Source of the DNA: Dysgonomonadaceae bacterium zrk40
GTDB taxonomy: Bacteria; Bacteroidota; Bacteroidia; Bacteroidales; Dysgonomonadaceae
DNA: 64,000 nt
NCBI GenBank assembly: GCA_016916535.1
Contig: CP070276.1
Location: 992,001-1,056,000 of the forward strand
Direction: 5' to 3'
Positions 1 through 64,000 of this stretch are shown here, in pieces. Within the stretch, counting starts at the first letter, position 1; every line of letters starts with the position of its first letter. Both the position numbers and the translations under genes were made by a program. Below the pieces are notes generated by a model that was given only the letters and a program-made list of their open reading frames with translations, did no database searches and was not told the DNA's origin.

Positions 1-576
1 AAAATTGACGGAGGAAGAAATACCGTTGAAGATTCGGGTGACCGCAGAATTATCGGGAACTCCAATCCGCGTTATAACTTTGGACTGAACATGGATGCAG
101 CTTACAAGGGTTTTGACCTGAAGCTCTTCTTCCAGGGTACACTGAAAAGAGATTACATGCCAGGCAGTGGCACCACTCTCTTCTGGGGTGCGGTGGGTTA
201 TTGGCAGACCAACTTCTTTGAACCACATCTTGACTATTTCAGGCCGGCCGACACCAAAAGTCCGCTGGGGCCTAACCTTGATGCCTATTATCCCAGACCA
301 CTTGAAAACGGACGTAACCGTGTCAGTCAGACACGCTTCCTGCAAAATGCAGCCTATGCACGTCTTAAGAATGTCACACTGGGTTACACACTCCCTGAAA
401 ATATTACCGGTCGTTTCGCGGTGAATAACCTTCGTCTTTTCGTTTCAGGTGAGAACCTCTTCACCCTTACAGGCTTGAAGATCTACGACCCTGAAACAGC
501 AGGTATTGGAGGTTGGGACGGAGCTACTTACCCTCTCTCTAAAAGCCTTTCAGTAGGCCTTAATGTAACGCTCTAA
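1..576 (+). CDS. SusC/RagA-type TonB-dependent outer-membrane receptor, C-terminal part
   Basis: The frame is open from the first base and codes for 191 residues up to a TAA stop, so only the end of the gene lies in the window. What is visible is C-terminal beta-barrel: alternating hydrophobic and aromatic strands, the phrase LKNVTLGYTLP, then LRLFVSGENLFTLT and a final strand ending NVTL. These are the characteristic last strands of SusC-family receptors, which import oligosaccharides or peptides across the outer membrane with energy from TonB/ExbBD. The SusD partner begins 30 bp downstream, which fixes the family. The plug and TonB box are outside the window and the substrate cannot be told. 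Confidence 0.9.
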   Translation, partial: KIDGGRNTVEDSGDRRIIGNSNPRYNFGLNMDAAYKGFDLKLFFQGTLKRDYMPGSGTTLFWGAVGYWQTNFFEPHLDYFRPADTKSPLGPNLDAYYPRPLENGRNRVSQTRFLQNAAYARLKNVTLGYTLPENITGRFAVNNLRLFVSGENLFTLTGLKIYDPETAGIGGWDGATYPLSKSLSVGLNVTL

Positions 577-605
577 TGCATTTCCAATTAATAAAATTAG
601 ATTTT

Positions 606-2588
606 ATGAAGACTAAATATTTGTCACTAATCACTATTATAATCTTGTTGGGGAGTTGCGATTCCTTCCTCGACAGGGAACCGCTGGATCAGGTCACCCC
701 TCAGATGTATTTCAGAACAGTAGATGACCTGGCTGCCTATACCATAAACAACTATACTTTTGAGACCGTGACATCCGGTTATGGCATCAATTTCTTTGGC
801 ATTGACAACCACACCGACAATCAGGCAGGAACGGGATACCCCATTTTCTGGCAGCCGGGTGAGAAGAAGGTTCCTTCCGGTGATGGAGGATGGAACTGGG
901 GGAGTATTCGTTCCAACAACTACTTTCTCGAAAATGTGCTTCCTAAGTACGAGGCAGATGAGATCACCGGAAACAAGGATCATGTAAGACACTACATCGG
1001 TGAGATGTATCTCATCCGTGCATACAACTATTTCCAAAAATTGAAAAGTTTCGGTGATTTCCCAATTATAACGGAAGTGTTGCCTGACGATGAAGTGCAA
1101 CTGATAGAAGCAAGCAAAAGAAAACCCAGAAACCAGGTTGCCCGTTTTATCCTGGAAGATTTGGATAAGGCAGCTGATTTTTTGATGGATACACCCCCGC
1201 ATGGAAAAAACAGAGTATCCAAAAATGTTGCTCATCTGCTGCGTGCGCGTGTAGCGCTGTATGAAGGGACCTGGGAAAAATATCACAAAGGGACTGCATT
1301 TGTACCCGGAGGAACTGGATGGCCCGGCAATCAGACAGATGTACAGGGATTCAACATTGACAGTGAAATTGATTATTTCCTTGGAGAAGCGATGAAGTCT
1401 GCGAAGATCGTGGGTGACATCACCGTCAACAATTTGACAGAAAACAGTGATACTAGTGAAGGAATGGATGCATCCCTCAATATCCTCAATCCATATTACA
1501 TGATGTTTGCCGATGAAGATATGGAAAAATATGATGAGGTACTGATGTGGAAAGACTTCAACAAGTCAATGGGTATAGTAAACAACCTTCAGATGGAGTT
1601 GGAACGTAACGGAGGCGGATCAGGCTGGACAAGAGGGATGGTAAATTCATTCCTGATGCGAAACGGTTTACCTATCTATGCAGAGGGGTCCGGATATGAC
1701 CCATTATGGGAAACAGAAGGGGTCAATGAAACCCTTCAGGGAAGAGATTCCAGAATCGTGATCTTCACCAAAAAGCCCGGAGATGTTAATTTTTACCAGA
1801 CCGACGGGACTCCCAACCTTACCAGTATCCGTCTCATATTTGGTGATGCAGGCAGTCAGGCTACAACCGGTTACATGATTAAGAAAGGAAAGCACTACTC
1901 ACCCATCATGGCCAACGATCATGATTCAGGGACAAGTGGCGGCATTGTCTTCCGTGGAACCGAAGCGATGCTGATCTACATGGAAGCATCCTATCTGAAA
2001 AACAGCAGCATTGATGCCACAGCCGACAAATACTGGCGTGCAATTCGTCGTCGTGCAATGGTCAATGAAGACTACAACAAAACGATCAATGCAACGCTGA
2101 TGAGTGAAGAGGCTAAATGGGATTTTGGGGCTTATTCACACGGACAATTGATTGATCCCGTACTCTATAATATTCGTCGTGAACGGCGAAATGAACTTGC
2201 CGCTGAAGCTTTCAGATGGGATGACCTGAAGCGGTGGCGTGCAATGGATCAGTTAAAAAATAATCCATACAAGGTTGAAGGCATGCAATTCTGGGGAAGC
2301 AGCTATGAGACAGAATTGGCCGATTTGACAATTGTTGATGCAGCTTCAGGGAACATGTCAGCACCCACGTTAAGCAATTACATTGTACCCTATGAAAAGA
2401 TTACGGTCAACAACAATATTGCCGCACAAGGAGGTTGGCTATTCACACCGGCTCACTACCTGGAACCGATTGGCATGGATGTATTCAGGCTTACGGCCAG
2501 TGACAAATCCAACTTTGAATCATCGGTCGTTTACCAGAACCCGGGTTGGGGAATTCAGGCGCAAACAGGACCAACAGATGTAGAGTAA
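606..2588 (+). CDS. SusD/RagB-family nutrient-binding outer-membrane lipoprotein
   Basis: A 660-residue surface lipoprotein that would form the lid of the SusC barrel just upstream. The start at 606 is chosen because it gives a clean signal peptide with lipobox LLGSC (Cys18). An earlier in-frame ATG at 576, overlapping the susC stop, would add ten residues before the signal. SusD features are visible: a TPR-like helical region in the first half (EMYLIRAYNYFQKLKSFGDFP), and towards the C-terminus the family phrase RRERRNELAAEAFRWDDLKRW. At 660 residues it is longer than the usual 500-600. No glycoside hydrolase or protease follows it, since a terminator ends the operon, so the substrate is unknown. 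Confidence 0.93.
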   Translation: MKTKYLSLITIIILLGSCDSFLDREPLDQVTPQMYFRTVDDLAAYTINNYTFETVTSGYGINFFGIDNHTDNQAGTGYPIFWQPGEKKVPSGDGGWNWGSIRSNNYFLENVLPKYEADEITGNKDHVRHYIGEMYLIRAYNYFQKLKSFGDFPIITEVLPDDEVQLIEASKRKPRNQVARFILEDLDKAADFLMDTPPHGKNRVSKNVAHLLRARVALYEGTWEKYHKGTAFVPGGTGWPGNQTDVQGFNIDSEIDYFLGEAMKSAKIVGDITVNNLTENSDTSEGMDASLNILNPYYMMFADEDMEKYDEVLMWKDFNKSMGIVNNLQMELERNGGGSGWTRGMVNSFLMRNGLPIYAEGSGYDPLWETEGVNETLQGRDSRIVIFTKKPGDVNFYQTDGTPNLTSIRLIFGDAGSQATTGYMIKKGKHYSPIMANDHDSGTSGGIVFRGTEAMLIYMEASYLKNSSIDATADKYWRAIRRRAMVNEDYNKTINATLMSEEAKWDFGAYSHGQLIDPVLYNIRRERRNELAAEAFRWDDLKRWRAMDQLKNNPYKVEGMQFWGSSYETELADLTIVDAASGNMSAPTLSNYIVPYEKITVNNNIAAQGGWLFTPAHYLEPIGMDVFRLTASDKSNFESSVVYQNPGWGIQAQTGPTDVE

Positions 2589-2610
2589 ACTGTCATAACG
2601 AGCAATGCTT

Positions 2611-2649
2611 GCCGGGGGATAATTGAATGATTATTCCCCGGCTTTTTTA
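2611..2649 (+). terminator. Rho-independent terminator of the first susC/susD operon
   Basis: A 13-bp stem (GCCGGGGGATAAT at 2611-2623 with ATTATTCCCCGGC at 2630-2642, one mismatch), a 6-nt loop and a run of six T. It lies 22 bp after the susD-like stop. Confidence 0.85.
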
Positions 2650-2726
2650 TTCTAAGAAAGCAGATGGGCAGGTGGATGTAATTTACTTTTTATGGGAGAT
2701 CACTCGCATCTCATGTAAAAAAATGT

Positions 2727-2734
2727 TACTTTTG
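2727..2734 (+). promoter_or_regulatory. Bacteroidota -7 promoter element for the gene at 2762
   Basis: TACTTTTG matches the TAnnTTTG consensus of the Bacteroidota primary sigma factor. It lies 27 bp upstream of the ATG at 2762 and after the preceding terminator. No clear -33 TTTG is seen. Confidence 0.5.
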
Positions 2735-2761
2735 TCCTACACTCACATAACAATACAACTC

Positions 2762-3469
2762 ATGAAGAAAACGCTCATCTTGCTATACCTTCTCCTCCCC
2801 GCAATTTTGTTATATGCCCAGCTACCGGAAGGTACTTACCGTGAGGGCAATGACTCACTCTGCCTGAAAGATCAACATGCCATGTTTCACCTCAGTGGCT
2901 TTGCAGGACTATCTGTTGCACAGGTGGGAGAAGGGAAATATGAGCAGCTGGGAGATATATTGGTGGTTCACACCGGTGAGTATTCAGGTGAAAAATCCTC
3001 TTCCCGTACACTACCCGCATCACGGAAAGACAGCTGCATGGTGGAAGTTGTGGGTAGTAACAATTATCCCTTATACCCAATTCTGGTTGAGTCATACAGC
3101 AAATCGGGTAAACTGCTGGAAGGGAAGGTGACCTCTCAGGAAGGAAAACTGTTTCTCACGGAAACGGAAAAAATAGGTTCAATCGTTGTTTCGGCTTTGG
3201 GATACCATACCCATCGCATGCAATATGAACCGGAACTTGACTATCAGGTTCAGCTCGCAGAAAATGAGATCATTGAAAACAGGGAAGTGGTGTTTCGATG
3301 CAACATTATCGATGAGGAAACCATCTCACTGTTAATGTTGAGTGATGATTTCAAAGCAGGCAAAAATCGTGACCGCGAATTGCAGAAGTTACTCAAGAAA
3401 GCCCGACGCAACAACAAGATAGACAAACGGATGAAAAAGGTATACGTCCCTTACGAACGGAAGTTCTAG
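2762..3469 (+). CDS. Secreted protein of unknown function, 235 residues
   Basis: Not recognised. The ATG at 2762 is preferred over an in-frame start at 2627 because it gives a typical signal peptide (MKKTLILLYLLLPAILLYAQ) and follows the -7 element at 2727, whereas the upstream start would lie in the preceding terminator. The mature part has a beta-rich middle (about residues 100-175) with the phrase EGKVTSQEGKLFLTE, reminiscent of a carboxypeptidase-regulatory or beta-sandwich fold, and a very basic C-terminus (KKARRNNKIDKRMKKVYVPYERKF region). There is no lipobox, so it is probably periplasmic or exported. It is monocistronic and convergent with the yqeY-like gene, 12 bp apart. Confidence 0.7.
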   Translation: MKKTLILLYLLLPAILLYAQLPEGTYREGNDSLCLKDQHAMFHLSGFAGLSVAQVGEGKYEQLGDILVVHTGEYSGEKSSSRTLPASRKDSCMVEVVGSNNYPLYPILVESYSKSGKLLEGKVTSQEGKLFLTETEKIGSIVVSALGYHTHRMQYEPELDYQVQLAENEIIENREVVFRCNIIDEETISLLMLSDDFKAGKNRDRELQKLLKKARRNNKIDKRMKKVYVPYERKF

Positions 3470-3481
3470 AAAGGGAGTACG

Positions 3482-3931
3482 TCAGGAGAGCAACTGCCGC
3501 ACCTTTTCAGAGACTACCCGTCCCTCAGCGCTGCCCGCCAACCGTTTGGTAGCGACTGCCATCACCTTCCCCATCTCTTTTACAGAGGCAGCACCTGTCT
3601 CTGTGATAATCTCCTGGATGATTGCTGTCAGTTCCTCGTCGGTAAGTTGTGCCGGGAGGAACTGCTGGATTACCTTTATCTGTGCCAACTCAGGTTCGGC
3701 CAGATCGCTCCGATTTTGTGAAGCATAAATCTCGGCACTCTCTTTACGCTGTTTCACCATTTTTTGCATGATGGCCACTGTTGCTTCATCAGTGATCTCT
3801 TCGGGAGCACCCTTGGCGGTTCTTGCTTCCAACAACTCCTTCTTGATCCCGCGCAATGCTTCTAACCGCACTTTGTCTTTGGCCAACATTGCCTTTTTAA
3901 TCTCTTCGCTTATTACATCCAAAAATGCCAT
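3482..3931 (-). CDS. GatB/YqeY domain protein
   Basis: A 149-residue protein matching the whole YqeY family: N-terminal helices (DVISEEIKKAMLAKDKVRLEALRGIKKELLEA), the middle motif EIYASQNRSDLAEPELAQI, and the ending MGKVMAVATKRLAGSAEGRVVSEKVRQLL. The C-terminal half is homologous to the tRNA-binding tail domain of GatB amidotransferase. Its cellular role is not settled; a link to aminoacyl-tRNA metabolism is inferred only from this homology. It is the last gene of the dcw strand, 57 bp after ftsZ. Confidence 0.9.
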   Translation of the reverse strand: MAFLDVISEEIKKAMLAKDKVRLEALRGIKKELLEARTAKGAPEEITDEATVAIMQKMVKQRKESAEIYASQNRSDLAEPELAQIKVIQQFLPAQLTDEELTAIIQEIITETGAASVKEMGKVMAVATKRLAGSAEGRVVSEKVRQLLS

Positions 3932-3988
3932 ATTCGTTTCTCCTCTTTCAATTACAACTCAATTCTATTTGTCAAATATTTCAGAACG

Positions 3989-5281
3989 TCAATCAAACAA
4001 CGATCCTGATGCCTGAGGTGCATCGGTTTTAAAGATCCTCGGATTAAAATCCGGTTCGCGTTTGAAGACAGGAGTCTTCTCCAGTGCCTCCAGCACCTTG
4101 TCGTCGTCCAGTTCATCAATGCTGAGCACAAAAGGTTCCAGCCTGTAGTTGACGGTGGTGAGTGATTTGAGACCTTTCTTGCCGTAGTATTTCTCTATCA
4201 GTTCCTTGTCCTTACGCTCCTGCTCGATCCTGGCATCATGCTCAATCTGGCGCTGTATCTCCTCAGCCTTGGTACGTTCCTGATGTTGCTCTTCGATGCC
4301 GGGCACATCTGTGATGGAAAAGCCGGTGGCCAACAGTGTCACTTTCACCTCCTTATCAAGCTCCTCTTCTACTGCCGCACCCCATATTACCTCAATCTCC
4401 CTGCTGAACTTCGACATGAAGTCATGCAGCGCGTTCATCTCCTCCATCATAAGAGGGTTCTCCTCGCCGAAGGCGAGGTTCATCAGTATCTTCTTGGCAC
4501 TGAACACATCGTTGTTGTTCAGCAACGGGGAGTGGAGTGCATTGCGGATGGCATCGTTGATACGATCCTCACCGCTGCCGAGGCCACTGCTCATGATCGC
4601 CACGCCACCGTCTTTCAGTGTGGTTTCCACATCGGCAAAGTCGAGGTTCACATGACCATGTATGGTGATGATTTCTGCTATGCTGCGGGCAGCTGTAGCC
4701 AGTGTGTCGTCGGCCTTGGCAAAAGCGTTGAGCATGGTCAGGTCGCTGTAGATATCGCGCAGCCGTTCGTTATTGATTACCAGCAAGGCATCAACGTTAG
4801 AAGCAATTTCCTCCACCCCTTTGAGGGCCTGCACAATTTTGCGTGGCCCCTCAAACATGAAAGGAATGGTAACGATCCCCACCGTGAGGATCCCCATCTC
4901 TTTTGCCACACGGGCAACGACAGGGGCTGCACCGGTACCGGTGCCACCTCCCATACCGGCAGTGATGAAGACCATTTTGGTACCATCATTGAGTAGATCC
5001 TCGATCAGCTGCACGCTCTCTTCGGCAGCCTTACGGGCCACCTCGGGCTTGTTTCCGGCACCCAGACCTCCGGTGGTGTGCTGTCCCAGTTGCACCTTCA
5101 CCGGTACGGGTGATTCCTTCAGCGCCTGGTTGTCAGTATTGCATAATGCAAACGATACATCATGTATCCCACCCTCAAACATGTGGTTCACGGCGTTGCC
5201 ACCGCCACCACCCACGCCAATCACCTTGATGATGGTATCGGTACGACTATCAATTAGAAATTCCAGTATCTCGTCATTCAT
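3989..5281 (-). CDS. ftsZ: Cell division GTPase FtsZ
   Basis: A 430-residue tubulin-like GTPase that polymerises into the Z ring at midcell. The start is ATG at 5281; a GTG one codon earlier (5284) is possible. Visible motifs: glycine-rich N-terminal nucleotide loop IKVIGVGGGGGNAVNHM, tubulin signature GGGTGTGAAPVVA, and the T7-loop phrase NLDFADVETTL that completes GTP hydrolysis in the neighbouring subunit. The core ends near residue 320. A charged, Glu/Lys-rich linker follows, then a tail with FNPRIFKTDAPQ, the likely binding site for FtsA and other partners. It lies 20 bp downstream of ftsA, the classical arrangement. Confidence 0.98.
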   Translation of the reverse strand: MNDEILEFLIDSRTDTIIKVIGVGGGGGNAVNHMFEGGIHDVSFALCNTDNQALKESPVPVKVQLGQHTTGGLGAGNKPEVARKAAEESVQLIEDLLNDGTKMVFITAGMGGGTGTGAAPVVARVAKEMGILTVGIVTIPFMFEGPRKIVQALKGVEEIASNVDALLVINNERLRDIYSDLTMLNAFAKADDTLATAARSIAEIITIHGHVNLDFADVETTLKDGGVAIMSSGLGSGEDRINDAIRNALHSPLLNNNDVFSAKKILMNLAFGEENPLMMEEMNALHDFMSKFSREIEVIWGAAVEEELDKEVKVTLLATGFSITDVPGIEEQHQERTKAEEIQRQIEHDARIEQERKDKELIEKYYGKKGLKSLTTVNYRLEPFVLSIDELDDDKVLEALEKTPVFKREPDFNPRIFKTDAPQASGSLFD

Positions 5282-5301
5282 CACACACAGTTGTTACTTG
5301 G

Positions 5302-6636
5302 TTATTCGTCATCTTCTGAGAAGATGTTGCCGAACATATCTTCCATTTTCGTGAAGAAACCACCCTCCGTCTTCTCCACTTTTTCTTTTTTCACCTTTTC
5401 CTTTTTAATCTTTTTCTCTTTCTCCGATTTGGAGCGCCACGGCCAAACAGAGGAGGAGGATTCTTCCTCCTCGGATGCAGCATCTGTCATCTCCACCTCA
5501 TCTCTCTCACAGTTGTCAACCGCCGTGAGCAGCATTCCCAGCGCCAGCGTGAAGGAGGGATCACCAGTCAACTCCGGCGCGTTGTTTACGATGGCTTTAC
5601 GTGCAGTTGCCTTGCGCACTGCCATCTTCAGTTTTTGCCCGAGGTAGAGGTCCAGGTTTTTGAGTAGAGAGGCGCCACCGGTGATGATTGCACCCGCCCC
5701 AAGCTGTCCCTCGTAACCGGAGAGGGATATCTGTTCGCGGATGTTGGCGATGAGCTCATCGAGCCGCATGACGATCACCTTGTTCAGTTCAGCCAGGTCG
5801 ACATCTGGTTTGGAAGAGAAGGGTGAGGAGAAGAGTGGTCCCTCATGCGTCTCTATGGCTTTCCCAAACTTTATTTTGAGTTGTTCAGCATCGTTCTCGG
5901 TGAAGTTGAGCGCGCAAATATCTTTGGTGATGCTCCGTCCGCCAAAGGGAATCACCACCATCCGGCGCAGGATGCCCTCCTTGTAAACAGAAAGAGTGGT
6001 GGTACCGGCACCAAAATCAAGGAAAGCACATCCCAACTCTTTCTCTTCGTCGGTGAGGGCGATGGCGGCAGTTGCAGTAGGACCTACCACATATCCAGCA
6101 ATCTCCAGTTCAGTTTTCGTAGAAATGCTCTTCTCAATATTGTTCATCAGGTTGGGACGTCCCACAATCAGCTCAAAACCGGCTTCAATCTGGCTGCCGG
6201 TCACCCCCACAGGACTTCTCTCCGGCTTATCGTCGATGTAATACTCCACATCAGCCACCTGGTAGTTTCGCTTCATGTCGGGCTGGTATTTCTCAGCAAT
6301 ATTGCGCAGTTGGGCAACCACCTCTTCGGTAACCATCCCGGCCGGCAGACGTCTCATCTCGTTGAACTCCATGGTGTGGAGCGACTGACCGGCCAGCGAC
6401 ACGTACACCCTGCCGATTTTACGATCGCTGCTGTTCTCCAGCATCCGCACCAGTTTGTGCACGTTAGCCCCTGCCTGTTCGATGTTGTAGATCACTCCCC
6501 TGCGGATGGAGTTGCCGGAGTCAATGCTTCCGCTGGCGATCACTGAGATGACGCCGCTGTCGTTCCTGCGCCCCATCACACCCTTTATTCTGGTGGTGCC
6601 CAAATCGATCACTGCAGTAAATCCTGATGAAGTCAT
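5302..6636 (-). CDS. ftsA: Cell division protein FtsA, membrane anchor of FtsZ
   Basis: A 444-residue actin-fold ATPase that ties FtsZ filaments to the inner membrane. The N-terminal phosphate loop AVIDLGTTRIKGVMG and the later nucleotide motifs LGCAFLDFGAGTTTLSVY and GAIITGGASLL are clear. After the fold (about residue 385) comes an acidic-serine stretch, then a strikingly Lys/Glu-rich linker, and a final GGFFTKMEDMFGNIFSEDDE, which can form the amphipathic helix that inserts into the membrane. It sits between ftsQ and ftsZ. Confidence 0.97.
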   Translation of the reverse strand: MTSSGFTAVIDLGTTRIKGVMGRRNDSGVISVIASGSIDSGNSIRRGVIYNIEQAGANVHKLVRMLENSSDRKIGRVYVSLAGQSLHTMEFNEMRRLPAGMVTEEVVAQLRNIAEKYQPDMKRNYQVADVEYYIDDKPERSPVGVTGSQIEAGFELIVGRPNLMNNIEKSISTKTELEIAGYVVGPTATAAIALTDEEKELGCAFLDFGAGTTTLSVYKEGILRRMVVIPFGGRSITKDICALNFTENDAEQLKIKFGKAIETHEGPLFSSPFSSKPDVDLAELNKVIVMRLDELIANIREQISLSGYEGQLGAGAIITGGASLLKNLDLYLGQKLKMAVRKATARKAIVNNAPELTGDPSFTLALGMLLTAVDNCERDEVEMTDAASEEEESSSSVWPWRSKSEKEKKIKKEKVKKEKVEKTEGGFFTKMEDMFGNIFSEDDE

Positions 6637-6773
6637 ATGATTGATGAACTTTTATTTATATCTTTTTTAACAAACACTCTCACAAACGCTTTTGTTTGCA
6701 TCTTCACATCATTTAATGGAGGTTTCAGCGGTTAGTTACCGTTTGAAGAGCAACCAATTGTCAGCAGTGCCTG

Positions 6774-7529
6774 TTACTTCCTGGTGCAAACCACCTGGTT
6801 ATCATACTTCAGGTTGATCTCACTGTATCGATTCCATCCCACTACGTTCAAACCCTCATCTACAAAACGGACAAATTTGGAGAGCTTGGCCGTGTAATCC
6901 TCAAGGCTCCCCATCACCACATGAAAATCACCCGCACGAGGAATCAGCACCACATCCCCATTGCTTCTCACATCGATCTGTTCGATCCATGCATCCCAAT
7001 CGCCATTGCGACGCAGGAACATAGCAAAATCGTACAACTGATCGCTGGCAAACGCCTGAGAGACTGCCCCTGTTGCCAACGGCACATACACTGTAAAGGC
7101 TGATGAAACAGGCATGATACGTCGTTCCTGGTCCACGTAAAAACTTCCCTCTTTGTCGGAGATGACCCTCAGCACCGGCTCTCGTTGACGAATGAAAGCA
7201 ACAATGCCACTGCCGGGTGTGGTATAAACCTCAGCCGACTCCACCAGTTGGTTTGTAAGAATGGTGTCACGGATTGCCAGGGTATTGATTTCACTGAAGG
7301 GTTTCCCTACCGGATAAAGCTTGTGACGCTTCACCAATCTTTCTACATCGCTCGCAAGCACAAACTGGGTCCTACTACTGTCTTCAATCACCACCTCAAA
7401 GGTTTCACACAGCTTGTTACGTGCAACCTTCCTGAAATAGGCGGCAGAGAAGACCAGGTAGCCAATAGTCACCAGTGCGACCAGTATGAGCAGGGTTTTT
7501 TTCAATTGTTGATTGGTTTGATTTGACAT
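6774..7529 (-). CDS. ftsQ: Cell division protein FtsQ/DivIB
   Basis: 251 residues: a short cytoplasmic N-terminus, one membrane segment (about residues 11-30, TLLILVALVTIGYLVFSAAYF), then a periplasmic region with the POTRA-like part (about 38-115, starting CETFEVVIEDSS) and a beta domain. Sequence conservation in this family is low in Bacteroidota, so the call leans on length, topology and position between murC and ftsA. FtsQ links FtsK and FtsBL in the divisome. A near-perfect -7 element ends two bases before the ATG, so the ftsQAZ part may have its own promoter. Confidence 0.9.
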   Translation of the reverse strand: MSNQTNQQLKKTLLILVALVTIGYLVFSAAYFRKVARNKLCETFEVVIEDSSRTQFVLASDVERLVKRHKLYPVGKPFSEINTLAIRDTILTNQLVESAEVYTTPGSGIVAFIRQREPVLRVISDKEGSFYVDQERRIMPVSSAFTVYVPLATGAVSQAFASDQLYDFAMFLRRNGDWDAWIEQIDVRSNGDVVLIPRAGDFHVVMGSLEDYTAKLSKFVRFVDEGLNVVGWNRYSEINLKYDNQVVCTRK

Positions 7530-7531
7530 TG

Positions 7532-7539
7532 CAAAGATA
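7532..7539 (-). promoter_or_regulatory. -7 promoter element immediately before ftsQ
   Basis: On the minus strand TATCTTTG fits TAnnTTTG exactly and ends two bases before the ftsQ ATG. A TTTG lies 23 bp further upstream as a possible -33 box. A transcript from here would have almost no 5' leader. Confidence 0.45.
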
Positions 7540-7576
7540 CATCAAGATGCGCAAAGGCCCTGCAAATTAATGTTCG

Positions 7577-8995
7577 TTAATCATTCATCAGATAGCGTTC
7601 ACGCAACATCTTTTCTATTGCCGGCAGCAGCCGGTCGATGTCACCGGCACCAAAAGTCACAAGCACTTCCATCTCGAGGTTGCGCAGACAATCCAGCACC
7701 CCTTCTTTGCTGCACAACTGCTTCCGGGCAAGGGTGATCCTATCGAGGAGCATCCCGGAGGTAACCCCCTCAATCGGCTCCTCCCGTGCAGGATAGATGT
7801 CGAGCAGGATTACCTCGTCGGCGAGTGAAAGGCTCTCGGCAAACTGATCGGCAAAGTCACGTGTGCGGCTGTACAGATGGGGTTGAAAGAGAGCTGTCAA
7901 CTTCCGTTCCGGGTAGAGCGCCTTGATCGATTCGATGGCTGCGGTCAGCTCCCTGGGGTGGTGGGCGTAATCGTCGATAAAGACGATCCTGTCGCTTTTG
8001 ATATGGAAGTCGAACCGTCTTCGTGCACCTGCAAAGCTTGCCATTGCTTTCCTCATCTCATCAGCAGTCGCCCCGCATAGTTCAGCAGCTGCCATGGCAG
8101 CCACACTGTTCTCGATGTTGATCTTCACCGGCACCCCAAGGTTGATATCGTTGATCCTTTGTCCGGGCGAGACATAATCAAACCGGATCTCACCATCACC
8201 AATGCGAATATTATCGGCATGATAGTCACCTTCCGATTCTGAATAGCTCCTCACATTCACCCCTTGAACGGTTTTGGGTGTGAGTACTGTCCCTATCTTG
8301 AGGAGGAGTGTTCCCCCGGGGCGGATCAACGAGGTGAAATGTTCAAAGCTCTCTCGATAAGCCTCTGCCGTTCCGTAGATATCCAGGTGATCAGGATCGG
8401 CAGAGGTGATGATGGCAATATGGGGTCTGAGCCAGTGAAAGGAGCGGTCATATTCATCCGCCTCGGCAACGGTGATTTTGCTCTGTTCAGAAAGCAGCAG
8501 ATTGGTGTTGTAGTTTTTCAGAATGCCTCCCAGAAAAGCATTGCAATCGACATGTGACTGACGCAGCAGGTGTGCAGTCATGCTCGAGACAGTAGTTTTT
8601 CCATGCGTTCCCGCCACACAGATCGCATCACTGGCACGGGTGATCTCACCCAGCAGTTCGGCTCTTTTCATCATCCTGAAACCATTCAACCTGAAGTAGG
8701 TGAGCTCACCATGACTCGCGGGAACGGCAGGGGTGTAAACCACCAGTGTCCGCTCCCTGTCGGTGAACGCGGCAGGGATCTCATCAATCTTATCATTGTA
8801 GTGCAGATAGGCCCCCTCACTTCGGAGCTGTTCCGTGAGGGCTGACTCGGTACGATCATATCCTCCTACCAACTTCCCCTGTGAGAGGAAATAGCGGGCC
8901 AGGTTGCTCATACCAATCCCGCCAATCCCAATAAAATAGATCTGATCGTAGTTGAACGACCTCTCTTCGTGGTTCTCCATCTTTTCTTTCATCAT
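7577..8995 (-). CDS. murC: UDP-N-acetylmuramate--L-alanine ligase MurC
   Basis: A 472-residue cytoplasmic Mur ligase that adds L-alanine to UDP-MurNAc using ATP, the first step of the peptidoglycan stem peptide. Visible: N-terminal UDP-binding Rossmann loop IYFIGIGGIGMSNLARYF (residues about 19-36), the ATP loop VAGTHGKTTVSSM, central EADEYDRSF, and DDYAHHPREL near the start of the C-terminal domain. Length is normal for MurC. The start codon overlaps the murG stop as TGATG, indicating translational coupling. Confidence 0.97.
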   Translation of the reverse strand: MMKEKMENHEERSFNYDQIYFIGIGGIGMSNLARYFLSQGKLVGGYDRTESALTEQLRSEGAYLHYNDKIDEIPAAFTDRERTLVVYTPAVPASHGELTYFRLNGFRMMKRAELLGEITRASDAICVAGTHGKTTVSSMTAHLLRQSHVDCNAFLGGILKNYNTNLLLSEQSKITVAEADEYDRSFHWLRPHIAIITSADPDHLDIYGTAEAYRESFEHFTSLIRPGGTLLLKIGTVLTPKTVQGVNVRSYSESEGDYHADNIRIGDGEIRFDYVSPGQRINDINLGVPVKINIENSVAAMAAAELCGATADEMRKAMASFAGARRRFDFHIKSDRIVFIDDYAHHPRELTAAIESIKALYPERKLTALFQPHLYSRTRDFADQFAESLSLADEVILLDIYPAREEPIEGVTSGMLLDRITLARKQLCSKEGVLDCLRNLEMEVLVTFGAGDIDRLLPAIEKMLRERYLMND

Positions 8996-10107
8996 CAGTG
9001 ACGCTTCACAAGTTTTTCAATCTCATCAACGATCCTATCGGCGGAGTTGTATTGAGCCAGCATTGCAATGTTGCGGCTCAACTCCTGCAGACGATGCTCG
9101 TCACGTACCAACGCAAGCGCTTCATCAATCAACCTCTCGGTGGCATCCCTGTCGGGAACCATCAGCGCAGCATCGTTTCTCACCAGTGATTCTGCATTGC
9201 GCGTCTGATGATCTTCCGCCACGTTGGGGGAAGGCACGAGGATCACAGCCTTTTGCAGGAGTGAGAACTCTGAGATGGAACCGGCACCGGCACGTGAGAT
9301 CACCAGATCGGATACAGCATAGGCATAATCCATACGGGAGAGGAAATCGAACAGGTGGACATTGGTGGGTATGTTACCGTCACGCTGCAATTGCTGCATC
9401 TCTTTATAGTAATAGGTCCCACACTGCCAGATTACCTGCAGGTCATCGCTCTCTGCCAGTTTGCCGAATGCGGCCACGATGCTCTCGTTGAGGGTGCGGG
9501 CACCCAGGCTCCCACCTACCATCAGGATGGTTTTTCTTGCCGGATCCAGTCCGAAATAATTGTATCCCTCACTCCGTTTCTGATCTGTGATCGTCAGATC
9601 TTGCCGACAAGGATTGCCGGTGAGCACGATCTTCTCCTTCGGGAAGAAACGCTCCATGCCCTCATAAGCCACACAGATCACCTCCGCCCTCTTTGCCAGC
9701 ACCTTGTTGGTGACACCGGCGTAGGAGTTCTGCTCCTGCAGGAGCGTTGGCACTCCTGCCGCGGCAGCCGCTTTCAGCAAGGGACCGCTGGCATAGCCTC
9801 CCACCCCTACTGCTACCTGTGGCCTGAAATCCTTCACGATCTTCTTCGCAAGGCGCATGCTTTTAAGGAGCTTCCAGGCAACAGGGATATTTTTCAGCAG
9901 GTTTTTCCTGTCGAAGCCGGCTACCGGCAGCCCTATAATGTTGTATCCTGCCGCGGGCACTCGTTTCATCTCCATCCTGCCGAGGGCTCCCACAAAGAGG
10001 ATCTCAGCATCCGGCCAACGCTCCCTGATTGCGTTGGCAATAGATACGGCAGGGAAAATATGTCCACCGGTGCCGCCACCGCTGACGATGACTTTGGGTG
10101 CTTTCAT
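8995..10107 (-). CDS. murG: UDP-GlcNAc--undecaprenyl-PP-MurNAc-pentapeptide transferase MurG
   Basis: A 370-residue peripheral inner-membrane GT28 glycosyltransferase that turns lipid I into lipid II. N-terminal motif VIVSGGGTGGHIFPAVSIANA, then QEQNSYAGVTNK, and in the C-terminal half the donor-binding stretch VISRAGAGSISEF are diagnostic. The ATG at 10107 places five residues before the first strand, as in other Bacteroidota MurG proteins. Upstream in-frame ATGs (10140, 10209) are possible, the latter overlapping ftsW. It lies between ftsW and murC. Confidence 0.97.
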   Translation of the reverse strand: MKAPKVIVSGGGTGGHIFPAVSIANAIRERWPDAEILFVGALGRMEMKRVPAAGYNIIGLPVAGFDRKNLLKNIPVAWKLLKSMRLAKKIVKDFRPQVAVGVGGYASGPLLKAAAAAGVPTLLQEQNSYAGVTNKVLAKRAEVICVAYEGMERFFPKEKIVLTGNPCRQDLTITDQKRSEGYNYFGLDPARKTILMVGGSLGARTLNESIVAAFGKLAESDDLQVIWQCGTYYYKEMQQLQRDGNIPTNVHLFDFLSRMDYAYAVSDLVISRAGAGSISEFSLLQKAVILVPSPNVAEDHQTRNAESLVRNDAALMVPDRDATERLIDEALALVRDEHRLQELSRNIAMLAQYNSADRIVDEIEKLVKRH

Positions 10108-10174
10108 ATTTGCTTGATCTATTTTCTGCATCACATTCATGTTATCAATCTCTGTTGTCTTTCTGGGATTGAAT

Positions 10175-11539
10175 CTACCGGGCATGATATACTTCAAAGG
10201 GAACCTCATCCGGTTGGGGTGACCGGTTCAGGATCTCCTGCGGCAACTCATCTTCACCTGCTGACTCCGTCTCTTCAATATCCTGATTGAGGTCACTCTC
10301 CGGTGTGTCCTCATTTTTCTTTTTACCGATACCGAAACGGTCGGCACTCAACATCAACCCGAAATAGGCACAGGTGATGAGCGTAGAGGTACCGCCGCGA
10401 CTGATCAGCGGAAGCGGCTGACCGGTTACCGGTATCAGGTTGACCGCCACTGCCATGTTAATGAATGCCTGTATGGAGAGCATCATGGCGGAGCCCAAAA
10501 CCAGGTATTTCGGAAAGAGCTTTTCCGTTTTACGGGCAATCATACCGGCACGGATCAGGATGATCACGTAGAGCATCAATACGAAGAGCCCTCCAATCAA
10601 ACCCATCTCCTCGATGATGATCGCATAGATGAAATCGGAATAGGCTTGAGGGAGAAAATCACGCTCAGTGCTGTTACCGGGAAAAACGCCCAACAGTCCA
10701 CCGTTTGAGATGGCGATCTTGGCATGGGCCACCTGATAATTATCGTCGGTGATGGTAAAATAGTCCTCTTCCGAGAGTTCTTTGGCCGAACCAAAATGCT
10801 CGATGCGGTTCTGCCAGGTACCGAGACGGCTCAGGGGACCGGAATTGGTCCAACTGTCAGGAATCACATTGAGTAAGAGCACAAAGAGTAGGACAAGCGC
10901 CACACCGGCGCCGGCAATTTTGATCAGGCGTATCAGTTTCACGTTGCCGATAAACATCAACAGAAAACAAACGCCAAAGAGCAGCACAGCAGTTGAGAGG
11001 TTGTCCATCGCGATGATGCCGGTTACCACCAGCATCAGACCGATCATCCACTTGAAGAGAAGCGCATCATTGCTCCCATTCTGTTTGCTAAGCAGGAAGG
11101 CGATGGTACCCATCAGTGAGATTTTCGCAATCTCGGAGGGTTGGATGGTGAACCCCATGAATGAAATCCAACGCTCGGCACCATTGACACTGGTTCCTAT
11201 AAAAGGAGTGAGGATCAGCAGGATGATGGCTCCCAACAACACAAAAATGAGTGAGGAGAAAAAGCGATAGGGTATGTTGTGCACCAGCAGGATCACCCCC
11301 ACCCCGGCAATCAGGAACATGGCATGCCGCAAGAGAGGCCCCCAGATGTTCTGCTGACGATAGACGATGGTGCTTGTGGCACTGAATATCTCCACCAGCG
11401 AAATCACACACAGGGCGATGAAAACCGACCAGATTACTTTGTCTCCCTTGAATATCTTTCTTCCGAAATCTCCCCAGGAGAACCCCTGTTCACTGAGATC
11501 CTCACCGGGGGAAAGAAATGGATTGTTACTCTTCTCCAT
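10175..11539 (-). CDS. ftsW: Lipid II polymerase FtsW (SEDS family)
   Basis: A 454-residue SEDS protein with about ten membrane segments that polymerises lipid II at the septum together with FtsI. The N-terminal cytoplasmic arm runs to about residue 35 and the first helix is VIWSVFIALCVISLVEIFS. SEDS signatures are visible: GAERWISFMGFTIQPSEIAK, the FIYAIIIEEMGLIGG segment, and VAVNLIPVTGQPLPLISRGG. The C-terminal tail (about 50 residues) is acidic and cytoplasmic. FtsW rather than RodA is favoured by the dcw position. Confidence 0.96.
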   Translation of the reverse strand: MEKSNNPFLSPGEDLSEQGFSWGDFGRKIFKGDKVIWSVFIALCVISLVEIFSATSTIVYRQQNIWGPLLRHAMFLIAGVGVILLVHNIPYRFFSSLIFVLLGAIILLILTPFIGTSVNGAERWISFMGFTIQPSEIAKISLMGTIAFLLSKQNGSNDALLFKWMIGLMLVVTGIIAMDNLSTAVLLFGVCFLLMFIGNVKLIRLIKIAGAGVALVLLFVLLLNVIPDSWTNSGPLSRLGTWQNRIEHFGSAKELSEEDYFTITDDNYQVAHAKIAISNGGLLGVFPGNSTERDFLPQAYSDFIYAIIIEEMGLIGGLFVLMLYVIILIRAGMIARKTEKLFPKYLVLGSAMMLSIQAFINMAVAVNLIPVTGQPLPLISRGGTSTLITCAYFGLMLSADRFGIGKKKNEDTPESDLNQDIEETESAGEDELPQEILNRSPQPDEVPFEVYHAR

Positions 11540-11565
11540 ATTTTTTAGCGTTTAGCTGTCAGCAT

Positions 11566-12906
11566 TCATAAATTTCTGACACACTCCTTGAACTGGTCGC
11601 CCCGATCCTCATAGTTCCTGAAGAGGTCAAAGCTGGCACAGCAGGGTGAAAGTAATACGGTATCTCCTTTTTGTGCCAGCCGATAAGCAGTACGCACTGC
11701 ATCTTCCATTGAGGCGGTATCGCAGATTGTTTCTACTTTCCCGTCAAAGAAGGCATGCAGCTTGCTGTTGTCGGCTCCCAGGAAGATCAAGGCCCTCACA
11801 TTGCTGCGCACCAGCTCTTCGATCTCACGGTAGTCGTTTCCCTTATCGGTACCACCAAGAATCAATACCGTTTTTGTGCGCATGCTCTGAAGGGCATACC
11901 AGCAAGAGTTCACGTTGGTGGCTTTTGAGTCGTTGATATATTGCACACCGCGTACGGTTGCCACCTTTTCGAGACGATGCGGCACCCCCCGGAAGTCGGC
12001 AAGCGAGCTGCGAAGCTGCTCATCGGTGATATCCATCAGCTTGGCCACGATACCCGAGGCCAGAGAGTTGTAAACGTTGTGCATCCCCTCAAGGGCCAGT
12101 AATTCAAGCTCCATGTCAAATTGATAATCTTTTGTATTGATATACATTTTGCTGTTTGCCGTATAACCGACAGTGGCTGCTGTTTGCTTTTCCCCGAAAG
12201 GATAGCAAGTGGCTGCCGGTTTTAGTTTCTCTATCTCTCGTGTGATCACGGGATCGTCGATCCAGTAGATGAATGCATCCTCCATTTTTTGGTTGCGCAT
12301 GATTCGCATTTTGGCATCTACATAATACTGCAAGTTATGGTCGTAGCGGTCCAGGTGATCAGGGGTGATGTTTAGCAGCACTGCGATATCGGCTTTGAAG
12401 TCATACACCCCCTCCAGCTGAAAGCTACTCAACTCCAGCACATAGCAATCATAATTCTCTTCTGCCACCTGGCGGGCGAAGCTCTTGCCGATGTTGCCTG
12501 CCAACCCCACATGAAGTCCGGCCTTTTTGAGGATATGCCAGATCAGGCTGGTGGTGGTGGTCTTACCGTTGCTGCCGGTGATGCAAATCATCTTGGCAGT
12601 GGTATACCTGCCTGCGAACTCAATCTCGGAGATCACCTTGATCCCCTTTTCAATCACTTTCTGCATCAACGGTGTAGTATCGGGGATGCCGGGGCTTTTG
12701 ACAATCTCGTCGGCTTGCAGGATCCGCTCCTCGGTGTGACCGCCCTCCTCAAAGGGAATATGATGGCTGAGAAGCGTCTCACGATGATCCACCCTGAGAC
12801 TGCCATTGTCGGAGAGAAATACCTCCAACCCCTTTTGTTGCGCCAGGATGGCAGTTCCCACCCCGCTTTCGCCACCACCCAGTATCACCAATCTATTCTT
12901 GCTCAT
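11566..12906 (-). CDS. murD: UDP-N-acetylmuramoyl-L-alanine--D-glutamate ligase MurD
   Basis: A 446-residue Mur ligase adding D-glutamate to UDP-MurNAc-L-Ala. Visible: N-terminal VILGGGESGVGTAILAQQKG, ATP loop ITGSNGKTTTTSLIWHIL, LLNITPDHLDRY in the central domain, and INDSKATNVNS at the start of the C-terminal domain, as in MurD. It ends with SPCCASFDLFRNYEDRGDQF, a near-invariant MurD C-terminal stretch. It sits between mraY (35 bp upstream) and ftsW. Confidence 0.97.
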   Translation of the reverse strand: MSKNRLVILGGGESGVGTAILAQQKGLEVFLSDNGSLRVDHRETLLSHHIPFEEGGHTEERILQADEIVKSPGIPDTTPLMQKVIEKGIKVISEIEFAGRYTTAKMICITGSNGKTTTTSLIWHILKKAGLHVGLAGNIGKSFARQVAEENYDCYVLELSSFQLEGVYDFKADIAVLLNITPDHLDRYDHNLQYYVDAKMRIMRNQKMEDAFIYWIDDPVITREIEKLKPAATCYPFGEKQTAATVGYTANSKMYINTKDYQFDMELELLALEGMHNVYNSLASGIVAKLMDITDEQLRSSLADFRGVPHRLEKVATVRGVQYINDSKATNVNSCWYALQSMRTKTVLILGGTDKGNDYREIEELVRSNVRALIFLGADNSKLHAFFDGKVETICDTASMEDAVRTAYRLAQKGDTVLLSPCCASFDLFRNYEDRGDQFKECVRNL

Positions 12907-12941
12907 CTCACACTCTCTTTACGTATAACAGGTTCTTTGCG

Positions 12942-14201
12942 TCATCTCATCTTCAGCGTGGCCAGTGCCAGCACAGCCAGTATCATTCCCACGAGCCAGA
13001 AACGGCTTACGATCTTGGGCTCTGCCAGTGGGGCAAAGGGCCTTTGAAAGAAGGCATCGATGCTGCCGTCACCCGGTTTCTGGTAATGGTGGTGCAGCGG
13101 TGTCATCTTGAAGATGCGTCGTCCGGCCCCATATTTCTTTTTGGTATACTTGAAGTAGGTGACCTGTGCAATCACGGAGAGTGCCTCCACGAAGAAGACA
13201 CCACATAGGATTGGCAGCAGCAACTCTTTGTGAATCAACACGGCAAAGACGCCGATGATACCACCCAGGGTGAGACTGCCGGTATCGCCCATGAAAACCT
13301 GTGCCGGGTAGGCGTTGTACCATAGAAAGCCGACACATGCTCCCACGAAGGCAGAGGCGAACACCATCAGTTCATCACTGCCGGGGATGTGCATGATGTT
13401 GAGGTAGGAAGCAAAGTCGACACGGCCCGAAACATAGGCCAGGATTCCGAGAGCCACCCCGATGATGGCAGAGGAGCCAGAGGTGAGTCCGTCGAGGCCG
13501 TCGGTCAGGTTGGCACTGTTGGAGACGGCGGTGACGATCAGAATCACCATCAGGATGAAGACCACCCAGACTGCCTCGTCGGCATAATCGCCCATCCAGC
13601 TCACCAACCAGCGGTAGTCGAAGTTGTTGTTCTTCATGAAGGGAATGGTGGTACTGGTGGTTTTCACATCTTCGGTCTGGTAGGTAACCTCTTCAATGAC
13701 GTTGTTGACCCGCACCTCCATATTTTCCCGTACCACCGCATCGGGACTGAAGTATAGCGTGAGACCCACAATCAGGCCCAGACCTACTTGTGCTACAATC
13801 TTGAACTTACCCTTCAAACCCTCCTTATCTTTCTTGAACACCTTGATGTAATCGTCTGCGAAGCCCAGCAGGCCTAGCCAGACTGTGCTGACAAGCATCA
13901 GGATGATGTAGATGTTCTCGAGCTTACCGAATAGCAGTGTGGATAACAGGATGGAGAGGATGATGATCACCCCGCCCATGGTGGGAGTGCCCCGTTTACT
14001 GTACTGACCCTCCAGGTCGAGGTTCCGTATGGTCTCGCCAACCTGTTTCTGCTGCAGCTTGTCGATGATTCTCTTGCCCACAAAGATGCCTATGAGCAGA
14101 GAGAAGATGACAGCCATGGCCGAACGGAACATCACATACTGGAACATGCCCGCCCCGGGGAAGTTAAGCGTGTCGAGATAGTCAAATAGATAGTAGAGCA
14201 T
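12942..14201 (-). CDS. mraY: Phospho-N-acetylmuramoyl-pentapeptide transferase MraY
   Basis: A 419-residue integral inner-membrane enzyme that attaches phospho-MurNAc-pentapeptide to undecaprenyl phosphate, forming lipid I. Visible motifs: [36 protein letters not shown] (Asp-Asp pair), [12 protein letters not shown], and [12 protein letters not shown] with the catalytic Asp, then TPLHHHYQK. It is about 60 residues longer than the enterobacterial protein. The extra length is a loop after the fourth helix (about residues 155-195, containing [17 protein letters not shown]), which is usual for Bacteroidota MraY. Confidence 0.97.
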
Positions 14202-14219
14202 AAGAATCTGATTATGTTG

Positions 14220-15686
14220 TTACGGATTGCGGTGGGAAGAGAAAATCTTCTCCACCTCCTCCCTGTCGTCGAAGTGATGTTTCACCCCCTTTATCTCCTG
14301 GTAGTCCTCATGTCCCTTACCGGCAATGAGCACCACATCACCCTCCTGCGCCAGGGCACAGGCGGTCTTGATCGCTTCACGCCGCTCCACGATGGTGAGC
14401 GCGGCCTGCCGCTGATCCTCGGTGAGTCCTTCAATCATGTCACGCAGGATATCTTCCGGTTCTTCGAACCGCGGGTTGTCGGAGGTGAGCAACACCTTGT
14501 CACTCCGTTCAGCAGCCTCACGTGCCATGATGGGTCGCTTGGTGCGATCGCGGTTGCCGCCGCACCCTACCACCGTGATGATCTGCCCCCTACTCCCCAG
14601 CACCTCGTGAATGGCATTCAACACATTGCTCAGCGCATCGGGGGTATGGGCATAGTCGACAATGGCGGTGAATCCCTTTGGGGAGGGGACTGTTTGAAAA
14701 CGGCCTGCAACAGGTTGCAAGAGGGTGAGCTCACGCAAGACCTCCTCTTCAGGCAATCCCAACAGCAGCGCAGCACCATAAATAGCCAGCAGGTTGTACA
14801 CGTTGAAGACCCCCACAAACTGCACCACCAGCTCCTTGCCGTTAATCTCGATATCGGTACCGTTAAAATGCTTCTCGAAAATGCGAGCCTTAAAATCGGC
14901 CATCCCTTTCACAGAGTAGCTTTTTTTGTCGGCACGACTGTTTTGCAGCATGACCGGGCCGTTTTTGTCGTCCAGGTTGGTGAGTGCAAAAGCATCCTCC
15001 GGCAGGTTGTCGAAGAAGAGCTTCTTCACGTTACGGTACTCCAACATATTCTTGTGATAATCAAGATGATCCTGCGTGAGATTGGTGAAGATACCGCCGG
15101 CAAAATGAAGGGCATCGACCCGTTTCTGATGGATGGCATGTGAGCTCACCTCCATGAAGGCAAACTCACATCCCGCATCCACCATGCGTCTTAGAAAGGC
15201 ATTCAGGGTGAGCGGATCGGGGGTGGTGTGGGTGGTGGGATACTTTTCACCATCCACATAGTTGGCTACCGTTGAGATGAGTCCCGCGGCATACCCCCTG
15301 TTGCGGAAGAGCTGCCAGAGAAGGGTGGCGATGGTTGTCTTGCCGTTGGTGCCGGTCACTCCCACCAGCTTGAGCTGCCGTGAGGGATGACCATGCCAGG
15401 CAGCGGCAATGTGTGCCAATGCTACGGCACTGTTCTCCACCTGCACATAGGTCACTCGTGAAAAATACTCCTCGATCATCGGTTTGTCGTACACAACGAC
15501 CAGGGCACCTTTTTCAATGGCTTTACCGATATAGGAATGACCATCGGTACAGATTCCCTCAACCGCAACGAAGAGTGCCCCCGGCTCCACCTGGCGTGAG
15601 TCGGAAGTGACGGTGGTGATCTCTGCCGCTTCGTTTCCGCGAAGGGAAAGGATTTTGCATGTTTCAATCAGTGAGGAGAGTCTCAT
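14220..15686 (-). CDS. murE: UDP-MurNAc-L-Ala-D-Glu--meso-diaminopimelate ligase MurE
   Basis: A 488-residue Mur ligase adding the third residue of the stem peptide. Visible: N-terminal MurE-type domain (TTVTSDSRQVEPGALFVAVEG), ATP loop GVTGTNGKTTIATLLW, NLTQDHLDYHKNM, and the C-terminal specificity motif SDNPRFEEP. DNPR marks enzymes that use meso-diaminopimelate rather than L-lysine, so the peptidoglycan is predicted to be of the DAP type. It lies 9 bp after ftsI and 18 bp before mraY. Confidence 0.97.
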   Translation of the reverse strand: MRLSSLIETCKILSLRGNEAAEITTVTSDSRQVEPGALFVAVEGICTDGHSYIGKAIEKGALVVVYDKPMIEEYFSRVTYVQVENSAVALAHIAAAWHGHPSRQLKLVGVTGTNGKTTIATLLWQLFRNRGYAAGLISTVANYVDGEKYPTTHTTPDPLTLNAFLRRMVDAGCEFAFMEVSSHAIHQKRVDALHFAGGIFTNLTQDHLDYHKNMLEYRNVKKLFFDNLPEDAFALTNLDDKNGPVMLQNSRADKKSYSVKGMADFKARIFEKHFNGTDIEINGKELVVQFVGVFNVYNLLAIYGAALLLGLPEEEVLRELTLLQPVAGRFQTVPSPKGFTAIVDYAHTPDALSNVLNAIHEVLGSRGQIITVVGCGGNRDRTKRPIMAREAAERSDKVLLTSDNPRFEEPEDILRDMIEGLTEDQRQAALTIVERREAIKTACALAQEGDVVLIAGKGHEDYQEIKGVKHHFDDREEVEKIFSSHRNP

Positions 15687-15695
15687 ATCTTCTGT

Positions 15696-17909
15696 TTATT
15701 TTAATGTGATTGCGATAGTCACCCCTTTTACCAGCCTGCTTCCGGGGGTGATGGATTGTGATACCACCCTGCCTGCACCACTGAGATACACCCTTAATCC
15801 TGCCTCTTCGAGAAGGTAGAGGGCATCACGGGCTCCCATGCCACGCACATCGGGTACCAGCGATCGGTTCAGTGGCAAGGGTTGTGGCAGATATGCGACA
15901 CTGTCTTTCTTCACCTTCACCCACTCAGCCGATTCTTCCATTTCACCGGCCCGCAGTCCCAGGAGGGTAAGCAACTTGCGGTTTTGATCCCAGTTACCAT
16001 GCTTCAGAGAGGGCTCCTTATGGAGCAACGAGTCCACGGGGCAATCATCCACAGTAAGCTGTACCTTTCGGATGTAGGTCTGTTCGGCAATGTTCTTGAA
16101 GACCATGCCCGCCATACCGCCACCTGAAGGAACACCCTTTGGTTTGCGTATCCCCACAAAGATGGTGTACATTGGTTCCTCGGCAGGGAAGTATCCGCAG
16201 AAGGAGACGTAGTAACCACCGTACCCGCCGCCGGATGCAATCTGTGCGGTGCCTGTCTTGCCGGCAACCTGGAAGTAGTCGGATGCAACAACCTTGGCTG
16301 TTCCCTCTTCAACCACACCTACCAGCATCTCATGAATTAGCTGCAGCGTGTTCGGTTTACATATCTTCGTGTTTACCACCTCTGCTTCTATCTTCTCAAT
16401 CACCTTGCCATCTTTCACGAACTCCTTCGCGATAAATGGTTTGATCATTCTGCCGCCATTGGCAATGCCATTGTAGAACATCAGCATGTAGATGGGAGGC
16501 ACCTGTGCCTCGTATCCGAATGACATCCAGGGGAGGGTGGTCTTCGACCAGTAGTTGCTCTTGTCGTCGGGGAAACGGATGGAGGAAGTACCTTCAATCC
16601 CCTTGAGAGGAACATCCCACTTCAACTGTTTCCGCAGGCCGATGCGATCGATCCCCTCCACAAACTTCTTCGGATTATCCTCATACCCTTTCAAAGCAAT
16701 CTTGCTCATCACCACGTTCGAAGAAACGGCCAATCCCTCGGCAACAGTGAGATAACCACGATCCTGACCCCGTCGCCAATAATGGTCTCTTACCCATCGC
16801 CGGTTGTATTGGAACAACCCGTTGCCCACGTGAAATGAGTCAGTGGGGGTGATCACTCCATCGTCCAGTGCCACCATGGCGGTCACCGTTTTGAAGGTGG
16901 ATCCCGGTTCATTCATGTAGGAAAATGCATTGGGGTTTCCTTCGGCATAGTTTCCGTTGCTCATGCGGTCGAGATTGGCAATCCCCTTGATTTCTCCCGT
17001 TTTCACCTCCATGATGATGGCGGTACCCGATTCGGCCTCAGTCTCTGTCAGCTTGTCCCTGAGGGCCCGCTCGGTGATATCCTGTATCTCGGCATCGAGG
17101 GTGGTGACGATGTCCCAGCCTGCTTCGGCAGGTTTCTCCACCACATCCATCCATTTGCCCTGTATCTTCTGGCGAAACTTCACCCCCTGAACACCACGCA
17201 AAAGCGAATCATATTTCAGTTCGAGACCGCTGGCTCCTCCTTTTTCAACATCCCTGAAGACGTTGCCCACGGTTCGTGTAGCCAGGTTGCCAAAGGGTTT
17301 CTTGCGCGCGTTCCGCTCTTCTGCAATCAGTCCGCTGCGGTTGGAGCGCTGATTCCAGAAGGGATAGGTACGCACCTCCTTGAGATCAACATAAGAGATG
17401 TCACCGCGCAGGATCTTCACGTAGCGCGACCGAATGGGCACCCGCTTGTCGATGCCCCTTTTCCGGTTCTCTTCTATCTGTCGCTGTTCCTCTTCGCGCA
17501 TCTTCCAACCGTTGAGAATCACACTCTTGTATTGCGAGGCGGTGCGATCAGGAAATTTTTTCGCCAGTGCCAGGGAGAGCTCACCCACATACTTGTAAAG
17601 TGTATCTTTCTTCATCCCATCTGCCCAGAAATCCATGTATATGCTGTATAGCGGTTCGGTTGTAGCCAGTAGCCTGCCATCATGGGTATAGATGCTGCCT
17701 CTCTCCGGCAGGATCACCCGGTCGCGTATCACCGTCTCTTTCTCTCCCACCTCACGCCATCTCTTTCCTTCTGAGCTGAACGCAAGACGGCTTGCCGTGA
17801 AAAGTATCATCACGGCGAACAACAGCAGGAAGGAGACGATCAGGCCATAGCGTGCCAACGCCACTTTCTTTACTTTCTTGTTCTGTTCATTCTTCTCGTT
17901 CATTTTCAT
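15696..17909 (-). CDS. ftsI: Septal peptidoglycan transpeptidase FtsI/PBP3 with C-terminal PASTA domain
   Basis: A 737-residue class B penicillin-binding protein. One N-terminal membrane segment (about residues 19-43), a dimerisation domain, then the transpeptidase domain with active-site Ser337 in EPGSTFKT, the SSN triad member in AVSSNVVMSK, and K551TG in VAGKTGTAQIA. The last 70 residues contain a PASTA-type repeat (LVPDVRGMGARDALYLLEEAGLRV), as usual for Bacteroidota FtsI. Two Met codons are close together (17909 and 17903). It acts with FtsW at the septum and is 6 bp from ftsL. Confidence 0.96.
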   Translation of the reverse strand: MKMNEKNEQNKKVKKVALARYGLIVSFLLLFAVMILFTASRLAFSSEGKRWREVGEKETVIRDRVILPERGSIYTHDGRLLATTEPLYSIYMDFWADGMKKDTLYKYVGELSLALAKKFPDRTASQYKSVILNGWKMREEEQRQIEENRKRGIDKRVPIRSRYVKILRGDISYVDLKEVRTYPFWNQRSNRSGLIAEERNARKKPFGNLATRTVGNVFRDVEKGGASGLELKYDSLLRGVQGVKFRQKIQGKWMDVVEKPAEAGWDIVTTLDAEIQDITERALRDKLTETEAESGTAIIMEVKTGEIKGIANLDRMSNGNYAEGNPNAFSYMNEPGSTFKTVTAMVALDDGVITPTDSFHVGNGLFQYNRRWVRDHYWRRGQDRGYLTVAEGLAVSSNVVMSKIALKGYEDNPKKFVEGIDRIGLRKQLKWDVPLKGIEGTSSIRFPDDKSNYWSKTTLPWMSFGYEAQVPPIYMLMFYNGIANGGRMIKPFIAKEFVKDGKVIEKIEAEVVNTKICKPNTLQLIHEMLVGVVEEGTAKVVASDYFQVAGKTGTAQIASGGGYGGYYVSFCGYFPAEEPMYTIFVGIRKPKGVPSGGGMAGMVFKNIAEQTYIRKVQLTVDDCPVDSLLHKEPSLKHGNWDQNRKLLTLLGLRAGEMEESAEWVKVKKDSVAYLPQPLPLNRSLVPDVRGMGARDALYLLEEAGLRVYLSGAGRVVSQSITPGSRLVKGVTIAITLK

Positions 17910-17915
17910 TATCGA

Positions 17916-18248
17916 CTATTTTCCGAGATGATAGACCGGCTCATTGGTCACCTTCAAATCGAGTCCCGCCTCTTCCACACGACGCTCAATCTCTCCCTGA
18001 CGGCTCGCTTCGGTAAGGGCGGAAGAGATGGTGAGTGATTCGTAGCGGGCATCTTTCAGCACACGTTCGAGACGTTCAATCTCAGACATCTTCTGCAACA
18101 CCGTATAGCGATGGCTGATGAAGAGGAACATGATAAGCACGATAACCAGTATAAACCGCATGTTCCGGAGGAAGAAATTCTCAGTGAGAACACTTCCTCC
18201 AAAAACATGGACAAACGATTTGCGTATGTTATCGAACTTCACTTTCAT
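17916..18248 (-). CDS. ftsL: FtsL-like cell division protein
   Basis: A 110-residue bitopic protein: a cytoplasmic N-terminus of about 28 residues, one membrane helix (MRFILVIVLIMFLFIS), then a periplasmic leucine-rich coiled coil (LQKMSEIERLERVLKDARYESLTISSAL). This is the topology of FtsL, which pairs with FtsB and activates FtsWI. Sequence identity in the family is poor, so the call rests on topology and position between rsmH and ftsI. The start overlaps the rsmH stop by 4 bp. Confidence 0.88.
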   Translation of the reverse strand: MKVKFDNIRKSFVHVFGGSVLTENFFLRNMRFILVIVLIMFLFISHRYTVLQKMSEIERLERVLKDARYESLTISSALTEASRQGEIERRVEEAGLDLKVTNEPVYHLGK

Positions 18249-19183
18249 TTTATATGGTTTAGGTCGTCAGCACCAATCTTCTTTGCAATCCTCAGCTTGG
18301 CACTTCTGGAGCGGGGATTAATCCGCTGTTCCTCTTCCGAGGGGACAATCACCTTGCGGTTCACCAGCTCAAAGGGAGTCTCTACGTTGCCGAAAAAATC
18401 TTTCACCAGCTTCCCCTCAAAATTACCGCTGCGGAAGAAATTCTTCACCATCCTGTCCTCAAGCGAGTGATAGGAGATCACGCTCATGCGACCACCGGGT
18501 TTCAACATCTCCAAGGAGCGTTGCAACATCTCGCCCAGGGCCTCCATCTCTCCGTTCACCTCTATGCGCAGCGCCTGAAATGCCTGGGCCAGCATCTTCT
18601 TCTCTTTGTCTCTGCCGGTGAAGGGTTGCAGGATGTCAAGCAACTGCCCTGTGGTAACAATCGGCGCAGATGCCCTGTATGACACAATTGCAGCTGCGAT
18701 TGCTCTTGCATTCCTCAACTCCCCGTAGCGGTAGAAGAGATCGGCAAGTTTCTCGGAAGGGTAGTCGTTCAGGATATCAGCTGCACGTTTTCCCGCATCG
18801 CGGTTCATGCGCATATCCAGATCGCCCTCAAAGCGAAAAGAGAAACCCCGCTCCGAATCATCAAAATGGTGCGAGGAGACCCCGAGATCGGCCAGCACAC
18901 CATCCACCTCATCAATACCGTAGTAACGAAGGAAATTTTTCAGAAAACGAAAATTACTCCTGACCAGCTGAAAGCGCGGGTCGTCAAGGGTGTTTCGTGC
19001 CGCATCCTCATCCTGGTCGAAGGCAATCAAACGACCATTGGGCCCCAAATGCTTCAATATCTCACGCGAATGCCCCCCACCTCCAAAAGTAACGTCAAGA
19101 TAGACTCCCGAGGGTGCAATCTGCAATCCTTCGACGCTTTCGGCAAGCAGAGCCGGTATATGATATGCTTCACTCTCCTGCAT
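18245..19183 (-). CDS. rsmH: 16S rRNA (cytosine(1402)-N4)-methyltransferase RsmH
   Basis: A 312-residue SAM-dependent methyltransferase (MraW family) that modifies C1402 in the ribosomal P site. Visible: HIPALLAESVEGL at the start, SAM loop YLDVTFGGGGHSREIL, GVLADLGVSSHHFDDSERGFSFR, and VISYHSLEDRMVKNFF. All are family hallmarks and length is typical. It is the second gene of the dcw cluster, 90 bp after mraZ. Confidence 0.97.
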   Translation of the reverse strand: MQESEAYHIPALLAESVEGLQIAPSGVYLDVTFGGGGHSREILKHLGPNGRLIAFDQDEDAARNTLDDPRFQLVRSNFRFLKNFLRYYGIDEVDGVLADLGVSSHHFDDSERGFSFRFEGDLDMRMNRDAGKRAADILNDYPSEKLADLFYRYGELRNARAIAAAIVSYRASAPIVTTGQLLDILQPFTGRDKEKKMLAQAFQALRIEVNGEMEALGEMLQRSLEMLKPGGRMSVISYHSLEDRMVKNFFRSGNFEGKLVKDFFGNVETPFELVNRKVIVPSEEEQRINPRSRSAKLRIAKKIGADDLNHIK

Positions 19184-19273
19184 GTTCGACTTCTACTCTA
19201 TGATGTTAGCCATTCAAAAATCCAAAGTGTCCACAGGATGAGAAAACATCCTGCATTATCCGCGACACCCTTG

Positions 19274-19726
19274 TCAGGGTTTGTACTCCATCAGCTGCTG
19301 CAACCTCGATGCGAACTCTTCCGGCTCCACCAGGGGCTTCTCAAGCTTCTCTTTCGCCCAAAGTTCGATGGTCTCATCCACTCCGAGAAAACGAACGTCG
19401 GTATCGATAGATACCATTCGCAGGTAACGCTTCGGAATCAGCACCCGACCATTGGCATCCAGCTCCAGCTTTTCTGCATCCAGCACAAACTGCCGGAATA
19501 GTTGCTGCTGTTCGCGGTTCCATTTGTTGAGCCTGCTACGCAGTAGCTCCACCTCTTTCTCCCACACACTACCGGGATAGAGCACCAGGCAATCCTGAAA
19601 AATATCTTTCCGGAGCACCAGAAATTCCTCTCCCTCGCTCTGCAAACGCTTGCGAAAGATTGCCGGCACAAAGATCCTTCCCTTTGCATCGGCCCTGGCT
19701 TCCATATTTCCCAAAAACTGGATCAA
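19274..19726 (-). CDS. mraZ: Transcriptional regulator MraZ
   Basis: A 150-residue protein with two SpoVT/AbrB-like halves: FLGNMEARADAKGRIFVPA at the N-terminus and KLELDANGRVLIPKRYLR in the second half, each with the D/N-x-x-G-R-hydrophobic-P signature. MraZ forms a ring that binds repeats in its own promoter. No ATG precedes the conserved FLGN, so a TTG start at 19726 (giving M-I-Q-FLGN) is chosen, with GTG at 19729 as the alternative. A far-upstream ATG at 19798 would run through the promoter and operator and is rejected. First gene of the dcw cluster. Confidence 0.92.
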   Translation of the reverse strand: MIQFLGNMEARADAKGRIFVPAIFRKRLQSEGEEFLVLRKDIFQDCLVLYPGSVWEKEVELLRSRLNKWNREQQQLFRQFVLDAEKLELDANGRVLIPKRYLRMVSIDTDVRFLGVDETIELWAKEKLEKPLVEPEEFASRLQQLMEYKP

Positions 19727-19773
19727 CACTGTGTAAATTTCAACTGCATAGCAGTTTGTTTGCGGTAAAAGTA

Positions 19774-19781
19774 CAAAATTA
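19774..19781 (-). promoter_or_regulatory. -7 promoter element of the dcw cluster
   Basis: On the minus strand TAATTTTG is an exact TAnnTTTG match, about 47 bp upstream of the mraZ start. It touches the last of three G-rich repeats, so MraZ bound there would block polymerase. Confidence 0.5.
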
Positions 19782-19806
19782 TCCACTTCTCCCCACATTT
19801 CCCCCC
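19781..19806 (-). promoter_or_regulatory. Candidate MraZ operator: three 10-bp G-rich direct repeats
   Basis: Read on the minus strand the units are GGGGGG-AAAT, GTGGGG-AGAA and GTGGAT-AATT, in perfect 10-bp register. Known MraZ boxes are three or more TGGGN units separated by 5 bp, that is, also a 10-bp period, directly in front of mraZ. Position, period and G-rich core agree; binding is inferred. Confidence 0.6.
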
Positions 19807-20054
19807 AATATTTTACAAAAAAGTTATCAACAACCTCAAAGCGCTACCTATCCATCTGTTTATCTTTACATTAACATTTTCCAAGTGCCAAATTCCGAGG
19901 AAACACAATTGGACAAGAGTGGCCACAGAAATCATTTTTTCTGACATGGTGATTCAATCTGTTTGGCGCAACCAAGTACATATTAAATGTAACACCACCC
20001 TCGTATCCCTGATATTTGCAGCCTATCTGCTTCTTTTTGGCAACTGTGTCTATA

Positions 20055-20178
20055 TTCTAATCTTATTATACCCTTATACCCACTCCCATGATTTATGGAG
20101 TGGATATAAGGGTGCAATAAGGGTGCAATAAGGCTAGAGCTTTTCAGAACCCATGAAAGTCCTTGTTTCGTCCTGAAA
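20055..20178 (+). repeat. Dispersed 124-bp repeat, copy A
   Basis: It aligns without gaps to 53601-53724. Shared parts: TTCTAA at the start; a palindrome with right arm GGAGTGGATATA and left arm ending CCCACTCC around a 10-nt loop; GGGTGC; 11-bp tandem units ATAAGGGTGCA; and a conserved end GTCCTGAAA. Both copies lie in divergent intergenic regions and point the same way. Function unknown. Confidence 0.75.
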
Positions 20179-20309
20179 AAGGTTTAAATAAAATGCACAA
20201 ACAAAGCAAGGCTATGCAAACAAACCGCAACAATTCAAGGAGGAAAAGCTCTACCCAGTGGAGATCCTCTCCTCACAGCAATGGAAAAAAAGTTTTTTTA
20301 GCATGAGAG

Positions 20310-20340
20310 TTTACTGCTTAACCATATTTTTGTACATTTG
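20310..20340 (+). promoter_or_regulatory. Promoter of the acyltransferase pair
   Basis: TACATTTG at 20333-20340 fits TAnnTTTG, with TTTA (near TTTG) exactly 19 bp upstream at 20310-20313. This is the standard Bacteroidota spacing. The start codon follows 27 bp later. Confidence 0.6.
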
Positions 20341-20367
20341 CGACAAATTAGTAAGTAGCGAAATGCA

Positions 20368-21192
20368 ATGAACCAACACAGTGCATTCAGGATTGATCTT
20401 GATAAGATTTTACGTGGCAAGGCCCCGAAACATTACAGGAAAATCCCCCGATTTTTGATCAGCTATCTCAAACGCATTGTCCACCAGGAGGATATCAACG
20501 GCATCCTGGAGCGAAACAGTGGCCTGGAGGGTGTTCCCTTTATGCATGCACTGGTAGAGAAAGAGTTCAACCTGACGTTGAAACTGAAAGGCGAAGAGAA
20601 CATCCCTTCAGAAGGAAGATTTGTGTTTGCCTCCAACCACCCGTTGGGCGGCCTTGATGGTATTTGCCTCTCATCCGTGGTAGGAGATAAGTTCAACGGA
20701 AAAATCAAATATCTGGTCAATGATATCCTCTATTACATCGATCCGCTGAAACCTATTTTTGTCCCCATCAACAAGTACGGATCGCAAGCCAAAACATCGG
20801 CTAAAGCAATCAACGAAGCTTATGAATCTGACAACCAGGTAATCACATTCCCGGCGGGGCTCTGTTCCCGTAAAACAGGTGGTGAGATCATGGACCTGGA
20901 GTGGATGAAGAACTTCATCATCAAGGCGGTGGAGTTTCAACGGGATGTAATACCCGTTCACTTTGAGGGGAAGAATTCACGTTTCTTTTACAATCTGGCG
21001 AACCTGCGCAAGGCATCAGGCATCAAGTTCAATTTCGAGTTGGTCTATCTCCCCGATGAGATGTACAAGAACAGTAACCAAACGTTCACCATCACCTTTG
21101 GCAAACCCATACCCTGGCAAACGTTCGACAAAAGTAAAACAGCAGCCGAATGGGCACAGTTCGTTAAAGAGGAGGTCTATTCACTGAAGTGA
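20368..21192 (+). CDS. glsA: PlsC-type O-acyltransferase, GlsA/OlsA-like
   Basis: A 274-residue lysophospholipid acyltransferase-like protein. The acceptor motif is FASNHPLGGLD, a His-x5-Asp variant of the usual HxxxxD. Further on are PLKPIFVPINKYG and ITFPAGLCSRKTGG in the positions of the PlsC motifs II and III. In Bacteroides an O-acyltransferase of this kind (GlsA) works with the N-acyltransferase GlsB to make glycine lipids; in other bacteria the pair OlsA/OlsB makes ornithine lipids. The next gene, 27 bp downstream, is the GNAT-type partner, which supports this assignment over general phosphatidic acid synthesis. The head-group amino acid cannot be read from sequence. Confidence 0.8.
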   Translation: MNQHSAFRIDLDKILRGKAPKHYRKIPRFLISYLKRIVHQEDINGILERNSGLEGVPFMHALVEKEFNLTLKLKGEENIPSEGRFVFASNHPLGGLDGICLSSVVGDKFNGKIKYLVNDILYYIDPLKPIFVPINKYGSQAKTSAKAINEAYESDNQVITFPAGLCSRKTGGEIMDLEWMKNFIIKAVEFQRDVIPVHFEGKNSRFFYNLANLRKASGIKFNFELVYLPDEMYKNSNQTFTITFGKPIPWQTFDKSKTAAEWAQFVKEEVYSLK

Positions 21193-21219
21193 CCTCCGTT
21201 CATAAACATATAATTCAAT

Positions 21220-22281
21220 ATGGAAAAGATTATTGATCCGGTAAGCAAGGAACTGATTAAAAGCGAGCTGACCGTTCAGAAAAGGGTGAGAACGACCCAC
21301 AAGGCGAACAACGAAATTTATGTCTTCACCGCCCACGACTCGCCCAACCTGATGCGTGAGGTGGGACGCCTGCGGGAGATCGCCTTCCGTCATTATGGTG
21401 GCGGCACAGGACTGGAAGCCGACATCGACAAGTATGACACGATGGAGGTCCCCTATCGCCAATTGATTGTCTGGGATCCGGAAAACGAGGAGATACTGGG
21501 TGGCTATCGCTTCATCTACGGTTCGGATGTGGAGTATGATGAAGAGGGCAAACCGATGCTGGCAACAGCTCACCTCTACAACTTCTCTCAGCAGTTTATC
21601 GATGAGTTCCTGCCCACCACGGTGGAGCTGGGTCGCTCTTTCGTATCGCTCGAATACCAGTCCACCCTTCTCGGCAGAAAAGGCATTTTCGCGCTCGACA
21701 ACCTCTGGGATGGATTGGGAGCACTGACGGTGATTGACCCGGAAATTGAATATTTCTACGGCAAGGTAACCATGTACGGCACCTACAACAAGGATGCCCG
21801 CAACATGATCCTCTATTTCCTCAACAAACATTTCCCCGACAAGCTGAAGCTGGTAACCCCCATTGACCCACTGGTTACCGGAACCAACATCGAGAAGATG
21901 CAACAACTGTTTCACGGCAAGAGCTTCAAGGATGACTACAAGATACTGAACAAGGAGGTGCGGGCATTGGGTTACAACATCCCGCCGCTGATCAATGCTT
22001 ACATGGGTCTCTCCCCCACGATGCGCTTCTTCGGTACCGCGATCAACGATGAATTCGGAGAGGTGGAGGAATCGGGGATCCTCATTCGCATCGACCAGAT
22101 TCTGGAAGAGAAGAGGGCACGCCACATGGACACCTACATGAAGAGCAATCCCAGCAAACGTTTTCTGTTACGACTCAAACGGATGATCACTTCCAACAAA
22201 AGAAACAGGAAGATCGCTATCCCAAGTAAAAAGATTGAGAAAAAAGGAGGAAAACCAACAGAACATCCAATCAAAAAGTAA
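21220..22281 (+). CDS. glsB: GNAT-type N-acyltransferase, GlsB/OlsB-like
   Basis: 353 residues of the family once labelled hemolysin-like, which transfers a 3-hydroxy fatty acid from acyl carrier protein to the amino group of glycine or ornithine. Visible: LREIAFRHYGGGTG, a DKYDTMEVPYRQLIVWD stretch, ILGGYRFIYG, and VELGRSFVSLEYQS, all conserved in this family. The C-terminus from about residue 300 is very basic (RLKRMITSNKRNRKIAIPSKKIEKK), which could help membrane or ACP contact. Cotranscribed with glsA and ended by the terminator at 22326. Confidence 0.82.
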   Translation: MEKIIDPVSKELIKSELTVQKRVRTTHKANNEIYVFTAHDSPNLMREVGRLREIAFRHYGGGTGLEADIDKYDTMEVPYRQLIVWDPENEEILGGYRFIYGSDVEYDEEGKPMLATAHLYNFSQQFIDEFLPTTVELGRSFVSLEYQSTLLGRKGIFALDNLWDGLGALTVIDPEIEYFYGKVTMYGTYNKDARNMILYFLNKHFPDKLKLVTPIDPLVTGTNIEKMQQLFHGKSFKDDYKILNKEVRALGYNIPPLINAYMGLSPTMRFFGTAINDEFGEVEESGILIRIDQILEEKRARHMDTYMKSNPSKRFLLRLKRMITSNKRNRKIAIPSKKIEKKGGKPTEHPIKK

Positions 22282-22325
22282 GCAGTAAGCAGATATTGAC
22301 TGCTCTTTCATTAACACACATTCAG

Positions 22326-22387
22326 AAAATATTATCAATTTTTTACCGTGCTACAGAAGTAGGTAACTAATTGATAATATTTTTTTT
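22326..22387 (+). terminator. Long-stem terminator after glsB
   Basis: A perfect 15-bp inverted repeat (AAAATATTATCAATT at 22326-22340; AATTGATAATATTTT at 22369-22383) runs into T residues to 22387. The loop can pair further (TTACC with GGTAA). Confidence 0.8.
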
Positions 22388-22398
22388 ATACCTGTAAA

Positions 22399-22414
22399 AT
22401 GCAATCGATTGCAT
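22399..22414. promoter_or_regulatory. LacI-family operator upstream of susC
   Basis: ATGCAATCGATTGCAT is a perfect 16-bp palindrome with the central CG typical of LacI-family sites (compare MalR/CcpA-type GCAANCGNTTGC). Its centre is 61.5 bp upstream of the first base of the -7 element, the same distance as for the site before the MFS gene. The likely binder is the LacI-family protein encoded at 39238-40245. Confidence 0.72.
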
Positions 22415-22467
22415 AGTCAATACAGGTTAATTATGCCTGTTTCGGTACCGTAACCCCTGAGAACCGA

Positions 22468-22475
22468 TAACTTTG
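22468..22475 (+). promoter_or_regulatory. -7 element of the susCDEF promoter
   Basis: TAACTTTG fits TAnnTTTG. The expected -33 position (19 bp upstream) reads GTAC rather than TTTG, a weak promoter that would suit activation by the regulator bound upstream. Confidence 0.5.
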
Positions 22476-22589
22476 TATGGAGAGAACAGAAGATGTACGG
22501 ATGAAAAATTAACCATTCATCTGTCAATTTTGTTATATATTTCGAGAATGAAGAGAGTATTAATCAGTTAATCTTATAACGTTAACAAC

Positions 22590-25500
22590 ATGTATCTAAA
22601 ATTCAAAAAAAGTAGGAAAGCATTCCTGATGACTATCTTGTCGGGATTGCTGATGATTTTATCAGCCAATGCCCAAACCGGTACGCAGATAAATGTAAGT
22701 GGATCGGTTACGGACGTAAACGGTGAACCACTCATCGGGGTAAACATCCTGGTGGAGGGAACCTCTACGGGTACGGTGACCGACTACGACGGCAACTTCC
22801 AGTTGCGGGTACCCGCAGATGCAGTCCTGAACATCAGCTACATCGGCTATCGTCCGCAACAGATCGCCGTAAACAACAGTACAACCATTCAGATTGTACT
22901 TGTTGAAGACACCGAGCTGCTGGATGAACTGGTGGTAATCGGTTATGGTACTGTACGCAAGGATGATGCTACCGGATCGGTGGTGGCTGTCGATGCCACC
23001 AAACTGAACCGCGGTCTGGCCACCTCGCCTTCAGATCTGCTGGCCGGACAGGTTGCCGGTCTGAGCGTGGTCTCAGCCGGTGGTGCACCTGGATCCTCCT
23101 CGAGCATCCGCATTCGTGGCGGCTCCTCTATGTCGGCCAGCAACGACCCGCTGATCGTGATTGACGGCGTACCGGTGGACAACGCCACCGGCGTGAGCGG
23201 TATGGCCAACCCGTTGAGTACCATCAACTCGAACGACATCGAGACCTTCACCGTATTAAAGGATGCTTCCGCAACTGCCATCTACGGGTCGCGTGCTTCC
23301 AACGGTGTAATCATCATCACCACCAAGAAAGGTAAATCGGGAAAGTTACAAATGGCTTACAACGGCAATTTCTCCGTCAGCACCCGCACCGGCGCGGTGG
23401 ATGTGATGGATGCACCCACCTTCCGCAACTACGTGGTCAACTCCTTCGGCGCTGACAGCCAACAGGCTGCAGCCCTTGGCAACAGTGAAACAAACTGGCA
23501 GGATCAGATCTTCCGTACCGCTGTCAGCACTGACCACAACATCAGCCTCTCCGGGAGTGCGGGCGAGAAACTGCCTTACCGCATTTCACTGGGTTACACC
23601 AACGAAAACGGTATCCTGAAAACATCCAACCTGGAAAGATACACCGGTAGCATAAACCTCTCCCCCAGCTTCCTCGACGGACAACTGAGGGTGCAGCTCA
23701 ACGCTCGCGGGATGTACAACACCAACCGTTTCGCCGACCAGGGAGCCATCAACTCGGCCACCCAGTTTGATCCCACCATGCCGGTGTATGACACCACCGG
23801 ATCACCTTACGGCAATGGCTACCATATGACGCTTAAAGCAGATGGTACCCCCATCGACATCGCACTGGCAAACCCACTCGCCATCCTGATGCAGAGACAA
23901 GACAACTCGAAGGTGATGCGCAGCATCGGTAACATGCAGGTGGACTACAACATGCCCTTCCTTGATGGACTGAGAGCCAATCTGAACGTTGGTTACGACA
24001 TCTCCGACAGCAATGGTGATGTGATGGTGGAAGACAATTCACCCATGAGCTACACCTGGGGCAGCTACAAATCCGGTTGGGGTGAAAACAGCACCTACAG
24101 CCAGTACAAGTTAAACACCTTGTTGGACTTCTACCTCAACTACGTGAAGGAAGCAGGTGCACATCGCTTCGATGCGATGGGTGGATACTCATGGCAACGC
24201 TTTTACAATGAAACAGAGAACTTTTACCCCTACTCAGCTGCCATGGCTGCTGAAACGGGCAATGAATTCTACAGGGAAGGCAATGATTACTCCACCGAGA
24301 GTTACGTGATCTCTTTCTTCGGACGTCTGAACTACTCGCTGCTGGATCGCTACCTGCTCACCCTCACACTGCGTAACGACGGCTCGTCGCGTTTCAGTCC
24401 CGATAACAAGTGGGGTCTCTTCCCCTCTGCTGCCTTTGCATGGAAGATCATCAACGAACCCTTCATGGCTGACAGCGATGCAATGTCGGACCTCAAACTG
24501 CGACTGGGATACGGTGTGACAGGACAACAGAACCTGGGAAGCGGCGACTATCCCTGGATGGGCCGTTACAGCTACAGCCAGGCTGGTGCCAACTACTTCT
24601 TCGGAGACCAGATGATCCCGTTGATCCGCCCGCTGGCTTACGATGAGAACCTGAAGTGGGAGGAGACCACCACCTACAATGCCGGTCTCGACTATGGCTT
24701 CCTGAACAATCGTATCACCGGTGCCTTCGATGTGTACTACCGCAAGACCACCGACCTGCTTAACACCGTCGGGATTGCTGCCGGTACCAACTTCAGCAAC
24801 CAGCTTCTCACCAACGTAGGCGAACTGGAGAACAAGGGTATCGAGTTCACCATCACCGGTCGTCCCATTGTCAGCAAGGACTGGAACTGGAACCTGAGCT
24901 ACAACGTAACCCTCAACCAGAACAGGATCACCAAGCTGACCATCAACGACGACCCCAGCTACGTGGGTGTTCGTTTTGGCGGCATAGACGGAGGTACTGG
25001 TAACAACATTGCCATTCACGCCGTGAACTATCCGGCAGGCTCCTTCTATGTGTACGAACAGGTATACGACGAAGCAGGCAAACCGCTGGAGGGTGTCTTC
25101 GTAGATCAAAACGCAGACGGCTCCATCAACGAACAGGATATGATCCCCTGGAAGAATGCATCTCCCGATCTCTACATGGGCTTGTCCTCACAACTCTCTT
25201 ACAAGAACTGGGACTTCAACTTCTCAGTACGTGGCAACATCGGCAACTACGCCTACAACAACATCCAGTCGAACCGTGAGTCGAAAAATACCACCTTCGA
25301 CCCCTCGGGATGGCTCAAGAACAGGGTTAACAGTGCCACCTACACCAACTTCGATGCAGTGCACTATCAATCCAGCTACTACATTCAGGATGCTTCGTTC
25401 ATGAAGGTAGACAATGTCTCCCTGGGGTACAACTTCACACACCTGCTGAACCACCAGCAGACGGGAAGGATCCACTTCACCGTTCAGAATCCATTGGTAG

Positions 25501-25607
25501 TGACCAATTACAGCGGTCTCGACCCTGAGTTCACCAACAACGGTATCGACAACAACATTTATCCACACCCCCGCGTCTTTATCCTGGGACTCAATCTTAA
25601 TTTTTAA
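22590..25607 (+). CDS. susC: SusC-type TonB-dependent maltooligosaccharide receptor
   Basis: A 1005-residue outer-membrane receptor. Signal peptide ends near Ala28 (ILSANAQ). Residues about 35-105 form the carboxypeptidase-regulatory-like domain (VSGSVTDVNGEPLIGVNILVEGT region), the TonB box is at about 112-120 (DELVVIGYG), the plug follows (SDLLAGQVAGL, SSIRIRGGSSM, IDGVPVDN), and the rest is beta barrel ending LGLNLNF. Starch as substrate is inferred from the downstream susD, susE/F and GH13 genes. It heads the operon, with a LacI-type operator upstream. Its base composition is clearly richer in G+C than the IS element nearby. Confidence 0.95.
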   Translation: MYLKFKKSRKAFLMTILSGLLMILSANAQTGTQINVSGSVTDVNGEPLIGVNILVEGTSTGTVTDYDGNFQLRVPADAVLNISYIGYRPQQIAVNNSTTIQIVLVEDTELLDELVVIGYGTVRKDDATGSVVAVDATKLNRGLATSPSDLLAGQVAGLSVVSAGGAPGSSSSIRIRGGSSMSASNDPLIVIDGVPVDNATGVSGMANPLSTINSNDIETFTVLKDASATAIYGSRASNGVIIITTKKGKSGKLQMAYNGNFSVSTRTGAVDVMDAPTFRNYVVNSFGADSQQAAALGNSETNWQDQIFRTAVSTDHNISLSGSAGEKLPYRISLGYTNENGILKTSNLERYTGSINLSPSFLDGQLRVQLNARGMYNTNRFADQGAINSATQFDPTMPVYDTTGSPYGNGYHMTLKADGTPIDIALANPLAILMQRQDNSKVMRSIGNMQVDYNMPFLDGLRANLNVGYDISDSNGDVMVEDNSPMSYTWGSYKSGWGENSTYSQYKLNTLLDFYLNYVKEAGAHRFDAMGGYSWQRFYNETENFYPYSAAMAAETGNEFYREGNDYSTESYVISFFGRLNYSLLDRYLLTLTLRNDGSSRFSPDNKWGLFPSAAFAWKIINEPFMADSDAMSDLKLRLGYGVTGQQNLGSGDYPWMGRYSYSQAGANYFFGDQMIPLIRPLAYDENLKWEETTTYNAGLDYGFLNNRITGAFDVYYRKTTDLLNTVGIAAGTNFSNQLLTNVGELENKGIEFTITGRPIVSKDWNWNLSYNVTLNQNRITKLTINDDPSYVGVRFGGIDGGTGNNIAIHAVNYPAGSFYVYEQVYDEAGKPLEGVFVDQNADGSINEQDMIPWKNASPDLYMGLSSQLSYKNWDFNFSVRGNIGNYAYNNIQSNRESKNTTFDPSGWLKNRVNSATYTNFDAVHYQSSYYIQDASFMKVDNVSLGYNFTHLLNHQQTGRIHFTVQNPLVVTNYSGLDPEFTNNGIDNNIYPHPRVFILGLNLNF

Positions 25608-25619
25608 CATCAGACAATT

Positions 25620-27263
25620 ATGAAGACAGTAACATATAAAATACTAACATTCATCGCGATCATCCTGATGACCGGGGGGCTGGCCTCCTGTGTCGATGAT
25701 CTGAATACCATTCCGCTGGATGAGGAGGAACTGGTCTCGGAAGTGGTCTTCGGCAGTGAGTTGGGGTCCTACCAGGAACTGCTGGCCAAGATATACGCCG
25801 GTTTGGCCGTCAGCGGCAACAGCGGCGGCGACGGCGACCCCGATGTGGCAGGTGTGGATGGCGGCAGCCAGGCATCCTTCCTCAGAGGACTCTGGAACCT
25901 TCAACAGCTACCCACCGACGAAGCACTTTGTGCATGGAACGACGTGGGTATCCCCGACCTGAACTACATCACCTGGACCTCCAGCAACGTGTTCATCAAG
26001 GGCTTCTACTATCGTCTCTACTACCAGATCAACCTTGCCAATGCCCTTCTCAGGGAGACATCTGAAGAGAAACTCTCCTCCCGTGGTGTGAGCCAGGCAG
26101 ATCAGGATAAGATCAAGGCCTTCCGTGCGGAAGCACGCTTCCACAGGGCACTCGCCTACTACTACCTGCTCGACATGTTCCGCAATGTGCCCTTCGTAAA
26201 CGAAGAGAGCCCGGTGGGCAGCACACTGCCCCCCCAGATCATGGCAGCCGACCTGTTCGACTACATTGAAAAGGAACTTACTGAATGCGAGTCCGATATG
26301 CTGGATCCGTTCGTCGGTTACAATGCAACCAACTATGGCAGGGCACACAAAGCCGCCAACTGGGCGCTCCTTTCCCGTCTCTACCTCAATGCAGAAACAT
26401 ATATCGGTGTGAAAAAATATACCGAGAGCATCACCAACAGCAAAAAGGTGATGGCTGTGAACTACCAGCTTGATCCTGTCTATGTAAACATCTTCAAGGC
26501 TGACAACCACAACTCACCTGAGATGATCTTTCCTGTACGTTATGATGGTTCAGACACACAAACATGGGGCGGGATGACCTTCCTGCTGAGTGCGATGGAA
26601 CCCTCCGACCTGCAGGCCGAAGTGAATGCAGTGGGTGCCTGGCAGGGCAACCGTGCCACCAAGGCGATCCTCCATACCTTCGAACGGGAGTACCAACACG
26701 AAATGGACAGCCGTTTCTCGATGATACGCATCGACTTCACTGAGAATGTGGAGATCATAGACCCCTCGCTCTTCACCAACAACGGCATCCCCGTGGTGAA
26801 GTACTCCAACCGCAACAGCGACGGCACACTGCCCCCGAGCAACATCGCCTATACCGACTTCCCGCTCTTCCGCCTGGGTGAGATCTACCTCAACTATGCC
26901 GAGGCGGTACTCAGGGGGGGCACCGGTGGTGATGCAGCCACAGCGTTGCAACTCATGAACAACCTGCGCCAGCGTGGTTACAACGGCAGCAGCACTGCGA
27001 CCCTTACCGCAGGTGAACTGACACTCGATTACATCCTGGACGAAAGGGGACGTGAGTTCTTTTATGAGGGACAGCGCCGTACCGACCTGATACGTTTTGG
27101 CAAACTCACCGGATCATCTTATCTATGGCCCTGGAAAGGCAACGTGCCAGAAGGACGTTCGGTAGACGATTACTTCAATGTCTACCCTATTCCGGCAGAC
27201 GACCTGGGAGCCAACGAGAACCTGGTGCAAAACAGCGGATACGAATCTAGTAACGCCAATTAA
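25620..27263 (+). CDS. susD: SusD-family starch-binding lipoprotein
   Basis: A 547-residue lipoprotein with lipobox GLASC (Cys24). SusD features: EARFHRALAYYYLLDMFRNVPFV in the TPR-like helices, FPLFRLGEIYLNYAEAVLRGG, and the C-terminal family phrase DERGREFFYEGQRRTDLIRFGK. Length and the positions of these blocks resemble the starch SusD of Bacteroides thetaiotaomicron, which binds helical maltooligosaccharides at the cell surface and closes the SusC barrel. It starts 12 bp after susC and ends 14 bp before the SusE-like gene. Confidence 0.93.
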   Translation: MKTVTYKILTFIAIILMTGGLASCVDDLNTIPLDEEELVSEVVFGSELGSYQELLAKIYAGLAVSGNSGGDGDPDVAGVDGGSQASFLRGLWNLQQLPTDEALCAWNDVGIPDLNYITWTSSNVFIKGFYYRLYYQINLANALLRETSEEKLSSRGVSQADQDKIKAFRAEARFHRALAYYYLLDMFRNVPFVNEESPVGSTLPPQIMAADLFDYIEKELTECESDMLDPFVGYNATNYGRAHKAANWALLSRLYLNAETYIGVKKYTESITNSKKVMAVNYQLDPVYVNIFKADNHNSPEMIFPVRYDGSDTQTWGGMTFLLSAMEPSDLQAEVNAVGAWQGNRATKAILHTFEREYQHEMDSRFSMIRIDFTENVEIIDPSLFTNNGIPVVKYSNRNSDGTLPPSNIAYTDFPLFRLGEIYLNYAEAVLRGGTGGDAATALQLMNNLRQRGYNGSSTATLTAGELTLDYILDERGREFFYEGQRRTDLIRFGKLTGSSYLWPWKGNVPEGRSVDDYFNVYPIPADDLGANENLVQNSGYESSNAN

Positions 27264-27277
27264 ATATCACACAGACA

Positions 27278-28420
27278 ATGAAAAATATCATTCATATATT
27301 AGCAATACTGGCCGGTATCACACTGTTCTGGTCCTGCCAGGAAGATGAGAAAGTGGTTCTTCAGCAACCGGAGAGCTTTGTGCTCAACACGCCGAAATAT
27401 GCTTCTGCCATCTATGACCTGAAGAATACCGAATCGATTGAGTTCACAACCTCTCAACCCGATTACGGCTTCACCGCTGCCGCCATCTATAGCGTGCAGG
27501 TAGCGTTGACCTCCGACTTTACAAATCCGGTGACGCTACCCGGCAGCTACACCACTGCAAAGTTTGCCATCAACGCAGCCGACCTTGCACTGGCACTTGT
27601 CGGGATGCATGGAGTGACCCTCGAAGAGGATTATCCCACCGATCCCCATCCCCTTTATGTGCGGCTGATCTCTAAGCTCAACGCAAAGAATGCTGGGGAG
27701 GTCTTCTCCAATGTGATCACCCTCCCACAGGTGAAGGGTTACTTTGCCCTCGACCCGATGGTGATGCCGGAAGAGATGTTTATCATCGGCAACGTGGCCG
27801 GCAACTGGAGCTGGGATGGTGCTACCGCGATGGTTCCCGTTTGGGGCTCTCCCGGCAAGTTCTGGGCGATGCAGTACCTGGGACAGACCGGTGACGGCGG
27901 CAATGCAGAGATCAAGTTCAATTTTGCCAAGGCATGGGATGGCAACGAGTTCGGCTACGGACAGGCAACAGTAAATGCCAATGGCACTGCTGATCCGGGA
28001 GCATCTGACTCCGGTGGCAACATCGGTATTGGCAATCCGGGATGGTACATCGTGGTGGTGACCACCGCCATCAATGGCCGTGACTATGAATTTGCCGTGG
28101 ACTTCTATCCGCCGCATCTACACCTGCAGGGAAATGTTGCTTCCGGCAACTGGGGCACCACCGATGAAGCATATCGCTTTACGGTTCCGGCCCTCTCGCT
28201 GGGTGCCGATGCAGCCTTTGTTTCACCACCCTTCACCAACACTGGTGAGATACGTGCCAGCATCCAGCTGCCCGGTCACGAGTGGTGGCACACCGAATTT
28301 ATCGTCTTAGACGGTGTATTCGCACCCCGCGGTGCAGGTGATGACCAGGAGCGTGTAACCGGCAATGCAGGTCAGAAGCTTCACATTAACTTCACCACCA
28401 ATACAGGTAAGGTTGAATAA
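27278..28420 (+). CDS. susE: SusE-like starch-binding surface lipoprotein
   Basis: 380 residues with signal peptide and lipid-attachment Cys20 (LFWSC). The N-terminal domain (about 25-150) is the SusE/F immunoglobulin-like module, and two beta-sandwich units follow. The first starts MFIIGNVAGNWSWDGATAMVPV (about 165 onward); the second starts LHLQGNVASGNWGTTDEA. The motif G-N-x-x-x-x-W at each unit start, with Trp-rich patches such as GHEWWHTEF, is as in starch-binding SusE/SusF modules. It would hold starch near the SusCD complex. A hairpin without a U-run separates it from the next gene. Confidence 0.82.
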   Translation: MKNIIHILAILAGITLFWSCQEDEKVVLQQPESFVLNTPKYASAIYDLKNTESIEFTTSQPDYGFTAAAIYSVQVALTSDFTNPVTLPGSYTTAKFAINAADLALALVGMHGVTLEEDYPTDPHPLYVRLISKLNAKNAGEVFSNVITLPQVKGYFALDPMVMPEEMFIIGNVAGNWSWDGATAMVPVWGSPGKFWAMQYLGQTGDGGNAEIKFNFAKAWDGNEFGYGQATVNANGTADPGASDSGGNIGIGNPGWYIVVVTTAINGRDYEFAVDFYPPHLHLQGNVASGNWGTTDEAYRFTVPALSLGADAAFVSPPFTNTGEIRASIQLPGHEWWHTEFIVLDGVFAPRGAGDDQERVTGNAGQKLHINFTTNTGKVE

Positions 28421-28432
28421 ACAGGCAGAACC

Positions 28433-28464
28433 GGAAAACCTCTTTCAACAGAGGGAGGTTTTCC
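28433..28464 (+). other. Intra-operon hairpin between the susE- and susF-like genes
   Basis: A perfect 10-bp stem, GGAAAACCTC (28433-28442) with GAGGTTTTCC (28455-28464), in the 62-bp gap. ATAAAAATA follows instead of a U-run, so it is more likely an mRNA stability or partial termination element than a full terminator. Confidence 0.55.
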
Positions 28465-28482
28465 ATAAAAATATTACACAAG

Positions 28483-29910
28483 ATGAATAAAATAAAATAC
28501 CTTTTTGCCACACTGCTTGCAATCACACTGTTGAATGCATGTGAGGATGTGTACGAACATGTGGCAGCCCCACCACAGGCCTATGAACAGGAAACGGAAC
28601 AGAGTGTAAGCGGCTTCAATTTTGCCCTGGGTGCTGGTGTATCTGCGCCGATTGTCTTCACTGAAGAGATGCTGGCAGATGAGACGCCACTGGAAGCCAT
28701 CAAGACAACTGCTACGCCCCAGCTTGCTGAGGGTGTGACAATGACCTTCATTCTGGAGGCATCCGATACAGAAGATTTCGCCCAGGTGGTGGAACTCACC
28801 TCTGTAAGTGACCAGAACAGTGCCTATGTTACGGCGGCCACGCTCAACGAAGCAGCCAAAAGCCTATACGGGAAAGCACCCGAAGCGAGAGACCTCTACC
28901 TGCGTGCAGCCTCTTTCATCAATGAGGGCAGCAGCACGGTAAGGGTTCCGGGCAATGTGGTACTGGGACCGGTGACCATTACCCCCGTGGGACCGGTGAT
29001 CGAGACCGAGTATTATCTGATTGGCGACATCAACGGATGGAACATCGAGAATCTGGACGCATTCAAATTCAACCACAGCGGCAATGATGTCTACGAAGAT
29101 CCCATCTTCACCATCCTGGTGAACAATGTGACAGGTTATTTCAAGATTGTACCCAAGTCGAGCAAAGATGCCGCCTCCTGGGATGGCGTACTCGGCAATC
29201 CTGTTGACGGTAACACTGCGCTGGAAGGGGATATCATCCTGGATGGAGCACAGGCGATGCGCGTCACTGAACCGGGATGGGTGAAAATCACCCTCAACAT
29301 GATGGAATACACCTACACCATCGAGATCATCGGTGAGATGAACCTGACACTCTATGTGCCCGGTGGTCACCAGGGATGGGATCCGGCAAACGCCCCCACC
29401 CTCTACAGCAGCAACTTCGACTTTAAATATAGCGGTTATGTTTACTTTGCCGATGGCAACACCGAGTTCAAGTTCACTTCACAACCAAACTGGGACGGAC
29501 CCAACTACGGTGATGGGGGCAATGGCACCCTCTCAGACGATGGCGGTGCCGGTAACCTGGTGGTGAGCGAAGCCGGTATGTACAAGATTGATGTAGACCT
29601 CACCGCGAACAGTTACACACTGACCAAAACGGAATGGGGACTTATTGGTGACGCTACTGATGGTAGTTGGGACAACTCCACACCGATGAGCTACGATCCT
29701 GTAACCGGTCTCTGGAGCGTGACCACAACCCTGAAAGATGGCACCTTCAAGTTCAGGGCCAACAACGCGTGGGACATCAACCTGGGAGGTGATCTGAACA
29801 ACCTCAGTTATGGTGGTGACAATATCCAAGCCACTGCCGGCACCTACACCATTACACTCGATCTCTCCGATCCGGAAGCTTTTAAGGCGACTGTGGTGAG
29901 TGCTGTATAA
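28483..29910 (+). CDS. susF: SusF-like starch-binding surface lipoprotein
   Basis: 475 residues, lipobox LLNAC (Cys20). After an N-terminal SusE/F-type module (about 25-165) there are three repeated carbohydrate-binding units: one starting YYLIGDINGWNIEN (about 180), one at LTLYVPGGHQGWDPANAP (about 288), and one at WGLIGDATDGSWDNSTPM (about 387). Each opens with a strand plus a Trp and later has F-K-F (EFKFTS, TFKFRAN), as in SusF. Three units, against two in the preceding SusE-like protein, parallels SusE and SusF of Bacteroides. A strong terminator follows. Confidence 0.84.
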   Translation: MNKIKYLFATLLAITLLNACEDVYEHVAAPPQAYEQETEQSVSGFNFALGAGVSAPIVFTEEMLADETPLEAIKTTATPQLAEGVTMTFILEASDTEDFAQVVELTSVSDQNSAYVTAATLNEAAKSLYGKAPEARDLYLRAASFINEGSSTVRVPGNVVLGPVTITPVGPVIETEYYLIGDINGWNIENLDAFKFNHSGNDVYEDPIFTILVNNVTGYFKIVPKSSKDAASWDGVLGNPVDGNTALEGDIILDGAQAMRVTEPGWVKITLNMMEYTYTIEIIGEMNLTLYVPGGHQGWDPANAPTLYSSNFDFKYSGYVYFADGNTEFKFTSQPNWDGPNYGDGGNGTLSDDGGAGNLVVSEAGMYKIDVDLTANSYTLTKTEWGLIGDATDGSWDNSTPMSYDPVTGLWSVTTTLKDGTFKFRANNAWDINLGGDLNNLSYGGDNIQATAGTYTITLDLSDPEAFKATVVSAV

Positions 29911-29916
29911 TATGCT

Positions 29917-29948
29917 AAAAAGCGCGGTCAGCCAACCGCGCTTTTTTT
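29917..29948 (+). terminator. Terminator after susF
   Basis: A 12-bp perfect stem (AAAAAGCGCGGT at 29917-29928, ACCGCGCTTTTT at 29935-29946) with a 6-nt loop and a long T run. It separates susCDEF from the glycoside hydrolase genes, so these are either read through at lower level or have their own promoter. Confidence 0.88.
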
Positions 29949-29972
29949 ATCTTTTTCAAATCATCAGACACA

Positions 29973-31004
29973 ATGAAAAGCTTTTACACCCTGATTCTCT
30001 CATCACTACTACTGCTCTCCTGCAGCCGTACCACCGAAGAGGTTAAAACCGATTCCACTTTCGCAAAAGGAGCCGATATCAGTTGGCTTCCACAAATGGA
30101 GGCGAGTGGTTACATCTTCCGCAACGACAAAGGAGAAGCGGAGGATTGTTTTAAGATCTTGAAAGATCACGGCATCAACGCCATCCGCCTACGCACCTGG
30201 GTCAACCCTTCAGACGATCCGCACAGCGGCCACTGCAGCACCGAAGAGACGGTTGAGATGGCCAAGCGTGCAAAGGAATGGGGCATGCGGGTGATGATCA
30301 ACTTCCACTACAGCGACAGCTGGGCCGATCCGGGAAAACAACACAAGCCAAAAGCCTGGGAGGGGATGACGTTCGATGAACTGAAAAATACCCTTTATGA
30401 TTACACGCAGGGTGTGATGAACGCCCTGAAGGAAGCGGGTGTGAGCCCGGAATGGGTGCAAATTGGCAACGAGATTCCCTCCGGTATGATCCACCCTGAA
30501 GGTCATACCGACAACTGGCCACAGCTGGTGCAGCTGATCAACCGGGGCTACGACGCCGTCAAGGAGGTGAGTCCCACCAGCAAGGTGATCCTGCACGTGG
30601 ACCAGGGCAACAACAACGATCGTTTCCGCTGGTGGTTCGACAATGCCACCCAACTGGGTGCAAAGTATGATGTGATTGGCATGTCATTCTATCCCTACTG
30701 GTTGGAAAGTAAGCCCGATTACAGCGAGGTGATCGATGACCTTGGAAACAACCTGCAGGACATGACCTCCCGCTACGGCAAGGAGGTGATGGTAGTGGAA
30801 GTAGGGGGTGTTGACGTGCTGCCTGACAACACCTATGAGATGCTGCGCGCGGTGATCAACAAAGTGAAACAAGTCCCTTCTGAAAAGGGCCTCGGCGTCT
30901 TTTACTGGGAACCGCAGGGTGCTCGTACCTGGAGCCATTATGCACTGAGTGCCTGGGGTGATGACGGACGTCCCACCAAAGCGATGGATGCTTTCATCAA
31001 TTGA
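29973..31004 (+). CDS. GH53 arabinogalactan endo-beta-1,4-galactanase, lipoprotein
   Basis: 343 residues, lipid-attachment Cys17 (LLLSC), so probably membrane-anchored and possibly surface exposed. The GH53 (beta/alpha)8 fold is clear: FAKGADISWLPQMEASG, INAIRLRTWVNP, MINFHYSDSWADPGKQHKP, acid/base Glu167 in VQIGNEIPSG, and nucleophile Glu276 in VVEVGG. GH53 enzymes cut beta-1,4-galactan, the side chain of pectic rhamnogalacturonan I. This does not fit a pure starch locus. It follows the susF terminator by 25 bp; no clear own promoter is visible apart from TATCTTTT at the terminator's end. Confidence 0.92.
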   Translation: MKSFYTLILSSLLLLSCSRTTEEVKTDSTFAKGADISWLPQMEASGYIFRNDKGEAEDCFKILKDHGINAIRLRTWVNPSDDPHSGHCSTEETVEMAKRAKEWGMRVMINFHYSDSWADPGKQHKPKAWEGMTFDELKNTLYDYTQGVMNALKEAGVSPEWVQIGNEIPSGMIHPEGHTDNWPQLVQLINRGYDAVKEVSPTSKVILHVDQGNNNDRFRWWFDNATQLGAKYDVIGMSFYPYWLESKPDYSEVIDDLGNNLQDMTSRYGKEVMVVEVGGVDVLPDNTYEMLRAVINKVKQVPSEKGLGVFYWEPQGARTWSHYALSAWGDDGRPTKAMDAFIN

Positions 31005-31142
31005 ACGCCTGTCCTTTCCGGTCGCGATACAAAAAACCGAAAGGAGCACTCAACTGTTATATCTAAAAGAACAAACATAAATATGAAACGAGCATGATAA
31101 TTATTATCGCCCCGGTAAATGATTAAAGCGAGTTCCATATGA

Positions 31143-31150
31143 TACCTTTG
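31143..31150 (+). promoter_or_regulatory. -7 element upstream of the SusA-like gene
   Basis: TACCTTTG fits TAnnTTTG and lies 20 bp before the ATG at 31171, in a 166-bp gap. The two downstream GH13 genes may thus be separately expressed. Confidence 0.45.
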
Positions 31151-31170
31151 AAAATAAAAGTTTTAATCAT

Positions 31171-33003
31171 ATGAAAAAACATATCCTTCTTATTGTACTA
31201 TTCTCTGTGTCGATCTTCATGGTACGCGGTGAGACACCCCGCGTGGAACCCTCCTTCTGGTGGAGCGGCATGGCGGAAACCGATCTGCAACTGATGGTGA
31301 GCGGTGACAACATCGCCGACTACGTTCCTGAAGTCACTTCAAAACATGTCACCATCAGGGAAGTGGTGACGTTGCAGAACCGTAATTACCTGCTGATTTA
31401 CCTCGATCTCACCGAAGCTGTTCCGGAGACCTTCGACCTGGTCTTCACCAACGGCAAGAAAAAGATCAACGTACCCTATGAGCTGAAGGAACGCAACCCG
31501 GAACGGTTGTCGATCGAGAGCTTTGGCCCGTCGGATGTGCTCTACCTGATCATGCCCGACCGCTTTGCCAACGGCGATCCCACGAACGACCAGATACCGA
31601 TGCGCACCGAATATAAGGTGGATCGCAACAATCCCAACGCCCGCCATGGCGGCGATCTCAAGGGGATCTCCGACCGCCTGGGATACCTCTACGACCTGGG
31701 AGTCACCGCCATCTGGCTCAACCCGGTGCTGGAGAATGACATGGAGGGTGGCTCCTACCACGGTTACGCCACCACCGACTACTACCGGGTGGATCCCCGC
31801 TTCGGTAGCAACGAGGAATACCGTCAGCTGATCAGCAACGCCCATGAGAAAGGGATGAAGGTGGTGATGGACATGATCTTCAACCATTGCGGCAGCGACC
31901 ACCCCTGGCTGACAGAGGTGCCCTCACCCGACTGGTTCAACAACCTGGAGGAGTATGTGCAAACCTCTCATATGAAAGAGATGTACTTCGACCCCTATGC
32001 ATCGGAGTATGACAAGAGCAAGATGGTGGATGGTTGGTTCGTACCCACCATGCCCGACCTGAACCAACGTAACCGCCATGTGGCGAAGTACCTTATCCAG
32101 AACAGCATCTGGTGGATCGAGTACTCCGGTGTGGATGGCATCCGACAGGATACCTATCCCTATGCCGACTATGAGATGATGGTCGACTGGCTCATGGCGG
32201 TGGAAAAGGAGTACCCCGACTACAACATCGTGGCGGAGGCATGGCTCAATAACCCCATTGGCACCGCTTTCTGGCAGGGCAACAGTCCCCTCAACCCCAA
32301 CAACACCCATCTCAAATCGGTGATGGACTTCCGCTTCATGGGGCTATCGCACAGTGCTTTCTTCGAAGAGACCACCGAGTGGAACGGGGGACTGCACGGC
32401 ATCTACGACCACATGACCTACGACTTTATCTATCCCGATATCTACAACGTGTTGCGCTTCCTCGACAACCACGACACCGACCGTTTCCTGAAGGAGTACC
32501 CGCAGGAGCTCTCCGGTTGGAAACAGGCGGTCACCTTCCTGCTCACCATGCCCGGCACACCGCAAATCTACTACGGCACGGAACTGTTGATGCATGGCAA
32601 CAAAAGCAGGCATGATGGTTATGTCCGGCTTGATGTGCCCGGTGGTTGGCCCGGTGATGAAGTGGATCACTTCACCCGTACGGGACGCGATGCAATTCAG
32701 AACGAGGCGTTCGACTACCTCAGCAAGTTGCTCCACTGGCGGCAGGACAATGAGGTGATCGCCCGTGGTGGCATGAAACATTACGTGCTGCAGAAGGGGG
32801 TCTACCTCTACGAGCGCTTCCTGGGTGATGACAAAGTACTCGTTTTCATGAACGGAACATCGGGCGAAGTGACAGTAAACCTTGACCGTTATGCAGAGTC
32901 TATACAAGGGATGAGCAGTGCCAGGGATTTTCTTTCGGGCAAAACCATCACCCTGGGTGAGACGCTGACGCTTTCTCCCAAGGAGGTACTGTTGCTGCAA
33001 TAA
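31171..33003 (+). CDS. susA: SusA-like neopullulanase/cyclomaltodextrinase (GH13)
   Basis: A 610-residue periplasmic alpha-amylase family enzyme. The signal peptide ends around residue 20 without a lipobox. An N-terminal beta domain (about 22-115, beginning PRVEPSFWWSGM) as in cyclomaltodextrinases precedes the (beta/alpha)8 barrel (LYLIMPDRFANGDP, VVMDMIFNHCG). Catalytic residues: Asp327 in GIRQDTYPY, Glu356 in VAEAWL, Asp435 in LDNHDTDR. The C-terminal beta domain ends at a typical PKEVLLLQ. Length and the Gln before the nucleophile Asp match SusA, which breaks imported maltooligosaccharides in the periplasm. The next gene starts 39 bp later. Confidence 0.9.
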   Translation: MKKHILLIVLFSVSIFMVRGETPRVEPSFWWSGMAETDLQLMVSGDNIADYVPEVTSKHVTIREVVTLQNRNYLLIYLDLTEAVPETFDLVFTNGKKKINVPYELKERNPERLSIESFGPSDVLYLIMPDRFANGDPTNDQIPMRTEYKVDRNNPNARHGGDLKGISDRLGYLYDLGVTAIWLNPVLENDMEGGSYHGYATTDYYRVDPRFGSNEEYRQLISNAHEKGMKVVMDMIFNHCGSDHPWLTEVPSPDWFNNLEEYVQTSHMKEMYFDPYASEYDKSKMVDGWFVPTMPDLNQRNRHVAKYLIQNSIWWIEYSGVDGIRQDTYPYADYEMMVDWLMAVEKEYPDYNIVAEAWLNNPIGTAFWQGNSPLNPNNTHLKSVMDFRFMGLSHSAFFEETTEWNGGLHGIYDHMTYDFIYPDIYNVLRFLDNHDTDRFLKEYPQELSGWKQAVTFLLTMPGTPQIYYGTELLMHGNKSRHDGYVRLDVPGGWPGDEVDHFTRTGRDAIQNEAFDYLSKLLHWRQDNEVIARGGMKHYVLQKGVYLYERFLGDDKVLVFMNGTSGEVTVNLDRYAESIQGMSSARDFLSGKTITLGETLTLSPKEVLLLQ

Positions 33004-33042
33004 GCAACGATGATTGCATAATACATAACAAACCATTTTCAA

Positions 33043-35445
33043 ATGAAATATCCAGCTAAAAGCTTTTTCTATCTGTTGTTGCTCCTCTTCGCCCTCTCCT
33101 GCGGTGAGGATCCGGTGGTGACGCCGGAACCCCAACCGGAACCGGAGCCGGAACAACCGGGTCCCGAGGAACCTGCTCCATTATCTGACTGGTTCTCCTG
33201 GGAACCTGCTGCCGCCGATGCCGACAAGGAGTTGACCATACGATTCAAAGCTCCCAACAAAGAATCGGGATTATTCAACTACACCGGTGAGGTCTATGCC
33301 CATATTGGTGTGGTGAGTGAGGGCACCTGGAAGTATGTGCCGGCAGAATGGAAAGAGAACATTGCGAAATGCAGGATGCAGAAGATAGAGGGCGAGGCAA
33401 ATGCATGGGAGCTCAAGCTCACCCCCACCATCCGCGAATGGTTTGGCTCCGGCGAGACACCGGTCAACAAGATCGGTATTGTGGTCAGAAGTGCCGATAG
33501 CGAAAAGAAAGGCAACAAGGATGGCAATGATTTCTTTATTGAAAACATCACCGACAGCAAGTACAAGCCATTTCAGCCGGGAGCGGTGAAGAGTGGCACC
33601 ATGACCGCCGGGCTGCAACATGGCATCAACATCGTTGACAACAGCACCGTGACACTGATGCTCTATGACAAGGACAAGTATGGCGCACGGAAGGATTTCG
33701 CCCATGTGGTGGGCGACTTCAACAACTGGACGCTGAGCAACGACGAGCAGTCGCAGATGTTCCGCGACGATGCTGCCGGCTGCTGGTGGATTACCCTCAC
33801 GGGGCTTGACCCCGCGAAAGAGTATGCCTTCCAGTATTACCTGGGCAACACGGGGCAGGATGCCATCCGCGTGGCCGACCCCTATGCCCGTAAGGTACTG
33901 GATCCAAACAACGACACATATATCTCTGCCTCCACCTATCCGGAGAACATGACTTACCCGGAGGGAGCCATAGGGATCGTTTCTGTTTTCAGGATTCAAC
34001 AAGAAACATTTAACTGGCAGGTACCCCAATTCGAGAGACCGTCACGAGACAACCTGGTGATCTATGAGATGCTGCTGCGTGATTTCACGGAAAGTAGTGA
34101 TATCAATGGAGCGATGGCGAAGCTGGATTACCTGCAGTCGCTCGGCGTGAATGCCATTGAGCTGATGCCGGTGCAGGAGTTCGACGGCAACGACAGCTGG
34201 GGCTACAACCCCGCCTTCTTCTTTGCCATGGACAAGGCTTACGGCACCGACAGGATGTACAAGGAGTTTATCGATGAGTGTCACAGCAGAGGTATCGCAG
34301 TGATCCTCGACGTGGTCTACAACCACGCCACAGGCGCCAACCCTTTTGCCAGGATGTGGTGGGATGCGAATCATAAGAATCCTGGAACGGGTCAAATAGA
34401 ACCTACTACTGCGCCTAATAATCCCTATTTTAACGCAGATGCACCGCACCCCTACAGCGTCTTCCATGACTTCAACCATGAGTCTGACCTGGTGCGTACC
34501 TTCGTGAAGCGCAACCTGCAGTTCCTGCTGGAGGAGTACAACATCGACGGCTTCCGGTTCGACCTCACCAAGGGATTTACCCAACGTTCTTCAACCGAGT
34601 CAACCGCAAGCAATTATGATGCTTCCCGCATTGCGATCCTAAAAGATTACAACCAAGCCATCAAGGCGGTCGATCCGGAGGCCTGGGTGATCCTGGAGCA
34701 TTTTGCCGACGACAGGGAGGAGACCGAGCTCTCTAACGATGGCATGATGGTGTGGCGCAATCGCAATCACGTCTACTCACAGGCTGCAATGGGCTGGAAG
34801 AGTGAATCAGATTTCAGGGGAGTCTATAACCACACATCGGCGCGCCCCGTAAACAGCCTGGTAAGCTACATGGAGAGCCACGACGAAGAACGGGCCGCCT
34901 ACAAACAGGCACAGTACGGCAACGGGATCCTGAAGACAAGCCTCGATGCACAGATGTCACAACTGGGCGTCAATGCCGCCTTCTTCTTCACCGTACCGGG
35001 ACCGAAAATGGTGTGGCAGTTCGGAGAGATGGGATATGATGTATCGATTGATGAAAATGGCCGTACCGGTCGCAAACCGTTGAGGTGGGAATACCTGACG
35101 GTGACTGAGCGAAAGGAGCTGCATGACACCTATGCAACACTTATCGGGCTAAGGCGCGATCATCCCGAGCTGTTTAACTCCACCGCTACGCTCAATTGGC
35201 AGGTGACTGACACCTTCTGGGAGCAGGGCCGTTTCCTTACCCTTTCCTCGTTTGGAAACAGCAAGCAAATCGTTGTTGTGGGCAACTTCACCAATGAATC
35301 GATCAATGCGGCGACAACCTTTCCGCAACTGGGAGACTGGTACAATTATCTCAACCCGACGGAGGTGACCACAGTTCACTCAAAACCCATGACGATCTCC
35401 GTGCCGGCCAACAGTTTCCGGATCTTCAGTAATTTTCCGGAATAG
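33043..35445 (+). CDS. Large GH13 alpha-amylase/pullulanase-type lipoprotein
   Basis: 800 residues. Lipobox ALSC (Cys20) is followed by a Pro/Glu-rich surface linker (about 25-46). A beta-sandwich module comes next (WEPAAADADKELTIRF, about 50-170), then a CBM48-like module (FAHVVGDFNNWTLS, about 225 on), then the catalytic barrel from about 340 (VIYEMLLRDFTES). Catalytic residues: Asp507 in FRFDLTKGF, Glu552 in VILEHFADD, Asp614 in MESHDEERAAY. The arrangement of CBM48 plus a barrel with YNPAFFFAMDKAYGT is that of glycogen-debranching and pullulanase relatives, not of the SusG amylase. It is probably the surface enzyme that opens starch for SusC import. Debranching versus endo-amylase action cannot be settled here. 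Confidence 0.88.
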   Translation: MKYPAKSFFYLLLLLFALSCGEDPVVTPEPQPEPEPEQPGPEEPAPLSDWFSWEPAAADADKELTIRFKAPNKESGLFNYTGEVYAHIGVVSEGTWKYVPAEWKENIAKCRMQKIEGEANAWELKLTPTIREWFGSGETPVNKIGIVVRSADSEKKGNKDGNDFFIENITDSKYKPFQPGAVKSGTMTAGLQHGINIVDNSTVTLMLYDKDKYGARKDFAHVVGDFNNWTLSNDEQSQMFRDDAAGCWWITLTGLDPAKEYAFQYYLGNTGQDAIRVADPYARKVLDPNNDTYISASTYPENMTYPEGAIGIVSVFRIQQETFNWQVPQFERPSRDNLVIYEMLLRDFTESSDINGAMAKLDYLQSLGVNAIELMPVQEFDGNDSWGYNPAFFFAMDKAYGTDRMYKEFIDECHSRGIAVILDVVYNHATGANPFARMWWDANHKNPGTGQIEPTTAPNNPYFNADAPHPYSVFHDFNHESDLVRTFVKRNLQFLLEEYNIDGFRFDLTKGFTQRSSTESTASNYDASRIAILKDYNQAIKAVDPEAWVILEHFADDREETELSNDGMMVWRNRNHVYSQAAMGWKSESDFRGVYNHTSARPVNSLVSYMESHDEERAAYKQAQYGNGILKTSLDAQMSQLGVNAAFFFTVPGPKMVWQFGEMGYDVSIDENGRTGRKPLRWEYLTVTERKELHDTYATLIGLRRDHPELFNSTATLNWQVTDTFWEQGRFLTLSSFGNSKQIVVVGNFTNESINAATTFPQLGDWYNYLNPTEVTTVHSKPMTISVPANSFRIFSNFPE

Positions 35446-35473
35446 AGTTTCGACTGTTTCTATTGAACGTTTG

Positions 35474-35513
35474 AAAAGAGGGAGTAACCGACTCGGTCAC
35501 TCCCTCTTTTTTT
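35474..35513 (+). terminator. Terminator after the GH13 lipoprotein gene
   Basis: A 12-bp stem (AAAAGAGGGAGT at 35474-35485, ACTCCCTCTTTT at 35499-35510) with a 13-nt loop and a T run, 29 bp after the stop. Confidence 0.85.
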
Positions 35514-35592
35514 CGGATAAAAAGCGGATAGAATAAACATATTCCATCATTCCGGTGTTTAGAGTGGTAATCACAGTAACGACAACATCAAA

Positions 35593-36099
35593 ATGAAATC
35601 TATCGCAATTATTTACGGTTCCAGCACCGAGAACACCAAAAGAGCCGCTGAGAAGATCGCGGAAGTGATGGCAGCATACAGCCCCACCCTGGTCGATATC
35701 TACGACGGGGACGAACAACCCTTCCTCACACACGATGTGCTGATCATGGGGGTCTCCACCTGGGGAGTACAGGATTTGCAAGACGACTGGAACGACTTTT
35801 ACCCGAAGCTGGAGAAGCTGGACCTCTCCGGTAAGACCGTGGCCATTTTTGGCATGGGCGATGCCTCCATCTACCCAAGTTCATTCGTGGATGCCATCGG
35901 CATCCTCTATGAGATCGTGAAAGAAAAAGGAGCAACTGTCGTGGGACAGGTATCCCCCGAAGGGTATGACTTCGAATATTCACGTGCGTTGGTGGACGAC
36001 ATGTTCGTGGGGCTTCCGCTCGACGATGACACCGAACCTGAGCTAACTGATGAACGAATTGCAGCCTGGGTGGAACAACTGAATCCCTATCTGCAATAA
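35593..36099 (+). CDS. Flavodoxin
   Basis: A 168-residue long-chain flavodoxin, a soluble FMN electron carrier. The FMN phosphate loop IIYGSSTENTKRAAEKIAE is at the N-terminus. The aromatic loop STWGVQDLQDDWNDFYPKLEKLDLSGKTVAIFGMGD is characteristic, as is the VDAIGILYEIVKEKGATVVGQ region of long-chain members. It is a single gene between two terminators and lies in the middle of the starch locus, although no redox function there is obvious; chance placement is possible. Partners such as pyruvate:flavodoxin oxidoreductase are not in the window. Confidence 0.93.
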   Translation: MKSIAIIYGSSTENTKRAAEKIAEVMAAYSPTLVDIYDGDEQPFLTHDVLIMGVSTWGVQDLQDDWNDFYPKLEKLDLSGKTVAIFGMGDASIYPSSFVDAIGILYEIVKEKGATVVGQVSPEGYDFEYSRALVDDMFVGLPLDDDTEPELTDERIAAWVEQLNPYLQ

Positions 36100-36106
36100 A
36101 CTGCAT

Positions 36107-36143
36107 AAAAAAATCCCGGTCAATAGTTGCCCGGGATTTTTTT
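36107..36143. terminator. Bidirectional terminator between flavodoxin and GH13 genes
   Basis: AAAAAAATCCCGG (36107-36119) pairs with CCGGGATTTTTTT (36131-36143). A-rich on one side and T-rich on the other, it can end transcription from both convergent genes. Confidence 0.85.
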
Positions 36144-36174
36144 ATACCTGATTGCGATGTTATAGGCTACAGGA

Positions 36175-37530
36175 TCACTTGTAGTAAATCCTGTACTCCC
36201 ACGGTTGCAACTGCATTGTTGCTGCAGCCGTTGTTTCCTCACCACTGGGAAAGAGTCGGTATCCCTCACCCGGCAGGGGCTCTTCGAAGGTTACCTCAAC
36301 CGTTTCGTCGCTTAGGTTGAGCAATGCGACCACCTCGCTGCCTTCGTTCGTGCGACGGAAAGACCATACCGATTTCGGACGATCATTTCCGATCTCGCTC
36401 ATCACACCACTGCGGCCGGGCGCCTGCAACGCCTTCTGTTCCTTCTTGAAACGATTCAATGCGGTGTAGAAAGAGGAGAAGTCCTGCGGATCACTCCAGT
36501 CGATCTCATCTTTCTCGAAAAATGCCAGTCTGTGGTCGAAACCTGCTTCCTGTCCGCTGTATATCAGCGGCATGCCGGGCAGCAGATAGGTGAGCACCGC
36601 AAAGCTGCGTGCCGCCTCACCCATTCGTTCAAACTCGGTACCGTTCCAGGAGTTCTCGTCGTGGTTGGAGGTGAAGAACATCGGAATGGCATCCGGAGCA
36701 AAACGATCGGTCATACGGTTAAACGATGCCCGCAATGAGTCCACATCCTCCACACCCTGAGCCACCGCATTCATTCGGTGGTGGAAATCCCATGCATAGT
36801 ATGCGTCGAACAGCGATTCATTCAACTCAGGCTTCTCCGCCTCGGCAAGCATAAAGATATCGGGCTTCAAGGCGATTAGTGAATCTTTTGCCGCCACCCA
36901 GAAGTCGGTCGGCAGTTCACCTGCCACATCGCAGCGGAAGCCGTCGATACCGGTTTCACGCACCCAGAAGCGCATCGACTCGATCATCGCCTCACGCATC
37001 TCCGGCTTGCTGTAATCGAGCTGGGCAATATCGGTCCAGTCATACATCACGTTCAGCTCACCCAGGCTGTCGCGCACGTACCAGTCGGGATGAGCCTCCA
37101 CCCACACGGCATCGCGAGAGGTATGGTTGGCCACCCAATCGAGAATCACCTTCATACCCAGTGCGTGTGCCTGATCGACCACCGCCCGGAAATCATCCAA
37201 CGTGCCAAACTCACTGTTCACCGCTGTGTAATCGCTGATGGAGTAGTAGCTCCCCAGGGTACCTTTTCGATCTTTTTCACCGATCGGCTGAATGGGCATA
37301 AACCAGAGGATATCGACTCCCAGTTCATCGAGACGGGGCAGCTCATCTGCAAAAGCGGGGAATGTCCCTTCGGGAGTAAACTGTCGCGTGTTGACCTCAT
37401 AGAGTACCGCGTCATAAGCCCATTCGGGGCGTTCAGGTTCAGCTGTGGCAAAAGGTTCAGCTTGTTTGGTCTTGTTTCCGCATGCCATCAGAAGGGTGAT
37501 GAGCAGGGTGTAAAGTAGAAATCTTTTCAT
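36175..37530 (-). CDS. GH13 alpha-amylase family lipoprotein
   Basis: 451 residues with lipobox LMAC (Cys17), no N-terminal carbohydrate module, and a compact barrel starting DAVLYEVNTRQFTPEGTF. Catalytic residues: Asp201 in GFRCDVAGELP, Glu230 in LAEAEKP, Asp291 in SNHDENSW. The C-terminal beta domain ends WEYRIYYK. The Cys before the nucleophile Asp and the small size resemble amylases next to maltose transporters in Bacteroidota. It lies 13 bp downstream of the MFS gene on the same strand, so the two are cotranscribed from the LacI-controlled promoter at 39153. Substrate is presumably maltodextrin. Confidence 0.9.
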   Translation of the reverse strand: MKRFLLYTLLITLLMACGNKTKQAEPFATAEPERPEWAYDAVLYEVNTRQFTPEGTFPAFADELPRLDELGVDILWFMPIQPIGEKDRKGTLGSYYSISDYTAVNSEFGTLDDFRAVVDQAHALGMKVILDWVANHTSRDAVWVEAHPDWYVRDSLGELNVMYDWTDIAQLDYSKPEMREAMIESMRFWVRETGIDGFRCDVAGELPTDFWVAAKDSLIALKPDIFMLAEAEKPELNESLFDAYYAWDFHHRMNAVAQGVEDVDSLRASFNRMTDRFAPDAIPMFFTSNHDENSWNGTEFERMGEAARSFAVLTYLLPGMPLIYSGQEAGFDHRLAFFEKDEIDWSDPQDFSSFYTALNRFKKEQKALQAPGRSGVMSEIGNDRPKSVWSFRRTNEGSEVVALLNLSDETVEVTFEEPLPGEGYRLFPSGEETTAAATMQLQPWEYRIYYK

Positions 37531-37543
37531 TTTTTATGATAGG

Positions 37544-39076
37544 TCAGTTATTTTTCTGCAATTTGTAGACATCATCCTTGTCCTGTACCATGAAAACGCT
37601 CAGGGCACCCACTATCAGGGAACAGCCTGCGAGCACCAGCGTGAGGATCACCCGTCCCTCAAAGAGTTCACTGGTGATGTATCCCAGGATGCTGGCAGCG
37701 AGGATCTGCGGGATGACAATGAAGAAGTTGAAGATGCCCATGTAGGTACCCATCTTATCTGCCGGCAGTGAGCCGGTGAGGATGGCGTAGGGCATAGAGA
37801 GGATGCTCCCCCAGGCAAAGCCTACCCCCACCATGGGGAGCAGCAACAGCTGAGGGTCTCTGATAAAGAAGAGCGAGATGAAGGCTACCCCTCCCATGCT
37901 CAGAGCGATGGCATGAGTGGCTTTACGGCCAATCTGCTTAGCCAACGCCGGGAGCAGGAAAGCGCTAATGGCCGACACTCCGTTGTAGACGGCGAAGAGC
38001 ACTCCTACCCAGTTGGCTCCCTGGTTGTAGAGCTCGCTGCTGGAATCGGTAGTACCATAGACGTGCTGCGTGATAGCCGGTGTGGTATAGATCCACATGG
38101 CATAAAAAGCGAGCCAGGAGAAAAACTGAACCACCGCCAGCTGCCCCATGGTCTTGGGCATATGCAATAGATCATTCATGATCCCCACCATGCCGTTTGG
38201 CCTTGATGAACTTTTGGTGATCAACCCTGAGAGCAGCAGGATGATGCCGAAGACCAGCAACAACCCACCCACGATGTAGAGCTGCTCGTTTTGCTCCCCC
38301 AGGGAGGAGAAATAGATCAGCGCACTGGCGGCTACACCTACAAGGGTCCAGATTAGACCTTTGTGCAGAAACTGACCAGAGGTGACCGGTGCTTTCGGGA
38401 CACTCTTCACACCGCTCAGTTTCTCCTTCTCCTCCTCAAAGGCAGCCAGCTCTTCCGGCGAATACTCCTTCGAAGTGAGCACCGTATAGAGCACCGAGAG
38501 GAAGAGCACCACCCCGCCGATATAGAAGGAGAGCTTCACCGACTGGGGAATCATCCCCTCTTCTGCCGTGTTGGGCACGCCGAACCAGTTGGACAGGATG
38601 TAGGGGAGCGCCGAAGCTACCACTGCACCGGTACCGATGAAGAAGCTCTGCATGGCAAAACCCATCGTACGCTGTTCGGAAGGAAGATTGTCACCCACGA
38701 AAGCACGGAATGGTTCCATCGAAATGTTGATTGATCCATCCATGATCCAGAGCATCCCTGCAGCAATCCAAAGGGCCGGGGAGTTGGGCATGATGAAGAG
38801 TGCCAGGGTGGTCAGGAGGGCCCCCACCATGAAGTAAGGGCGTCGCCGTCCGAAACGGTTCCAGGTGTTGTCGCTCAAATGTCCGATGATGGGCTGAATG
38901 ATCAGGCCGGTGATGGGTGCAGCAATCCAGAGAATGGGAATATCCTCTACGCGGGCTCCCAGTGTCTCAAAAATGCGGCTTACGTTGGCATTCTGGAGGG
39001 CGAAGCCAAACTGAATGCCCAGGAATCCGAAACTCATGTTCCAGATCTCCCAAAAGGAAAGGTGTCTCTTTTTCAT
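37544..39076 (-). CDS. MFS sugar transporter of the GPH/SLC45-like type
   Basis: 510 residues, about 12 membrane helices. The start at 39076 gives the family N-terminus LSFWEIWNMSFGFLGIQFGF followed by ALQNANVSRIFETLGA, seen in Bacteroidota proteins next to amylase genes. An in-frame ATG at 39136 lies within the operator region and is rejected. Other features: WNRFGRRRPYFMVGA after helix 2, an acidic cytoplasmic loop with YSPEELAAFEEEKEKLSG between helices 6 and 7, and a second half starting about residue 300. It would carry maltose or maltodextrin into the cytoplasm by proton symport (inferred from the amylase and LacI neighbours). Confidence 0.88.
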   Translation of the reverse strand: MKKRHLSFWEIWNMSFGFLGIQFGFALQNANVSRIFETLGARVEDIPILWIAAPITGLIIQPIIGHLSDNTWNRFGRRRPYFMVGALLTTLALFIMPNSPALWIAAGMLWIMDGSINISMEPFRAFVGDNLPSEQRTMGFAMQSFFIGTGAVVASALPYILSNWFGVPNTAEEGMIPQSVKLSFYIGGVVLFLSVLYTVLTSKEYSPEELAAFEEEKEKLSGVKSVPKAPVTSGQFLHKGLIWTLVGVAASALIYFSSLGEQNEQLYIVGGLLLVFGIILLLSGLITKSSSRPNGMVGIMNDLLHMPKTMGQLAVVQFFSWLAFYAMWIYTTPAITQHVYGTTDSSSELYNQGANWVGVLFAVYNGVSAISAFLLPALAKQIGRKATHAIALSMGGVAFISLFFIRDPQLLLLPMVGVGFAWGSILSMPYAILTGSLPADKMGTYMGIFNFFIVIPQILAASILGYITSELFEGRVILTLVLAGCSLIVGALSVFMVQDKDDVYKLQKNN

Positions 39077-39133
39077 GTGGATGATGCTATTTGATCTCTG
39101 CTGATTTAGATAAACGAAAAGGTTGAAATGATT

Positions 39134-39143
39134 CAAACGTTTA
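39134..39143. promoter_or_regulatory. Degenerate LacI-type half-operator at the MFS promoter start
   Basis: The palindromic core AAACGTTT (39135-39142) lies just downstream of the -7 element, where the transcript would begin. Its centre is 83 bp, about eight helical turns, from the upstream operator at 39215. It could be a second site for the same regulator. Confidence 0.4.
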
Positions 39144-39152
39144 TGGAATAGG

Positions 39153-39160
39153 CAAATATA
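39153..39160 (-). promoter_or_regulatory. -7 element of the MFS-amylase promoter
   Basis: On the minus strand TATATTTG fits TAnnTTTG, 77 bp before the MFS start. No TTTG is present at the -33 position, as at the susC promoter. Confidence 0.5.
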
Positions 39161-39214
39161 AAGAGTAATCCCGGTCGGGGCGACTCTCTCTGCAGTAAAC
39201 CGTTGCTATTTCTA

Positions 39215-39228
39215 TGCAAACGTATGCA
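39215..39228. promoter_or_regulatory. LacI-family operator upstream of the MFS gene
   Basis: TGCAAACGTATGCA is a 14-bp near-palindrome (one mismatched pair) with central CG. It shares TGCAA and TGCA arms with the site before susC. The centre is 61.5 bp from the first base of the -7 element. It sits 10 bp after the stop codon of the LacI-family gene. Confidence 0.68.
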
Positions 39229-39237
39229 TGTGTGGTA

Positions 39238-40245
39238 TTAGCGTGTGGAGCCTCTTATCACCAGGTCGGTTTTAATCAGTCGGCTCACAACACCCTGCTT
39301 TGTTTCACTGCCTTCGATGCGGTTGATCAGAAGCCTGGCAGCCGTACGACCCATCTCAAAACCGTGCTGGTCAACGCTTGTAAGCGTAGGATCGGTCACC
39401 TCGGCGAGGTAGCTGTTGGTGAAACCGCATACCGAGATATCATCCGGGATACGATAACCGGCAGCTTTGATGATCTGAATACAGGAAGATGCGACCTCAT
39501 CATTGATACAAAAGAAGGCATCCGGCACCGATTGCTGTTGCAACATCTCAGGCACCACCTTGCGCGCCAACTCGACCGTGTCGCAGATCCTGCTCATCCC
39601 GCTCTCCACCGGAAACTTATGTTTTCGCAAAGCATCCTCATATCCCATTCTACGGTTGTTCGCGATGGGTAGCGTGCTTGTTGCCCCCAAAAAGGCAATC
39701 TGTCGGCATCCGGACTGAATCAGATGTTCCACCGCATGATAGGCACCAGCATAGTCATCGACCACCACCTTGTCGGTGTTGATGCCGGTGCAGATGCGAT
39801 CAAAAAAGACCAGGTGCACCCCATCGTCGATGATTTCACGGAAATGATCAAACTGAGCCGTTGTCTTCGATTGTGATGCCAGGATTCCGCATACTCGTGC
39901 ATCGAGTAGTGTCTCCACGCTTCGCACCTCACGATCAAAGTCCTCATTTGATTGACAGAAAAGAACATTGTAACCGTCATTCTCCGCTTCCATCTGGATA
40001 CCCGACAGCACCGTGGAGAAAAAATAATGCACAATCTCCGGCACAATCACTCCGATGGTATTGTTCCTGTTGGTGCGCAACTGCATGGCAAGTGTATTGG
40101 GCTTATACTTGTGTTCCAAAGCATAAGCCTGCACCAGTTCACGTGTCTCATGACTGATGGCGGGATGATCTTTCATCGCCCGTGAAACGGTGGATGGCGA
40201 CAAGTTGAGTGCTTTTGCGATATCCTTTAAGGTGATCTGCCCCAT
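39238..40245 (-). CDS. LacI-family transcriptional regulator of the starch locus
   Basis: 335 residues. The start at 40245 gives MGQITLKDIAKALNLSPSTV, with the LacI helix-turn-helix at residues 5-25 and the hinge helix HKYKPNTLAMQLRTNRN after it. An in-frame start 13 codons upstream is less likely. The periplasmic-binding-protein-like effector domain follows (NTIGVIVPEIVHYFFSTVLSGIQ, CGILASQSK, VVDDYAGAYHAVEHLI). The effector is probably a maltooligosaccharide (inference from context). In Bacteroides the sus operon uses the hybrid membrane regulator SusR instead. Two matching palindromes in the window mark its probable targets. Confidence 0.9.
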   Translation of the reverse strand: MGQITLKDIAKALNLSPSTVSRAMKDHPAISHETRELVQAYALEHKYKPNTLAMQLRTNRNNTIGVIVPEIVHYFFSTVLSGIQMEAENDGYNVLFCQSNEDFDREVRSVETLLDARVCGILASQSKTTAQFDHFREIIDDGVHLVFFDRICTGINTDKVVVDDYAGAYHAVEHLIQSGCRQIAFLGATSTLPIANNRRMGYEDALRKHKFPVESGMSRICDTVELARKVVPEMLQQQSVPDAFFCINDEVASSCIQIIKAAGYRIPDDISVCGFTNSYLAEVTDPTLTSVDQHGFEMGRTAARLLINRIEGSETKQGVVSRLIKTDLVIRGSTR

Positions 40246-40347
40246 TGATGTATTCCCCTTCTTTTGTTGATGGCAAGTGAACATCTGCTGCCACTGCTTC
40301 TAAAAGGAAACCCCATCGGAAGCAGAATGGCAGGGTGCCACAGTTCC

Positions 40348-40355
40348 CAAATATA
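40348..40355 (-). promoter_or_regulatory. -7 element of the LacI-family gene
   Basis: On the minus strand TATATTTG fits TAnnTTTG, about 100 bp before the start at 40245. The IS element begins only 52 bp upstream of it. Confidence 0.45.
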
Positions 40356-40400
40356 GATAAAAAAATGTGAATGCACTTCTTGCTCCTGCAAAAAAGAGCT

Positions 40401-40406
40401 CTTTTT
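40401..40406 (+). repeat. Left target-site duplication of the IS element
   Basis: CTTTTT immediately outside the left inverted repeat, repeated at 41441-41446. It is the end of a 16-bp palindrome AAAAAGAGCTCTTTTT (40391-40406). Confidence 0.75.
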
Positions 40407-41440
40407 ACGTGAGTTCGGGATAAGAAAAGCATAAAAAAAGTTGTGATATAGGGAGATTATTTGTATATTTATAGCTGATAATCAAACAAATAACAAACAT
40501 CAGCCCTATGATCACAACAGACAAAGTTATTGAAATATTTTGTATTGCCGACGATTTTTGTGCAGAATATGAGAATGAAATTCAGAATCATCAACTTCAA
40601 GCCGGGGGTACAACTAAAAGGAGAAACAGGAAAACGCAAATGTCCCAGAGCGAGATTATTGCCGTGATGGTCTGTTTCCACTGCGGAACCTTCCATAATT
40701 TCAAGAATTATTACCTGTTTTATATTTGCAAACACATGAAGAGCTATTTTCCAAATGCCGTTTCCTACAACCGTTTTGTCGAGTTGCAACCCAGGGTGAT
40801 TGTACCTTTCATGCTCTTGCTCAAACTCTTTGGATTTGGTGAATGCACAGGCATTACATATGTGGATAGCACTCCCATTAAAGTATGTCATAACAAGCGT
40901 ATACACTCGAATAAAGTATTCAGGGATCTGGCACAAAGAGGGAAAAGTACGATGGGCTGGTTTTTTGGATTCAAGCTTCATCTGGTCTGTAACGAAAAGG
41001 GTGAATTGCTGAATTTCTCTCTCACAAAAGGCAATGTCGACGATAGAAACCCTGACGTAATCAATGTTCTTACCAAAGATCTTTTCGGTAAACTATATGC
41101 AGACAAGGGTTACATCAGCACAAAGCTCTTCGAGATGCTGTTTGACCAGGGTGTTCATTTAGTGACCGGTATACGCTCAAATATGAAAAATTCCCTGATG
41201 TCATTCCGCGACAAGATTCTCTTACGCAAAAGATCTGTAATTGAGTCCATCAATGATGAACTGAAGAATATCTGCCAGATAGAACATTCAAGGCATCGTT
41301 CCACACATAATTTCATCATGAACATAATTGCTGCATTGGTGGCATATTGTTTCTTTCCCAAAAAGCCTTCAATCAAATTTGAAGTGGAAAAGTCAAGTCA
41401 ATTAACCATTTGGGGATAATATGTTATCCCGAACTCACGT
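40407..41440 (+). mobile_element. IS982-family insertion sequence, intact, 1034 bp
   Basis: Perfect 17-bp terminal inverted repeats, ACGTGAGTTCGGGATAA (40407-40423) and its complement (41424-41440), enclose one full transposase gene. A 6-bp direct repeat CTTTTT on both sides is the target duplication. Clean ends, intact gene and lower G+C than its neighbours suggest recent insertion. It sits between the promoters of the LacI-family gene and arcA, damaging no coding sequence. Confidence 0.9.
40508..41419 (+). CDS. IS982-family transposase
   Basis: A 303-residue DDE transposase. Catalytic residues are visible: first Asp in TYVDSTPIKVCHNKR, second Asp in LYADKGYIS, and Glu in KRSVIESINDELKN, where the spacing and the Y-x-D-S-T motif are those of IS982. 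The N-terminal part (IEIFCIADDFCAEYE, then RKTQMSQSEIIAVMVCFH) is the family's conserved head. No frameshift or early stop, so it is probably active. Nearly the whole IS length is coding. Confidence 0.93.
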   Translation: MITTDKVIEIFCIADDFCAEYENEIQNHQLQAGGTTKRRNRKTQMSQSEIIAVMVCFHCGTFHNFKNYYLFYICKHMKSYFPNAVSYNRFVELQPRVIVPFMLLLKLFGFGECTGITYVDSTPIKVCHNKRIHSNKVFRDLAQRGKSTMGWFFGFKLHLVCNEKGELLNFSLTKGNVDDRNPDVINVLTKDLFGKLYADKGYISTKLFEMLFDQGVHLVTGIRSNMKNSLMSFRDKILLRKRSVIESINDELKNICQIEHSRHRSTHNFIMNIIAALVAYCFFPKKPSIKFEVEKSSQLTIWG

Positions 41441-41446
41441 CTTTTT
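41441..41446 (+). repeat. Right target-site duplication of the IS element
   Basis: CTTTTT directly after the right inverted repeat, identical to 40401-40406. Confidence 0.75.
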
Positions 41447-41479
41447 GTAAAGAAATAGTGTCGATTCTCCCAATTTGTT

Positions 41480-41487
41480 TATATTTG
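41480..41487 (+). promoter_or_regulatory. -7 element of the arginine deiminase gene
   Basis: TATATTTG fits TAnnTTTG, 20 bp before the ATG. It lies 33 bp outside the IS right target repeat, so the insertion leaves the core promoter but removes whatever lay farther upstream. Confidence 0.5.
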
Positions 41488-41506
41488 TTTGTAAAAATCA
41501 ATTTAT

Positions 41507-42778
41507 ATGAAGGAAAATAAACCATTGCCCCTTTCGGTGCAATCTGAGATTGGCCACTTGGAAGCAGTATTGATGCACTATCCGGGTGCAGAGGTGGAAA
41601 ATATGACCCCCCGTAACGCACAGAGAGCGCTATACAGCGACATCCTGAACCTCTCAATTGCCCGCAGGGAATACAACCAGCTGCTGGGGGTGTTGCAGAA
41701 ACATTCTTCTGTATACAAGGTAACTGAACTGCTCACAAAGCTGTTGACATCGGAAGAGCATAAAAAAAGACTGATTGGACAGATCTGTGCAGCAGAAGAG
41801 GTACCCGACTATTTTGATTATCTGACCAATTTACCACCGGTAACACTTGCCACCATTTTAATCGAGGGGCTTCCCCTAAAGGTCAGTACGCTTACCGATT
41901 TTCTCAGGGAAGAGTACTATGCCCTCAAACCGCTCTACAACTTCTATTTCACCCGCGATGCTTCTGCGGTGATTGGCAACAGTGCCCTCATTTGCAAGAT
42001 GGCCAACAGTGTACGCATGCGGGAAGCAATGATCATGAATGCCATCTTCGGCAGCGGCCTCTTTTTCGAGGGTAAGAAACTCAATAGCTATGAAATTTCA
42101 CATCACAACCCGGAGGTGAAAATTGAGGGGGGTGACCTGCTGGTGTTGAGAGAGGACATACTTCTGATTGGCAACGGTTCCAGAACAACCACCCAGGGCA
42201 TTGACATGCTGGTGAAGGAATTCTGCCGGAACGGATCGGGGAAAAAACATGTGATCGTGCAACAGCTGCCTGAATCACCCGAATCATTTATTCATCTCGA
42301 CATGGTCTTTACCATGCTTGACAGGGATAAGGCGATGGTCTACAAACCACTGATCCTGGATAGCTCCCGTTACCAAACCGTTCACATCCAGATCGACAAC
42401 GGAAAGGTTGCCAAGATCAGCGCTGCAGGAGGCATCCTGAGTCTGCTCAGGAAGTTGGGATTGGAGCTGGAGCCGGTGGTATGTGGCGGCAAGGCTGACG
42501 ATTGGGATCAGGAGCGGGAGCAGTGGCACAGTGGTGCCAACTTCCTGGCAATTGCACCTGGCAAAGTGCTCTCCTATGCACGCAATGTTCACACCTTGGA
42601 GGAGCTCAACAAGCATGGTTTTCAAGTGGTGAGCGCAGCGGAGGTGATTGATGGCCGTTACGATGTCACTTCTCCCGGCCGTTGTGTGATCACCCTTGAA
42701 GGATCTGAACTGCCGCGCGGTGGTGGCGGTCCCCGTTGTATGACCATGCCGCTGCGTCGTTCAACCGTGAGTTGGTAA
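41507..42778 (+). CDS. arcA: Arginine deiminase
   Basis: A 423-residue enzyme of the guanidino-group modifying family that hydrolyses arginine to citrulline and ammonia in the cytoplasm. Visible: N-terminal EIGHLEAVLMHYPGAEVENMTP, substrate-binding FYFTRDASAVIG, KIEGGDLLVL with the acidic residue, SFIHLDMVFTMLD with the catalytic His, and nucleophile Cys411 in GGGGPRCMTMPL. All catalytic elements are present. The other ADI pathway genes (ornithine carbamoyltransferase, carbamate kinase) are not next to it. Its promoter region borders the IS element. Confidence 0.94.
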   Translation: MKENKPLPLSVQSEIGHLEAVLMHYPGAEVENMTPRNAQRALYSDILNLSIARREYNQLLGVLQKHSSVYKVTELLTKLLTSEEHKKRLIGQICAAEEVPDYFDYLTNLPPVTLATILIEGLPLKVSTLTDFLREEYYALKPLYNFYFTRDASAVIGNSALICKMANSVRMREAMIMNAIFGSGLFFEGKKLNSYEISHHNPEVKIEGGDLLVLREDILLIGNGSRTTTQGIDMLVKEFCRNGSGKKHVIVQQLPESPESFIHLDMVFTMLDRDKAMVYKPLILDSSRYQTVHIQIDNGKVAKISAAGGILSLLRKLGLELEPVVCGGKADDWDQEREQWHSGANFLAIAPGKVLSYARNVHTLEELNKHGFQVVSAAEVIDGRYDVTSPGRCVITLEGSELPRGGGGPRCMTMPLRRSTVSW

Positions 42779-42840
42779 GCCAATACTTCAACCAGTGAGA
42801 TGGGGAATCAGTAACTTTAGAAAAAACCGGTTGTTTCAGA

Positions 42841-43533
42841 TCAGAGAATATCCCTGATCTCAGCGAGACTTCGTACAGTGTGCGTGGGTTGAAAATCAAC
42901 CGCAGGTTCACCTGTCGGATTAAACCATATCTGGTCTATACGGCTGTTACGTGCCCCCACAATATCAGCTTCCCAGCTGTCGCCAATCATCAGCGTCTGG
43001 TTGCGCCGTGAGTTTGTGTTTTTGAGCGCATAGGTGAACATATCGGGGTGAGGCTTGTTGATCCCTGCATCTTCCGAAAGGATGATCTTATCGAAGAAAG
43101 GTTTCAATCCTGAGTTTTCAATCTTCTTGTACTGCACCTCCCTGAATCCGTTGGAGAGGATATGCATTCGGTACCTGGGTAGCAGGTATTCCAACAGCTC
43201 CATGGTCCCATCGATCAAACGTGTTTTGCGGGTGGTGCGATCCAGAAAATCATCACTGAGCCGTTTTGCATATTCAGGGTCGGTGATACCAAACGGTCTT
43301 ACGGGAGCCAGAAAACGTTCTACAATAAGTTCCTCTTTGCGGATCTCACCCTGACGGTACTTCGCCCACAGCCGATGATTGCCCGGCATGTATACGTTGT
43401 AATACTCCTCGAAGGTTGGATAAAATTCCGCGTAATTATAATCATGGTATATCTCTTCGAGGCACTCTTTACCGTTTTGATGGATATCCCAAAGGGTGTC
43501 GTCCAGATCAATGAATAAATTTTTGTACTGCAT
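42841..43533 (-). CDS. HAD-superfamily phosphatase, YjjG-like
   Basis: A 230-residue noncanonical nucleotide or sugar phosphatase type. HAD motif I NLFIDLDDTLWDIHQNG at the N-terminus (two Asp), motif II LSNGF, motif III and IV in KIILSEDAGINKPHPDMF and LMIGDSWEADIVGARN. The alpha-helical C1 cap lies between about 20 and 95. YjjG relatives remove phosphate from dUMP and dTMP analogues; the true substrate here is not known. Convergent with arcA. Confidence 0.88.
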   Translation of the reverse strand: MQYKNLFIDLDDTLWDIHQNGKECLEEIYHDYNYAEFYPTFEEYYNVYMPGNHRLWAKYRQGEIRKEELIVERFLAPVRPFGITDPEYAKRLSDDFLDRTTRKTRLIDGTMELLEYLLPRYRMHILSNGFREVQYKKIENSGLKPFFDKIILSEDAGINKPHPDMFTYALKNTNSRRNQTLMIGDSWEADIVGARNSRIDQIWFNPTGEPAVDFQPTHTVRSLAEIRDIL

Positions 43534-43544
43534 TTTTTTAAACA

Positions 43545-43575
43545 GTCACGGAGTGATTTACATTCACTCCGTGAC
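43545..43575 (-). other. Strong hairpin between lipoprotein and HAD genes
   Basis: A perfect 12-bp inverted repeat, GTCACGGAGTGA (43545-43556) and TCACTCCGTGAC (43564-43575), with a 7-nt loop. On the minus strand it follows the lipoprotein stop by 43 bp, but TGTTTAAAA rather than a U-run comes next. Possible terminator or processing site. Confidence 0.5.
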
Positions 43576-43617
43576 AATCTTTTATGTGATAATAATTATA
43601 CAGTGCTACGTCGCAAA

Positions 43618-44475
43618 TCAGTTAACCTCTATGATCAAAAACTTTGTGAGGCTCCAGAAGCGCTGAGTGTCGGTAATCACAAAAGTGAGGTTGCCGTCAT
43701 CACCCTTCACGAATTCATAGGTTCCTTCAGGATGGGTTGACCATAGTTTACCTTTGGGAGCATAGAGCGGGATCTGCGTGACTTCACGGATGTCGATCTT
43801 CAGGAAATACTCCTTGTTGAAGGTGTCCTCCAAAACACGTGTCTGCTGCAGAAAGCCTCCGGAGAGAATCTTTTGTTCCTTGAGTTCTCCCGCAGTCCCA
43901 AAGACGTAATAGGCAGTATGCAGCGTCTTCTCCTGCTCACGGATGGTGGCTGATTGTTGTTCGGCCTCCTGGGCGAGTGCCGTCACATCTTCTGCAAGCA
44001 AAGCAATCTGTTCATCTTTTCGTGCCAACTCTTCCTGCAGTTGAGTCAAGCGGTTGCTACTCTCCAGCATCTCAGCGTTGAGCCGGCTGATGGTATTCTT
44101 CAGAGATACAATCTCTCTGCTTCCCGCGCTCTGCTTCCTGTTGAGTTGCTCCAGCTGTTCCTTGTTGCGCTGCAGGATCTCATTGATCATCTGAAAATTA
44201 TCCTGAACACGCTGTTTGGTATCCTGTGTCATCTCTCCTCCCTGAGCCGATTGGGTGGCTATGTATTTCTCCGCTTCCCTGATCTTGGCAAAGTTGGCTT
44301 CAACCTCGCTGATCACTGCCATCATCTCGGAAGCTTCCGACTCGGCACCTGTCGAGCGCATCAGAAGTGAATCACGTTGTGCCTGGAGCTCTTTATACTC
44401 CTTCGATTCCTTCACGTTCGTACACGAGACCACGATGAGTCCCATGACCAGAAACATAATCCAGTTCTTTTTCAT
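43618..44475 (-). CDS. Coiled-coil lipoprotein of unknown function
   Basis: 285 residues. Signal peptide with lipobox IVVSC (Cys18). A long coiled coil, about 25-190, has dense Glu/Gln/Lys heptads (ELQAQRDSLLM; LAEDVTALAQEAEQQ). It is followed by a compact beta-rich domain (AYYVFGTAGELKEQKILSGG to the end) with IPLYAPKGKLWSTHPEGTYEF. Homologues in Bacteroidota are sometimes named after a collagen-binding adhesin (Cbp1), but nothing here proves binding. The coiled coil could span the periplasm, or project outward if the protein is surface exposed. Confidence 0.75.
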   Translation of the reverse strand: MKKNWIMFLVMGLIVVSCTNVKESKEYKELQAQRDSLLMRSTGAESEASEMMAVISEVEANFAKIREAEKYIATQSAQGGEMTQDTKQRVQDNFQMINEILQRNKEQLEQLNRKQSAGSREIVSLKNTISRLNAEMLESSNRLTQLQEELARKDEQIALLAEDVTALAQEAEQQSATIREQEKTLHTAYYVFGTAGELKEQKILSGGFLQQTRVLEDTFNKEYFLKIDIREVTQIPLYAPKGKLWSTHPEGTYEFVKGDDGNLTFVITDTQRFWSLTKFLIIEVN

Positions 44476-44537
44476 AACATTGTCTTTTTACCTTATCAAT
44501 AAACAATCACTCGTTGCTAATTGTTTGTTCACATCCT

Positions 44538-45206
44538 CTACTTACCTGCAACCACGATCACGAACTCACCTCTCGGCTCATTCGCTGTGAAATGGCTGAA
44601 TAGGCTTTCCAGGCTACCTCTCACCGTTTCGGCGTAAAGCTTAGAGATCTCTCTCGAGACCGATGCCTGCCGCTCTGCTCCCAGATGCTCGGCCAACTGG
44701 CCCAGTGTCTTCACCACCCTGTAGGGCGACTCATAGAAGATCATGGTACGCGTCTCATCGGCCAGCTGCTTCAATCGGGTCTGACGTCCTTTTTTGGGGG
44801 GAAGGAACCCTTCAAAACAGAAACGGTCGCTCGGCAAGCCGGACTCTACAAGTGCCGGCACAAAAGCAGTTGCCCCCGGCAGACATTCAACCTCTACACC
44901 AGCCTCTACGCATGCCCTGACCAACAGAAAGCCTGGATCGGAGATTGAGGGTGTGCCGGCATCCGAGATCAGTGCAATCTGTTCCCCGCCCTGTAGTCGC
45001 TCCACAAGGTTTGACACTGTTCGATGCTCGTTGAACTTGTGGTGTGATTGCATCCGCGTTTCAATCCCATAATGCTTCAACAAGAAACTGCTGGTACGTG
45101 TGTCCTCTGCCAGGATCAGGTCACATGTCTTGAGCAGATTGACAGCCCTGAAGGTGATGTCTTCCAGGTTACCAACAGGTGTGGGTATGAGGTAGAGTTT
45201 GCCCAT
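44538..45206 (-). CDS. rsmI: 16S rRNA (cytidine(1402)-2'-O)-methyltransferase RsmI
   Basis: A 222-residue SAM-dependent methyltransferase that modifies the same C1402 as RsmH. The start at 45206 gives the family N-terminus MGKLYLIPTPVGNLEDITFR; eight more codons upstream are in frame. Also visible: VNLLKTCDLILAEDTRTSS, LISDAGTPSISDPGFLLV with the SAM loop, and the GLPSDRFCFEGFLPPKKGRQ stretch. Length is slightly short of the E. coli enzyme because the C-terminal extension is absent, as usual in Bacteroidota. Confidence 0.95.
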   Translation of the reverse strand: MGKLYLIPTPVGNLEDITFRAVNLLKTCDLILAEDTRTSSFLLKHYGIETRMQSHHKFNEHRTVSNLVERLQGGEQIALISDAGTPSISDPGFLLVRACVEAGVEVECLPGATAFVPALVESGLPSDRFCFEGFLPPKKGRQTRLKQLADETRTMIFYESPYRVVKTLGQLAEHLGAERQASVSREISKLYAETVRGSLESLFSHFTANEPRGEFVIVVAGK

Positions 45207-45222
45207 CTTGTAATAGACTGAA

Positions 45223-45954
45223 TTAAGCAAATCCTTTTTTGATGACCCTCAGGAAATCTAGCACCACCGGTGCATCGAAATCCCATTCCATCGTTGCTTT
45301 CAGGTACTCTTCCGCCTTTTCATAAGTCTCGAAAGCGTTGAGACGTATCATGACCCCGTTCATCTCCTCACGATTGTTGTGAAACAACTCCCGCTGAAAC
45401 TGGAAACGGTCATTCAGGCTTATTCCCCGTTTCAGGTCCAGCACTGAGGGGGGTGTTTTAATCACATCGTTCAGGGAGGGAATCCCTGGCGACTCATCGC
45501 TGGTTGCCTGCTGCTGTTTGAATCTTGAATCTTCGGTCTCAAGAGGTTCGTTCAAACGGGGATTCCTGTAACCCGGAAGTTGCACTCTCTCAGACGACCT
45601 CACCTCATCAATCTCCTCAATTTGGGTGGACTCTTCCATCAAGGGATTTGTCTCATCTGCAGAAATCTCCTCAACAACGGAAACAGTCTCCTCTGTTACG
45701 GGGTGCTCCTCACTCTCCGGCTCTGCCCTTTCAGAAAGAAGTACCAACAGTTTTTGCATCTGTTGCTTCATCTCATCAATCTGCAATGACTGAAGCCGAT
45801 GCAACAAGCGGGTTATCTGCTCCAACTGATTGAACGATTCGTTGAAAAATGAAAAGGAGAGTGTGTCTTCCTTTTCGGAAACTTCAACCTTCTCACTCAA
45901 TTGCCGCACAGCATGGAGCAGCTGATCCATATAATCTTTTTTCTTATCCGTCAT
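45223..45954 (-). CDS. Conserved acidic protein of unknown function
   Basis: 243 residues, not recognised. No signal peptide with the chosen start at 45954 (MTDKKKDYMDQLLHAVRQL); longer in-frame starts exist. The first 90 residues are helical with probable coiled coil (QLEQITRLLHRLQSLQIDEMKQQMQKLLVLL), the middle (about 95-170) is acidic, Glu/Ser-rich and probably disordered, and the last 60 form a conserved-looking block starting SLNDRFQFQRELFHNNREEM and ending WDFDAPVVLDFLRVIKKG. It lies between the RecD-like helicase and rsmI on the same strand. Confidence 0.7.
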   Translation of the reverse strand: MTDKKKDYMDQLLHAVRQLSEKVEVSEKEDTLSFSFFNESFNQLEQITRLLHRLQSLQIDEMKQQMQKLLVLLSERAEPESEEHPVTEETVSVVEEISADETNPLMEESTQIEEIDEVRSSERVQLPGYRNPRLNEPLETEDSRFKQQQATSDESPGIPSLNDVIKTPPSVLDLKRGISLNDRFQFQRELFHNNREEMNGVMIRLNAFETYEKAEEYLKATMEWDFDAPVVLDFLRVIKKGFA

Positions 45955-46038
45955 GCTAAAATCTATTTCCTTTGGTGCGTTCACGGCTGTTATGCACATC
46001 ACCGCATCTTAGCTGCCACTTGTTCAATGCAAATGTAG

Positions 46039-47466
46039 TTATATTTTGGGAAGCTCCACAAAATCGTCGGGCAAATTCACCAGATAGAGCTTTTGGGAGC
46101 TACGGGTCACAGAGGTATAGAGCCAGCGATAGAAGTTGTCACCCATGTAGGACTGTTGAATATATCCCAGATCGAGGAACACATTCTTCCATTCTCCCCC
46201 CTGTGCTTTGTGACAGGTGATCGCATATCCGTATTTCACCTGCAGTGCATTGAAATAGGGATTCTCCTTCACCTTTCGGTATTTCTTCCGCTTCTGGGTG
46301 ATCTCGGCGTAGTCTTCCAACACTCCCGTGAAGAGAAGATCATGTTGTTCTCTTGTGAGGCCGGGGACCTCGGTGTGCAACACATCAAGCAGAACCTTGG
46401 ATTCAAACTCAATCTCAAAGTCACGATGAAAGAGCAGCACATTGCAAAACCGAAAGCCATACATCTCCTCTTCGCCTCTCACCCTCATCACTTCTACAAA
46501 TTCACCATTGGCCAGGAAGTCGAGATGCTCATAGCCAGCCGCCCAGAAATAGTTGTTTTTGGTAATCATCAGGATATCACCGGCCGACAGCTCCTCCTCG
46601 CGGAAGAGCACCCTGTTGCGGATGCCGTTGTTGTAGGCGTTCACCCTTTTGTTGGAACGAGATATCACGACTGTCTCCTCAACTCCGTCGCGCCGGTAGG
46701 CATCGCCAATCTCATCAATCAGCTCAACACCTGTGATACGTTGCACATCGGCAAAACCTTCAACTCTAAGACGCGGGTACTGATCTGTCTCATTCAGCAA
46801 CAGAGCATTGCGCAACATGGTAGCATTGTAGAGAATTCCCGAACTTTCTGCCTGCCGTACGATCTCTGTAAGGGTGGCACCCATCACCTGGAGGGAATAG
46901 GAACGGAGTACCTCCCTGTCAAGTGCCGGGCTATTGGCCTGCTTCACAGGTGGCAGCTGCGCATTATCGCCAATCAGCAACATCCGGCACCCCTCGGCCC
47001 CATAAACATATTCAATCAGGTCATCAAGGAGTCGTCCAGTACCAAACAGAGAGTGATCTGCCGATTCGTTGTAAATCATCGAAGCTTCATCGACAATGAA
47101 AAGAGTATGGGTATGTAGGTTCTCACTCAGCGAAAAATGAGCTGTTCCCTCTCCAAATTTCTCCTGCCGGTAAATCTTTTTGTGAATGGTATATGCCGGG
47201 TGAGAGGCATAAGTAGAGAAAACCTTGGCAGCACGACCTGTAGGTGCCAGTAAGAGGGTCTTCTGACCAAAGGCTGCCAATGTCTTCACCAGGCTGCCGA
47301 TCAGCGATGATTTACCCGTTCCGGCATAACCTGTAAGCAAAAAAACCTGATCGTTCATTCCTGAAAAAAGAAAATCGGAAATATGCTCCAAGGCCGCCAT
47401 TTGGTCATCAGTAAAAGAAAATGGGAAATTGTCGCTGATTTTCTCAAGAAAGAAACGATTGATCAT
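46039..47466 (-). CDS. RecD/Dda-like SF1B DNA helicase
   Basis: 475 residues. Walker A GYAGTGKSSLIGSLV (about residue 46 on), Walker B HTLFIVDEASMIYN, motif III LLIGDNAQLPPV, and near the C-terminus the UvrD_C_2 phrase YGYAITCHKAQGGEWKNVFLDL with YTSVTRSSQKLYLV. This is the core of RecD2 and Dda helicases, which move 5' to 3' on single strands. The long N-terminal RecD2 extension is absent. Widely present in Bacteroidales; probable role in repair or replication fork processing. Divergent from the pilin-like gene. Confidence 0.9.
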   Translation of the reverse strand: MINRFFLEKISDNFPFSFTDDQMAALEHISDFLFSGMNDQVFLLTGYAGTGKSSLIGSLVKTLAAFGQKTLLLAPTGRAAKVFSTYASHPAYTIHKKIYRQEKFGEGTAHFSLSENLHTHTLFIVDEASMIYNESADHSLFGTGRLLDDLIEYVYGAEGCRMLLIGDNAQLPPVKQANSPALDREVLRSYSLQVMGATLTEIVRQAESSGILYNATMLRNALLLNETDQYPRLRVEGFADVQRITGVELIDEIGDAYRRDGVEETVVISRSNKRVNAYNNGIRNRVLFREEELSAGDILMITKNNYFWAAGYEHLDFLANGEFVEVMRVRGEEEMYGFRFCNVLLFHRDFEIEFESKVLLDVLHTEVPGLTREQHDLLFTGVLEDYAEITQKRKKYRKVKENPYFNALQVKYGYAITCHKAQGGEWKNVFLDLGYIQQSYMGDNFYRWLYTSVTRSSQKLYLVNLPDDFVELPKI

Positions 47467-47516
47467 TTTTTTTGGTTATTTTTCCCGTAAAAGTAGCACA
47501 ATTCTTTTTCTTTTTC

Positions 47517-47524
47517 TAAATTTG
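47517..47524 (+). promoter_or_regulatory. -7 element of the pilin-like/DUF3822/rsmD operon
   Basis: TAAATTTG fits TAnnTTTG, 58 bp before the ATG at 47583. Confidence 0.5.
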
Positions 47525-47582
47525 TACTCTAAAATCAGGAAATCAAACCAAAAACAGTATAAATATTAAAAAAGAAAAATCC

Positions 47583-48287
47583 ATGAAAGTTGTAATGAGA
47601 GTGCTTCTAGCATTAGCCATTGTTCTTTTAGCTTACATCTCCTGGCAAAGCATCAAGGGAACGGAAGATTTCAATGCAGAGGTTGAAAGGCGTGACAATG
47701 CCGTTATCCAGCGTCTGGTTGATATCCGCACCGCCCAGGTTGCGCTGCGTGGTCAGACCGGCTCCTATACTGCCAGCTTCGACACATTGACTCAGTTCGT
47801 GAAGGATGGCAGGATTGCCACCTTGATAAAAGAGGGAGACCTTACCGAAGCGCAGCTGGAAGAGGGGATGACAGAAGAAAAGGCCATGCAGATAATCCGT
47901 ACCGGTAATGAAGCAGCCATCAAAGCAGCCGGACTGTGGGATGATGCAAAAAATGCACCGCAACTGGTTAGAGACTCCATCTTCTCACCTGCAGTGGAGG
48001 TACTCTACCCCAACCGTACCAGGTTTAGTATTGACTCACTGCGTTACGTACCCTTCAGCAATGGGGCTGAATTTGAGATGGGTGTGGATTCACTGATCAC
48101 TGCTTCGGGATATCCTATTCAGGTATTTGAAGCAAAAACGCACTACCGCACCTACCTGGGTGATCTCGACAGGAAACTGCTTGACCAGAAAATTCAGGAA
48201 GTATTAGACCGTCCGGGCAATAAGTATCCCGGCATGCAGGTGGGATCACTTGAAGTAGCCAACAACAACGCTGGCAACTGGGAATAA
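47583..48287 (+). CDS. Pilin-like membrane-anchored protein of unknown function
   Basis: 234 residues. A short N-terminus with one hydrophobic helix (VLLALAIVLLAYISW, about 7-21) is followed by an amphipathic helix, VERRDNAVIQRLVDIRTAQVALRGQTGSYTAS. The last part closely imitates type IV pilins and pseudopilins, where an N-terminal helix runs into R-x-AQ...-x-G-x-Y-T. The prepilin peptidase motif (G-F/M-T-L-x-E) is missing, so it is not a processed pilin. The C-terminal half has beta character (FSIDSLRYVPFSNGAEFEMG). First gene of an operon with DUF3822 and rsmD. Role unknown. Confidence 0.75.
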   Translation: MKVVMRVLLALAIVLLAYISWQSIKGTEDFNAEVERRDNAVIQRLVDIRTAQVALRGQTGSYTASFDTLTQFVKDGRIATLIKEGDLTEAQLEEGMTEEKAMQIIRTGNEAAIKAAGLWDDAKNAPQLVRDSIFSPAVEVLYPNRTRFSIDSLRYVPFSNGAEFEMGVDSLITASGYPIQVFEAKTHYRTYLGDLDRKLLDQKIQEVLDRPGNKYPGMQVGSLEVANNNAGNWE

Positions 48288-48313
48288 TCGTTATTCCACG
48301 GCCAACAATCGTT

Positions 48314-49132
48314 ATGTTTCTACCGGAAAATATTGATCTGGCTCATTCGGAAGAATATAATTTATCCATTCGGCTCGCGCCGGATGGATTTTCTTTTGTA
48401 ATCCATAGCAGCAATGATCCTTCGGTGTTTCACCATCAGGGAACACCGCTGGGGAACAGACTTTCTCCCCACGATCACATCAAGAAGGTGATCTTCGATC
48501 TGGGATTCTTCAGTCAGCCTTTTAAGAGGACATCGGTTACGCTGGTCACTCCCCGCTACACCATGGTGCCGGAAGCTTTCTACGACAGGAAAAAGGTTGA
48601 AGAGCTATTCATGTTCAACATCTACCCGGAGGAGAATGAGTCTGTACTGACAGACAATTTCCGGGAAGGATCCTGCCATATACTCTATGGGATGGATGAA
48701 GAACTCCACTCATTTCTTTCTCGTAACCTGTGGAATCCCCACTTCGTACACCACAGCAGACCTTTGATGCAGCACTTCAAAATGCGGGCAGCTACCCTGG
48801 AGAAAAAGTGTTGCTTTGTTGATTTTCATGACCGGAGTATGACCATCATCGCTTATTCAGGGGAGACATTGCTCTCTGCCAACAGCTACCCGGCAATCAA
48901 CAGCCATGACACCACTTTTTTTATTGCCAGCGTCTGGGAGAAACTGAATCTCAATCAGTCGGCCGACATCCTTTTCCTGTCGGGTGACTTCGCATCGCAG
49001 AAGCCTACAGTGGAGATATTGAACAAATTGATCCGCAATGTAGAGCAGTTGGAGGTCAACCCTCCCGTCGTTGCAGATCAGGAATTGCTGCTTCGTTTAC
49101 CCACCGATTTATTGGTTACCCTATGCGAATAA
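48314..49132 (+). CDS. DUF3822 family protein
   Basis: A 272-residue soluble protein. The sequence (SIRLAPDGFSFVIHSSNDPSV; TLVTPRYTMVPEAFYDRKKVEELFMFN; FVDFHDRSMTIIAYSGETLL) has the two-lobed, actin/hexokinase-like layout of the DUF3822 family found throughout Bacteroidales, often directly before rsmD. Biochemical function is unknown. It overlaps rsmD by 10 bp, which suggests coupled translation. Confidence 0.85.
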   Translation: MFLPENIDLAHSEEYNLSIRLAPDGFSFVIHSSNDPSVFHHQGTPLGNRLSPHDHIKKVIFDLGFFSQPFKRTSVTLVTPRYTMVPEAFYDRKKVEELFMFNIYPEENESVLTDNFREGSCHILYGMDEELHSFLSRNLWNPHFVHHSRPLMQHFKMRAATLEKKCCFVDFHDRSMTIIAYSGETLLSANSYPAINSHDTTFFIASVWEKLNLNQSADILFLSGDFASQKPTVEILNKLIRNVEQLEVNPPVVADQELLLRLPTDLLVTLCE

Positions 49133-49656
49133 TCAGCGGCAAATACAAGTCACGTCGCATTCAGGTCCCCCCAAACCTGAAAGCACGTCCCACCACCGAT
49201 TTTGCGAAAGAGGGCCTCTTCAACGTGCTCAACAACTACCTGGCGTGGGAAGATCTCACCGCATTGGATCTCTTCTCCGGTACGGGCAGCATCGCTTTCG
49301 AACTGATCTCCCGAGGGGCATCCTATGTGGTGAGCTTGGAAATGAACCAGTTGCACTACAATTTCATTTGTAAAACTCAGGAGCTGTTGGGTGCAAATGA
49401 GTTGTTTCCGCTGAAGTCTGATGTGTTCAGATATCTGCAACATGCCTCACAGCAGTTCGACCTGATCTTTGCCGATCCGCCATACGACCTGCCCAAACTG
49501 GAGACCATCCCCGAGACCATTATTCACAAAGAGCTGGTGAAAGAGGGGGGATTCTTCATCATGGAGCATTCCGGCAAGTTTGATTTCTCTCACCTCCCCC
49601 ACTTCAGTGAGTGTCGCCGTTACGGCAACGTCCATTTTTCCATTTTTGCCTTTTAG
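49123..49656 (+). CDS. rsmD: 16S rRNA (guanine(966)-N2)-methyltransferase RsmD
   Basis: A 177-residue SAM-dependent methyltransferase that modifies G966 of 16S rRNA. Family N-terminus MRIISGKYKSRRIQVPPN, then RPTTDFAKEGLFNVL, SAM loop ALDLFSGTGSIAFELISRGA, and catalytic DPPY in LIFADPPYDLP. Length is normal. The start overlaps the DUF3822 gene. Confidence 0.95.
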   Translation: MRIISGKYKSRRIQVPPNLKARPTTDFAKEGLFNVLNNYLAWEDLTALDLFSGTGSIAFELISRGASYVVSLEMNQLHYNFICKTQELLGANELFPLKSDVFRYLQHASQQFDLIFADPPYDLPKLETIPETIIHKELVKEGGFFIMEHSGKFDFSHLPHFSECRRYGNVHFSIFAF

Positions 49657-49660
49657 TTTG

Positions 49661-49668
49661 TATCTTTG
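49661..49668 (+). promoter_or_regulatory. -7 element of the TonB receptor gene
   Basis: TATCTTTG fits TAnnTTTG, 29 bp before the ATG at 49698 and five bases after the rsmD stop. Confidence 0.5.
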
Positions 49669-49697
49669 ACCGGTAATTTTTAAAAACTACCGCATCA

Positions 49698-51743
49698 ATG
49701 AACAGACAAACAACTAACAGTGCGAAGTCGTTTCGCTTCCGGCGATTTACACGTAAGTCCTTTTGTGTCTTCAACAGCCTGCACAAGGTGGTCACCATCG
49801 GCGTGTTGACAGGCAGCACACTGACAAGTGCGCATGCAGCGCTGGCAAACCCGACTGAAGTGACCCGACTGGAGATGCCGGCCGATACCATTGCCCCCAC
49901 CGAACTGGAGGAAGTGGTGGTCACCGCCTCCAAGGCTGCACTGCCCCTCAACCTGACAGCCAGACAGGTCACCGTAATCTCTTCAGGTGACATTGAACGG
50001 GCCCCCGTCCGCAGTATTGAAGATCTTTTACAATTTGCAGCAGGAACTGATATCCTGCAACGCGGACCGCACGGCGTACAGGCGGACATCTCTCTTCGCG
50101 GCGGATCATCCGATCAGACAGCCATCCTCCTTAACGGTGTGAATCTCACCAACCCCCAGACAGGTCATTACAGCTTCGACCTCCCCATCAACCTCTCCGA
50201 CATCGAACGCATTGAGATCGTGCAGGGTCCCTCCTCCCTGATCTATGGTGCCGGTGCTTTCTCCGGGGGAATCAACATCATCACAAAAAAAGACAATGCC
50301 AGCAACGCTTTTGCGAAGCTGGAAGGGGGTATGCACAGCCTCTTTGGCGCAGAGGCAAGAGCTGCCTACAGGAAAAACAGTCAATTGCACACCCTTTCTG
50401 CCGGCTACAAACAGAGCGATGGCTATATCCCCAACAGCGACTATCAAATTTCCAACCTATTGTTACAGAGTCGTTTTGAACTGAATGACGCGCACCTCCA
50501 TTTTCAGGCAGGTTTGAACGACAAAGCCTATGGTGCAAATACCTTCTACAGTGCTGCCTACCCCAACCAGTTCGATGATACAAGGGCTCTTTTCCTCTCT
50601 CTCAAAGGAGAAACAACCGGAAAAGTGAAAATGACACCCCATATTTTCTGGAGTCGCCACTACGACGAGTTTCAGCTGATACGTGACGGCACTCCCGATC
50701 GCCCCGACTGGTACAAAGACCACAACTACCACCGCAGTGATCTCTTCGGAATGAACCTCCAGATGCAATATGCATCGCTGTGGGGGATTACCAGCATCGG
50801 CGGTGAGTTCCGTAACGAGGGCATCCTGAGCAGTGTACTGGGCAAACCGATGGAAGAGACCATCGGGAAATTCAGCAAAGCAGACAACCGCAGCAGCATC
50901 AGCTATTTCCTGGAACACAATTTCATCTTCCGGCGTTTCACCTTCTCCATGGGCGGCTTGCTGCACCACCATACAGCAGTAGCCGATCAATTTAATTTCT
51001 ATCCCGCACTCAACGGCTCGCTGCGGGCCACCAACCAGCTTACCCTCTATGCTTCCTGGAACAGAGCCAGTCGCATGCCCACCTTTACCGATCTCTATTA
51101 TACCACCAGAACGCATATCGGCAACAGCAACCTGAAAGCTGAAGAGTCGGAGGCAATGGAAGCGGGACTCCGTTACACCCACCCGCTGGTGAATGCCAAC
51201 CTTACAGCGTTCTACATGAAAGGGAGCAACATGATCGACTGGGTTAAATCATCACCCGAGGCACTGTGGGAGTCAACGAACCACACCCGTATCCACAAAA
51301 AGGGTTTTGAAGCGAACCTGCAATTCGATCTGCGGGAGTGGCTGGGAGCGAATCAACCATTTACTGCTTTCAAGGCAGGTTACCTCTATCTCCAACAGGA
51401 GCGGATAGCTGACAATCTGATTTCCAACTACACGCTGAATCACCTCCGTCACAAATTCACTGCCGGGCTGCATCACCGGCTGACAGGCAACCTAACCCTC
51501 TCCTGGCATTTTCGTTGGCAGGAACGGGCTGGCAGCTATATACAATATATCGATGGGCAACCGGGTGAGCTGGTGGAATACGTGCCATTTTCAATCATCG
51601 ACCTGAAAGCGCTATACCAGACTGGGAGCATCGATCTTTTCATGCATGCCAACAACCTTTTCAACACTTCCCATGTCGATATAGGCAACATCCCCCAACC
51701 CGGCTTCTGGCTTTCGGGGGGTGTCACCCTGCGAATAAATTGA
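49698..51743 (+). CDS. TonB-dependent outer-membrane receptor, BtuB/FepA-like
   Basis: 681 residues. TonB box at LEEVVVTASKA (about 70-80), plug with RSIEDLLQFAAGTDI, DISLRGGSSDQTAILLNGVNL and IERIEIVQGPSSLIYGAGAFSGGINIITKK, then a beta barrel of about 480 residues ending in an aromatic-hydrophobic strand (FWLSGGVTLRIN). No carboxypeptidase-like domain and no SusD partner, so the substrate is probably a siderophore, cobalamin or metal complex, not a glycan. The N-terminus carries an extended basic region before the hydrophobic signal core, ending near SAHA (about 47). No riboswitch seen upstream. Monocistronic. Confidence 0.92.
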   Translation: MNRQTTNSAKSFRFRRFTRKSFCVFNSLHKVVTIGVLTGSTLTSAHAALANPTEVTRLEMPADTIAPTELEEVVVTASKAALPLNLTARQVTVISSGDIERAPVRSIEDLLQFAAGTDILQRGPHGVQADISLRGGSSDQTAILLNGVNLTNPQTGHYSFDLPINLSDIERIEIVQGPSSLIYGAGAFSGGINIITKKDNASNAFAKLEGGMHSLFGAEARAAYRKNSQLHTLSAGYKQSDGYIPNSDYQISNLLLQSRFELNDAHLHFQAGLNDKAYGANTFYSAAYPNQFDDTRALFLSLKGETTGKVKMTPHIFWSRHYDEFQLIRDGTPDRPDWYKDHNYHRSDLFGMNLQMQYASLWGITSIGGEFRNEGILSSVLGKPMEETIGKFSKADNRSSISYFLEHNFIFRRFTFSMGGLLHHHTAVADQFNFYPALNGSLRATNQLTLYASWNRASRMPTFTDLYYTTRTHIGNSNLKAEESEAMEAGLRYTHPLVNANLTAFYMKGSNMIDWVKSSPEALWESTNHTRIHKKGFEANLQFDLREWLGANQPFTAFKAGYLYLQQERIADNLISNYTLNHLRHKFTAGLHHRLTGNLTLSWHFRWQERAGSYIQYIDGQPGELVEYVPFSIIDLKALYQTGSIDLFMHANNLFNTSHVDIGNIPQPGFWLSGGVTLRIN

Positions 51744-51784
51744 GAGGCTCCCGGCCGATATTTGCGAACCCGGAGATTATGTGT

Positions 51785-51792
51785 TATATTTG
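51785..51792 (+). promoter_or_regulatory. -7 element of the hydroxyacid dehydrogenase-like gene
   Basis: TATATTTG fits TAnnTTTG, 35 bp before the ATG. Confidence 0.45.
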
Positions 51793-51826
51793 ATCACATC
51801 AAGAAAACCGAACCAATTCAGACAAT

Positions 51827-52723
51827 ATGTTCCAGAAAATAGTGGCCATTGAGCCAACAGGTCTTATCCCCTCAGCAGTGGAAAAACTGAGCAGCTTTGC
51901 CCGGGAAGTAGTTCTATATGACGACATCCCGGAGAACGACCAAGAGATCCTCAACCGCATCGGTGATGCCGATGCGGTGTTGATCAGTTATACCTCACGG
52001 CTCGAAAAGCAGGTGCTGGAGAAATGCGACAACCTGAAATACATCGGCATGTGCTGCTCCCTCTATAACCCTGAGAGCGCCAATGTGGACATCCATTATG
52101 CCAACAGCCGCGGCATCACCGTGACCGGTATTCGCGATTATGGTGATGAGGGGGTGGTGGAGTATGTGATCAGTGAACTGGTGCGCTGTCTCCACGGGTT
52201 CGACCAGGAACCCTGGGACGGTATGCCTCGCGAGATCACCGGGCTGAAGGCCGGCATCGTGGGACTCGGCAAGTCGGGCGGCATGATCGCCGATGCACTC
52301 CGCTTTTTCGGGGCTGAGATCAGCTATTTTGCCCGCAGCGAGAAGAAAGAAGCCCGGGCAAAGGGATACCGCTACCTGCCATTGGATCAATTGCTCAGTG
52401 AGAGCGAAGTAGTCTGTTGCTGCCTGAACAGGAACACGGTATTGCTGCATGCGGCACAATTCAAGAAATTAGGAAACAGGAAGATACTCTTCAACACGGG
52501 ACTCTCACCCGCATGGGATGAAGCACCCTTCGAAGAGTGGCTGGAAGGCGACAACCTCTGCTTCTGCGACTCCGTGGGGGCACTGGGCAGTGATCATCTG
52601 CTCAACCACCCTCACGTGCGCTGCATGGAGGGTTCCACCGGACGCACCCGTCAGGCGTTCGACCGGCTCAGTGAGAAGGTGTTGCAAAACCTGACCGATT
52701 ACAGCGGCTTCAAAACACAATAG
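51827..52723 (+). CDS. D-2-hydroxyacid dehydrogenase-fold protein with altered active site
   Basis: 298 residues. The Rossmann core LKAGIVGLGKSGGMIADALRFFGAEISYF and the flanking catalytic-domain helices (ADAVLISYTSRLEKQVLEKC, KYIGMCCSLYNPESANVDIHYANSRGITVTG) follow D-2-hydroxyacid dehydrogenases. But where the family has N-T-A-R-G, this protein reads FNTGLSPAWDE, with Leu226 in the place of the catalytic Arg. Near the C-terminus the usual P-H with the catalytic His is not evident (HVRCMEGSTGRT). It probably binds NAD(P) but may not do the standard reaction. It converges on the aspartate dehydrogenase gene with a 14-bp overlap. Confidence 0.8.
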   Translation: MFQKIVAIEPTGLIPSAVEKLSSFAREVVLYDDIPENDQEILNRIGDADAVLISYTSRLEKQVLEKCDNLKYIGMCCSLYNPESANVDIHYANSRGITVTGIRDYGDEGVVEYVISELVRCLHGFDQEPWDGMPREITGLKAGIVGLGKSGGMIADALRFFGAEISYFARSEKKEARAKGYRYLPLDQLLSESEVVCCCLNRNTVLLHAAQFKKLGNRKILFNTGLSPAWDEAPFEEWLEGDNLCFCDSVGALGSDHLLNHPHVRCMEGSTGRTRQAFDRLSEKVLQNLTDYSGFKTQ

Positions 52724-53498
52724 AAGAAACAATATTCTGCAGGGTGGCCACTACCGACCAGGCAGCGATCTCAGAGGTAGCGCTGAAGACATCCACCACG
52801 GCATGCACCTGTTCATTCTCAATCTCAACCCGCTGCCTGTCGCCGGTGAAGGCGGGTGTCGACTTCATCGTCACCTGCAGTTGCTCCGGTCCTACCGTGG
52901 CCAGCGAGGCAGCCACTGCCACGTTAAGCCCCGTGGGAAAGGTGTTGATGGCCTCCCTGGCCGTGCCGGAGAAGATCACTTTCTCCTGTTGCTCCATGTC
53001 GGGTGTGTAGTGGGGCGATCGCCGCAGGGCAGCAACACCCTTGCCATTAAAGAACCGAGCACTGGCGTTTCCCATCAATGATGCCGTACGGAGCACATCG
53101 AAGCCTCCGGTGGCCCCGGAAGCGATATAGACCCGCTGACCATTTGCTGTGGCCATTTCCCTCACTTTTTCATAAAAGTCTGTGTCGGCAAATGCGCCGA
53201 TCGATAAGGTGATGATTGAAGTACCATTCTCCAGCGTAGGCAGCGCCAACTCCTTCATGGCTGCCGGGGAGGCTGCTTCCACCAGGTAATCAGGCTTCAA
53301 AGCGAGCAGCTCCTCCATCGTGTGGCATGCTTCGCACGCTCTGCCCGCTGCATCCATTCGTGCTGCCAGACACTCCGCCTTGGCTGCTGTTCTTGAATAA
53401 ACACCAATGAGTTGATACTCCGGCAACAATCCGTCTAGCAACGCTTTGGCAACTACCTCGGCCAGATAGCCGCATCCCACAATCACAAGTTTTTTCAT
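52710..53498 (-). CDS. Aspartate dehydrogenase family oxidoreductase
   Basis: A 262-residue protein of the L-aspartate dehydrogenase (NadX/DUF108) fold. N-terminal NAD loop KLVIVGCGYLAEVVAKALLDG, a middle segment KPDYLVEAASPAAMKELALPTLENG, and IASGATGGFDVLRTASLMG followed by the C-terminal catalytic domain (FPTGLNVAVAASLAT, with the Asn of the family). NadX makes iminoaspartate for NAD synthesis, but other members have different substrates. Nad genes are not adjacent. An exact -7 element lies four bases before the ATG. Confidence 0.82.
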   Translation of the reverse strand: MKKLVIVGCGYLAEVVAKALLDGLLPEYQLIGVYSRTAAKAECLAARMDAAGRACEACHTMEELLALKPDYLVEAASPAAMKELALPTLENGTSIITLSIGAFADTDFYEKVREMATANGQRVYIASGATGGFDVLRTASLMGNASARFFNGKGVAALRRSPHYTPDMEQQEKVIFSGTAREAINTFPTGLNVAVAASLATVGPEQLQVTMKSTPAFTGDRQRVEIENEQVHAVVDVFSATSEIAAWSVVATLQNIVSSIVF

Positions 53499-53502
53499 GG
53501 TG

Positions 53503-53510
53503 CAAAGATA
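53503..53510 (-). promoter_or_regulatory. -7 element directly before the aspartate dehydrogenase-like gene
   Basis: On the minus strand TATCTTTG ends four bases before the ATG at 53498, implying a very short or missing leader. Confidence 0.45.
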
Positions 53511-53600
53511 GAGAGATTAAATAATTATCTTCAAACTTATTTGGGTATAACCCCCAAATCTATTTCAGGACGTGACATGTTTTTGTAAGCTATTCTTTTA

Positions 53601-53724
53601 TTCTAACCTAATTGCATCTTTATATCCACTCCGATAATTCTTGGAGTGGATATAAGGGTGCTATAAGGATAGAATAAGGATAGAGACACCGAATCCCCCG
53701 TGAAGTGCTTGTCTCGTCCTGAAA
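53601..53724 (+). repeat. Dispersed 124-bp repeat, copy B
   Basis: A gap-free match to 20055-20178. It has a 12-bp perfect palindrome arm (TATATCCACTCC, 10-nt loop, GGAGTGGATATA), then AGGGTGC, then 11-bp units TATAAGGATAG and AATAAGGATAG, and ends GTCCTGAAA. The compensating difference in the arm (TATCC here, TACCC in copy A) keeps most pairs. Same orientation and same kind of divergent gap as copy A. Confidence 0.78.
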
Positions 53725-53965
53725 TACAACGAGGCAAACTGCAAATAAAAATCAGGAGAATACAAGGTCATCTTTCTAAAAAAAACGCTGATTTCTGATA
53801 AAATCGGATTATTTTTGCATTTTGGTACAGGGCCGTTTCTATTTCTGGCTTGATGCTGATGCACGCTATTCATCCGCGCGTTGCAGAAGTAGCAATGCCG
53901 TTTTTTTTAACACACCTGATTGATTTTTTCTTGTAACAGTTTTCAAAAAACAGATCGTTTCAACA

Positions 53966-54472
53966 ATGAACAAAAATGAAATAAACAATAAGAGCGTGAC
54001 CAACTATGCGAAAGGACAACTCATTGCGCTGGTAAGCTTACGCACATTGATTGGTTGGTATTTCCTCTATGAGGGGGTGGCCAAGATCTTTACCCCCAAG
54101 TGGACCGCCTATGGCTACCTGATGGACTCACAGGGTCTCTTTGCTCCGCTCTTCAGGATGATCGCGGAAAATCCCGATCTGATGGCGATAGCCGATTTCA
54201 TCAATATCTGGGGATTGACATTGATTGGCCTGTTGCTGATCATTGGTCTTTTCGAGAAGATTGGCTACCTGGGGAGCGCAATCTTTTTAGTGCTCTTTTA
54301 CCTGTCGCACCCACCATTGCTGCATGTGGAGTACTTGTTACCAACCGAAGGTTCCTACCTGTGGGTGGACAAGAACCTGGTAATGCTGGGCGCTGTGGCT
54401 GTGCTATATTTTTTCCCAACATCGATGAGAATTGGTGTTGATAGAATCATTTTTAAAAGCAAATCGAGATGA
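53966..54472 (+). CDS. DoxX-family membrane protein
   Basis: 168 residues, four predicted membrane helices: a first near GQLIALVSLRTLIGWYFLYEG, then FINIWGLTLIGLLLIIGLFE, IGYLGSAIFLVLFYLS and NLVMLGAVAVLYFFP. The phrase RTLIGWYFLYEGVAKI is the DoxX signature. DoxX proteins relate to thiosulfate:quinone oxidoreductase subunits and to small redox membrane proteins; here the electron donor is unknown. Its stop overlaps the start of the Gfo/Idh/MocA gene by 4 bp, so the two are likely to work together. Confidence 0.88.
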   Translation: MNKNEINNKSVTNYAKGQLIALVSLRTLIGWYFLYEGVAKIFTPKWTAYGYLMDSQGLFAPLFRMIAENPDLMAIADFINIWGLTLIGLLLIIGLFEKIGYLGSAIFLVLFYLSHPPLLHVEYLLPTEGSYLWVDKNLVMLGAVAVLYFFPTSMRIGVDRIIFKSKSR

Positions 54473-56136
54473 GCGAAAAAGATATTACCCCTCACGAAAA
54501 GAACAACGATCAGGGGAACCTGAATAAGAAACCGGTTTCACACGGCAGAAGAGATGCCCTCAAGGCACTGGCAACAGTGCCTGTACTGGGTGCGATGGCT
54601 TATGGTGTCTATCGGAAAAGAAAACAGGAGATGCGCAACATCACCTCTGCCGACATGTTCCACTTCAACTCCGAAATCTCACCCCTCACGCCACTCTCTC
54701 CCGACGGAAAAACCATCCGTCTTGGCATCATCGGTTCGGGTATCCGGGGCAAGCAACTGATGATTGCCCTCGGGTTCGCCACACCTCAATATGTGGAAGA
54801 TCTGATACAGGCAAACAAGCAGAACAGCGCCGACAACCGTTACCGGGATTTCAGGGAGCAGGAGGATTTGAAGATCGTGATTACTGCTGTCTGTGACATA
54901 TTCGATGTACATGCCGGGGAAGCCGTCGCTGCCGGAGCAAACATCAACCGTGAGGGTCTCAAGAGTCAATATGGTTCAACACCAAAAAGATACGTCAACT
55001 ACCGTGATCTGCTCGCTGCAGAAGATGTGGATGCCGTGGTGATTGCCTCTCCCGACCACTGGCACGGACAGATGGCTCTCGATGCCGCCCGCGCCGGCAA
55101 GCATGTCTACCTGGAGAAACCGATGACCTGGACCGTCCCGGAGACCTATGCACTGCGGAGTGCAGTGAAGGAGAGCGGTATCATCTTCCAGCTGGGCCAC
55201 CAGAACCGGCAGGTGGAAGCCTACACAAGAGCCCGTGAGATCGTAACCAAAGGATTACTGGGCACAGTATCATTGATCGAGACCGGCACCAACCGCAACG
55301 ACCCCAACGGGGCATGGGTCTATCCCATCCACCCTGATGCAAATCCGCAGACCATCGACTGGCAGCAGTTTGAAGGCGATCCGGACAGGGTGAAGGAGTA
55401 CATGGATTACATGACCTCGGCCGGACTGGCGCAATATGTAGGACCCGACCCTCGCGACAAGTTCAGCCTGGAACGTTTCTTCCGCTGGCGTTGCTGGTGG
55501 GATTACAGCACCGGCCTGAGCGGCGACCTGCTCACACATGAGTATGACGCCATGAACCAGATCATGGATCTTGGCATCCCCAGCTCTGCCAGTTCGTCGG
55601 GAGGGGTCTATTTCTTCCGTGACGGACGTACAGTACCCGACGTCCTGCAGACCTCCTTTGAGTTCGCCGACAAGGGGCTCACCATGCTCTACTCCGCCAC
55701 GCTGGCCAGCCAGTTCAACAGAAGCCGCAAGATCATGGGCCACGATGCCACCATGGAGGTGGGCAACACGCTCACGGTCACCATCGACCCACGATCAGAA
55801 CAATACCGGGAAAAAATTGACAACGGTACCATCAAACCGGGGGAACCGTTCTACCATTACGTGCCGGGCAAGAGCATCGATGCTGTCACCTCAGCCACCG
55901 AGCTCTATTTCGCTGAGAGGGGGCTGCTCTACTCTTATGTGGACGGAAAACGGTACAACACCACCTATCTCCACCTGCGGGAGTGGCTGGAGTGCATCCG
56001 CAGCGGAAAACAGCCCTCCTGCAACATTGACCGGGGGTTCGAGGAGGCGATCACGGCTCATATGGGCACCCGTGCCTACCTGGAGGGGCGCACTATGTAC
56101 TGGGATGCGGAAAAAGAGGAGATCACCAGGGGGTAG
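54469..56136 (+). CDS. Gfo/Idh/MocA-family oxidoreductase with twin-arginine-type N-terminus
   Basis: 555 residues. Near the N-terminus HGRRDALKALATVPVLGAM looks like a twin-arginine signal or anchor after a 25-residue hydrophilic lead. The Rossmann domain follows (IRLGIIGSGIRGKQLMIALG, about 82 on), then AVVIASPDHWHGQMALDAARAGKHVYLEKPMTWT, with the family E-K-P motif. The C-terminal domain contains WRCWWDYSTGLSGDLLTHEYDAMNQIM. Similar proteins act on sugars or cyclitols. Translational overlap with DoxX suggests the reduced cofactor or product passes electrons to the membrane, which is inference. Confidence 0.87.
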   Translation: MSEKDITPHEKNNDQGNLNKKPVSHGRRDALKALATVPVLGAMAYGVYRKRKQEMRNITSADMFHFNSEISPLTPLSPDGKTIRLGIIGSGIRGKQLMIALGFATPQYVEDLIQANKQNSADNRYRDFREQEDLKIVITAVCDIFDVHAGEAVAAGANINREGLKSQYGSTPKRYVNYRDLLAAEDVDAVVIASPDHWHGQMALDAARAGKHVYLEKPMTWTVPETYALRSAVKESGIIFQLGHQNRQVEAYTRAREIVTKGLLGTVSLIETGTNRNDPNGAWVYPIHPDANPQTIDWQQFEGDPDRVKEYMDYMTSAGLAQYVGPDPRDKFSLERFFRWRCWWDYSTGLSGDLLTHEYDAMNQIMDLGIPSSASSSGGVYFFRDGRTVPDVLQTSFEFADKGLTMLYSATLASQFNRSRKIMGHDATMEVGNTLTVTIDPRSEQYREKIDNGTIKPGEPFYHYVPGKSIDAVTSATELYFAERGLLYSYVDGKRYNTTYLHLREWLECIRSGKQPSCNIDRGFEEAITAHMGTRAYLEGRTMYWDAEKEEITRG

Positions 56137-56173
56137 TTGATTGAAGGATGCGGTGATGTGAACAATCTACAGA

Positions 56174-58267
56174 TTAACTGATTCTTCCCCAGTCGTACCG
56201 ATTGCCGGCAAGGCGGCTCAACTGCTGCTTCAGCACCCTGTGATGGGGTTGCTCCAGATGTGGATCCTCATCGATGAGTTGCTCAGCGATCTCGCGGGCT
56301 CTGTAGAGAATGGCATTGTCGCGCACCAGATCGGCAATGTGGAGGTTGAAAGGAACACCGCTCTGCTGCGTACCCTCCAGGTCGCCCGGACCGCGCAGCT
56401 TCAGGTCCGCCTCAGCAATCACAAAGCCGTCATTGCTCTCGGTCATGATCTCCATCCGCTTGCGGGTGTCGGCCGAAAGCTCGTAGGGCGTGATCAGTAC
56501 ACAGTAGGACTGGTCGGCACCTCGCCCCACCCTACCCCGCAGCTGGTGCAGCTGCGAGAGGCCGAAACGCTGGGCGCTTTCTATCACCATCACGCTGGCG
56601 TTGGGGACATTCACCCCCACCTCAATGACAGTGGTGGAGACCATGATTTGTGCTTCATTCTGCACAAAACGACGCATCACCTCCTCCTTCTCCACCGCCT
56701 TCATCCGGCCATGCATCTTGCAGACACTGAACTCCGGAAATGCCTCCCGCACATGCAGGTACCCCTCCTCAAGGTTCTTCAGATCAAGCTTCTCGCTCTC
56801 CTCAATCAACGGATAGACGATGTAAACCTGCCGCCCCTGTACTATCTGCTCACGAATGAACTGGTAGAGCGCACCCCGTTTCTTGTCGTAGCGATGAAGT
56901 GTCTGCACCGGCTTGCGACCGGGAGGCAGCTCATCGATCACCGACACATCCAGGTCGCCGTAGACGGTCATGGCGAGTGTTCGCGGGATGGGGGTGGCAG
57001 TCATCACCAGCACGTGGGGCGGCTGTAGGTTCTTTTCCCAAAGTTTGGCTCGCTGCACCACGCCGAAGCGATGCTGTTCATCGATCACCACGAACCCCAG
57101 GTTGTGGAACTGCACCACATCCTCTATGAGTGCATGGGTGCCAATCAGGATGTCAATCTCACCGGTAAGGAGAGCACTGTGCAGCGACTCTCGCTCCTTT
57201 TTCCGCGTGGAACCGGTGAGTAAAGCCACACGCACCTTCATCCCCTTCAGCATCTGTGTAAATGTCTCGTAATGTTGCGATGCCAGGATCTCGGTGGGAG
57301 CCATCAGTGCCGACTGAAAGCCATTGTCGCGGGCTATCAACATACACATGAGTGCCACCAAAGTCTTGCCGCTACCCACATCCCCCTGCAGGAGGCGGTT
57401 CATCTGCCTGCCGGTAGCGGTATCACGTCTGATCTCTTTGATCACTCTTTTCTGAGCATTGGTAAGCTCAAAGGGGAGGTGCTCCCTGAAAAAGGTATTG
57501 AGGTAGTCACCCACCATCCCGAAGATGAACCCTTTCAACTTCTCCTTTCGCTCTGAGGCGTACCGTACGATGCTGAGCTGGATATAGAACAGCTCCTCGA
57601 ACTTCAACCGATACTCGGCATCACGCAGCAGTGCGGGTGTTTTCGGGAAATGTATGTTCTCCAGCGCATCGTGGAAGGGCATCAACCCTGCCGCTTTTAC
57701 CACATCGGGAGAGAGCGACTCTGGCAATCGCTCGTTAATGAGAGAGAAGGCAGCGGTGATGATCTTCTGCATGGTGCGGGAGTTGAGAAAATGGTTCTTC
57801 ATCTTCTCAGTGGTGTTGTACATCGCCATCAACCCCTCAGGACGATCCGACTCGTTCATAAAGGGATCGATGTCAGGGTGTGCGATGTTCCACTTCCCGT
57901 TGAAGAGCGCAGGCTTCCCGAAGACGATATACTCCTGGTTAAGCTTGTACTTGCTCTCCACAAAACGTATCCCCTGAAACCAGACCAGGTCCACGAAACC
58001 GGTGCCATCAGTGAAATGGGCCACCAGCCGCCGGCGGCGTCCCTCACCGAAGGACTCGAAGGCGGTGATCTTCCCTTTCAACTGTATGTAAGCCTGTGCA
58101 CTGTCGATCTCATGCACATAGTAGATCCGCGTACGGTCGATGTAACGATAGGGATACCAGCGCAAGAGGTCTCCCAGGGTAAAAGCATCGATCTCCTTGT
58201 TGAGGATCTCCGCTCTTTTGGGGCCCACGCCCGGGACAAATTTGATGTCTGTTTGCAGAATATTCAT
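56174..58267 (-). CDS. recG: ATP-dependent DNA helicase RecG
   Basis: A 697-residue helicase that remodels stalled forks and Holliday junctions. The wedge domain (residues about 1-250) begins with the family phrase FVPGVGPKRAEILNKEI. Walker A RLLQGDVGSGKTLVALM, DEQHRFGVVQR (motif II), TATPIPRTLAMTVYGD (motif III), and STTVIEVGVNVPNASVMV with QLRGRVGRG in the second RecA lobe. The start at 58267 follows a -7 element (58300-58307), which rules out a longer form starting at 58330. Confidence 0.96.
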   Translation of the reverse strand: MNILQTDIKFVPGVGPKRAEILNKEIDAFTLGDLLRWYPYRYIDRTRIYYVHEIDSAQAYIQLKGKITAFESFGEGRRRRLVAHFTDGTGFVDLVWFQGIRFVESKYKLNQEYIVFGKPALFNGKWNIAHPDIDPFMNESDRPEGLMAMYNTTEKMKNHFLNSRTMQKIITAAFSLINERLPESLSPDVVKAAGLMPFHDALENIHFPKTPALLRDAEYRLKFEELFYIQLSIVRYASERKEKLKGFIFGMVGDYLNTFFREHLPFELTNAQKRVIKEIRRDTATGRQMNRLLQGDVGSGKTLVALMCMLIARDNGFQSALMAPTEILASQHYETFTQMLKGMKVRVALLTGSTRKKERESLHSALLTGEIDILIGTHALIEDVVQFHNLGFVVIDEQHRFGVVQRAKLWEKNLQPPHVLVMTATPIPRTLAMTVYGDLDVSVIDELPPGRKPVQTLHRYDKKRGALYQFIREQIVQGRQVYIVYPLIEESEKLDLKNLEEGYLHVREAFPEFSVCKMHGRMKAVEKEEVMRRFVQNEAQIMVSTTVIEVGVNVPNASVMVIESAQRFGLSQLHQLRGRVGRGADQSYCVLITPYELSADTRKRMEIMTESNDGFVIAEADLKLRGPGDLEGTQQSGVPFNLHIADLVRDNAILYRAREIAEQLIDEDPHLEQPHHRVLKQQLSRLAGNRYDWGRIS

Positions 58268-58299
58268 CAGGGGTTGCCCGGCTAAATGCCGGTTGGATG

Positions 58300-58307
58300 C
58301 AAATGTA
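58300..58307 (-). promoter_or_regulatory. -7 element of recG
   Basis: On the minus strand TACATTTG fits TAnnTTTG, 32 bp before the ATG at 58267. Confidence 0.5.
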
Positions 58308-58394
58308 TAAAAAAATGGGGAACAGTTCAACCATTCCCCATCGTTTCGATTTCACTGATCACTCACCAAGAGTGGTGAGCGTATTGCAGCTTCT

Positions 58395-59666
58395 CTACCA
58401 GGCAAAGAGCGGGTATTGCAGCATGGTGCTGTTCACCCTGTCGCGCACGACAGCGATCTTGGATTCATCTGCCAGTACCATGTCGATCATCTCCACGATC
58501 TCCTGCATCAACGCTTCCTTACCGCCACGGGTGGTGATAGCCGGTGTCCCGAACCTCAGTCCCGAGGTCTGGAAGGGTGAGCGGCTGTCGAACGGCACCA
58601 TGTTCTTGTTGGTGGTGATATCCGCCTCCACCAGCAACTTCTCCGCCACCTTGCCGGTCAGGTCGGGGAACTTGCTGCGCAGGTCCACCAGGATGCAATG
58701 GTTGTCGGTACCTCCCGACACCACGTTATACCCTTTGTCGATGAACGCCTGCGACATCACTGCCGCGTTCTTCTTCACCTGGGTCTGGTAAGTTTTGTAT
58801 TCGGGCTGCAATGCCTCGTGGAAAGAGACCGCCTTGGCGGCGATCACATGCTCCAACGGACCTCCCTGCATGCCGGGGAAGACAGCTGAGTCGAGCAGTG
58901 CCGACATCATCTTCACCTCTCCCTTGGGAGTGGTGACACCCCATGGGTTCTCAAAGTCCTTCCCTAGCAGTATCACACCGCCGCGCGGTCCACGCAGTGT
59001 CTTGTGTGTGGTGGAGGTAACGATGTGGGCATGTTTCAGCGGGTTCTCCAGCAACCCCGCGGCAATCAGTCCCGCCGGGTGTGCCATGTCCACCATGAAG
59101 ATGGCACCAATCTCGTCTGCCACCTTGCGGATGCGGGCGTAATCCCACTCACGTGTGTAAGCCGAAGCACCTGCGATGATCATCTTTGGCCGTTCACTGC
59201 GTGCCAGTTCTTCCAGCTCATCGTAGTCGACCCGCTGATCCTCTTCCCGCACATTGTAAGCAAGGGGGTGGAACATCAGTCCGGAGAAATTGACAGGTGA
59301 ACCGTGGGAAAGATGTCCTCCGTGTGAAAGATTAAGTCCAAGGAACTTATCACCCGCTTTCATGCAGGCCAGGAAGACAGCTGCATTGGCCTGTGCACCG
59401 GAATGTGGCTGCACGTTTGCCCACTCGGCACCAAACAGTTCTTTCAACCGGTCGATGGCAAGCTGTTCGCTCAGGTCCACCACCTCACAACCGCCATAAT
59501 AGCGTCTCCCGGGATACCCCTCCGCATATTTGTTGGTGAGTACCGACCCCATGGCCTGCATCACCTGTTCGCTCACAAAGTTCTCCGAAGCAATCAGCTC
59601 GATCCCTTTCAATTGTCTCTCTTTTTCTCTTTCTATGATGTCAAAGAGTTGCCTGTCTTGTTGCAT
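58395..59666 (-). CDS. glyA: Serine hydroxymethyltransferase
   Basis: A 423-residue PLP enzyme that converts serine and tetrahydrofolate to glycine and methylene-tetrahydrofolate. The start at 59666 ([18 protein letters not shown]) matches the family; the open frame extends 70 codons upstream without homology and across the promoter. Visible: [51 protein letters not shown] Lys in [15 protein letters not shown], and the C-terminal [16 protein letters not shown] single gene, 128 bp after recG on the same strand order. Confidence 0.97.
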
Positions 59667-59695
59667 GCTGTTATAATTTGTAAGTAAAGATGGCG

Positions 59696-59703
59696 CAAAG
59701 GTA
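59696..59703 (-). promoter_or_regulatory. -7 element of glyA
   Basis: On the minus strand TACCTTTG fits TAnnTTTG, 29 bp before the ATG at 59666. Confidence 0.5.
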
Positions 59704-59746
59704 AATAACATTTTTATTTTGACGCGGCAGGAATTACATTTTTTTA

Positions 59747-60175
59747 TCAGCGACGGTTCATACCAAACAATCCGCGCCGCTTTTTCGGTTCGGGCATAGC
59801 CGACGCTCCCACCATCAATTGCAAAGCGTTGCCGCCGTTTCGGGTAGCGTTCACCGCATTGTAAATCACCCCCCAATCGGGCAGTCCTCCCAGATTACGG
59901 TCGTCAATAAAGAGATCGGCACCCAGCTTACGGGAGGCATTTTCACGCTCCTCACCGGGGTAATTGGCATTCGCCGCATAAAAATAAAGGCCTCGCTCCG
60001 CACAATAATCGATGGCATCCTGCAGCAGCTCACCCTCACGGACGGTCCAGAGAATCAGCTTGTGGTTGTCCTTCTGTAACTGCAGAAGTGTATCTATTGC
60101 AAACGGGATCGGTCTCCCTATCTCAGGATAGGCATGCTCGACGATGGTGCCGTCGAAATCTACTGCTATAACCAT
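59747..60175 (-). CDS. Small HAD-fold hydrolase (BT0820-like)
   Basis: 142 residues. HAD motif [21 protein letters not shown] is at the very N-terminus, motif [10 protein letters not shown], and the conserved [22 protein letters not shown] closes the core. There is almost no cap domain. The structure-known Bacteroides protein BT0820 belongs to this group; its substrate is unknown. The start at 60175 follows a -7 element at 60213; the longer frame (from 60295) crosses that promoter. Divergent from the tyrosine phenol-lyase gene. Confidence 0.85.
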
Positions 60176-60212
60176 TGTAAATCTTTTTTTCTTGTTGTTT
60201 CTAACGGGGTTA

Positions 60213-60220
60213 CAAAGATA
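60213..60220 (-). promoter_or_regulatory. -7 element of the small HAD gene
   Basis: On the minus strand TATCTTTG fits TAnnTTTG, 37 bp before the ATG at 60175. Confidence 0.5.
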
Positions 60221-60299
60221 GCAAAAAACTACCGTACTATTGTCAATTGAGGAATGCGAAAAAAATGGGCAACAGCCAGCTGATATTCCAAACATTTAC

Positions 60300-60307
60300 T
60301 ACATTTG
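60300..60307 (+). promoter_or_regulatory. -7 element of the tyrosine phenol-lyase gene
   Basis: TACATTTG fits TAnnTTTG, 30 bp before the ATG at 60338. Confidence 0.5.
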
Positions 60308-60310
60308 TAA

Positions 60311-61720
<1,410 letters not shown>

Positions 61721-61721
61721 C

Positions 61722-62759
61722 TTACACCTCTCTTTGTTGATAGGCTCCGCTGGCAATGTCATCGAGCCACTGCTGGTGATTGAGATACCACTCTACCGTC
61801 TTCTCTATGCCTTCCTCAAAGCGGAGCGAAGGCTCCCACCCCAACTCCTTCCTGATCTTGGTGGCGTCGATGGCATAGCGAAGATCATGACCCGCACGGT
61901 CCGTGACATAGGTGATAAGATGATCGGAAGCACCGGCCGGACGTCCCAGCTGCCTGTCTACCGTTTTGATCAGCAGTCTTATCAGGTCGATGTTGCGCCA
62001 TTCGTTCCAGCCGCCGATGTTGTAGGTCTCTCCCACCCTTCCACGGTGAAAGATCAGATCAATAGCAGCTGCATGATCTTCCACGTAGAGCCAGTCGCGA
62101 ACGTTCTCACCCTTGCCGTAGACCGGCAGCGATTTGTTTTCCCGTATATTCCGGATGAAGAGGGGTATCAGTTTCTCAGGGAATTGATTGGGGCCGTAGT
62201 TGTTGGAGCAGTTGGAGATTACCACCGGCAACCTGTAGGTGTCGTGGTAAGCACGCACGAAATGGTCGGACGACGCTTTTGAAGCGGAATAGGGGCTATG
62301 TGGCTCATAGCGGCTTTCCTCGGTAAAGAATCCTTCCCCCAGGGGCAAGGCACCATAGACCTCATCGGTAGAGACATGATAAAAGAGTCTATCGTGATGT
62401 TGGTCTCCCCACTGTTCACGTGCCGCCTGCAACAGGTTAAGCGTACCCATCACATTGGTGCGTGCAAAGGAGAAGGGATCGGTGATTGAGCGGTCCACAT
62501 GGCTTTCCGCAGCGAGGTGAATCACCCCTTCCACCTCATGTTGCGAAAAGAGTTTCCTCATCTGCTCAAAATCACAGATATCAGCCTGCAAAAAGAGGTA
62601 GTTGGGTTTGTCAGCCACATCTTCCAGGTTTGAGAGGTTACCGGCATAGGTGAGCAGGTCGAGGTTGATGATCCGGGTACCCGGATAATGGTTTACGAAA
62701 CGGCGAACCAAATGTGAACCGATAAAACCGGCTCCTCCCGTGATTAAAATAGTCTTCAT
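61722..62759 (-). CDS. rfbB: dTDP-glucose 4,6-dehydratase RfbB
   Basis: A 345-residue short-chain dehydrogenase/reductase, second step of dTDP-L-rhamnose synthesis. NAD loop ILITGGAGFIGSHLVRRF, VIHLAAESHVDRSI, FYHVSTDEVYGALP, and the catalytic Tyr-Lys pair in SPYSASKASSDHF. RPAGASDHLITYVTDRAGHDLRYAIDATKI near the C-terminus is typical. The start overlaps the rfbC stop by 4 bp. Confidence 0.97.
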   Translation of the reverse strand: MKTILITGGAGFIGSHLVRRFVNHYPGTRIINLDLLTYAGNLSNLEDVADKPNYLFLQADICDFEQMRKLFSQHEVEGVIHLAAESHVDRSITDPFSFARTNVMGTLNLLQAAREQWGDQHHDRLFYHVSTDEVYGALPLGEGFFTEESRYEPHSPYSASKASSDHFVRAYHDTYRLPVVISNCSNNYGPNQFPEKLIPLFIRNIRENKSLPVYGKGENVRDWLYVEDHAAAIDLIFHRGRVGETYNIGGWNEWRNIDLIRLLIKTVDRQLGRPAGASDHLITYVTDRAGHDLRYAIDATKIRKELGWEPSLRFEEGIEKTVEWYLNHQQWLDDIASGAYQQREV

Positions 62760-63283
62760 AGCAGTGGGTTGTTTTTGTCTTTCTCAGAGAGGATGATGTC
62801 CTCCCGCGGCAGCATCCAATCGATGGCAAGCTTCGGATCATCCCACCTGATGGCACCTTCGTAGGGAGGTGCATAATAATTGTCACATTTATAATGAAAA
62901 ATCACCTCTTCGCTCAGCACAGCGAAGCCATGAGCAAAACCACGCGGGATGAAGAGCTGTCGCTTGTTCTCTCCCGACAGCTCCGTGGATACATACTGAC
63001 CAAAGGTGGGTGACCCTTCACGGATGTCAACAGCAACATCCAGTACACGGCCGGTGATCACCCTCACAAGCTTGGCCTGCTCATACGGGGCCCGCTGAAA
63101 GTGAAGCCCTCTCACCACACCATACTTTGATTTGCTCTCATTATCCTGCACAAAGCTTGTCTGACAGACCTTCTCCTCAAATTCTCTTTGTGAGTATGAC
63201 TCAAAGAAGTAACCCCGCTCATCGCCAAATACCCTGGGTTCGATGATCAGTACTCCTTCAATATTTGTTTTATGTATTTTCAT
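62756..63283 (-). CDS. rfbC: dTDP-4-dehydrorhamnose 3,5-epimerase RfbC
   Basis: A 175-residue cupin enzyme. ATG at 63283 is chosen (MKIHKTNIEGVLIIEPRVF); an in-frame TTG three codons upstream (63292) is less likely. Visible: GDERGYFFESYSQREF, VVRGLHFQRAPYEQAKLVRV with the catalytic His, LDVAVDIREGSPTFGQY, and FIPRGFAHGFAVLSE. These include the His and Asp residues of the epimerase. Middle gene of rfbA-rfbC-rfbB. Confidence 0.96.
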   Translation of the reverse strand: MKIHKTNIEGVLIIEPRVFGDERGYFFESYSQREFEEKVCQTSFVQDNESKSKYGVVRGLHFQRAPYEQAKLVRVITGRVLDVAVDIREGSPTFGQYVSTELSGENKRQLFIPRGFAHGFAVLSEEVIFHYKCDNYYAPPYEGAIRWDDPKLAIDWMLPREDIILSEKDKNNPLL

Positions 63284-63389
63284 TGTCTGCAATCTACAAT
63301 CTGCTATCAGCCGTCAGCAAAGTGCTTTCAGCTTGTTCAACATTAATCCGGAATCTATCTTTTGGCAAGTGATTACCCAATAAAAAAAA

Positions 63390-64000
63390 TCACAACCTGG
63401 TGTCGATCAACTGGAGCAGGTATTGACCATACTGGTTTTTCTTCATTGGTTCGGCAATGCGTTCCAGATTTTCGTCAGTGATCCACCCATTGTTCCAGGC
63501 AATCTCTTCGAGGCAGGCGATCTTCAACCCCTGACGTTTCTCCAGCACCTCAATAAAGGTGGAAGCCTCCGCCAGCGAATCGTGCGTTCCGGTATCCAGC
63601 CAGGCAAAGCCCCTGCCGAAGCGCTGCAAGAGCAACTCTCCCTTTTCCAGGTAAGCCTGGTTTACAGAGGTGATCTCCAGCTCCCCCCGGGCAGATGGTC
63701 TCACAGCAGCAGCAATCTCCACCACACTGTTGGGGTAAAAATAGAGCCCTGTCACAGCCCAGTTTGATTTGGGTGACAGAGGCTTCTCTTCGATACCCAG
63801 CACCTCACCGCGGTCGTTGAAATGTGCCACGCCATAACGTTCAGGAGACTGCACGTAATATCCGAACACGGTAGCCTTATTGTTCTCCTCGGCATCGAGG
63901 GCAGCCTTGCGTAACATGGAGGGAAAGCCCTGTCCATAGAAGATATTGTCTCCCAGCACGAGGCATACTGCATCCTTTCCGATGAACGAGCGGCCAATCA
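63390..64000 (-). CDS. rfbA: Glucose-1-phosphate thymidylyltransferase RfbA, C-terminal part
   Basis: The frame is open to the window edge, so the 5' end is missing. About 203 residues are present, reading from the IGRSFIG segment through [67 protein letters not shown] and [16 protein letters not shown] to the end. These are RfbA/RmlA motifs of the sugar-nucleotide transferase that makes dTDP-glucose. The first gene of the rhamnose set, 106 bp before rfbC. Confidence 0.95.

Follow-up and report, generated by a model that had tools for sequence, protein, structure and literature searches.

Regulators of the LacI family mostly act as repressors. Most proteins of the family release DNA upon ligand binding (PMC4052901). 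Activation has also been described: Cra/FruR has an activating role (PMC4052901), CcpA activates some genes, with ackA named (PMC10766802), and at the gal promoters of Escherichia coli, GalR bound at OE (-60.5) represses P1 and activates P2 through contact with RNA polymerase (PMC4693257). For Bacteroides, the accessible text of PMC3878776 and PMC4052901 presents LacI-family uronate regulators and SusR and contains no LacI-family starch regulon. No mention of LacI was found in the accessible text of PMC12596196, and a full-text search, outside which lay most subscription papers, bioRxiv preprints and supplementary tables, returned no printed account of a LacI regulon of the kind described below.

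In the 64-kb stretch of DNA analyzed here (the window), a susC operon and an MFS gene are each preceded by a LacI-type operator. The best explanation, to which we assign a probability of about three in four, is that a LacI-family regulator serves as a class-I-type activator of alpha-glucan loci and would contact RNA polymerase from a site near -72. Comparison with relatives demonstrated the constant geometry in this reading, and the positive sign of regulation was deduced from promoter features.

Predicted operators and genes of the locus

The features of the locus are listed in Table 1. Spacing was measured from the operator centre to the first base of the TAnnTTTG element. The susC-side palindrome has its midpoint at 22406.5, and TAACTTTG begins at 22468; the MFS-side 14-mer is centred at 39221.5, with the minus-strand element TATATTTG beginning at 39160. 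Both spacings are thus 61.5 bp, and the distances given in an earlier sequence-only reading of this DNA proved exact on re-reading. That reading had also noted the absence of a -33 TTTG, and none occurs 18–22 nt upstream of the -7 element at either the susC or the MFS promoter. Read on the minus strand, the MFS-side operator is an imperfect palindrome with six of seven pairs. The 14-mer cores of both operators end 54 bp before the -7 element and do not overlap the core promoter. Promoter elements of B. thetaiotaomicron are centred on -7 and -33 (PMC7366714); if this is valid here, the operators would lie at about -72 from the start.

Table 1. Coordinates of genes, predicted operators and promoter elements in the window.
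Feature	Position	Strand	Remarks
LacI-type operator before susC, ATGCAATCGATTGCAT	22399..22414 (14-mer core 22400-22413)	.	perfect palindrome
-7 element TAACTTTG of susC promoter	22468..22475	+	no -33 TTTG; spacing conserved
susC, SusC/RagA TonB-dependent transporter	22590..25607	+	first gene of the operon
susD	25620..27263	+	PF07980
susE-like and susF-like genes	27278..29910	+	PF14292, PF16411
GH53-family gene within the starch locus	29973..31004	+	PF07745, 3.5e-108
Two GH13 genes	31171..35445	+	cyclomaltodextrinase type and a second alpha-amylase-family protein
GH13 gene	36175..37530	-	downstream of the MFS gene
MFS sugar transporter gene	37544..39076	-	ATG at 39076
-7 element TATATTTG of MFS promoter	39153..39160	-	conserved in relatives
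LacI-type operator before MFS gene, TGCATACGTTTGCA on the minus strand	39215..39228	.	
lacI-family regulator gene, 335 aa	39238..40245	-	PF00356, PF13377; proposed cognate binder, co-occurs with the sites

The whole genome (G000; 3.47 Mb in three contigs) contains three occurrences of the pattern TGCAnnCGnnTGCA, two of which are the operators of the window. There are 36 copies of TAnnTTTG on both strands of the 64 kb; for a distance and strand fixed beforehand, a copy would be met by chance about 3 times in 10,000. Taken alone, the two window sites are suggestive of constrained spacing.

The LacI protein of the window matched PF00356 with 45.8 bits (cut-off, 27) and PF13377 with 122.4 bits, which places it in the LacI/GalR family with a LacI helix-turn-helix and a periplasmic-binding-protein-like ligand domain. 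Its solved structural relatives by sequence include CcpA, PurR and LacI. No membrane-bound periplasmic sensor of the SusR type was found in the protein, for which Pfam returned only LacI-family and weak helix-turn-helix matches. The predicted operators of the TGCAWWCGWTTGCA type are palindromes with a central CG, as is typical of LacI/GalR; they are conserved and co-occur with the gene.

Conservation of the operator and its spacing

Based on its named relatives, the genus of the window groups with Proteiniphilum, Petrimonas and Fermentimonas; Proteiniphilum belongs to the Dysgonomonadaceae. Orthologues of the window LacI with 70–96% identity were found in 27 other same-genus genomes (28 of 37 including its own; L028 is a partial match). 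Of the 28 genomes with this LacI, 27 carried the composite site, as did two of the nine without it (Fisher 2.6e-5, kinship ignored), although raw Fisher values are overstated because the genomes are related. The comparison demonstrates a link between the predicted operators and this LacI group. Two exceptions were seen: G001, a 460-contig assembly, has the susC promoter and no LacI was found in it, and in G012, the site precedes a different LacI gene. A susC match at 1e-200 was likewise not found in eight of the nine genomes lacking LacI, an absence that reveals little about the sign of regulation.

For the susC arm, 22 same-genus matches were made into loci, and further same-genus matches were left out. 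The site stood at exactly 61.5 bp in all 21 loci that reach the promoter; the remaining one (L046) ends before it. The spacing is retained at 61.5 bp even where susC/D have been replaced, namely in G008 and G036, in which SusC is only about 33% and SusD about 26–33% identical to the proteins of the window. Outside the genus, three of eight susC loci had the spacing (60.5 bp with an imperfect site, 61.5 bp and 64.5 bp), and five did not.

For the MFS arm, 20 of 28 same-genus lacI loci (L001–L028) carried the 14-mer with TAnnTTTG at 61.5–63.5 bp. The site was also present in L014 and L015, with TATATTTA at 61.5 bp, and L024 (G004) had TATATTTG at 31.5 bp, as though about 30 bp had been lost, together with the one-mismatch TATTTTTA at 62.5 bp. 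It was not found in the MFS arm of five loci (L018–L021 and L027); the MFS genes of L019 and L021 start only about 50 and 20 bp past lacI, respectively.

Sites matching [CT]GCAhhCGddTGC[AG] were then counted in the surroundings of related lacI and susC genes of Bacteroidales; loci that had been fetched by the pattern were left out, which gave 120 distinct sites. TAnnTTTG was located 59.5–64.5 bp away on at least one side of 99 of them. These 99 show the placement of class I activator sites, which lie at a constant distance upstream of the core promoter. The 121 arms were distributed as 68 at 61.5 bp, 31 at 62.5, nine at 63.5, nine at 59.5, three at 64.5 and one at 60.5, against a background at other distances (10.5–149.5 bp) of 0.31 arms per bp on average and three at maximum. 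When similar sequences were down-weighted, 71.6 effective arms remained, with 38.4 at 61.5 bp and 23.2 at 62.5 bp. An exact -7 element at 59.5–64.5 bp was lacking at 21 of the 120 sites, several of which (e.g., L014, L015, L024, L152 and L164) had a one-mismatch -7 element near the expected distance; these were not scored because one mismatch is common by chance. Among the 80 named lacI loci, 56 had a strict site, 49 of them at the expected distance and seven without the spacing, and 24 had no strict site. Records showing both LacI and the spacing came from Bacteroides, Paludibacter, Dysgonomonas, Mediterranea and the Proteiniphilum group. Species with a locus in the comparison include Bacteroides gallinarum (L148) and B. 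neonati (L135).

Downstream of the 121 arms, the first long reading frame encoded SusC (49), LacI (28), MFS (24), GH53 (6), GH13 (3) or another protein (10), and none was found in one case. A Pfam scan of three of the ten other genes identified a GH77 with CBM20 (L151), a GH57 (L162) and a lectin-like domain (L145). Most predicted targets are thus alpha-glucan genes, among them susC and MFS, together with lacI and GH53, and the spacing was found before susC, MFS, lacI, GH13, GH53, GH77 and GH57 genes. One more site at 61.5 bp precedes a GH77 gene of L113, which is not part of the unbiased set. The distance from the -7 element to the assigned start codon varied from 11 to 263 bp (843 bp in one arm), with the upstream spacing constant; in two arms, those of the L133 lacI and the L150 GH53 genes, it was just 11 bp, which makes these two doubtful.

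These comparisons indicate that the spacing is under constraint. The palindrome and its spacing were conserved in close relatives in both arms and in the 120-site distribution, as the sequence-only reading had required, and its claims of LacI-type operators, a fixed upstream distance and one regulon spanning both arms are supported. Chance or a shared ancestry of the two promoters could have produced a coincidence between two sites; this explanation is refuted by the 120-site distribution, in which the spacing stays constant across families while downstream distance and gene type vary, and its probability is negligible.

The rule did not extend to LacI genes in general. In 40 regions around other LacI genes of these genomes, 46 generic CG-centred palindromes, most of which may not be operators, included one at 61.5 bp from TAnnTTTG; the spacing rule is therefore not general to their LacI genes. 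In the wider phylum, 15 of 29 loci had a site with at least 11 of the 14 consensus bases, and two of these 15 had the geometry: L264, of the same order (61.5/62.5 bp), and L288 (64.5 bp). The rule is thus hardly supported outside Bacteroidales. A variant, CGCAAACGTTTGAT, was located 73.5–74.5 bp from the susC-side -7 element in all eight Marinifilaceae loci where it was found, a step of 11–13 bp, or about one turn further out; three of the eight also had a lacI-side -7 element at 60.5–61.5 bp.

Another geometry was observed at the lacI promoters of L094, L130 and L131, where the operator lies 25.5 bp from the -7 element and the TTTG inside the 14-mer falls 20 nt before it, the normal place of a -33 box. 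This arrangement probably reflects auto-repression of lacI. It agrees with an ordinary steric repressor whose upstream position elsewhere would be incidental, since the operator's own TTTG could be a -33 box that is blocked by binding; five wider-phylum loci (L268, L271, L276, L279 and L289) also carry a site no more than about 30 bp from where lacI starts, and repression is the usual mode of the family. However, overlap with the core promoter was confined to some lacI promoters, whereas the operators at this group's susC, MFS and GH promoters lie outside the core, at a distance that is nonetheless fixed. Given this distribution of spacings, steric repression is highly improbable as the general explanation.

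The -33 box and the sign of regulation

A -33 TTG with a spacer of 18–22 was found in 13 of 121 operator-linked arms compared to 66 of 236 control -7 elements from the same loci, among which the box is itself not universal. The corresponding counts for TTTG were 3 of 121 and 25 of 236. The frequencies in the arms were 0.11 for TTG and 0.04 for TTTG after down-weighting similar sequences. The TTG difference arose mainly at spacer 20 (0.008 in arms and 0.131 in controls), and the two groups were alike at spacer 19 (0.083 and 0.085). The comparison demonstrates a shortage of -33 boxes and bears out the earlier claim of weak -33 elements. In class I activation, target promoters would be weak without their regulator; by sequence, the box is depleted here, though not at spacer 19.

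A contrast within single genes was observed in nine of the 28 lacI arms, all from Bacteroides or Bacteroidaceae records, which have a second -7 element about 61–66 bp further on. TTG at spacer 18–22 was absent from all nine operator-linked promoters and present at eight of the nine second promoters (spacer 19 or 20); at spacer 17–23, the counts were one (at spacer 17) and eight of nine. These nine genes are related to each other and are not independent cases. In addition, 22 palindromes had -7 elements on both sides at 59.5–64.5 bp, such as L171 (61.5/61.5) and L150 (62.5/62.5), which demonstrates operators shared by divergent -7 elements. The -33 shortage, the contrast with the second lacI promoter and the 22 two-sided palindromes would all favour activation.

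Conservation over the 121 arms fell into three blocks: the palindrome together with the bases on either flank, the -7 element and a T-rich stretch. The T-rich block was rejected as a special UP element, since T at -38 reached 0.63 in arms and 0.45 in controls, a similar and non-specific rise. Cur-like sites at the arms showed no excess over shuffles, which speaks against co-activation by Cur. The same observations bear on the possibility that LacI competes with another activator that owns the spacing and binds an overlapping site. The usual activators of polysaccharide loci in Bacteroides are SusR or HTCS, and several sugar genes depend on activation by Cur (PMC3878776, PMC6989115), but the arms conserve no block that could belong to such an activator other than the T-rich stretch also present in controls, and the frequency of Cur-like sites does not exceed that in shuffles. 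Such anti-activation appears quite improbable.

Because GalR both represses and activates from one site, a constant distance is evidence that RNA polymerase is contacted and leaves the sign of the contact undecided. The main rival to activation, itself unlikely, is contact inhibition of the GalR type, in which LacI at a fixed place would block open-complex formation and maltodextrin would release it, as GalR acts from OE at gal P1. GalR belongs to the same family and occupies a nearly equal place (-60.5; PMC4693257), fixed spacing is equally expected, and the usual ligand logic suffices. Nevertheless, the -33 box of the neighbouring promoter of the same gene is missing from the operator-linked promoters, and this, with the absence of an excess of Cur-like activator sites, suggests that they are too weak to need repression. 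The 22 two-sided equidistant operators also appear to be an arrangement more usual for activators. The geometry, a fixed upstream distance clear of the core promoter, fits activation, as had been proposed from the sequence.

Proposed regulon and comparison with known systems

In the class-I-type activator reading, the protein encoded at 39238-40245 would bind TGCAWWCGWTTGCA-type palindromes as a dimer and would regulate sigma-ABfr promoters from a constant distance upstream, 61.5 bp (59.5-64.5) before the TAnnTTTG element. From about -72, it could touch RNA polymerase, probably at the alpha C-terminal domain, and this contact would offset the missing -33 contact, resulting in class I activation. 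The susC operon and the MFS-GH13 genes would form one alpha-glucan regulon. LacI-family proteins mostly release DNA with ligand, and thus starch could activate only under the reverse ligand logic: a maltodextrin-like ligand would have to increase activity if starch is to induce the genes. More broadly, we lean slightly toward the view that this Bacteroidales LacI clade has turned into a dedicated, ligand-switched-on class I activator of alpha-glucan genes that would drive divergent pairs from a shared operator and, in some species, repress itself by using the operator TTTG as a -33 box. It would thereby be the cytoplasm's equivalent of SusR and follow a single, simple rule of distance.

The Bacteroidota paradigm for starch is the membrane activator SusR, and a LacI-family activator, if true, would represent a second control mode. 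The recognisable 14-mer and single spacing would then allow regulons to be read from sequence and would offer a simple handle on activator contact with sigma-ABfr RNA polymerase. What decides between repression and activation by LacI-family proteins, a long-standing question, would become testable in one clade because the 25.5-bp and 61.5-bp geometries both occur there.

Among known systems, GalR at gal is a LacI-family dimer at one upstream operator with an alphaCTD contact that can activate P2 (PMC4693257); the dimer and the contact would be shared here. In gal, a single operon carries a second operator, and its two overlapping promoters are affected in opposite ways, whereas the present system has many promoters with sigma-ABfr type elements at one fixed distance. 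CcpA, also of the LacI family, is the closest solved structure by sequence to the window LacI (1rzr, 8.6e-69), which scored 150.7 bits against the NCBIfam ccpA model, far under the cut-off of 442.35. CcpA and Cra/FruR are global dual regulators, whereas the regulator described here is local to alpha-glucan genes and is known from comparison alone. CRP has a fold unrelated to the LacI family. At class I promoters, its site, like the present operators, lies at a fixed upstream distance, -61.5 (PMC4693257); for the present regulator, contact and sign are predicted. KdgR, UxaR, UxmR and UxuR of Bacteroides, from the same order, likewise belong to the LacI family and regulate carbohydrate genes (PMC3878776, PMC4052901); they differ in serving uronate pathways. 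SusR of the B. thetaiotaomicron sus system is, like the regulator proposed here, an activator that controls susC and starch genes (PMC3878776), but it is a membrane protein with a periplasmic sensor and a direct-repeat site, whereas the window LacI has LacI-family domains only and a palindrome.

Sequences flanking the susC operator

The susC leader ends in a 37-base stretch, GAGAGTATTAATCAGTTAATCTTATAACGTTAACAAC, that exhibited strong similarity across most susC loci from genomes of the same genus, and the preceding region was less similar. The stretch is possibly a translational or RNA-level element. On the other side of the promoter, the core of an imperfect inverted repeat, TAACTAATTGATAATA, was present with minor changes in many same-genus loci; together with its T-run, this repeat may be the terminator of the gene upstream.

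Features of the window considered here
Feature	Position in window	Details
Inverted repeat	22311-22398	imperfect, 37-nt, 76%, with T-run; immediately ahead of the susC operator
End of susC leader	22553-22589	final 37 bases, GAGAGTATTAATCAGTTAATCTTATAACGTTAACAAC
GH53-family gene	29973-31004	within the starch locus
DDE transposase gene	40508-41419	PF13612; ~260 bp upstream of lacI
Arginine deiminase gene	41507-42778	far side of the transposase gene from lacI

Apparent gene replacement, transposase insertion and possible locus loss

In two of the compared loci, L108 and L112, SusC identity was only about 33%, and in two others, L109 and L110, it was 47–53%. The neighbouring GH13, MFS and lacI genes of all four showed approximately 67–86% identity, and the promoter spacing was unchanged. 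By sequence comparison, susC/susD in these loci look to have been replaced by distant homologues. In the close relative's locus L002, a deiminase-type gene starts ~225 bp from lacI with no DDE transposase gene between them; the transposase insertion in the window therefore looks recent. In the same-genus genome G006, a short stretch broken by stops (G006:C379:16801-16989) shares 48–61% identity with the window LacI and is perhaps a relic of the lost locus; searches of this genome for the operator pattern and susC found neither.

Operator spacing at other promoters

The GH53 family is nominally beta-galactanase, and the window member is located in a starch (alpha-glucan) locus. In six Bacteroides-type loci (L136, L143, L148, L150, L154 and L160), the operator lies 63.5–64.5 bp ahead of the GH53 gene's own -7 element. 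In the MFS promoter of locus L024 (genome G004), the operator is separated from TATATTTG by 31.5 bp, as if ~30 bp were missing between them. On its sequence, this promoter is a natural spacing variant, and its operator position at 31.5 bp resembles the place of class II activators.
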